A stretch of DNA of 20,998 nt from a virus. The notes under the pieces were generated by a model that was given only the letters and a program-made list of their open reading frames with translations, had not been told where the DNA came from and ran no database searches. The translations under genes were made by a program, and so were the position numbers. This document shows, piece after piece, positions 1 through 20,998 of the stretch. The stretch is from positions 1-20,998 of IMG/VR virus record IMGVR_UViG_3300048837_001626, one strand, 5' to 3'. The first letter of the stretch is position 1. The number at the start of each line of letters is the position of its first letter.

Positions 1-670
1 GGATCGCCCCGCCCTCCGCCTGGCCCCGCACGCACACCACCGAATGGCGCTGGCTGTGATCGAAGACGCCGCGCGCGCGGCGCACATTCTGGCCCAGCAC
101 GATCGGCCCGGCCGCCGGCTTGGCGAGGCTGGCGCGCGTGAGCCGCAGCGCGCCGGCGCCGGTGCCGGCCAGCAGCACGCCGCGTGCCGTCGCGGCGCGG
201 CTGAGCGCTTCCCAGGCGGTCTCCCCCGGCTGGATCGCGAAGCGCGGGAAGGCCGGGCCGGCATCGGCCTCGGTCAGCACCTGCACGCCATAGGGCGCCG
301 CCAGACGGCGGGCGATCTCGTCCAGGCGCAGGTCGCGCCATTCATGCGGGCCGTCCAGCACCGCCGCGCAATCCACCAGGTCGCAGACCCGGTCGCGCGC
401 GACCACGGTCAGCACATGGTCGCGCTCGTCGTAGTTGGGCTCGACGGCGTCCACCCACCCATCCACCACCAGCTCGCCATCCAGCAGCAGGCGGCAGGCG
501 GCGCCTGGCTTCACCGTCCGGGGGCGGGCATCCGGCGCGTCGGCCCAGCGCTCGGCCAGTTCCAGGGTGAACTTCGCGCAAGGCGCGTCCAGGCTCATCG
601 TGGCCTTCATCGCCCGCCAGCCGCGATGCTGCTGGCCGCCGACCTCCAGCACGACATCGGCCGCGGTCAC
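1..670 (-). CDS. Mu gpP-like baseplate hub / tail protein (3' end cut by window)
   Basis: About 223 N-terminal residues are visible; the C-terminus lies beyond the left edge. The protein begins VTAADVVLEVGG and continues with VVDGWVDAVEPNYDERDH and a GETAWEALSRAATARGVLL segment. These are typical of the Mu gpP / late-control-D-like hub family, which forms the centre of the contractile-tail baseplate. The start is the GTG at 670. An in-frame TGA lies only four codons upstream, so no earlier start exists, and GAGGG lies about 8 bases before it. It follows the gpN-like gene after a 106-base structured gap, matching the Mu order N-P. The family assignment rests on motifs, gene order and size. Confidence 0.8.
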   Translation of the reverse strand, partial: MTAADVVLEVGGQQHRGWRAMKATMSLDAPCAKFTLELAERWADAPDARPRTVKPGAACRLLLDGELVVDGWVDAVEPNYDERDHVLTVVARDRVCDLVDCAAVLDGPHEWRDLRLDEIARRLAAPYGVQVLTEADAGPAFPRFAIQPGETAWEALSRAATARGVLLAGTGAGALRLTRASLAKPAAGPIVLGQNVRRARGVFDHSQRHSVVCVRGQAEGGAI

Positions 671-690
671 GTCGTGGTGCCCTCAAGCGC

Positions 691-730
691 CGGGCGGGCG
701 CATCCGCGCCCTTGGCTCGCCGCACCGGCG
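691..730. repeat. GC-rich palindromic repeat, copy A
   Basis: This 40-base stretch matches 4507-4547 at 36 of 41 aligned columns by manual alignment, including the shared core GCGCATCCGCGC followed by CTTGGCT and CGCCGC. Its left part folds as GGGCGC-ATCC-GCGCCC. It lies in the gap between the gpN-like and gpP-like genes. It could be a host REP-like element or a transcription or mRNA-stability hairpin. Confidence 0.55.
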
Positions 731-733
731 GCG

Positions 734-775
734 GCCGCCATTCGGCGGCTCGGCCCGCGTGAAGGACGCGGGCCG
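734..775 (-). terminator. Two tandem hairpins directly after the gpN-like stop codon
   Basis: On the transcribed (minus) strand, a perfect 10-base-pair stem (CGGCCCGCGT with ACGCGGGCCG, 5-base loop, 751-775) starts one base after the stop codon of the gpN-like gene. A second stem follows (GCCGCC with GGCGGC, 4-base loop, 734-749). No U-tract follows. It is therefore either a Rho-independent-like pause or attenuation point, or a 3'-end stabiliser that lowers expression of the baseplate genes, not a classical terminator. Confidence 0.45.
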
Positions 776-776
776 C

Positions 777-2057
777 TCAAAGCACCACCTCGACCGGCAC
801 GGCGGCCGGCAGGAAGCCGGGATGCGGCGCGCGGTTGCGGGCGGCGATGGCCTCGCCCCGCGCAAACACATCGGCGAGCCCGTCGCCATCCAGCCGGAAG
901 GCGAGCAGCGCGGCCGAGGTCGGCGCGGGCAGCGTCAGCTGCCGCAGCCTGGGCAGCGGCGCGGCGCGGTCTGAGATCTCGGCCAGGATCGCGGCGCGCA
1001 GCGCGATCACCTGGCGCCAGGCGTCATCCCAGCCGGTCGCGGCGGCGTCCTCGGCCGCCAGGTCCAGCGCGGCGGCCAGGCGGTCGCGATCGGCCAGCGC
1101 ATCCTCCCGCGTCGCCCATCCGGCGCCGGTGGCTGCGACGGCGGCGCGGGCTGCGATCAGGGCGCGGCACGATGCGGCAAGCGACGCCGCGGCATCGGCG
1201 GCGGCCGCGGCGGACGCGGTGGACCGATCGGCAGGCACCGCCACCAGCACCGGCCGCGCCGCGATGGCGACCAGGCAGGCCAGGGCCGCGTTCCTCGCAT
1301 CGGCCGGCAGCGCGGCGATCGAGACGGCGACCGCATCCACCCTGGCGGCGACCTTCGGCAGGTCCGCCGCCTCGGCCGGCGAGACCGCCGCGAGCGACTG
1401 GATCGCCTGGCCGGTGACGGTGCCGGCGACCACGTTGCCGAGGCCGGCGCCGGTCAACCCGCGGCTGAACGTGCCCGCGAGGCCGGAGGCGATCTGCAGC
1501 ACCGTCCCCACCGCCTGGTCGCCCATGACGATCACGGACTGCACCTCGGCCAGGGCTTCGCCCACCGCATCCGCGGCGTCCTGCACGAAGCCCAGCACGC
1601 GGCCGATGAGCCCGGCACCGATGCTGGGCGCGGGCGTTGCGCCGTAGCGTTCCAGGCGTAGGCGGAAGCGGGCGACGCGGCCCTCATTCGCGGCCAGGCT
1701 GACCTCGCAGGCCAGCACCGCCACCTGCAGCGTGCCGTACCAGGGGTGCACCAGTCGGGCGGGGCCCGCCTTGCCGGCGGCGCGGCGCAGGCGCTGCGCC
1801 TGCAGGGCGACGTCGTCGCCGAGCAGCAGCCCCTCGACCAGGAATGCGGCAGGGCCGGCGCCCAGATCCTCGTGCCAGGGGTCGTCGCGGCCGGGGAACT
1901 CGTGGGTGACCCACCGGCGGATCGTGGCGTCCTCGGACGCGACGATCCAGAAGCCGACACCGCGCAGGCTGGCCGGGCGCAGGAACCGCGCGAAGGCGCC
2001 GCCGACGCCGCCGAAGCCCAGCGCCGCGCCCGCGAGGGTTGCGAGCGATCCGCTCAT
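777..2057 (-). CDS. Mu gpN-like tail/DNA circularisation protein
   Basis: The 426-residue protein has the signature of the gpN family (annotated as DNA circularisation N-terminal domain). An N-terminal segment RPASLRGVGFWI is followed by a RRWVTHEFPGRDDPWHEDLG-type region, then LVHPWYGTLQV near residue 105. A long Ala-rich helical middle follows, and the C-terminus contains AIAARNRAPHPGFLPA. In Mu, gpN is part of the baseplate/tail hub region. The ATG at 2057 overlaps the stop of the tape-measure gene (ATGA), so translation is probably coupled. Position between the tape measure and gpP fits Mu order exactly. The low-complexity Ala-rich centre is unremarkable for such GC-rich genomes. Confidence 0.85.
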   Translation of the reverse strand: MSGSLATLAGAALGFGGVGGAFARFLRPASLRGVGFWIVASEDATIRRWVTHEFPGRDDPWHEDLGAGPAAFLVEGLLLGDDVALQAQRLRRAAGKAGPARLVHPWYGTLQVAVLACEVSLAANEGRVARFRLRLERYGATPAPSIGAGLIGRVLGFVQDAADAVGEALAEVQSVIVMGDQAVGTVLQIASGLAGTFSRGLTGAGLGNVVAGTVTGQAIQSLAAVSPAEAADLPKVAARVDAVAVSIAALPADARNAALACLVAIAARPVLVAVPADRSTASAAAAADAAASLAASCRALIAARAAVAATGAGWATREDALADRDRLAAALDLAAEDAAATGWDDAWRQVIALRAAILAEISDRAAPLPRLRQLTLPAPTSAALLAFRLDGDGLADVFARGEAIAARNRAPHPGFLPAAVPVEVVL

Positions 2058-3583
2058 GCCGCGCCCACCAGCAGGCCCTGGTCCACGTCCAGGCGCGTGC
2101 GCGGGTCGTTCATGCGGCCCGTGGCGTTGATGCGCCCGTCCTCCACCCGGATGCGCAGCACGCCGCCGGTGTCCACGCGGCCGGCGCCGCCGCCGAAGGA
2201 CATCGGGCTGGCGCCGCCATCCAGCAGGCCCGGCAGGTCATCCAGGCTGGGGCCTTCCGGCACCCACCGGCCGCGGCTGCGCCGCTGGCGCTCCGGCGAG
2301 CCGGGGGGAGCCACGTCGTTCGGCGTGACGCTCTGGCCCGGGCTCAGGCGCGGGATCAGGTTCAGCAGGCGCTCACCGGCCGCGATGGCGCGGTTGAACG
2401 CCTCCGTGACGCCATCCCACTGCCGCCCGAACCAGTCGAGAACGCCGTCCCAGTTGCGGTAGAGCGCGGTGCCGGCCGCGGCGAGCTCGCCGATCGCCCC
2501 GATGGCGAGGCCGAAGGGCGTGCCGACCAGCACCACCGACAGCGCGGCGTCCAGCGCGTCGAAGAGGCCGATGATCGGGTCCAGCGTGCGCTGGAGCCAG
2601 GCGAAGGCATCGCCGGCGCGCTGCGCCCCAGCGGCGAGGCGGCCGAGCAGGCCGCCCTCCACCACCAGCGTCTCCAGCGCTTCAAGCAGGCGGATCACGG
2701 CTGCCGCGATGGCGTCGGCCCAGCGCTGCAGGCGGCCGTCGGCAGCAGCGCGGTCGATGGCGGCCAGCAGCCGCTCCAGCCGGCCGCGCAGCCAGTCGAA
2801 GACGCCGGCGTTCATGATGCGCTGCTGGAACCGGAACCAGGCGTCGGCGAGGTTCGACATCATGCCCGACCAGGACCGGCTGAGCTGCTCCATGCCGCCG
2901 CCGAACTTCTGCGACCAGGCGGTCTGGACCATGCGGGCCAGCATCTCGCGGTTGTTCTTCTCGACCACCGCGCGCATCCGCCGGCCGTGCGCTTCCCATT
3001 CCAGAACGATGTTCTCGCCCTCGGTCCGGGCGAAGATGCCGAAGCGCTCGATCGGATCCATCTCGCCCCGCAGGGCGGCCGAAAGCGCCTGCACGGCCTC
3101 CTCGAAGCGGGTGCCCATGATCGCGGCCGCGTCGCCGGCGGCGGCCAGCGCGCCGCGCGTCGGGTCCAGGCCGAGGTTGCGGATGTCCACGAAGGCGCGC
3201 GTCACTTCGTCGAGCTCGAAGGGGGTGCGCGCGGCGAAGTCGTTGACCCAGGCCAACGCGCGCTCGGCGGCCGCGGCGCTGCCTTCCACCTGGGTCAGCG
3301 TGATGCGGTATCGCTCCAGCGCCGCAGAACCCGCCAGCGCGGATCGGCCCGCCATGATCAGGGCCAGGCCGCCGGCGGCGGCAGTCACCACCGCAAGCGG
3401 GCGCACCATGTCGGCGATCGCGCCGGCGGCCTGGCGCGCACCGGTGGCGACGCGGCCCATCGCGCCGGCCAGCCGATCGGCGCCGCCGGCGCGCGCCAGC
3501 GCCGCCACACGCGCCTGCACGCGGGCCAGCGGCGCCGTCAGCCGGTCCACCGCTTCCAGCAGGATCTGCAGCTTGAGGGCCAT
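2054..3583 (-). CDS. Tail tape measure protein (Mu gp42-like)
   Basis: The 509-residue protein starts MALKLQILLEAVDRL. It has helical Ala-rich heptad-like segments (1-60), a hydrophobic stretch near 63-80 (VVTAAAGGLALIM) and the RTPFELDEVTRAFVDIRNLG motif common in tape measure proteins. It is mostly helical to about residue 390, with a Pro/Arg-rich tail. It sets tail length and is threaded inside the tail tube. It lies between the tail assembly chaperone and gpN, as expected. The frame is open upstream to a TTG at 3613, but the ATG at 3583 gives the family-typical N-terminus. No Shine-Dalgarno sequence precedes it; instead it has the shared leader element at 3584-3640. At about 510 residues it is short and predicts a fairly short tail. 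Confidence 0.85.
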   Translation of the reverse strand: MALKLQILLEAVDRLTAPLARVQARVAALARAGGADRLAGAMGRVATGARQAAGAIADMVRPLAVVTAAAGGLALIMAGRSALAGSAALERYRITLTQVEGSAAAAERALAWVNDFAARTPFELDEVTRAFVDIRNLGLDPTRGALAAAGDAAAIMGTRFEEAVQALSAALRGEMDPIERFGIFARTEGENIVLEWEAHGRRMRAVVEKNNREMLARMVQTAWSQKFGGGMEQLSRSWSGMMSNLADAWFRFQQRIMNAGVFDWLRGRLERLLAAIDRAAADGRLQRWADAIAAAVIRLLEALETLVVEGGLLGRLAAGAQRAGDAFAWLQRTLDPIIGLFDALDAALSVVLVGTPFGLAIGAIGELAAAGTALYRNWDGVLDWFGRQWDGVTEAFNRAIAAGERLLNLIPRLSPGQSVTPNDVAPPGSPERQRRSRGRWVPEGPSLDDLPGLLDGGASPMSFGGGAGRVDTGGVLRIRVEDGRINATGRMNDPRTRLDVDQGLLVGAA

Positions 3584-3640
3584 GGCGGACAGGATCGCCC
3601 GGCCAGGAAACAAGATCGGCGCCCCGCGTGCGGGGCGCCG
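3584..3640 (-). promoter_or_regulatory. Candidate late promoter / leader element upstream of the tape measure gene
   Basis: A perfect 10-base-pair dyad (CGGCGCCCCG, 4-base centre, CGGGGCGCCG; 3617-3640) is followed on the minus strand by 17 bases, then GCGATCCT (3591-3598), then 7 bases and the ATG. The same parts at the same distances precede the protease (11263) and endolysin (20278) starts. The dyad could be an activator site and GATCCT a weak -10 hexamer, or the dyad could be an RNA hairpin. A direct repeat TCTGAAGGG with a 10-base period (plus strand, 3645-3663) lies just upstream. Promoter function is inferred. Confidence 0.5.
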
Positions 3641-3678
3641 CTACTCTGAAGGGGTCTGAAGGGCGGTTGAGAGTGTCC

Positions 3679-4097
3679 CTACTTGCCCGCCTGCCGCTTC
3701 ATCCAGCCGGCGGCGCGGGCGAACCAGAAGCGCAGCTCGGCCGGGCCCCAGCGGCGCCAGTCCGCCGGGATGCCGAAGCTGCCGGCGATCACGTCGAGCC
3801 GGCCGTCCCAGTCCGGAGGCCAGCGGGAATAAAACCCGCGACCGCGTCCATCACCTCCATGCCGTCCTCGATCCCGAGGTCGGCCATCTCGGCCGCGGTG
3901 ACCCCGCAGCAGCGCGCGGCCAGGTGCAGGGTCATCGTCCCCTTGCCGGCATCGGCCGCGGCGTCCATGGCGGCGACCAGGTCGCCGAGCTTCAGCGGGC
4001 GCAGCACCAGCTCCGCCACGCTGTCCACCACCTGGCCGGTGCTGGCGCTGCGCCGTTCGATCGGCTGGCGCAGCGTGATCGTGACGGGGGCGCTCAC
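3679..4097 (-). CDS. Tail assembly chaperone, long form made by -1 ribosomal frameshift (predicted)
   Basis: Reading starts at the GTG at 4097, follows the short-form frame for 89 codons, then slips back one base at the heptamer GGGTTTT (3831-3837). It continues for 50 more residues (YSRWPPDWDG ... FGIPADWRRWGPAELRFW ... MKRQAGK) to the TAG at 3679. The extension looks like a real tail protein: Trp-rich, lacking low complexity, and with no convincing start codon or Shine-Dalgarno sequence of its own. Conserved frameshifting between two overlapping genes before the tape measure is known for many long-tailed phages, where the G and GT-type proteins guide tube assembly around the tape measure. 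The predicted product is 139 residues. Slippage has not been shown here. Confidence 0.65.
3789..4097 (-). CDS. Tail assembly chaperone, short form (Mu gp41-like)
   Basis: The 102-residue protein contains the typical VLRPLKLGDLVAAMDAA segment (about residues 31-47) and a CCGVTAAEMADLGIEDGMEV region, as in the Mu gp41 / phage TAC family. It acts as a chaperone for the tape measure and tube during tail building and is normally absent from the virion. The GTG start at 4097 overlaps the stop of the tail tube gene (GTGA). A plus-strand-style upstream extension of this frame would overlap the tube gene and is not supported. The slippery site lies at codons 88-89, so a fraction of ribosomes should make the longer form. 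Confidence 0.8.
   Translation of the reverse strand: MSAPVTITLRQPIERRSASTGQVVDSVAELVLRPLKLGDLVAAMDAAADAGKGTMTLHLAARCCGVTAAEMADLGIEDGMEVMDAVAGFIPAGLRTGTAGST
3831..3837 (-). other. Slippery heptamer for -1 frameshift
   Basis: On the minus strand the bases are GGGTTTT, read in the zero frame as G GGT TTT. This fits the X XXY YYZ rule: both tRNAs can re-pair as GGG TTT after slipping one base. The last four T residues sit in the loop of a small stem, GCGGG with CCCGC. Ten codons after the site the short form ends at a TGA (3789-3791), while the -1 frame stays open to 3679. Confidence 0.65.
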
Positions 4098-4453
4098 AGG
4101 ATCTCCTCGGCGCCGGGCCCGGCCATCCGGATGCTGACCTGCCCGCCTTCGCCGTCGCGCAGCGTGGGCGGTTCCGAGGTGAAGGCGTCGCTGATCAGGT
4201 ATCGCTGGCCGGTGTCGCATTCGAAGACCACGGTCGCGCCGGTCAGGTTGCGGAAGAACTCCAGCGACATGCCGGGGCGCAGCGCCGTCTCGGCCTCCAG
4301 CATCGCGGGCACGGTTTCCTCGGCGTAGCCGACCAGGCGGCCGACGGTGACCGGGTTGCGGCGCACGCCGCCGAGGTCGAGGCTGGCGCCCCGCGCGGTT
4401 TCGATGACCTGGCCGTTCGCCCGGATGGTCGCGCGGCCCAAGAACTGCGGCAT
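4094..4453 (-). CDS. Tail tube protein (Mu gpM-like)
   Basis: The 119-residue protein starts MPQFLGRATIRANGQVIET and has a DLGGVRRNPVTVGRLVGYAEE segment followed by beta-rich sequence, matching the Mu gpM / phage tail tube family of similar length. It polymerises into the inner tube of the contractile tail through which DNA passes. A strong Shine-Dalgarno AAGGAG lies about 8 bases before the ATG at 4453. It follows the sheath gene after a 113-base gap with repeats and overlaps the chaperone start by four bases. Confidence 0.85.
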   Translation of the reverse strand: MPQFLGRATIRANGQVIETARGASLDLGGVRRNPVTVGRLVGYAEETVPAMLEAETALRPGMSLEFFRNLTGATVVFECDTGQRYLISDAFTSEPPTLRDGEGGQVSIRMAGPGAEEIL

Positions 4454-4476
4454 CTGTCTTCTCCTTCGCTCTCAGA

Positions 4477-4509
4477 CGTCGTGCGAACGGCACGCCTTCG
4501 GCATGACGG
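4477..4509. repeat. Palindromic repeat shared with the activator gene 5' end
   Basis: This stretch matches 20750-20782 at 30 of 34 aligned columns by manual alignment, including ACGCCTTCGGC and TGACGG. It contains the short palindromic core GCCTTCGGC. It lies in the 113-base gap between the sheath and tube genes, directly next to the second repeat (4507-4547). The dispersed copies suggest a REP-like or host-type intergenic repeat. Confidence 0.55.
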
Positions 4510-4547
4510 GCGCGCGCATCCGCGCGCTTGGCTTCGCCGCGCAGGCG
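4507..4547. repeat. GC-rich palindromic repeat, copy B
   Basis: This is the counterpart of copy A at 691-730 (36 of 41 columns). It folds as GCGCGC-ATCC-GCGCGC. It sits about 20 bases downstream of the sheath gene stop on the transcribed strand, where a hairpin could lower read-through or protect the sheath mRNA 3' end. No U-tract is present. Confidence 0.55.
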
Positions 4548-4566
4548 AGGGCCGCGTGCTGCCGCC

Positions 4567-6042
4567 TCACAGCAGGAACTGGATCTGCGCCGCCATGACG
4601 CGGAACTGGTTCACCAGGTCGGGCGGCAGCAGCGCGTCCACGCGGTTCGGGTCGTTCGGGTTCCGCATGACGATGAGGTCGCGCTTGAACTGCTCGACGC
4701 CTTCGACCAGCCCCGCTGCCTCCCACTGGACGAAGCGGGCGATGATCTCGGCGCGGATGGTGCCGGGCGTGACCACGTTCTGGCCGCGCGCGAAGCGCGT
4801 GCCGTCATCCGCAAGCTTGTGGCGCGGGAAGCGCGTGGCGATCAGCTGCCGCAGGTCCCAGCGCAGGAACGCGACCGTCTTCAGCGTCTCGACGTCCACG
4901 TAGCTCGGATCCTCGGCGCCCGAGGGCGCCAGGCGATAGGTCGTCACGGCGCGCTCGATCGTGACCTGGTCGGCGGCATTGGCGCGCCAGGTGGCAAGGC
5001 CGACGCGCAGCAGCTGGTCGCGCTCGACCCAGGTGAACCGGGACGACAGCGCCGGCGGGACCACGCCGGGCAGCGCCAGCGTCTGCACCGGCCGGGCCGG
5101 ATCGGTCGCCAGCGCCGGGATCGCCGCCCCCGCGAAGGTGGCGGCCAGCTGCCACGGGGGCGTCGGCATGGCGCGGCTGCCGACCACGGTCACATGCGGG
5201 CTGTTGCGGGCTGCGCCGAAGGTCGTCAGATCGCCGAAGCTCCCGGTGCGGCCCAGCCATGCGTGGGTGTCCCGCATGGCGAGCGGCCCGAAATTGGCTG
5301 CCAGCCTGGCCTCCAGCGCGCTGATGCTCAGGTCGTCGCTGTGCGATGTCACGATATCGGTGAACCAGGTCTCGCCGAGCGCATCCAGGGCGACGTTCAT
5401 GCCCGGATTGGTCGCGCCACTGACGGTCTGGGCGATGACCGCGGTGCTGCCGGCCGGCAGCGCCTCGCCAGCACGCATGTTCAGCCGGATATCAAGCGCG
5501 TTCATCGAGCTGCCGCCGTTGTTGGCCGTCAGTGTCAGCACCTGCGCGGCGGACGCGGCGCTTACCGGCAGGTCGGGATCGGCCAGGATGGCGTTGCGCA
5601 ACAGCGTCGCCTGGGCGTTCTGGGCCGTGTTGTTCGGGATCGGCGCCACGACACGCCGGCCGCCGATGTACAGCACGATCTCACCTGCCGCAGTCGTGGT
5701 GCCTGCGAAGGAGATCGTCCAGGTCGCAGCGGTTGATCCGGGATCGTCGGCGAGGGACAGGCCCCAGACCTCGGTGGGCGGGCCGGCGGCGAACCAGGCT
5801 TCGAACATCTGGGTAATCAGGCAGCCGCGGCCGAAGAAGTTCCGGGCCTCCTGCACGCTGGTCACGCGCACCGGAACGGCACCCGGCACGCTGCCCTGCC
5901 CCGGGCGCCGCTGGCCGATCAGGACCACGCGCGCCGGCCAGGTGCTGAGCCCCCGCACCGCGCGGCTGTTGTCGATCTCGATGTAGGTCCCCGGCACGCG
6001 GACGCTGCCGGGGATCCCGTTGAAGCTGATGCTGGCGGACAT
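4567..6042 (-). CDS. Contractile tail sheath protein (Mu gpL-like)
   Basis: The 491-residue protein begins MSASISFNGIPGSVRVPGTY and contains VVLIGQRRPGQGSVPGAVPVR and the family-typical C-terminal region. That region includes ATRFPRHKLADDGTRFARGQ, VVTPGTIRAEIIARF and NPNDPNRVDALLPPDLVNQF. This is the Mu gpL sheath family at normal length. It forms the outer contractile cylinder that drives DNA injection, and its presence marks the phage as myovirus-type. The ATG at 6042 follows a GGAG motif, with the DUF2635 gene ending six bases earlier. Confidence 0.93.
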   Translation of the reverse strand: MSASISFNGIPGSVRVPGTYIEIDNSRAVRGLSTWPARVVLIGQRRPGQGSVPGAVPVRVTSVQEARNFFGRGCLITQMFEAWFAAGPPTEVWGLSLADDPGSTAATWTISFAGTTTAAGEIVLYIGGRRVVAPIPNNTAQNAQATLLRNAILADPDLPVSAASAAQVLTLTANNGGSSMNALDIRLNMRAGEALPAGSTAVIAQTVSGATNPGMNVALDALGETWFTDIVTSHSDDLSISALEARLAANFGPLAMRDTHAWLGRTGSFGDLTTFGAARNSPHVTVVGSRAMPTPPWQLAATFAGAAIPALATDPARPVQTLALPGVVPPALSSRFTWVERDQLLRVGLATWRANAADQVTIERAVTTYRLAPSGAEDPSYVDVETLKTVAFLRWDLRQLIATRFPRHKLADDGTRFARGQNVVTPGTIRAEIIARFVQWEAAGLVEGVEQFKRDLIVMRNPNDPNRVDALLPPDLVNQFRVMAAQIQFLL

Positions 6043-6048
6043 CCGCGA

Positions 6049-6255
6049 CTACTCCTGCTGCGCCGGGTCGGCGGGGGGGGAAGCCGGCTCGGGCTCGGCG
6101 GGCGGGTCGGCCACCACGACGTCGCCCTGCGCCACGCGGCGGCGCCAGTAGTCGTCGTCCGGCACCTCCGCCCCGGCCGGCGGCAACCACATGGCCGCCG
6201 CCGGCGCATCCGGCATCGGGATCATCAGCCCATCCAGGGCGGGGCGGACGAACAT
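6049..6255 (-). CDS. DUF2635 small phage protein (Mu gp38-like)
   Basis: The 68-residue protein reads MFVRPALDGLMIPMP, then LPPAGAEVPDDDYWRRRVAQGDVVV, followed by an acidic Pro-rich tail. This matches the DUF2635 / Mu gp38 pattern, including the WRRR...GDV core. Its function is unknown; in Mu-like phages it lies immediately before the sheath, as here. The ATG at 6255 is chosen because AGGAG lies six bases upstream. An earlier ATG at 6273 overlaps the preceding stop (ATGA) but has no Shine-Dalgarno sequence and would add six residues not seen in the family. Confidence 0.78.
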   Translation of the reverse strand: MFVRPALDGLMIPMPDAPAAAMWLPPAGAEVPDDDYWRRRVAQGDVVVADPPAEPEPASPPADPAQQE

Positions 6256-6269
6256 GCGGCTCTCCTGGG

Positions 6270-8117
6270 TCATGGCACCGCGAAGGCGGTGCCGGCGGCG
6301 GCGATGCGCCGTGCTGTCGCGGTGAAGCGGGCATCCGCGCTGACGCCCTCGGGCGCGGTGCCGTCGCCCTGGAAGCCGAAATGCACTTCCAGATACGCAC
6401 CCGGGCCGAAGGGGCGCAGCTGCACCGGCGGCGTGCGGATCACGAAGCGCCAGGGCTGCGACCACACCGGCTGGAAGCCCGCATTCGCCGCCGCGCCGGA
6501 CTGCCATTCGAAGCGCAGAGGCCCGCCGCCGCCGTTGAACTCGACCAGGCCGGCATAGATGCCGCCCAGGTTGACGGCGCCCGCTTCCAGCTCCGCCTCG
6601 ATCACGGCTTCCACGATATCGCCGGCGGCCAGCCCCGCCTCGGCCGTTGCGAAGCGGTGGAACAGGCCGGCGCGGTAGATCTGCAGCCCGTCGCGCACGC
6701 CGACCAGCGTCAGCCGCTGCCATTCGCCGCCTGCCGGGCGCGGCGCCTTCGACGCCACCTTGGTGCCGGCCGTCTCCCCGAGCGTGTTGCGATAGGGCTG
6801 CAGGCCGCCGGCCGCGAAGCCCGTCCAGCCTTGCGTCGCCACCGCGCCGCTGCCGGCGTTCAGCGCGTTCGCGACCAGGCCCGTGTCGCCCGGGCGCGGG
6901 ATTTCCGCGCCGCCGCGAACCCGCGGCGCGAAATAGTCCCGGATCCCCTGCGCCATCAGGAACGCGCCGCGCGCGCCGGGGTGGGTCACGTCGAACACCA
7001 CGCCGGGCAGCGGCAGGCCGGTGACCGGATCGGTGGTCAGCGGCGACCAGTCGATCCAGTCCACCCGCCCCTCGGCCGCGAAGTCGCGCCACATCTGGTC
7101 CAGCGCATCGCGCGCCGCGAGCTGCGCCGCGCTGAAGCTGCTCTTCGCCAGGATGTGCCCGGCAAAGCAGCGCATGCCCAGCGCCGCGGCGGTGTCGAGG
7201 ATCTGCGATGCGGCGCTGCGGCTGGCGGCGATCGGCGTCTGGGCGGTGGCGTCGTTGTGCCCCAGGCTCAGCAGCCCCAGGTAGCGCGGCCGCGGCTGCA
7301 AAGCGCCCAGCGCGCCCAGGCGCAGCGCGACATCCGCCAGGCGCTCGCCGGATACGCCCAGCTGGTGGGTCCGCCGGATGCGCAGCGCCCCGTCCAGCAT
7401 CTGGCCCGCCCAGTGGACAGGCCCGCGATAATCGAAGCGCTGCAGCACCCCGCCGCCGCCGCCGGCGACGTAGCTGTCGCCCAGCAACGCGACGTCCACC
7501 GGCGCGACGGCGCGGCCATCGTCGGGCTCGGCCTGCGGCAGGACGACACGGTCGGACGCGTTGCGATAGACATGCGGCACCGGCGGCGGGGCGGGCACGT
7601 CGCCATGCGGCGGGATGTCCCAGGCCGCGTCGAAGGTGACGAAGGGCGCCAGCACATCGGGATCCACGCCCTGGGGGAATTCCAGCGGCACCTCGGCCAC
7701 CAGGGCGTAGACGATGCGGCCGAGCTTCTCGAACGCATCGGCCTGCAGCTGCTCGGCGCTGGTGATCTCGACCTGGCCGGCGGCCACCGCGGGCGACCAG
7801 CCGCCGAGCGCGGCGATCGCCACCTGCACCATCTCGTAGGCGCCGATGGTGGCGGCATCGCCGCGCCGGCGCGCGCGCTCCCCGGCGGCGTTGCCGGCCA
7901 GCAGGTAGATGCCGAACTGGGCGCGCCAGACACCTTCCGGCCGCTCCGCGCGGGACATGCCGAGGAACGCGACATAGGCGCCGGGCGCCATCGTCAGGAT
8001 GCGGGAGAGTTCCTCGGCCGTCAGGCGGTCGGGCTTGTGGTCCACCTCCTTCACGCGGCTGCCGAAGGCGTCGGCCAGCTGCGCGACGAGGGCGTCCTCC
8101 ATCTGCGAGATGATCAT
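6270..8117 (-). CDS. Mu gp37-like (DUF1834) domain fused to an SGNH/GDSL hydrolase and a C-terminal beta-rich region
   Basis: This is a 615-residue protein. Residues 1-195 match Mu gp37 (DUF1834): GAYVAFLGMSRAE, then VWRAQFGIYLLAGN, AYEMVQVAIAALGGW and a WDIPPHG end. In Mu this gene product is the proposed tail terminator. From about 206 a second domain begins with the hallmarks of SGNH hydrolases: LLGDSY (nucleophile Ser215), Gly at GVSGER (about 254), GHND (286-289), and DVTHP giving Asp376 and His379. The remaining residues (about 405-615) look beta-rich and may bind carbohydrate. The frame is continuous, with ATGA overlaps at both ends. Such hydrolases deacetylate or de-esterify cell-surface polysaccharides or peptidoglycan, but the substrate here is unknown. 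Fusion to a neck or terminator protein is unexpected, because such enzymes normally sit on tail fibres. A lost stop codon or domain capture could explain it. Confidence 0.8.
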   Translation of the reverse strand: MIISQMEDALVAQLADAFGSRVKEVDHKPDRLTAEELSRILTMAPGAYVAFLGMSRAERPEGVWRAQFGIYLLAGNAAGERARRRGDAATIGAYEMVQVAIAALGGWSPAVAAGQVEITSAEQLQADAFEKLGRIVYALVAEVPLEFPQGVDPDVLAPFVTFDAAWDIPPHGDVPAPPPVPHVYRNASDRVVLPQAEPDDGRAVAPVDVALLGDSYVAGGGGGVLQRFDYRGPVHWAGQMLDGALRIRRTHQLGVSGERLADVALRLGALGALQPRPRYLGLLSLGHNDATAQTPIAASRSAASQILDTAAALGMRCFAGHILAKSSFSAAQLAARDALDQMWRDFAAEGRVDWIDWSPLTTDPVTGLPLPGVVFDVTHPGARGAFLMAQGIRDYFAPRVRGGAEIPRPGDTGLVANALNAGSGAVATQGWTGFAAGGLQPYRNTLGETAGTKVASKAPRPAGGEWQRLTLVGVRDGLQIYRAGLFHRFATAEAGLAAGDIVEAVIEAELEAGAVNLGGIYAGLVEFNGGGGPLRFEWQSGAAANAGFQPVWSQPWRFVIRTPPVQLRPFGPGAYLEVHFGFQGDGTAPEGVSADARFTATARRIAAAGTAFAVP

Positions 8118-8566
8118 CCGCGCCAGCCGGATCGGTAATGGCCGAGGTCGCCGGCGGTGACGTTGCGGGGCTCCCCCTTCGCCACCACCACGCCACCGCC
8201 GTCCTCGGCAGGCTCGGCGCCAGCGGCGTCGAGGCCGAGATCCGCCTTGCCCATCGCCACGTCGCGCAGGAAGGCGATGGCGTGGTCGCGTTCCTTGGTG
8301 ACCTGCTCCGTGGGCTGGCGATCGCCGCCCAGATAGAGGTCGTAGCGGGCGATGGCGGCCGACAGCCGCACCAGCAGGCGCGGCGTGGCGGACAGCGGCA
8401 GGGTGTGCCGCTTGGCGATGTAGCCATCCGCCATGTCCCCGGCGTCGTCGCAGGCCCGCTGCACCTTCGCCTGGTCCGGCTGGCCGTGCGGGCCTGGCGC
8501 GAGCTGGAACAGCTCCTCCAGGCCGTAGCGGCTCAGCAGGTCTTCGGGGGTGCAGTAGGCCGGCAT
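8114..8566 (-). CDS. DUF1320 head-tail joining protein (Mu gp36-like)
   Basis: The 150-residue protein begins MPAYCTPEDLLSRYGLEELFQL and contains ACDDAGDMADGYIAKRHTLPL, then RLLVRLSAAIARYDLYL, ending with LGHYRSGWRG. This is the DUF1320 / Mu gp36 pattern at normal length. It is a head-tail connector component by position. The start is the ATG at 8566; the frame is open further upstream but that part overlaps the previous gene. Its stop overlaps the ATG of the gp37-hydrolase fusion (ATGA). Confidence 0.88.
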   Translation of the reverse strand: MPAYCTPEDLLSRYGLEELFQLAPGPHGQPDQAKVQRACDDAGDMADGYIAKRHTLPLSATPRLLVRLSAAIARYDLYLGGDRQPTEQVTKERDHAIAFLRDVAMGKADLGLDAAGAEPAEDGGGVVVAKGEPRNVTAGDLGHYRSGWRG

Positions 8567-8576
8567 GAGAGGGCTC

Positions 8577-8852
8577 TCAGCGCGCCCTGCGGCGTGGCTT
8601 GTCGCCCTCCACCGCGGCGGTGTCGGCGCCCTCGCCGTCGTCCCCAGCGGCACCGGCGGCGTCGGCGCCGGTGGCGCCCCCAACACCACCGGCGCCCTCC
8701 GCCGCAGCGGGCTCGGCCTCGCCGAGATCCTCGACCAGGCCACGCGCGCCGAGCAGCAGCTTCGCCTCGACGGCGTCCACCACCAGCTCCGTGCCGGAGG
8801 GCAGCGCGCCCTCCGGCATGGTGAGATCGGCCAGCAGCCGGACCTTGCGCAT
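8577..8852 (-). CDS. Small phage head protein, acidic C-terminus (unrecognised)
   Basis: The 91-residue protein starts MRKVRLLADLTMPEGALPSGT. It has a compact N-terminal part (residues 1-45) like many short head-module proteins that begin with a KVxLL motif and contain an 'EAKLLLGAR' helix. An Ala/Gly/Asp/Glu low-complexity stretch and a basic end follow. The start overlaps the capsid stop by one base (TGATG), indicating coupled translation. No function can be assigned; a connector or capsid accessory role is suggested only by position. Confidence 0.7.
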   Translation of the reverse strand: MRKVRLLADLTMPEGALPSGTELVVDAVEAKLLLGARGLVEDLGEAEPAAAEGAGGVGGATGADAAGAAGDDGEGADTAAVEGDKPRRRAR

Positions 8853-9787
8853 CAGGCCGCTGCCGTCTGGATCAGGTAGCCGGCGCCAGCGCCGGCCACG
8901 ACGGGGACGCGCTCGTAGCTGACCGGGTAGAACCAGGACTTGTGCACGTCGTCCCAGTAGGGCTGCTCGACGAGGGGATGCCCCTCCATCTCGTAGGTGT
9001 AGCCGTAGGTCGGCTGCGCGTTGTCGGCGGCGCCGGTCACCGTGTAGGCCAGGATCACGTCCGTGCCCCAGACATCCACCTGCGCGTCGGCGGCATCCAG
9101 CATCACGGCGGTGCCCACCACCACCCGCTCCAGCTCCCACAGGCTGGCCAGGATCTCGGTCGTGACGCTGTCGCGGCCGGTGTACTTGATGCGCTCGATG
9201 ATCGCGGGGTTGCGGCGCAGCGCGGTCATCACGCGCGGGCCGATGATCGCCGTGTTGGGATACAGGCCGACCTGCGCACGGACCGCTTCGCGGCCGTTGT
9301 CGATGGCGATCTGGGGATCCACGCTGGCGTCGCTGAAGCGCGCGCCGGCGCCCAGCGCGATGCGGTTGCTGGCGGCATAAGTGGCCGTGGCGCGGGCCAG
9401 CGCCGCCGCTTCCTGCTCCAGGCTGTTCAGCGCCGCGCCCATGCCCTTCTGGCTGGCGACCATGCCGAGGTTGATGCCCGGCACACGCTCCGCGTCGCGG
9501 GCGTATTCCCGCGGCACCGGCACGTCGATCGCATCCTGCACCAGCGCATAGGGGCGGTTGCCGTAGCCCATGGGCAGGCGCTTCGTGGCGCCGCCGGGCG
9601 TGCGGCGCATGTTCAGCTGGCGGAACTCCTCCCGCCCGAACTCGATGATGGTGCCGCCGGCCACCGGCACCGGCACGCGCGGGAACAGGAAGGGCGCGAC
9701 CAGGTTGTTGGGCCGGAAGCCGCGCGCGACGGTCGAGAGGACCGGATCGACGACCCGCGCCTGGCGCAGGCTGATGGACATGGACAT
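8852..9787 (-). CDS. Major capsid protein
   Basis: The 311-residue protein has the pattern of a widespread phage capsid family: VDPVLSTVARGFRPNN, PFLFPRVPV, GGTIIEFGREEF, PNTAIIGPRVMTALRRNP, VVVGTAVMLDAADAQVDVWG and a C-terminal SWFYPVSYERVPVV followed by GAGYLIQ. It forms the head shell, probably with an HK97-type fold. It does not resemble Mu gpT at the motif level, so the head shell gene seems to come from another phage lineage. GGAG lies about 11 bases before the first ATG, and a second ATG lies two codons on. It lies between a DUF2190 gene and a small head gene. Confidence 0.88.
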   Translation of the reverse strand: MSMSISLRQARVVDPVLSTVARGFRPNNLVAPFLFPRVPVPVAGGTIIEFGREEFRQLNMRRTPGGATKRLPMGYGNRPYALVQDAIDVPVPREYARDAERVPGINLGMVASQKGMGAALNSLEQEAAALARATATYAASNRIALGAGARFSDASVDPQIAIDNGREAVRAQVGLYPNTAIIGPRVMTALRRNPAIIERIKYTGRDSVTTEILASLWELERVVVGTAVMLDAADAQVDVWGTDVILAYTVTGAADNAQPTYGYTYEMEGHPLVEQPYWDDVHKSWFYPVSYERVPVVAGAGAGYLIQTAAA

Positions 9788-9804
9788 GGCTCAGGGTTCT
9801 CCGG

Positions 9805-10218
9805 TCAGCGGCGCAGCAGGATCTCGACGAACTGGCCGGCGGCGGTCGCCGCCTGCAGCACGTCTCCCACCGCGAAGATCGGCGTATCGGCGCCGGTGAT
9901 GATCGCGCCGTTGGCCGCGGTGGAGGTCACCTGAGTGCCGCCGGCGTTCAGGCTGATCATGGCGCCCACGATGACGCGCCCCTGGACGTCCACGGCGACG
10001 GTGTTGCCGATGGCGAGCGCGGCGCCGCTCTCGCAGATCGCCGTGCCGCAGACGGTCAGCGCGACTGCCTCGCCGGCGACGGCGTCGTGCTGGGCGATGC
10101 CCATGATCTTCTGGCCGACGGCATTGGCCTGCGCGCCGGCGAAGGTGACGCCGCGGCCGCGGCTGATCGGGCCGATGGCAGTCACCGACAGCGTCAGCAG
10201 GGATACATGCTGGGCCAT
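9805..10218 (-). CDS. DUF2190 family protein (probable capsid decoration protein)
   Basis: The 137-residue protein is beta-rich and glycine/alanine-rich, with GVTFAGAQANAVGQKIMG, AVAGEAVALTVCGTAICESGAALAIGN and VDVQGRVI repeats and a hydrophobic end (VGDVLQAATAAGQFVEILLRR). This is the DUF2190 pattern, whose members lie next to protease and capsid genes and are thought to stabilise the capsid surface. A strong Shine-Dalgarno GAGGAGG lies eight bases before the ATG at 10218. The gene lies 13 bases after the protease gene. Confidence 0.78.
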   Translation of the reverse strand: MAQHVSLLTLSVTAIGPISRGRGVTFAGAQANAVGQKIMGIAQHDAVAGEAVALTVCGTAICESGAALAIGNTVAVDVQGRVIVGAMISLNAGGTQVTSTAANGAIITGADTPIFAVGDVLQAATAAGQFVEILLRR

Positions 10219-10231
10219 TCGCGCCGCCTCC

Positions 10232-10744
10232 TCAGCCGGCCTTCTCGACCGCCAGCGCGGCGGTCACGTAGTCCACGGCCGGGTTGGCCTTCTGGTAGGC
10301 GAGCGCCTTGGCGTGCAGCGCCATGCGGTCCGGATCCACGGCGCGGCCCGCGAACTCCGCGGTCACCGGCGCGTCACCCGCGCCCGGCCCCTGGCCACCG
10401 GCCAGCTCGCGGAAGGCAACGGCGGCGGGCAGGCCCGACAGCATCTCGCGGAAGGCGACGACCTGCGGCTGCTTCACCGTCTTCGCGCCCGACCCGCTGC
10501 CGCGGCCATCCGGCTCGACGAAGGCGATCTCGACCTCGGCCGACAGCGTGCCCATGAAGGCGGCCACGCGCGGCGCCAGGCCCTGCGGCAGGCGGCCCTG
10601 CCGCACCAGGTCCTGCACGAAGGCGCGGTTGTCGGCATCGACCCGCTCCGCCTCGCGCTGGGCGAAGGCAGCCTCCCTCTCGGCGATCGCGCGCTCGCGC
10701 GACGCCAGCTCCTCGGCGCGTCGCGCCGCGTCCTCTTCGTTCAC
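10232..10744 (-). CDS. Nested scaffold protein (gpZ-like), internal in-frame start (predicted)
   Basis: Within the protease frame, a GTG at 10744 is preceded by AAGGA seven bases away, a far better ribosome-binding site than that of the full gene. It would make a 170-residue protein starting with a charged coiled coil (NEEDAARRAEELASRERAI then AEREAAFAQREAER), as expected for a scaffold. Mu makes scaffold gpZ from an internal start inside gene I in the same way. Independent expression is an inference from the site and the Mu precedent. Confidence 0.5.
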   Translation of the reverse strand: MNEEDAARRAEELASRERAIAEREAAFAQREAERVDADNRAFVQDLVRQGRLPQGLAPRVAAFMGTLSAEVEIAFVEPDGRGSGSGAKTVKQPQVVAFREMLSGLPAAVAFRELAGGQGPGAGDAPVTAEFAGRAVDPDRMALHAKALAYQKANPAVDYVTAALAVEKAG

Positions 10745-11263
10745 CGTGCGATCCTTGGCTTCGGGTGGGGTGGTGGCATTCGCGGCGACCGCGAACTCGA
10801 TACTGACGACGTGCGGCTCTTCGGCCACGCCGAACTCCAGCGTCACGACCTGGTCGTCGTCCGCCGCGAACTGGACGGGCTTCAAACCCTTCACCGCGGG
10901 CGCGGCCGCGCCGAGGAAGCCGACATGCTTCAGGTAGTAGGCGCCGGGCGAGGGGTTCTGCGGATGACGCGGCGTGTAGAGTGCGATGCTTACCTTCTTG
11001 AAGCGGCCGTCGCGAACCATGTCGGCGAATGCGGGCTCAACCTGGTGGGGCTCGGCGAACAGGCCATCCGGTTCGCTGGTGAGCGTCTTGACCCAGCCAT
11101 AGGCCGGCGCGTCTGTCGGCGGGTGACCCACCACGAGCGGCGCCTCCTCGCTTACCGTCGCGTAGGCGCGCGCCATCGCATCGAGGTCGGCCGCGCTGAA
11201 TTCCAGCGTGCCGCCGCGCATCGGGGTGTGCGCCCCCGCCCGGAACAGATGGATGCGTCGCAT
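10232..11263 (-). CDS. Phage prohead protease with C-terminal scaffold (Mu gpI-like)
   Basis: The 343-residue protein begins MRRIHLFRAGAHTPMRGGTLEF and contains APLVVGHPPTDAPAYGWVK, FKKVSIALYTP and a GAYYLKHVGFLGAAAPAVKGL segment. These are the signature regions of Mu-like gpI proteases (about residues 1-150). A linker and a coiled coil (about 174-210) lead to a scaffold-like C-terminus. It matures the head by cleaving scaffold and capsid proteins. I choose the ATG at 11263 because its N-terminus fits homologues and because the leader element has the same spacing to this ATG as at two other genes. A GTG at 11284 is the alternative. No Shine-Dalgarno sequence is visible for either start. Confidence 0.85.
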   Translation of the reverse strand: MRRIHLFRAGAHTPMRGGTLEFSAADLDAMARAYATVSEEAPLVVGHPPTDAPAYGWVKTLTSEPDGLFAEPHQVEPAFADMVRDGRFKKVSIALYTPRHPQNPSPGAYYLKHVGFLGAAAPAVKGLKPVQFAADDDQVVTLEFGVAEEPHVVSIEFAVAANATTPPEAKDRTVNEEDAARRAEELASRERAIAEREAAFAQREAERVDADNRAFVQDLVRQGRLPQGLAPRVAAFMGTLSAEVEIAFVEPDGRGSGSGAKTVKQPQVVAFREMLSGLPAAVAFRELAGGQGPGAGDAPVTAEFAGRAVDPDRMALHAKALAYQKANPAVDYVTAALAVEKAG

Positions 11264-11316
11264 GAGGCGCAGGATCGCGCGCACGCAGGGCCGGGTCGGT
11301 GCCCCACCAGAAGGGG
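11264..11316 (-). promoter_or_regulatory. Candidate late promoter / leader element upstream of the protease gene
   Basis: On the minus strand, CCCC-N7-GGGG (a degenerate dyad) leads into GGGGCACCGA, 17 bases, GCGATCCT (11271-11278), 7 bases and the ATG. Over the first 35 bases from GGGGC it matches the endolysin leader at 30 positions. Mu has its late promoter PI at the equivalent place. The rest of the 169-base gap (11317-11432) holds no gene I can support, only an AT-richer patch near the XRE gene end. Confidence 0.5.
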
Positions 11317-11432
11317 ATCGGGCGCCTGCCCCGCCGCGGCGATCAGGCGCGGCTGTGGCAGGGTGATGCGCGAGGGGGTGCCGATGCGCCTCGCGGGCTG
11401 GCTGCCGCCCTCTTAGGTGCTCTCAATTGGTC

Positions 11433-11693
11433 TTATTCGGCATACCGCCGGCCGGCGCCGACAACTGGCGCGCTGACCTCGCCTGTACGCAGCCAGTGCT
11501 CCTGGACATCCAGGGTGCGCGCGCAGGCCGCGAGCCTTTCGCGCCAGGGCGTGGCGCGCCCGTTCTCCCAGCGGGAAACCGCCTCCGGCAACACGCCGAC
11601 GCAGCCGGCCAGATCGGCCTGCGACAACTTGGCCTGCATCCTGGCTGCGGCGATGCGGCGGCCTATGGCTGGGTCTGGGCGGGGCTTGCTCAT
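11433..11693 (-). CDS. XRE/Cro-type helix-turn-helix regulator
   Basis: The 86-residue protein has a clear XRE domain: IGRRIAAARMQAKLSQADLAG (helices 1-2), CVGVLPEAVSRWENGRATPW (recognition helix with the classic SRWENGR), and LAACARTLDVQEHWLRTGE. It should bind DNA as a dimer and regulate a nearby promoter. Its ATG overlaps the stop of the gpG-like gene (ATGA), so it is produced with the late head genes. It is followed by the 169-base gap holding the protease leader. A Cro-like regulator is not part of the Mu late module. It may be a moron, or a late-phase repressor acting on the adjacent gap. Confidence 0.85.
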   Translation of the reverse strand: MSKPRPDPAIGRRIAAARMQAKLSQADLAGCVGVLPEAVSRWENGRATPWRERLAACARTLDVQEHWLRTGEVSAPVVGAGRRYAE

Positions 11694-12202
11694 CGGCGTG
11701 CCTGGGCGACGCGGGCCGCGAAGTCCTCGAATACCTCCAGGATCGTCGCCCGATCCTCGTCCGAGATCCCGAGGAAGGGGCGCGCCGGGATGGTCACGCT
11801 ACTGGCGAAGACCAGGCGCTGTCCAAGCCGGAAGGCCAGGCGCGGGGCGGAGCGCGGGCGGATGGTGCCGCCGAACTGGTGGATGGCGCCGTAGATCTTG
11901 TTGGTGCCGACGCGCAGCGTGCGTCCTTCGACCTGGCTGGTGAGGCTGCCGAACAACCCGCCGCGCATCGCGCGCTCCCGCAGGATGCCAGGGCCGCGCT
12001 TGCCGGCGGCATAGGCCGGGTTCAGCCGCGGCCAGGCGCCTCCATCCGGCGCGCGCTCCTGGGTGATGCGATCGCGCGTGCTGCTGACCAGCAGCGGCCC
12101 CAGCGCCTTCATCGCTGGAGCAGGATCGCGGCCGAGGCGCGCCAGCGCGGCCAGCGCCTGGCGCAGCTGCTGGTCGTCGATGGTGACGCGCACGCCGCTC
12201 AT
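11690..12202 (-). CDS. Phage virion morphogenesis protein (Mu gpG-like)
   Basis: The 170-residue protein contains the family signature: LLVSSTRDRITQERAPDG, then AWPRLNPAYAAGK, GPGILRERAMRGGLFGSLT, YGAIHQFGGTI and the end IPARPFLGISDED. This is the gpG / phage virion morphogenesis family, involved in tail completion and head-tail joining. The ATG at 12202 overlaps the stop of the F-like gene (ATGA). The frame is open farther upstream but that part lies within the F-like gene. The gene order F-G matches Mu. Confidence 0.9.
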   Translation of the reverse strand: MSGVRVTIDDQQLRQALAALARLGRDPAPAMKALGPLLVSSTRDRITQERAPDGGAWPRLNPAYAAGKRGPGILRERAMRGGLFGSLTSQVEGRTLRVGTNKIYGAIHQFGGTIRPRSAPRLAFRLGQRLVFASSVTIPARPFLGISDEDRATILEVFEDFAARVAQARR

Positions 12203-13002
12203 GCGTCGCGCGCGATCGCGGGCGGGGCCGGCGGCCAATCGGCGGGCGTGGCGGCCGCCGGCGCCGGCAGGTCGCGCGCGTCGCGCCACGCGGCGCCGGG
12301 GTTGTAGTCCCAGCCAGGGTCGATCCCGACCGGCACCAGGTCGGTCCGCCCGCTGGCCGGATCGCGCCACGGCCGACGCTGGATCTCCGGCGCGGTGGAC
12401 AGGCCGCCCTGCCGCGCCGCCTGGCGTTCGGTCAGCGTCTCGACCCAGCAGCCGCAGCCCCAGCCGTTGGGCGGGTAGTGCGTGCGCCACCAGGGGTCGT
12501 CGTGGCGCAGCGTCAGCCCGTCCCAGGCCTGGTGCTCGGGGCGCGGGTCGCGCGCGCCGCTGTGTCGGTATCGCCAGACCGGGGCCAGCGCGAGCACGTC
12601 CGGATCGGTCTGCTGCTCGTACTGGCCGGCGGCATAGGCGCCGCGCAGGTTCGTCTCGTAGACCAGGCGCGTGCGCCAGGCGGCGTAGCCGCGGCCGCGA
12701 TCCTGCCAGCCCAGCCGCTGCATCAGCGGCGCCAGGTCGCGGCGGAATTCGGCCAGCGTGGTGCCCTGCTCGATCGCCTTCTGCACCGCGCCCCGCACGC
12801 CGGCCAGCACGTCGTCGGCCTGGACGCCGGCGACCATGAAGGCGCGGGAATGCGCGGCCTGCCACACATCGTCCCAGCGCCGCGTTCCGACGCTGAGCTT
12901 GCCGGCGAAGAAGCGCATGGCTTCCACCGGCGGCAGGGCCAGCGCCTCGGCGTCAGTCGTCACGGCGGGCGGGCCTGAGGCATTCGCCGTTGCACTCGCC
13001 AT
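12199..13002 (-). CDS. Minor head protein (Mu gpF / SPP1 gp7-like)
   Basis: The 267-residue protein carries the head-morphogenesis pattern PPVEAMRFFAGKL, RLVYETNLRGAYAAGQYEQ and RYRHSGARDPRPEHQAWDGL. It also has the conserved THYPPNGWGCGCWVETLTERQ block, whose two cysteines and aromatic residues are typical. It joins the portal and head interior and takes part in early head assembly. The start is uncertain. The ATG at 13002 has a poor ribosome-binding site and overlaps a small upstream ORF by 50 bases; a GTG at 12963 is the alternative. Both give complete family domains. Confidence 0.87.
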   Translation of the reverse strand: MASATANASGPPAVTTDAEALALPPVEAMRFFAGKLSVGTRRWDDVWQAAHSRAFMVAGVQADDVLAGVRGAVQKAIEQGTTLAEFRRDLAPLMQRLGWQDRGRGYAAWRTRLVYETNLRGAYAAGQYEQQTDPDVLALAPVWRYRHSGARDPRPEHQAWDGLTLRHDDPWWRTHYPPNGWGCGCWVETLTERQAARQGGLSTAPEIQRRPWRDPASGRTDLVPVGIDPGWDYNPGAAWRDARDLPAPAAATPADWPPAPPAIARDA

Positions 13003-13081
13003 GGTTGGCGCAGCGGCAGGGCTGGCGCTGGCCTTCCTGCTGCGGCTGCGGCTGCGGCTGCGGTTCGGGGGCGGGTGTCAT
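12953..13081 (-). CDS. Tiny Pro-Gln repeat, cysteine-rich ORF (42 residues, unknown)
   Basis: This ORF lies between the portal and the F-like gene, which otherwise leave a 75-base gap. It starts with an ATG that overlaps the portal stop (ATGA), as most true genes here do. It encodes a (PQ)4-like stretch followed by PCRCANHGECNGEC, with Cys at 22, 24, 30 and 34 plus His28, a possible small metal-binding knuckle. It ends at a TGA at 12953, inside the F-like gene 5' end. The CCGCAG hexamer repeated in tandem makes the first half low-complexity, so a chance ORF is possible. I recognise no family. Confidence 0.4.
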   Translation of the reverse strand: MTPAPEPQPQPQPQQEGQRQPCRCANHGECNGECLRPARRDD

Positions 13082-14607
13082 TCCCGCACCTTGCCCTGCA
13101 CCTCGGCTGCGGCGGCCCAGTAGGCGGCGGCGAAGGCGGGCGCCAGCCTCTCGGCCAGCGGGCGCACGGGCAGCGCGCCGGCCAGGCGGGCCAGCCGCGT
13201 CTCCAGCTCGGCGAAGGTGGACGCGGCCTCCACCTCGGCGCGCACCGCATCCAGCAGCTGCTGCTGCGCGCCTTCGGCGTCGCGCGCCAGGCGCTCGGCC
13301 AGCGTGCTCACCGGCTCCTCCGGTCCGTCCTCGGCGAAGGCGGGATCGGCGTCATCCTCCTGCGGCGGCGGCTGCTGGCCGGTGGGGGCCGGGCGCTGGA
13401 CGCGGCGATAGCCCTCGCCGTATTTCGTCCGCACGCTTTCCTCGGTGGGCTCGTAGCCGATCTCGAACAGCTTGCGGTCCAGCTCCGCCATCGCCAGCAG
13501 GTCCGGCTCCTCCGGCGCGCGGCGCCACACGGTGGGCGGTGCGGCGCCGGGGATGTTCAGTTCCGTGATCCAGCGCAGCAGGCCGCCGTTGATCTCGGCG
13601 CTCAGCAGGCCCGCATCCTGGTCCGCCAGTTCCTGCCGCACGCCGTCATGCGTCTCGGCCGCAGCGCGGCTGCCATTGCCCTGGATCTCGGTGGTCAGCG
13701 TCTCGCCCAGAACGATCTTGCTGATCTCGGCGTCCATTGCCGCGGTCAGCGCCTCGTGCAGGCGGCCGGTGGCGCTGCCGCCGACGCCGGCTTCCAGGAA
13801 CTTGATCGTGGTGCCGGCGGGCACGACCAGGCCGCCGCCGCGCGCTAGGTCCGTCAGGGCGGCCGACAGCTTGCGGCGTTCCTCGTCCGGCGTGCCGGAT
13901 GCCATCTCGGCGTAGATGAAGGGCAGGCCGAGCTTCTCCAGCAGCGCGTTCCACAGCGCCACGCCGTTGCGCTTGAAGTAGACCGGCCAGAACAGGTCAT
14001 GCCCCAGGCCCCGCCCGTAGGGGTCCTCGTTCTCCTCGGCCCAGAAGCGCAGCATGATGAACTTGCGGTCGGGCACCTCGATCCCGTTGGTGGGATCCTC
14101 CCAGGTGAGCAGCCGGAGCCGTTCCTGCCGGTCCAGGCGGAAGCGGCGGGCGTTGCGCGGCTTGATCTGCGCCGGCACGATCCAGAAGCCGCGCAGCCCG
14201 CCTTCCAGCGTCAGTTCCGCCACTTCCCACAGCACCTCGGCCACGGCGTAGCCGGCCAGCACGGCGGACAGCAGGCCCTGGCAGGCGCGGTCGAAATTGG
14301 TACGCTTCAGCGCCGCGCGCACCAGCTCCGCCGCCAGCTGGTCGGCGGGCTCATCGCTGGCGGCATCCACTTCCCACTCCCGCGCGACGACCGCCTGGCG
14401 GCGCTTGCGCAGCACGCTGCCCGTGTGCCCATCGCGCGCCAGGTCCTGGTAGATCCGGATCCCGTCGCCGCCGCCGCGGCGCAGCAGGATGTCGTCGCGG
14501 GTGGTGAGCGTGAAGCCGCTGACCGGCGCGGTGACGTCGCGCGCGATGGACGCGATCTCAACCCGCAAATCCTGCGGCAGCCGCGCGTCGCCGGTGCTCT
14601 CGCTCAT
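13078..14607 (-). CDS. Portal protein (DUF935, Mu gp29-like)
   Basis: The 509-residue protein has the DUF935 layout. An N-terminal region contains DGHTGSVLRKRRQAVVAREWEV. The core contains YAVAEVLWEV and PAQIKPRNARRFRLD, then FIMLRFWAEENEDPYGRGLGHDL. A VVPAGTTIKFLEAG block follows, then SKIVLGETLTTEIQGNGSRAAAE. After about residue 415 it turns Pro/Asp/Glu-rich and helical. It forms the portal ring for DNA entry and exit. The ATG at 14607 is preceded by GAAGGGCG, and the gene starts 13 bases after a small accessory gene. Length and order relative to F and G match Mu. Confidence 0.92.
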   Translation of the reverse strand: MSESTGDARLPQDLRVEIASIARDVTAPVSGFTLTTRDDILLRRGGGDGIRIYQDLARDGHTGSVLRKRRQAVVAREWEVDAASDEPADQLAAELVRAALKRTNFDRACQGLLSAVLAGYAVAEVLWEVAELTLEGGLRGFWIVPAQIKPRNARRFRLDRQERLRLLTWEDPTNGIEVPDRKFIMLRFWAEENEDPYGRGLGHDLFWPVYFKRNGVALWNALLEKLGLPFIYAEMASGTPDEERRKLSAALTDLARGGGLVVPAGTTIKFLEAGVGGSATGRLHEALTAAMDAEISKIVLGETLTTEIQGNGSRAAAETHDGVRQELADQDAGLLSAEINGGLLRWITELNIPGAAPPTVWRRAPEEPDLLAMAELDRKLFEIGYEPTEESVRTKYGEGYRRVQRPAPTGQQPPPQEDDADPAFAEDGPEEPVSTLAERLARDAEGAQQQLLDAVRAEVEAASTFAELETRLARLAGALPVRPLAERLAPAFAAAYWAAAAEVQGKVRE

Positions 14608-14620
14608 GCGTCGTCGCCCT

Positions 14621-14953
14621 TCATGCGCCGGGCCGGACGCCGCGCTGCCGGCGCGCAGGCGGCACCGGCTGGTCCGCCCATCTCTTCTCCGGCTTGTCCC
14701 GGAGCTTCGGCTCCTTCTTCGGGATCAGGTCTGGGAACTGGTGGTCGGGCAGCGCCGCGACCTGCTCGCGGTAGCGCCAGGCCAGCAGGTGCACCATGTC
14801 GCGCTGCCGCTCGGTCAGGTCTTCCGGCTTGCGGAAGCACACATCGGCGACGAAGCCGTGGTCCCAGTCGCGCAGCCGCATCGCCGGATCGTTCAGCGCC
14901 GCCATGCGGCGGCGGAGGATCGTGTGCTCTTCGGGGGTCAGTGGCTCAGCCAT
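14621..14953 (-). CDS. Small accessory protein, unknown (110 residues)
   Basis: The protein starts MAEPLTPEEHTILRRRMAAL and contains DHGFVADVCFRKPEDLTERQRD followed by a MVHLLAWRYREQ helix. The spacing (Phe ... Leu-Thr-x-x-Gln ... Tyr-Arg) recalls a short helical motif found in several phage DNA-related proteins, but that is a weak resemblance. The C-terminus is Lys/Arg/Pro-rich. The ATG at 14953 overlaps the upstream gene by eight bases. It lies directly before the portal gene in the accessory block. I do not assign a function. Confidence 0.65.
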   Translation of the reverse strand: MAEPLTPEEHTILRRRMAALNDPAMRLRDWDHGFVADVCFRKPEDLTERQRDMVHLLAWRYREQVAALPDHQFPDLIPKKEPKLRDKPEKRWADQPVPPARRQRGVRPGA

Positions 14954-15245
14954 CCGCGCCGTCCTTCGTCGCACGCCAGATCCGCACGACGCGCGCGCTT
15001 TCGGTGCGCGTGACCGCTCCGCCCTTGCCCCACAGCCGCCGCGCGGAGGTCGAGATCGTCGCCTGCCATGCCGCCGCGGTCAGGCCGTCCGGCACGCGCA
15101 GCGCCATGGACTGGCCGGGCAGCAGCGGCCGCAGCAGCCCGGCCAGGTCCCAGCGCATCTTCGGGTTGCGCTTCGGCGGCGGGCTGAGGTCGTCGCGCGG
15201 CGCCTCGAACTCCACGCCACGCGCGCTGCGGCGGAACTCGGCCAT
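14946..15245 (-). CDS. Small accessory protein, unknown (99 residues)
   Basis: The protein begins MAEFRRSARGVEFEAPRDD and has a central LRPLLPGQSMALRVPDGLT region. It ends with a helix and strand pair (ISTSARRLWGKGGAVTRTE, then VVRIWRA). Short phage proteins of the layout 'helix, then TR...VRIWR' are common and might bind nucleic acid, but this is an impression only. The start at 15245 lies two bases after the methyltransferase stop, with GAGG upstream. An upstream extension to 15275 lacks such a site. Confidence 0.6.
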   Translation of the reverse strand: MAEFRRSARGVEFEAPRDDLSPPPKRNPKMRWDLAGLLRPLLPGQSMALRVPDGLTAAAWQATISTSARRLWGKGGAVTRTESARVVRIWRATKDGADG

Positions 15246-15247
15246 CG

Positions 15248-15991
15248 TCAGTCCTCGCCATGCGGGCCGCCCCACGGACCGGGCGCGGCCTGGGCCTGCA
15301 GGCGCGCCAGGCGCTCGCAGGCGACATCGAAGTAGCGTCGCTCCGCCTCGATCCCGATGCAGTCATGGCCAAGCTGCTGCGCCGCCACCAGCGTGCTGCC
15401 GCTGCCCATCCAGGGGTCGAGTATCAGCCCGGCCTGCGGGACGCGCGCTTCGCGGATGCACCAGCGCATGATCGCCACCGGCTTCTGGGTCGGGTGCACG
15501 CGCGGGCGGCCCGGGCCGATATCCTCGCGGCCTTCCTTGCCCACGCGGTAGCCATCCCACAGCAGCCGGTAGATCCGCATGGGGCGCTGCACCGGCCGCC
15601 TCGCGCGGCCACGGACCCGCCGCGGGAAGGGCCGATCGAGCACCAGCGCTGCCTCCCCGTCGCCCTGGCAGCGCCGGCTGCCATCCGGCCGCTTGTCCCA
15701 GACCAGCCAGGATCCGGGCGGAAGACGATCCGCGAAGCGGTGCGCACCCCACAGCAGGATGATGTCCGCCACCTGCAGCCAGGGCGCCGGATCGAAGGGA
15801 TGGTCGTCGCCCAGGATCGGCGGATACTCCTTCGAAGGCTGCCCCTTCACGCGCACGTTGGTCTTGAGCTTCTGGCCGTAGGGCGGATCGGCGATCACCG
15901 CGGCGGGGCGCGGCAGCGTGGGCGCGATCTCGCGGCAGTCGCCGAACCAGAGCGTGGCCCCGCCGATCTGCACGCATTCAGGCGCCGGCAT
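15248..15991 (-). CDS. DNA adenine/cytosine-N methyltransferase, beta-class (phage modification gene)
   Basis: The 247-residue protein has catalytic motif IV VIADPPYG near residues 32-39, an internal variable region with HPTQKPVAIMRW (about 166-177), and SAM-binding motif I LDPWMGSGST near 191-200. That order (IV before I) defines beta-class N6/N4 methyltransferases (N6_N4_Mtase family). The DPPY form favours N6-adenine. It probably protects phage DNA from host restriction or alters regulation. No partner endonuclease is present. The ATG at 15991 is chosen for the purine-rich site GGAAGGGGG before it; an ATG at 16039 is possible but would overlap the previous gene by 62 bases. Located between terL and portal, it is an added gene compared with Mu. 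Confidence 0.88.
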   Translation of the reverse strand: MPAPECVQIGGATLWFGDCREIAPTLPRPAAVIADPPYGQKLKTNVRVKGQPSKEYPPILGDDHPFDPAPWLQVADIILLWGAHRFADRLPPGSWLVWDKRPDGSRRCQGDGEAALVLDRPFPRRVRGRARRPVQRPMRIYRLLWDGYRVGKEGREDIGPGRPRVHPTQKPVAIMRWCIREARVPQAGLILDPWMGSGSTLVAAQQLGHDCIGIEAERRYFDVACERLARLQAQAAPGPWGGPHGED

Positions 15992-16235
15992 CTTCGCCCC
16001 CTTCCACCAGGTCCGCTTCGTAAGGCGCCGGCGAAACATGCCACCAGTGGTCCGCCGCCACGATCGCGGCGCAGCCGCGCGCCGCGTCGAGCAGGATCAA
16101 CTCGCCCTGGCTGCCGACCTCCAGCTCCGCCACGTCGGTCACGACCAGGTCGCCGGACGGGCCGAACACCACGTAGTCGCGCACCACGGTGTCGGTCTGG
16201 TTATGCTGCCCGATGTCCATCGTCGCCTCCGTCAT
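15978..16235 (-). CDS. Small accessory protein, unknown (85 residues)
   Basis: The protein begins MTEATMDIGQHNQTDT and contains a beta-rich centre (DLVVTDVAELEVGSQGELILLD) and a WWHVSPAPYEAD end. It is acidic with no cysteines or membrane segment. The ATG overlaps the terL stop (ATGA), and the 3' end overlaps the methyltransferase start by 14 bases, so it is co-translated with both. It could be a small virion or regulatory protein, but no family is recognised. Confidence 0.65.
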   Translation of the reverse strand: MTEATMDIGQHNQTDTVVRDYVVFGPSGDLVVTDVAELEVGSQGELILLDAARGCAAIVAADHWWHVSPAPYEADLVEGGEDAGA

Positions 16236-17863
16236 CCCAGGTAGTCCGCCACGCCCAAGCCCGCGCCAGAGCCGACGCCCACGAAGCCCGCGTACGGCGG
16301 TTCCGCCGGCCGAGACACCGGCGCGAAGCGCCCATCGCCCACGTCGCGGCCGGCGGCATAGATCGCCAGCGCGGCGGCGATCGCCGCGTCGCCATGGCGC
16401 TGCCCGCCCGCCTTGTCCTTCTCCTCGCCCTTCTCGACCTGGCGCTTGTCCGGCACGCGGGCCACGCCGCGCACCAGCTCGAGCTGGCGGAAGTCGTCCA
16501 CCACGCCGGCGTCAGCCGGGATGGTCAGGCCGCCATCTTCGAAGGCGGCCTTCAGCTTCGGCATGTGCGCGCGATACCAGGCCTCGGTCAGGTGGATGCC
16601 CTCGGCGCGGTGCGCGCCGTAGCGCTGCACGGTGACCTCGGCCAGGTAGGCGCCGTTGCCGGTGGCATCCAGCGCCACGCCCGACAGCCGCGGCAGACGG
16701 TCCAGCACGTAGTGCAGGATCTGCTTCTGCTGCTCGAAGGGCACGTTCCGCAGCTCGATCACGAAGGGCGCCCGCCGCACTAGGTCTTCCGACACCTGCA
16801 CCGGCCAGAAGACCGAGAGGTCGCCCACGCGGGCGAAGTCGCCGCCCAGCGCGTGGCGGAACAGGGGCGCCAGTGCGCGCAGCCGGGCGCCGACCTGGTC
16901 CTCGCACCAGGCCAGCACGTGCCGCTCCCGCGCGTGGTCGGGCAGGTGGACGAAGGCATCGTCGCAGCGCAGCCGCAGCACCGGCACGGTCCGGTCGGCG
17001 CGGGCCTCGATCAGGTGCAGCGGCAGGAACTTCCCCGATCCCGCGCGGGGGATCACGTCCAGCTCCTCGCCGGCGCCGTCGCCATAGAAGCCGCGGATCT
17101 CGTCGCGCCAGGCGGCCTCTGCCTCCGGCGTCCATTCGCGGCCGCGCACCAGGCAGATGCGCTGATACAGGCCGTCGCGCAGGGCGTCGTCGAACGTGGT
17201 GCGCAGCACGGCGCCGCGCTTGCGGCCCGCGCGGATGTCCTGGATCAGCTCGTTGAACGGGTTCTCCACGCCGTCATGGGTGGAGATCACCAGCACGCGC
17301 CCACCCCAGATCAGCAGCGCCAGCGCGGCCTTCAGCAGCTCCGCCAGCTGGTCGTGGAAGGCGGCCTCGTCGATCACCACGAAGCCCTGCCGGCCGCGCA
17401 GGCTTCGCGGGCGGGACGCCAGGGCGACGATCTCGAAGCCGGAGGCGAAGGCGATGCGGAAGGCGGCGATGTGCCGGTCCCCGCCATCCTTGTCCTGGTC
17501 GGCGAACAGGAACTCCGCCATCTCGCCGGCGGCCAGGCCAAGGGCCCGCGCCCACATGCCGCAGACGCCGATGAACTCCCGCGCCATGTCCAGGTTGTAG
17601 CCGATGTAGAGGCTGTCCATGCCGCCGGCGCTGCGCTGCGCGCCGCTGGTCAGCACGGCCTGCGCGCCCACGCCCCACGTCGCGCCGATGCGGCGGGACT
17701 TCTCGATGACCGTCAGCGCGTGCGCGCTGACCGTGGCCAGCAGCGCGCGCTGGTAGGGCAGCAGCACGCCGTCGGCCCCATTGGGCAGCGTGGGCATGGT
17801 CGCCACGGCGTCCTGCCGGTGGCGCGCCCAGTCCTCCGCGGTGATCGGGCCGGGATCGGTCAC
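16232..17863 (-). CDS. terL: Terminase large subunit (Mu gp28-like)
   Basis: The 543-residue packaging motor has an N-terminal ATPase with a Walker-A-like EKSRRIGATWG (54-64), Walker B FVVIDEAAF (161-169; Asp165, Glu166) and a coupling motif ISTHDG (193-198). The nuclease part has acidic residues in an RNase-H-like arrangement: GGDFARVGD (Asp342), VALDATGNG (Asp399) and HGDAAIAAALA (Asp492). It cuts and pumps phage DNA into the head; Mu-type terminases package from a pac-like site and accept flanking host DNA. The GTG start at 17863 overlaps the small-subunit stop (GTGA). All motifs are intact. Confidence 0.94.
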   Translation of the reverse strand: MTDPGPITAEDWARHRQDAVATMPTLPNGADGVLLPYQRALLATVSAHALTVIEKSRRIGATWGVGAQAVLTSGAQRSAGGMDSLYIGYNLDMAREFIGVCGMWARALGLAAGEMAEFLFADQDKDGGDRHIAAFRIAFASGFEIVALASRPRSLRGRQGFVVIDEAAFHDQLAELLKAALALLIWGGRVLVISTHDGVENPFNELIQDIRAGRKRGAVLRTTFDDALRDGLYQRICLVRGREWTPEAEAAWRDEIRGFYGDGAGEELDVIPRAGSGKFLPLHLIEARADRTVPVLRLRCDDAFVHLPDHARERHVLAWCEDQVGARLRALAPLFRHALGGDFARVGDLSVFWPVQVSEDLVRRAPFVIELRNVPFEQQKQILHYVLDRLPRLSGVALDATGNGAYLAEVTVQRYGAHRAEGIHLTEAWYRAHMPKLKAAFEDGGLTIPADAGVVDDFRQLELVRGVARVPDKRQVEKGEEKDKAGGQRHGDAAIAAALAIYAAGRDVGDGRFAPVSRPAEPPYAGFVGVGSGAGLGVADYLG

Positions 17864-18456
17864 GTGGCGGCTTTCGCGCCCCGTGCCGGCGCAGCCGGCT
17901 GGACACCGAGAATGCTCGCCTTGATGGCGTCGATCGTGGCGGCGGACAGCCCCTTCTCCCGCGCCATGCTCTCGGCGGCGGTGGCGGCGGCCCTCGTCGC
18001 GCGCGCGGCCGCGCGCTTCTCCGCGCGCTCGATGAATTCCACGTCGTGGCGGCTGGCCTTGGTCAGGTGTTCCAAGGCCTTCGCCAGCAGCATCGCGCCC
18101 TGCGGATCCCCGGCCAGCGCGGCACGGCCGCTTTCTGCCGCCTCATCGCCCTCGGCCATGAACAGATCCAGGATCGCCCCGTGCAGCAGTTCGATGTTCA
18201 GCCGCGCGGTCTTGCTTTCGGGCTGGTCGCCGAACTTGCGCACCAGCGCTTCGGCCACGGCGCGGCTGCGGCGCAGCTTTTCGCCCGCGGCGGCAAGCTT
18301 CTGGGTATAGCGACCCAACGCGCTGCGGCTGACCTCGACCGACATGCCCTCCAGGTGGGCCAGGATCTCATCCAGCGTGCGCCCCTGGTCGAGCAGCCGG
18401 CCGATGGCGTCGCGCACCTCGGGCCCCAGGCGATCCACGGTGGATTTGCGCGCCAT
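17860..18456 (-). CDS. Terminase small subunit (DUF3486, Mu gp27-like)
   Basis: The 198-residue protein starts MARKSTVDRLGPEVRDAIGRLL, with a helix-turn-helix-like region (RTLDEILAHL, then VSRSALGRYTQKLA). A DLFMAEGDEA helix, a long charged helix (FIERAEKRAAARATRAA) and REKGLSAATIDAIKASILG follow. This matches the DUF3486 / Mu gp27 family, thought to be the DNA-recognition subunit of the terminase. It lies directly upstream of terL and overlaps it, and starts six bases after the gp26-like gene. Confidence 0.88.
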   Translation of the reverse strand: MARKSTVDRLGPEVRDAIGRLLDQGRTLDEILAHLEGMSVEVSRSALGRYTQKLAAAGEKLRRSRAVAEALVRKFGDQPESKTARLNIELLHGAILDLFMAEGDEAAESGRAALAGDPQGAMLLAKALEHLTKASRHDVEFIERAEKRAAARATRAAATAAESMAREKGLSAATIDAIKASILGVQPAAPARGAKAAT

Positions 18457-18462
18457 GCCGGC

Positions 18463-18768
18463 TCAACCCGGCGCGGGCCGCGCGACGCCGGGCCAGGGGC
18501 GGCCCTGCGCCACCTCCAGCCCCGTGCGCGTCAGCTTGCCGATCCACAGCATCTCGCCGCCGGCGTCGAGCTTCTCGACCGTGACCAGGCCATGCGTCTC
18601 CAGCCAGGCCAGGTGGGCGCGCAGCACGTCGCGGCCGACCACGCCCAGCCGCAGGCGCGCCAGCATCCTTTCCACCAGGGTCTCGTTGAGGCTGTAGTCA
18701 TGGGCCTCCGAGAGGCATCTCAGGATCACCAGGCGGCGATCCTCATCCAGCAGGGCCTGCAGGCTCAT
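18463..18768 (-). CDS. Mu gp26-like small winged-helix phage protein
   Basis: The 101-residue protein reads LLDEDRRLVILRCLSEAHDYSLNET, then VGRDVLRAHLAWLETHGLVTVE and a strand pair ending TRTGLEVAQGR. This is the Mu gp26 / VpaChn25_0724-type family, an ArsR-like winged helix by pattern. Its role is not known; its fixed position between gp25 and gp27 suggests a packaging or late regulatory role. The start overlaps the DUF2730 stop (ATGA). Confidence 0.82.
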   Translation of the reverse strand: MSLQALLDEDRRLVILRCLSEAHDYSLNETLVERMLARLRLGVVGRDVLRAHLAWLETHGLVTVEKLDAGGEMLWIGKLTRTGLEVAQGRPWPGVARPAPG

Positions 18769-19112
18769 GGCTTCGGCTTTCCCTTGCCCAGCTCGTGCTG
18801 GATGAGCAGGCCCAGGTCGCGCTCCACGCGCGCGACCCCTTCGCGCACGCCGTCCACCCGCGCGCCGATCGCCGCGAAGCCGCTTTCCACCGCGCTCAGC
18901 CGCGCGTGGATCTGCTGCACGTCGTTATGGGTGGGCATCCGCGACAGCCGCGCGTCGATCTCGTCCATCCGCTCGCCGAGCTTGGCCACGTCGGCGCGGG
19001 ATGCGAAGTCGCCCGCGAAGCGCGCGCGCAGCAGCCACACCACCAGTCCGGAGGCGAAGGTGGCGACGGTGACGACGGCCGCGATGGCGGACCAGTTGAT
19101 GCCCAGGATCAT
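18765..19112 (-). CDS. DUF2730 membrane-anchored coiled-coil protein (Mu gp25-like)
   Basis: The 115-residue protein has one N-terminal membrane helix (about 8-27, AIAAVVTVATFASGLVVWLL), then a long charged coiled coil (FASRADVAKLGERMDEIDARL and VESGFAAIGARVDGVREGVARVERD). This matches DUF2730 / Mu gp25. Position next to the holin and the spanin-like topology suggest a lysis accessory or inner-membrane role; Mu encodes its spanins in this area. Function is inferred. ATGA overlap at both ends. Confidence 0.82.
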   Translation of the reverse strand: MILGINWSAIAAVVTVATFASGLVVWLLRARFAGDFASRADVAKLGERMDEIDARLSRMPTHNDVQQIHARLSAVESGFAAIGARVDGVREGVARVERDLGLLIQHELGKGKPKP

Positions 19113-19294
19113 GGCCGGGTCGCGCGAACAGCGCGCCCCTGCGGCAACGCCTCCGCCGGGTCGTCCATCACGCGGTCCAGCGATGCCGGCCGGCGATCCT
19201 CCGGCCGAGGCGGGGCCTGGCGCAGGCGGTGGCGGCGCAGCAGCTCCTGCCGCTCGCGTTCGGCCATATCGGCCGCCCAGTCCGCGTCATCCAT
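19109..19294 (-). CDS. Small charged protein, possibly a zinc-finger-less TraR/DksA-like remnant
   Basis: The 61-residue protein starts MDDADWAADMAERERQEL, very like the N-terminal helix of small phage TraR/DksA proteins, which many Mu-like phages encode in this region. The part that should hold the four cysteines (DDPAEALPQGRAVRATRP) contains none, so a zinc finger cannot form. It overlaps the holin by eight bases and the DUF2730 gene by four. Real coding is supported by the tight overlaps; the DksA relation is a weak guess. Confidence 0.6.
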   Translation of the reverse strand: MDDADWAADMAERERQELLRRHRLRQAPPRPEDRRPASLDRVMDDPAEALPQGRAVRATRP

Positions 19295-19646
19295 GGAAGG
19301 CCGTGCTCCCCGCCGGCTTGGGCATCCGGGCGCGGATCATCTGGTCGAGATCCGTCGTCTCGATGCCGAAGTGCGCCAGCGCGTCGGGCACGCGGCGCTG
19401 CACGTAGTCCCGCGCGACCTCGGCCGCGACCACGGCGCGGACGGGCAGATCGGGGCCGGTGACGCGGCGCCGCGCCTCGGCCAGGCCGAATTCCACGGCG
19501 CGGTCCAGCGCGGCCGTCAGGTAGCCGCGCACCTCGGCATCGGCCCTCAGGCGCAGGAACTGTCGCAGGCGAAGCAGCACGAAGCTGCCCAGCATCAGCA
19601 CGGCGGCGCCGGCGATCTGGAGCAGCGCCTCGGTCAGCGCGGTCAT
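19287..19646 (-). CDS. Holin, LL-H-like family
   Basis: The 119-residue protein has a hydrophobic segment at about 8-27 (LLQIAGAAVLMLGSFVLL), a basic turn, an amphipathic helical region and the C-terminal pattern ARDYVQRRVPDALAHFGIETTDLDQMI. The YV...P..L...GI....L..MI layout is that of the LL-H phage holin family. It would open the inner membrane to let the endolysin, which has no signal peptide, reach the wall. It overlaps the endolysin by four bases (ATGA) and follows it in the same operon. Confidence 0.75.
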   Translation of the reverse strand: MTALTEALLQIAGAAVLMLGSFVLLRLRQFLRLRADAEVRGYLTAALDRAVEFGLAEARRRVTGPDLPVRAVVAAEVARDYVQRRVPDALAHFGIETTDLDQMIRARMPKPAGSTAFHG

Positions 19647-20278
19647 CGTGACAGGAACTCCTGGCCAATGGCCGCCAGCGCGGCCCTGTAGCGGCGGCGC
19701 ACGTCGGCCATGCCGACCAGCCCGCCATTGATCATGCGGCGCACCTGTTCGATGTCGCCGGCGTCCGCGGGCGCATTGCAGCCGCGCCAGGACCAGAAGC
19801 GCGTGGCGCTTTCGGCGGCGCCCGGTTTCGTTTCCAGCCAGGCCGGCAGGCTTTCGATCGGGCGGCCTGTGGCGATCGCCAGGCGGGCATAGTTGTCGCG
19901 CCCGGTGGTCTGCAGCAGGCCGCGCCCACGGAAGCGCCAGCCGTCGCCCGGGCCGATGTTGCCCATGCGACCGCCATACACGCGCTCCGCCAGGGCTTCC
20001 GGGTTGCGGGCGAAGGGGCTGGCGGCAAGGGCATCGGGGAAGCGGGACGGCCAGACCCGCACCAGGCGCTCGGCCGAATAGCTCATGTTCTCCACCAGCC
20101 GCGCGAAGCCGCCGGTCTCATGCAGCGCATTCGCCAGGAAGGCTGCCAGGCGCTGCGGCGTGGTGATCTCAGCGGCGGCGCAGGCGGGCGGCAGCACGGC
20201 CGCCCACCCGAGTGGATCTGCCGCACCCAGCCGGCGCAGCAGCCCAGCGGTCGGGGAGATGGTGGCGGCGGCTGGCAT
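19643..20278 (-). CDS. Endolysin, glycoside hydrolase family 19 (chitinase-like lysozyme)
   Basis: The 211-residue protein has the GH19 layout: ALHETGGFARLVEN with catalytic Glu54 and probable second acid Glu63, then NMSYSAERL. It continues with the FARNPEALAERVYGGRMGN region, GDGWRFRGRGLLQTTGRDNY and a W-rich end (ATRFWSWRGCNA). It cleaves the peptidoglycan sugar backbone during lysis. There is no signal peptide or membrane anchor, so it depends on the holin. The start at 20278 has no Shine-Dalgarno sequence but has the shared leader element; upstream in-frame codons lie within the activator gene. Confidence 0.9.
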   Translation of the reverse strand: MPAAATISPTAGLLRRLGAADPLGWAAVLPPACAAAEITTPQRLAAFLANALHETGGFARLVENMSYSAERLVRVWPSRFPDALAASPFARNPEALAERVYGGRMGNIGPGDGWRFRGRGLLQTTGRDNYARLAIATGRPIESLPAWLETKPGAAESATRFWSWRGCNAPADAGDIEQVRRMINGGLVGMADVRRRYRAALAAIGQEFLSR

Positions 20279-20335
20279 GGCCGCGAGGATCGCGTGCGCG
20301 CGGGGGCGGGTCGGCGCCCCGTGTGCGGGGTGCCT
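20279..20335 (-). promoter_or_regulatory. Candidate late promoter / leader element upstream of the endolysin gene
   Basis: A dyad (9 pairs including one G-T; plus-strand CGGCGCCCCG, TGTG, CGGGGTGCC; 20312-20334) is followed on the minus strand by 17 bases and GCGATCCT (20286-20293), 7 bases before the ATG. It matches the 24-base dyad at 3617-3640 at 21 positions. The dyad overlaps the stop codon of the Mor/C-like activator gene. Mu has its late promoter Plys at this place. Confidence 0.52.
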
Positions 20336-20798
20336 AGCCGAACAGGTCCGGCTGGCTGGTGGTGAGGCCGCGCAGCTGGAGATACTTGTGCACGGCGCTC
20401 TCGCCGATGCCGAGCTTGCGCGCGATCTGCGCATAGCTCAGCCCTTCGGCGCGGTAGATCCAGATCCGCCAGGGCTTGGCCAGGGGCACCTTCACCGTCT
20501 CGCCGCCGCGCCATTCGGACAGGGCGCGCGCCGCATCCAGGCCGATGGCGCGCGCCAGCGCGCTGCCCTGGTTCACGCCCTTCGGGATCTTCACGCGCGT
20601 GCCGCCATGCGCCTCGATCAGCGCCAGCGTGGCGGCGGCGCCGATGCGGTCCGCCAGGAAGGCCAGCTCGGCCGGCGGCGGATGCGCCGCAAGCGCCTGC
20701 TGCCGCACGCCCCCGGGCGCGGCGGCGAAGCGATCGGCGCCACGGCGCGCGTCGTGGCGAAGGGACGCCTTCGGCGTGACGGCCGCGCGCGTTCTCAT
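20334..20798 (-). CDS. Mor/C-family transcription activator
   Basis: The 154-residue protein ends in a clear helix-turn-helix, GLSYAQIARKLGIGESAVHKYL (119-140), after an IPKGVNQGSALARAIG segment and the PPAELAFLADRIG...LIEAHGGTRV dimerisation-like region. This is the pattern of Mu Mor (middle) and C (late) activators, which bind dyads next to weak promoters and recruit RNA polymerase. The first 30 residues are Arg-rich, fit no family part, and overlap a dispersed repeat (20750-20782). A GTG at 20708 may therefore be the true start. For the ATG, AAGAGG lies nine bases upstream. It is followed directly by the endolysin leader. Confidence 0.82.
   Translation of the reverse strand: MRTRAAVTPKASLRHDARRGADRFAAAPGGVRQQALAAHPPPAELAFLADRIGAAATLALIEAHGGTRVKIPKGVNQGSALARAIGLDAARALSEWRGGETVKVPLAKPWRIWIYRAEGLSYAQIARKLGIGESAVHKYLQLRGLTTSQPDLFG
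20750..20782. repeat. Palindromic repeat shared with 4477-4509
   Basis: This copy aligns with 4477-4509 at 30 of 34 columns, sharing CGTCGTG, ACGCCTTCGGC and TGACGG. It lies inside the N-terminal coding part assigned to the activator, which suggests that the activator really starts downstream or that the repeat has been recruited as coding sequence. Confidence 0.5.
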
Positions 20799-20802
20799 GC
20801 GA

Positions 20803-20819
20803 CGACGCCTCTTGCGTCG
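20803..20819 (-). promoter_or_regulatory. Hairpin enclosing the activator ribosome-binding site
   Basis: CGACGC, a 5-base loop, and GCGTCG form a perfect 6-base-pair stem in the 68-base gap between the divergent genes. On the minus strand the loop reads AAGAG, the core of the proposed Shine-Dalgarno of the activator. It could limit activator translation, or be a small operator for a DNA-binding protein. No clear -35/-10 pair is visible in the gap. Confidence 0.35.
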
Positions 20820-20866
20820 CGGCGCCAGGCCGGCTTCTGATCGCGCCAGGAACGAAGGAGCCCCCG

Positions 20867-20998
20867 ATGCGTCGCCCCCTGATCGCCGCGCTGCTGCTGC
20901 TGCCCACGATGGCGGTCGCGCAGCAGCCTGCGCCGCCCGTGCCGGAGTGGAACGTCCAGGCCCACTGCGAACGTCAGAACCGCATCATGGCGACCGAG
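20867..20998 (+). CDS. Small secreted/periplasmic protein (N-terminal 44 residues; runs off window)
   Basis: This is the only supported plus-strand gene. It starts with ATG after GAAGGAG at a good distance and encodes MRRPLIAALLLLPTMAVAQQ, a standard signal peptide with a likely cut after AVA. A Pro-rich linker and WNVQAHCERQNRIMATE follow, with one cysteine. The Trp-x-Val-Gln-x-His-Cys start recalls small secreted proteins of alphaproteobacteria that end in a cysteine-containing helical domain, but the rest is not in the window. It is transcribed away from the activator. It may be a host gene flanking the phage or a lysogeny-expressed extra gene. Confidence 0.75.
   Translation, partial: MRRPLIAALLLLPTMAVAQQPAPPVPEWNVQAHCERQNRIMATE

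Follow-up and report, generated by a model that had tools for sequence, protein, structure and literature searches.

In bacteriophage Mu, the activator Mor recognizes a pair of 5-bp inverted repeats separated by 6 bp, centered at -43.5, and takes over the role of the -35 element (PMC4390567); the position of the dyad center is given relative to the mapped transcription start (PMC4287176, PMC4390567). The Mu late promoters Plys, PI, PP, and Pmom use the activator C (PMC4461284). In the published work consulted, Mor/C sites have been defined in phage Mu only. Here, we examined a viral DNA of 20,998 nucleotides (IMG/VR record IMGVR_UViG_3300048837_001626, positions 1 to 20,998), referred to below as the window, whose nearest named phages come mostly from alphaproteobacteria. 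It contains three copies of a spaced element that, judged from sequence, are very probably the late promoters of a Mu-like phage, with one Mor/C-type activator, a dyad, a weak -10, and leaderless mRNAs.

The element has the form C4-N6/7-G4-C(G/A)CCGA-17-GCGATCCT-7-ATG and occurs three times in the window, always on the minus strand and at the three places named in the original prediction (Table 1). After each copy come 7 bases and then the ATG of the endolysin, head protease, or tape-measure gene. A search for GGGGC(G/A)CCGA-N17-GCGATCCT returned these three exact matches and no further copies in the window. With up to three mismatches allowed, the count was still three, compared with an expectation of 0.27, and three was not reached in any of the 100 shuffles. 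By a composition-based estimate for a pattern that was defined post hoc, about 1.4e-5 exact matches per window would arise by chance. Two details of the prediction had to be relaxed. A C4...G4 dyad was claimed for every copy, which is correct for copies 1 and 3, whereas copy 2 is imperfect in either register. The 17-base interval was described as exact and is identical in all three window copies, but the related contig L004, whose protease is 82% identical to that of the window, has a perfect CCCC-N6-GGGG and an interval of 18 bp at its protease site. Read as two 5-bp arms with a 6-bp spacer, the dyad is GCCCC-N6-GGGGC in copy 3 and in contigs L093 and L004, retains four of five arm pairs in copy 1, and is degenerate in copy 2. 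The -35-like CCGAYC matches TTGACA at two to three of six positions, and GATCCT matches TATAAT at three of six.

Table 1. Coordinates of the putative promoter elements and associated genes in the window
Feature	Position	Strand	Remark
Mor/C-type late activator gene, 154 aa	20334..20798	-	stop 3 bp upstream of C4 arm of first dyad
Copy 1, putative activator dyad CCCC-GCACAC-GGGG	20317..20330	-	center 45 bp 5' of ATG
Copy 1, weak -35-like CCGACC	20309..20314	-	17 bp before -10; putative, read from sequence
Copy 1, -10-like GATCCT	20286..20291	-	7 nt 5' of endolysin ATG (20278)
Endolysin gene, heads lys late operon	19643..20278	-	phrog_181, E 5.7e-70
Copy 2, dyad CCCTTCTGGTGGGG	11302..11315	-	one mismatch when read as N6; from 11316 it reads CCCC-N7-GGGG
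Copy 2, weak -35-like CCGACC	11294..11299	-	putative, read from sequence
Copy 2, -10-like GATCCT	11271..11276	-	7 nt 5' of protease ATG (11263)
Head maturation protease gene, Mu I homologue	10232..11263	-	phrog_976, E 3.9e-86
Copy 3, dyad CCCC-GCACGC-GGGG	3622..3635	-	read from sequence
Copy 3, weak -35-like CCGATC	3614..3619	-	putative, read from sequence
Copy 3, -10-like GATCCT	3591..3596	-	7 nt 5' of tape-measure ATG (3583)
Tape-measure gene, heads third late operon	2054..3583	-	phrog_973, E 6.3e-42; Pfam TMP_3, 49.6 bits, above cutoff

A Mor/C-like activator had been predicted just upstream of the first site, and this was confirmed: the gene at 20334-20798 ends next to the first dyad, and its product matches phrog_836, “late transcriptional activator,” with an E value of 1.1e-23. 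The gene lies directly upstream of the endolysin gene, between the early/middle region and lys, as C does in Mu. The Mu C protein, whose main family is phrog_532, also matches phrog_836 (2.1e-11). The Pfam Mor score of the window protein was 21.6 to 22.8 bits, under the cutoff of 24.9; among the aligned activator members, 20 of 23 match Pfam Mor (E up to 0.01) and all 23 match phrog_836. An AlphaFold2 model of the protein (pLDDT, 84.9) has a C-terminal helix-turn-helix (HTH). When this model was compared with known structures, Mu Mor (1RR7) was a weak match at Foldseek rank 11 (E = 0.7), and VIA-align gave mainly HTH matches with Z values of <5, with 1RR7 not among the matches listed. Neither program gave a convincing fold match to Mu Mor.

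The original prediction called for the element to be sought in related phages. In 12 contigs, comprising the window and its relatives, each phage has a palindrome particular to itself that is repeated within that phage, directly past the Mor/C-type activator gene and before the endolysin gene, and again before the head protease gene and the baseplate gene gp46; in the window, the last of these sites precedes the tape-measure gene instead. The dyad particular to a phage is thus found at corresponding genes from one phage to the next and at a set distance from the ATG. Over 27 sites, the palindrome center lies 42 to 47 bp from the ATG, with a mean of 45.1 ± 1.2 bp, a standard deviation that is partly imposed because the scan took only ATGs 41 to 49 bp away. 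With the ATG condition removed, essentially all cognate dyads were still found at a late gene start. The genes downstream of the sites encode unrelated proteins (four endolysin families and two protease families in PHROGs), and the recurrence of the dyad is therefore not due to coding homology. Identity between activators tracked identity between half-sites (Mantel r = 0.51, p = 2e-4) in a test that is confounded by relatedness.

When random stretches of prophage were searched for palindromes with 5-bp arms, weak recurrences were numerous, the controls reaching as many as 11 of 60 segments; hence, only long or exact common palindromes were counted. A blind sample of alphaproteobacterial genomes yielded three prophages with the activator and a homologous protease, two of which have a palindrome common to both sites, scoring 28 and 20 versus control maxima of 9 and 8. 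The prophage G409 has a GGGCGCA..TGCGCCC palindrome common to its activator and protease sites. In G412, a prophage from the same bacterial order, no common site was seen, and the activator was not found in the stretch examined. Not every Mor-bearing prophage follows the dyad rule: a common dyad was absent from the Rhodobacterales-like, Mu-like contigs L022, L039, L054, L015, L048, and L052 despite an activator of this class, and none was found in L218 or in the rearranged L095.

In Rhizobium phage RR1-B (NC_021557), four dyad copies, three CCGGAACCGAGTTCCGG and one CCGGAACCGGGTTCCGG, precede the lysin, protease, tape-measure, and gp46 genes; no further matches with two or fewer mismatches were found in this phage, and we found no published description of these sites. 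As in the window, a dyad comes after the late-activator gene of RR1-B and is found ahead of lysin, protease, and tape measure, and in RR1-B ahead of gp46 as well. Unlike in the window, its dyad sequence is CCGGAAC-N3-GTTCCGG, T-runs come after the dyads, and the lysin, protease, and tape-measure starts are about 63 to 79 bp from the dyad center; gp46, with its ATG at 31163, is alone in having an annotated start at the 43.5-bp geometry. The prediction had matched two of the three sites to Mu late-promoter positions, and this stands for the lys and I equivalents; the third site varies between tape measure and gp46, with RR1-B having both.

The T-runs of RR1-B bear on whether the dyads are intrinsic terminators of the preceding operons, placed before late genes only incidentally. 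Copy 1 starts 3 bp past the activator stop codon, and RNA hairpins can be stable, at -14.9 kcal/mol in copy 1 and -20.3 kcal/mol in copy 3. However, copy 2 folds at just -6.5 kcal/mol, copies 1 and 2 are without a T-run, and copy 3 has only 4 T's in 12; for the window, terminators were rejected on the missing T-runs of copies 1 and 2 and the weak copy 2 hairpin. Moreover, the dyad's position is set by the downstream ATG and not by the upstream stop, the distance to which is -64 ± 53 at the same 27 sites, and its sequence is common to unlinked sites of one phage and differs between phages, neither of which a terminator needs. We consider terminators a very improbable explanation, and a double role as promoter and terminator is possible in RR1-B-type phages.

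That the dyads are operators of a repressor and not sites for a Mor/C-type protein is suggested by an 86-aa HTH protein encoded at 11433-11693, which is repressor-like (phrog_4) and whose gene is just upstream of copy 2. This protein was rejected as the dyad-binding factor because no homologue was found in L004 or in the remaining element-bearing contigs. The activator gene, by contrast, precedes the first dyad in every contig that covers that region, the dyad covaries with the activator, and activation is the better fit for a site immediately 5' of a poor -35. We therefore give a repressor hardly any credence, and the dyads are best read as activator sites.

Next to the start codons, the 27 sites have a -10-like hexamer 5 to 9 nt before the ATG, and the -10 scores exceed those of 1,990 control ATGs (Mann-Whitney p = 1e-13). 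No Shine-Dalgarno motif was found at these sites when two matches inside the -10 sequence GAAGGT were set aside. Because GATCCT is so near the ATG and a ribosome-binding site is missing, we predict that the late mRNAs lack a leader and start at the start codon. The -43.5 position of the Mu dyad center (PMC4287176, PMC4390567) likewise predicts a +1 that coincides with these ATGs or lies no more than about 2 nt away. Both points count against a Mor/C-activated promoter whose transcripts start further upstream and are not leaderless, with the ATG spacing due to another constraint or to a miscalled start codon. In keeping with such a start, the match to the -10 consensus is weak, and some genes begin 61 to 67 bp from the dyad center, namely, the lysin genes of G008 to G010, which have a longer leader and lie 61 bp from the dyad, and the protease genes of L037, L011, L013, and L033. 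Given the 27 sites with an ATG 42 to 47 bp from the dyad center, we regard an upstream start as unlikely.

The literal window motif is rare elsewhere. In 257 Gb of genomes, it had seven matches, near background; the C4 arm preceded none of the seven, and none was apparently at a phage gene. A host-genome repeat was discounted, since so much sequence yields only seven chance-like matches. In other viral contigs, there were two matches, each at a homologous endolysin gene. The literal motif is too specific as a general search tool; the dyad sequence differs from phage to phage. A scan of 2.9 million viral contigs with a GCCCG/CGGGC-class pattern gave six matches: two by chance and four at genes predicted in two Mu-like phages that the set already contained.

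Taken together, the recurrence of each phage's own dyad, the tracking of dyad and activator, and the Mu Mor geometry support the operator model of the original prediction, in which the dyad is the activator site and GATCCT a weak -10; from these sequence patterns, we infer binding, activation, the exact transcription start, and leaderless translation. The 20334-20798 product would bind the dyad (consensus, GCCCC-N6-GGGGC; centered about 45.5 bp 5' of the start codon) as a dimer, making up for the contact missing at the poor -35 and bringing host sigma-70 RNA polymerase to GATCCT. Transcription would begin at the ATG or within about 2 nt of it, such that the endolysin, protease, and tape-measure genes would come first on leaderless mRNAs that have no Shine-Dalgarno sequence, and the activator would turn on three late operons together: lysis and packaging, head, and tail. 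The host of this phage is probably an alphaproteobacterium. More broadly, we lean toward a widespread Mu-like group with late operons on leaderless promoters, in which dyad, -10, and start codon would form a rigid module of about 55 bp and each phage would have recoded dyad and activator together, so that the late switches would be mutually specific (orthogonal).

The activators and their predicted operators, about a dozen pairs with several sites per phage, form a natural series in which the rules of Mor/C DNA recognition are directly testable. The late regulon operons of many uncharacterized prophages become predictable, and in some prophages the lysis, head, and tail operons are predicted to be translated without a ribosome-binding site. 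The series also suggests orthogonal activator-promoter pairs usable in high-GC bacteria.

Compared with the Mu late promoters (PMC4461284), these phages likewise have an activator gene just before lys and several late operons, including lys and I, and, as at Mu C promoters, the dyad is upstream of and overlaps the -35 region, with both -10 and -35 being nonconsensus. Unlike in the Mu late set, the third and fourth sites here precede tape measure and/or gp46. The dyads here are near perfect and nearly identical within one phage, whereas Mu lys and I instead have a common 10-bp word, TCCCGCACCT; with Mu as the positive control, our palindrome test recovered only this word and no clean repeated palindrome. 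One Mor site serves one middle operon in Mu, while in these phages three or four late operons each carry the same dyad; the Mor dyad differs in sequence from those described here, and the starts predicted here are leaderless. The elements nevertheless resemble Mu Pm in having a recognizable -10, no good -35, and an activator of a related family, and they share with Pm and Mor a 16-bp dimer-type dyad with 5-6-5 arms at a matching position (PMC4287176, PMC4390567).

All three spaced elements of the original prediction, before the endolysin, protease, and tape-measure genes, are real, each on the minus strand at the place proposed. No further copy of the pattern occurs in the window, and when three mismatches were tolerated, the same three copies were still the only ones, against 0.27 expected in shuffled sequence. 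In each copy, CCGAYC lies 17 bp before GATCCT, an ordinary sigma-70 spacing, and we read the pair as a promoter in which both hexamers are poor. The C4-G4 dyad lies just upstream of the -35-like CCGAYC, with its center 45 bp upstream of the first base of the ATG. Because GATCCT ends 7 nt from the ATG, the predicted transcription start falls on the start codon. A Shine-Dalgarno sequence is missing from all three copies; a fair proportion of the remaining genes in the window have at least a minimal one, which is weak evidence because the start codons of those genes were self-called.

Late-gene elements in the window and related phages; element copies have the form GGGGC(G/A)CCGA-17-GCGATCCT-7-ATG
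Feature	Position	Strand	Associated gene or site
Element copy 1	20320-20276	minus	endolysin (phrog_181) downstream
Element copy 2	11305-11261	minus	head maturation protease (phrog_976) downstream
Element copy 3	3625-3581	minus	tape-measure protein (phrog_973) downstream
RR1-B (NC_021557) dyad CCGGAACCGAGTTCCGG, one copy CCGGAACCGGGTTCCGG	11533, 18997, 26074, 31111		before lysin, protease, tape measure, gp46
CG-rich tract (GCGCGCGC-like)	window 20292-20302, 11277-11286; also related contigs L096, L182, L190, L183, L032, L193		before -10

The late genes of the window, a virus record of 20,998 bases, run in a Mu-like order: activator, endolysin, terminase, portal, neck, protease, scaffold, capsid, sheath, tape measure, DNA-circularization-type protein, and gpP-like hub. 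Because the window breaks off inside the hub gene, any site for the baseplate gene gp46 would fall outside it. An 86-aa CI/Cro-type HTH gene (11433-11693, minus strand) separates the neck gene from the protease promoter; because it was not found in the 82%-identical relative L004 or the other contigs compared, it looks like a recent insertion of one gene.

The nearest relatives retain the element and its position, at the endolysin in L093 (the same contig as L085) and at the protease in L004. The L004 protease has diverged (82% protein identity) yet has CCCC-N6-GGGG and GCGATCCT at an interval of 18 bp, so the exact 17-base spacing holds for all three window copies but not there. The literal motif had seven matches in 257 Gb of genomes, none (0/7) with the C4 arm upstream, and nearly all literal matches elsewhere look like chance.

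A distant set was assembled from relatives of the window activator, and each phage's own palindrome was then sought across its contig. In many of these relatives, a palindrome of differing sequence sits right after the activator gene, and the phage's own palindrome recurs before the head protease and a baseplate gene, with three sites apiece in G002, G003, G004, G006, and G007. G007 has exactly three copies of GCTGTTGCGCAACAGC over some 30 kb, and each lies 42 to 46 bp before an endolysin, protease, or baseplate-gene ATG. PHROG matches confirm the genes behind the sites as endolysins (families 181, 465, 315, and 7), proteases (family 328), and baseplate wedge subunits of the gp46 type (family 180). 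Because endolysins and proteases differ in family between phages, the element is not a by-product of coding homology. Rhizobium phage RR1-B, with no fifth dyad at up to two mismatches, links the tape-measure site seen in the window to the gp46 site that the other phages carry. A T-rich run, which could be a terminator or bend, lies between dyad and -10 after three RR1-B dyads (L186 11550-11565 and 19014-19029; L201 5129-5144); a run of six Ts also occurs in the spacer of the lys and mom promoters of Mu (PMC4461284).

Across 27 sites in 12 contigs, the center-to-ATG distance was 45.1 +/- 1.2 bp (range, 42 to 47), a spread partly imposed because the search took only ATGs at 41 to 49 bp; the distance from the dyad to the nearest upstream stop was variable (-164 to +12). 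With the ATG condition dropped, nearly every cognate dyad still lay at a late gene start, the exception being one in L191 under a loosened pattern. The -10 hexamers scored higher at the 27 sites than at 1,990 control ATGs (p 1e-13), and no Shine-Dalgarno words occurred at these sites save two located inside the hexamer GAAGGT. An alternating CG-rich tract directly precedes the -10 in most leaderless-type sites, against a high-GC background.

This geometry and the shared dyad have limits. In G008 to G010, the lysin gene has a leader and starts 61 bp away from the dyad; the protease and gp46 starts of G008 and G009 fit the leaderless geometry. A second palindrome, TCGCCTCGACAACACGAGGCGA, is centered 13 bp before the lysin ATG in the leader of L098, L100, and L102, hinting at leader-level control particular to the lysis operon. 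A blind, even sampling of 385 alphaproteobacterial genomes gave 14 with an activator match. Three of the prophages fetched also had a homologous protease; in two of them (L225 and L230), activator and protease sites share a palindrome far above controls, and no common palindrome was found in the third. No shared dyad was found in contigs L022, L039, L054, L015, L048, and L052, nor any dyad in the rearranged region L095 1-6671, where the late region appears rearranged or decayed. That region encodes an activator 62 to 64% identical to the window's, about 3.5 kb from a tape-measure gene.

The predicted Mor/C-like activator gene is borne out: the protein belongs to phrog_836, labeled by PHROG as a late transcriptional activator family, which Mu C also matches. 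Structure comparison of the activator model neither supported nor excluded agreement with the Mor fold beyond the HTH. In Thiobacimonas phage vB_ThpS-P1, described as without a Mor activator (PMC5488378), the protein directly upstream of the amidase (L187 12949-13335) matches phrog_836 at 1.4e-19, contrary to that description. Among 19 activator/dyad pairs, activator protein identity correlated with dyad half-site identity (Mantel r 0.51, p 2e-4), to which shared ancestry contributes.

The dyads are repeated, hold a fixed geometry, are linked to late genes, and co-vary with the activator. We infer binding, activation, start sites, and leaderless translation; most likely, a single activator, produced before late time, would bind the dyads as a dimer and let host polymerase start at weak promoters, so that lysis/packaging, head, and tail operons would be switched on together from leaderless mRNAs. 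Leaderless mRNAs are found in alphaproteobacteria (7% in Methylorubrum; PMC9320726), in which many -10 elements deviate from the E. coli consensus (PMC8407463).

The 16-bp Mu Mor site consists of two 5-bp arms around a 6-bp spacer, is centered at -43.5, and replaces the -35 (PMC4390567; PMC4287176), and Mu C has a dyad of related type at the promoters Plys, PI, PP, and Pmom (PMC4287176; PMC4461284). In the open PMC literature, we found such sites described only for Mu. The arm layout and position of the dyads here match the published Mu sites, and the system acts like Mor/C and probably belongs to it. It differs, and would be new relative to Mor/C, in its re-coded dyads, a regulon that takes in the tape measure and gp46, and a predicted leaderless start geometry.

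What the first reader, a model, noticed from the sequence alone, without database searches (positions are those of the whole stretch)
6270..8117. Tail-terminator-type gp37 protein fused to a complete SGNH hydrolase
One uninterrupted frame encodes a full Mu gp37-like domain (residues 1-195) and then a hydrolase with all diagnostic blocks (GDS at 213-215, GVSG near 254, GHND at 286-289, D-x-x-H at 376-379). A roughly 200-residue beta-rich region follows. gp37 homologues normally end where the second domain starts. Phage SGNH enzymes are usually on fibres or are separate proteins. Placing one on the neck/terminator ring would give the virion an enzyme at the head-tail junction, or indicates a cleaved two-part polyprotein. 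I know of no described example, though I cannot search.
Basis: partly seen in the sequence, partly recalled or inferred. Interest (0 to 1): 0.78.

Follow-up and report, generated by a model that had tools for sequence, protein, structure and literature searches.

The report
Esterase fused to phage tail terminator
In one small group of Mu-like phages, the protein ring that caps the tail just under the head has gained a complete sugar-trimming (SGNH esterase) module of the kind phages normally carry on their tail fibres, which would put six enzymes at the virus's neck.

Summary
Window 6270-8117, minus strand (the finding gave no strand), encodes one 615-aa frame. Residues 1-195 are a Mu gp37 tail terminator (Pfam E 9e-14; model matches Mu structures 9lj8/9khy at Z 17). 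Residues ~205-400 are an SGNH hydrolase with all catalytic blocks (Pfam E 1e-13; Z 13-14 to esterases). Residues ~400-615 are a beta-rich domain that travels with SGNH in standalone phage esterases. It is not an assembly error: two other IMG/VR contigs carry the same fusion. It is rare: 59 other gp37 loci lack it, the near relatives stopping where the SGNH begins here, and no fusion was seen in about 1,180 sampled bacterial genomes. On a gp37 tree the fused proteins form one clade among unfused ones. Against one contig, the SGNH part is the most diverged segment of the shared gene cluster, yet keeps its catalytic motifs. Best reading: a receptor-binding-type polysaccharide O-acetylesterase appended to the hexameric terminator ring, a neck-mounted glycan-modifying decoration. 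Location is strongly implied; activity and virion incorporation are inferred. Precedents: neck carbohydrate-binding modules of lactococcal phages and SGNH tail fibres; no enzyme on a tail terminator was found in the papers searched. New variant of a known kind.

The parts
7533..8117 (-). gp37-type tail terminator domain, residues 1-195, including the C-terminal segment that ends ...RNASDRVVLPQ
   Evidence: Pfam PF08873 E 8.9e-14; PHROG 490 E 2e-27; phmmer to Mu terminator 9khy E 1.7e-5; model residues 2-152 vs 9lj8 Z 17.3, 9khy Z 17.2, and other tail terminators
6918..7532 (-). SGNH/GDSL hydrolase domain with short linker, residues 196-400; predicted catalytic Ser215, Gly (GVSG 254-257), Asn288, Asp376/His379
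   Evidence: Pfam PF13472 E 1.1e-13; motif positions; fold matches PatB/acetylxylan esterase SGNH folds Z 13-14 and Z 11-12 in a separate model
6270..6917 (-). C-terminal beta-rich domain, residues 401-615, plus stop codon
   Evidence: PHROG 6102 match runs to residue 510; shares GGEWQ and R/ETP motifs with the MR18 SGNH protein and Ranch gp5; Foldseek BFVD matches span SGNH plus this domain in standalone phage esterases; no Pfam match
6049..6255 (-). gp38-like (DUF2635) gene directly downstream, in the same place as in unfused relatives
   Evidence: Pfam DUF2635 E 7.7e-12; sequence; synteny
8114..8743 (-). gp36 head-tail adaptor directly upstream; its stop overlaps the gp37 ATG (ATGA). The true start is probably internal, as relatives are about 149 aa
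   Evidence: Pfam Phage_Mu_Gp36 E 3.8e-32; sequence; relatives
4567..6042 (-). tail sheath gene (gp39-like), the expected contact of the gp37 C-terminal hairpin
   Evidence: PHROG 165 E 4e-165; Mu cryo-EM paper PMC11915804

Best explanation
The gene encodes the phage's tail terminator with a receptor-binding-type SGNH esterase module (catalytic SGNH domain plus beta-rich, probably glycan-binding, domain) added at its C-terminus. Six gp37 copies would form the ring that caps tube and sheath; the C-terminal hairpin contacts the last sheath ring; and the esterase pair hangs off the end of that hairpin. This gives the virion about six esterase units at the neck. They most likely remove O-acetyl groups from, and so bind and modify, host capsule, exopolysaccharide or LPS, helping adsorption or passage through an O-acetylated polysaccharide layer (or release from it after lysis). 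Shown here: the fusion, both folds, conservation of catalytic motifs, single clade, fast divergence of the esterase part. Inferred: ring assembly with the extra mass, surface exposure, activity, substrate and biological role.
For: Fused frame confirmed and found in two other contigs. Terminator fold Z 17 to the Mu hexameric terminator and SGNH fold Z 13-14 to carbohydrate and peptidoglycan esterases. Mu gp37 is a hexameric terminator whose C-terminal beta-hairpin interlaces with the last sheath ring and elongates on contraction (PMC11915804); this segment is kept, and the SGNH starts about 10 residues after it. The SGNH plus C-domain module matches standalone phage esterases and a PP99 tail spike, and an SGNH module occurs in a fibre-like 692-aa protein of an alphaproteobacterial contig. 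Against L002 the SGNH part is 51% identical while seven neighbouring head/neck proteins and the gp37 domain are 75-94%; dN/dS 0.92 versus 0.25 for gp37, which is RBP-like divergence or allele exchange with catalytic motifs kept. Purifying selection against L001 on all three parts (dN/dS 0.12, 0.34, 0.27). SGNH receptor-binding proteins are active esterases/deacetylases (PMC13123978; PMC9569702). Neck glycan-binding decorations exist in lactococcal phages (PMC6669499).
Against: No virion proteomics or activity data. Neck enzymes lie about a tail length from the baseplate, so benefit for adsorption is not obvious. Cleavage or non-virion use is not excluded. The C-terminal domain model is low confidence. 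The L001 relative also has a normal tail-fibre gene, so the neck module is not the only candidate receptor binder. dN/dS against L002 may reflect recombination rather than selection.
Confidence: 0.62

Rival explanations
1. Polyprotein: the chain is cut after residue ~195, freeing a soluble esterase that acts in the lysing cell or is packaged elsewhere.
For: A proline-rich, probably flexible segment (residues 169-183) lies before the end of the terminator part; Mu-like phages encode a head maturation protease, present here at 10232-11284, and Mu gp29 appears to be cut during head assembly (PMC11915804).
Against: No cleavage motif was identified; proline-rich linkers of the same kind are present in unfused relatives, where nothing follows; unfused phages show no separate SGNH gene at this place or in the records searched, so no split version of the gene pair was seen.
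Confidence: 0.13
2. The module is a non-catalytic or weakly catalytic glycan-binding decoration that mainly holds the virion to polysaccharide, like the carbohydrate-binding modules on the neck of lactococcal 936 phages.
For: Neck glycan-binding modules are a known kind, two of their classes resembling the CBM of carbohydrate esterases (PMC6669499); the C-terminal beta-rich domain may be a binding domain.
Against: All SGNH catalytic motifs are intact in the window and L001, and those covered are intact in L002, which argues for catalysis.
Confidence: 0.13
3. The SGNH part is a chance or degenerating insertion without a virion role in this clade.
For: Seen in only three contigs; high dN/dS against L002.
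Against: Open frame kept over 420 codons in two full-length copies with dN/dS 0.27-0.34 and conserved catalytic residues; downstream synteny kept.
Confidence: 0.05
4. Assembly chimera or frame error joining two genes.
For: Metagenome-derived virus record.
Against: The same junction is present in two other IMG/VR contigs with different contig names at 85% and 69% identity, with no stop or shift.
Confidence: 0.02

Closest known systems
Phage Mu gp37 tail terminator (PF08873; PDB 9khy, 9lj8)
   Same: Same fold (Z 17), same gene position between gp36 and gp38/sheath, same C-terminal extension
   Different: Mu gp37 ends there; the window protein carries 420 further residues
SGNH tail fibres/tail spikes (E. 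coli phage G7C gp63.1, Pectobacterium phage Possum gp66, Klebsiella prophage RBPs)
   Same: SGNH domain in a phage structural protein with an additional C-terminal domain; expected polysaccharide O-deacetylation
   Different: Those sit on fibres/spikes at the host-facing end; this one is on the terminator at the head end
Standalone phage esterases: Gordonia phage Ranch gp5, Pseudomonas phage MR18 gp53, Gordonia Clown/Lambo esterase
   Same: Same SGNH plus C-terminal domain module, including GGEWQ and R/ETP motifs
   Different: Separate genes, not fused to gp37
Neck passage structure (NPS) of lactococcal 936 and TP901-1 phages
   Same: Neck-located appendages ending in carbohydrate-binding (some carbohydrate-esterase-CBM-like) domains
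   Different: Separate BppU-based proteins of siphophages; not part of the terminator; no SGNH mentioned

Membership tests
Mu gp37 / tail terminator (PF08873) | Sequence match to the family above its cut-off | tested here: met
   E 8.9e-14, 52.3 bits versus cut-off 25
Mu gp37 / tail terminator (PF08873) | Terminator fold | tested here: met
   Z 17.3/17.2 to Mu 9lj8/9khy; also pyocin R2 collar, T5 p142, lambda gpU
Mu gp37 / tail terminator (PF08873) | Gene position between adaptor gp36 and gp38/sheath | tested here: met
Mu gp37 / tail terminator (PF08873) | Hexameric ring capping tube and sheath | not testable with these tools
   Inferred from Mu (PMC11915804)
SGNH/GDSL hydrolase | Four conserved blocks (GDS, G, GxND, DxxH) | tested here: met
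   Positions 213, 254, 286, 376
SGNH/GDSL hydrolase | SGNH fold | tested here: met
   Residues 201-402, Z 13-14 to PatB, GDSL lipases and acetylxylan esterases
SGNH/GDSL hydrolase | Esterase activity | not testable with these tools
   Needs expression and assay
Neck passage structure (lactococcal) | BppU-like N-terminal domain and trimeric coiled coil | not tested
   No such match appeared in the Pfam/PHROG scans of this protein; resemblance is in location and role only

The most novel reading that the evidence does not exclude
A phage tail terminator that is itself an enzyme: a hexameric neck ring bearing six active polysaccharide O-acetylesterases, whose anchoring hairpin changes conformation when the sheath contracts, so that the esterases move or become exposed upon tail contraction.
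Probability: 0.45. Interest if true: 0.68.

Novelty: new variant of a known kind. Interest (0 to 1): 0.5.

Why it matters
Phage glycan-modifying enzymes are known from fibres, spikes and baseplates, and neck decorations so far are described as binding modules. An esterase carried by the terminator ring would show that a conserved assembly protein can accept a ~45-kDa catalytic module, would add the neck as a site for polysaccharide-modifying enzymes in contractile phages, and offers a natural attachment point for displaying cargo on Mu-type tails. Near relatives with and without the module give a natural comparison.

Tried and rejected
Sequencing/assembly error: rejected by two other contigs. 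Separate start codon for the SGNH part: a GTG lies at codon 207 but no Shine-Dalgarno is visible upstream (sequence); not pursued. Hosts: the first genome-contig scan found nothing and the second found only unfused gp37 in Roseomonas MAGs; 397 Acetobacteraceae genomes gave 6 matches, none fused. Plasmids: none. Phage records: only weak SGNH hits and no gp37 hit. PF08873 in 385 class-level and 398 phylum-level genomes: open frames 148-261 aa only. A search with MR18 RBP in viral contigs found nothing. C-terminal domain fold: model confidence too low, no Pfam family, and the structural match list does not cover it, so its fold is left open. Paper searches for terminator plus esterase, SGNH, carbohydrate-binding or Ig-like terms gave no example of an enzyme on a tail terminator; subscription papers are not held.

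Full report
What is there. The window is a virus record of 20,998 bases holding the late genes of a Mu-like contractile phage on the minus strand: Mor-like regulator, endolysin, DUF2730, gp27, gp28-like terminase, a DNA methylase, portal, gp30, gpG-like, protease, cement, major capsid, gp36, the finding, gp38, sheath, tube, tape measure, gp43 and gp44 (the terminase label for 16232-17863 rests on gene order, as it has no Pfam match). The finding is an uninterrupted 615-codon gene at 6270-8117, minus strand. Its ATG overlaps the gp36 stop (ATGA), and gp38 follows at 6255-6049 after a Shine-Dalgarno-like AGGAG.

Domains. Residues 3-102 match Phage_Mu_Gp37 (E 8.9e-14) and 212-384 match Lipase_GDSL_2 (E 1.1e-13), both over the curated cut-off. 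PHROG 490 covers 2-175 and PHROG 6102 'lipase' covers 197-510. GDS, GVSG, GHND and DVTH lie at 213, 254, 286 and 376. An AlphaFold2 model from six sequences has mean pLDDT 50, about 70 in the terminator part and 65 in the SGNH part. Even so, residues 2-152 match the Mu tail terminator at Z 17.3 (9lj8) and 17.2 (9khy), well above other terminators (pyocin R2 collar 13.3, T5 13.3, lambda gpU 12.2), and residues 201-402 match SGNH hydrolases at Z 13-14. A separate model of residues 193-615 again gives SGNH (Z up to 12.4) and, against viral models, matches standalone phage esterases over nearly its whole length, with high rmsd as expected for a low-confidence two-domain model.

Is it real and how rare is it. 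The same fusion is in L001 (85% identical over all 615 residues) and L002 (69% up to residue 320, where the contig ends). Two pattern scans of viral contigs and one of genome contigs with gp37 alignments returned 34 gp37 loci of the window's wider family; L001 and L002 are fused and the other 32 stop after 174-216 residues, nearly all just after the same ...VTLP-like segment that in the window precedes the SGNH domain. Another 27 Mu-type gp37 loci of gammaproteobacterial type are all 216-221 aa. Searches of 397, 385 and 398 sampled genomes (about 1,180, with slight overlap; stated loosely because the tool draws samples) showed gp37 matches with open frames of at most 261 aa apart from weak or out-of-frame cases (335 and 350 aa) that on reading proved to be upstream frame extension and not SGNH. 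On a gp37 tree of 21 proteins the three fused proteins form one branch (support 100/98) beside unfused ones (L013, L005, L004); one gain of the module is the simplest history.

Where the module comes from. The two-domain unit (SGNH plus ~200 beta-rich residues) aligns end to end with Pseudomonas phage MR18 gp53 (463 aa) and Gordonia phage Ranch gp5 (409 aa), sharing GGEWQ- and R/ETP-type motifs in the C-terminal domain. A 692-aa fibre-like protein of an alphaproteobacterial contig and a chromosomal protein next to a sugar-nucleotide gene also carry SGNH plus extra C-terminal sequence.

How it evolves. Against L001 all three parts are under purifying selection (dN/dS 0.12, 0.34, 0.27). Against L002 the gp37 part is 81-86% identical and the neighbouring proteins 75-94%, but the SGNH part is only about 50% identical with dN/dS near 0.9; dS is also higher there, so allele exchange by recombination is as good a reading as diversifying selection. 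Either is typical of glycan-specific host-recognition modules and not of a neutral tag; catalytic motifs are kept.

How it probably works. Mu gp37 is a hexamer capping tube and sheath; its C-terminal beta-hairpin interlaces with domain I of the last sheath ring and elongates on contraction (PMC11915804). The window protein keeps this segment and adds the esterase about 10 residues later, so six esterases should lie outside the sheath at the neck. SGNH receptor-binding proteins of other phages are esterases that deacetylate capsule or O-antigen (PMC13123978; PMC9569702). A neck esterase could act in thick O-acetylated exopolysaccharide surrounding the whole virion during adsorption, or free progeny from it after lysis; which of these applies is inference. 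The L001 relative also has an ordinary tail-fibre gene downstream of the baseplate genes, and no other SGNH was found in the fused phages' records, so the neck module is an addition, not an evident replacement.

Compared with what is known. It is a member of the gp37 terminator family and of the SGNH superfamily by sequence and fold. Neck appendages with carbohydrate-binding ends, two classes resembling the CBM of carbohydrate esterases, are known in lactococcal siphophages as separate NPS proteins (PMC6669499). No enzyme on a tail terminator was found in the open-access papers searched. This is a new variant of a known kind: a fibre-type esterase on a new virion position.

Limits. No protein or activity evidence exists; the C-terminal fold is open; the host is unknown (nearest unfused gp37 genes are in Roseomonas MAGs); only three fused examples are at hand, one truncated.

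Noticed in passing
window 6270-8117; PHROG 490 and 209: PHROG 490 and 209 are labelled 'portal protein', but the matching domain has the Mu tail-terminator fold (Z 17), so the label looks wrong.
   Followed up: yes
window 15248-16039, minus strand: A DNA N6/N4 methylase gene (PF01555, E 6.7e-18) lies inside the late head-gene cluster, between the terminase-like gene and the portal; probably protection against restriction.
   Followed up: partly
window 9805-10218: A cement-protein gene (PF09956, E 2e-7) lies next to the major capsid gene; the PHROG match instead says head scaffolding.
   Followed up: no
L060 4749-8674 (L001 relative): Downstream of the baseplate genes lie a tail-fibre protein and a 513-aa protein without PHROG match, built of repeated 'xxAxxGQLxAxxSHxRPGWS'-like units after an N-terminal LamG-like-looking segment.
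   Followed up: no
L083 8579-9925: A chromosomal SGNH protein of an alphaproteobacterium with the PHROG 6102 match over almost its full length sits next to a mannose-1-phosphate guanylyltransferase-like gene, suggesting a polysaccharide locus as a source of such modules.
   Followed up: partly
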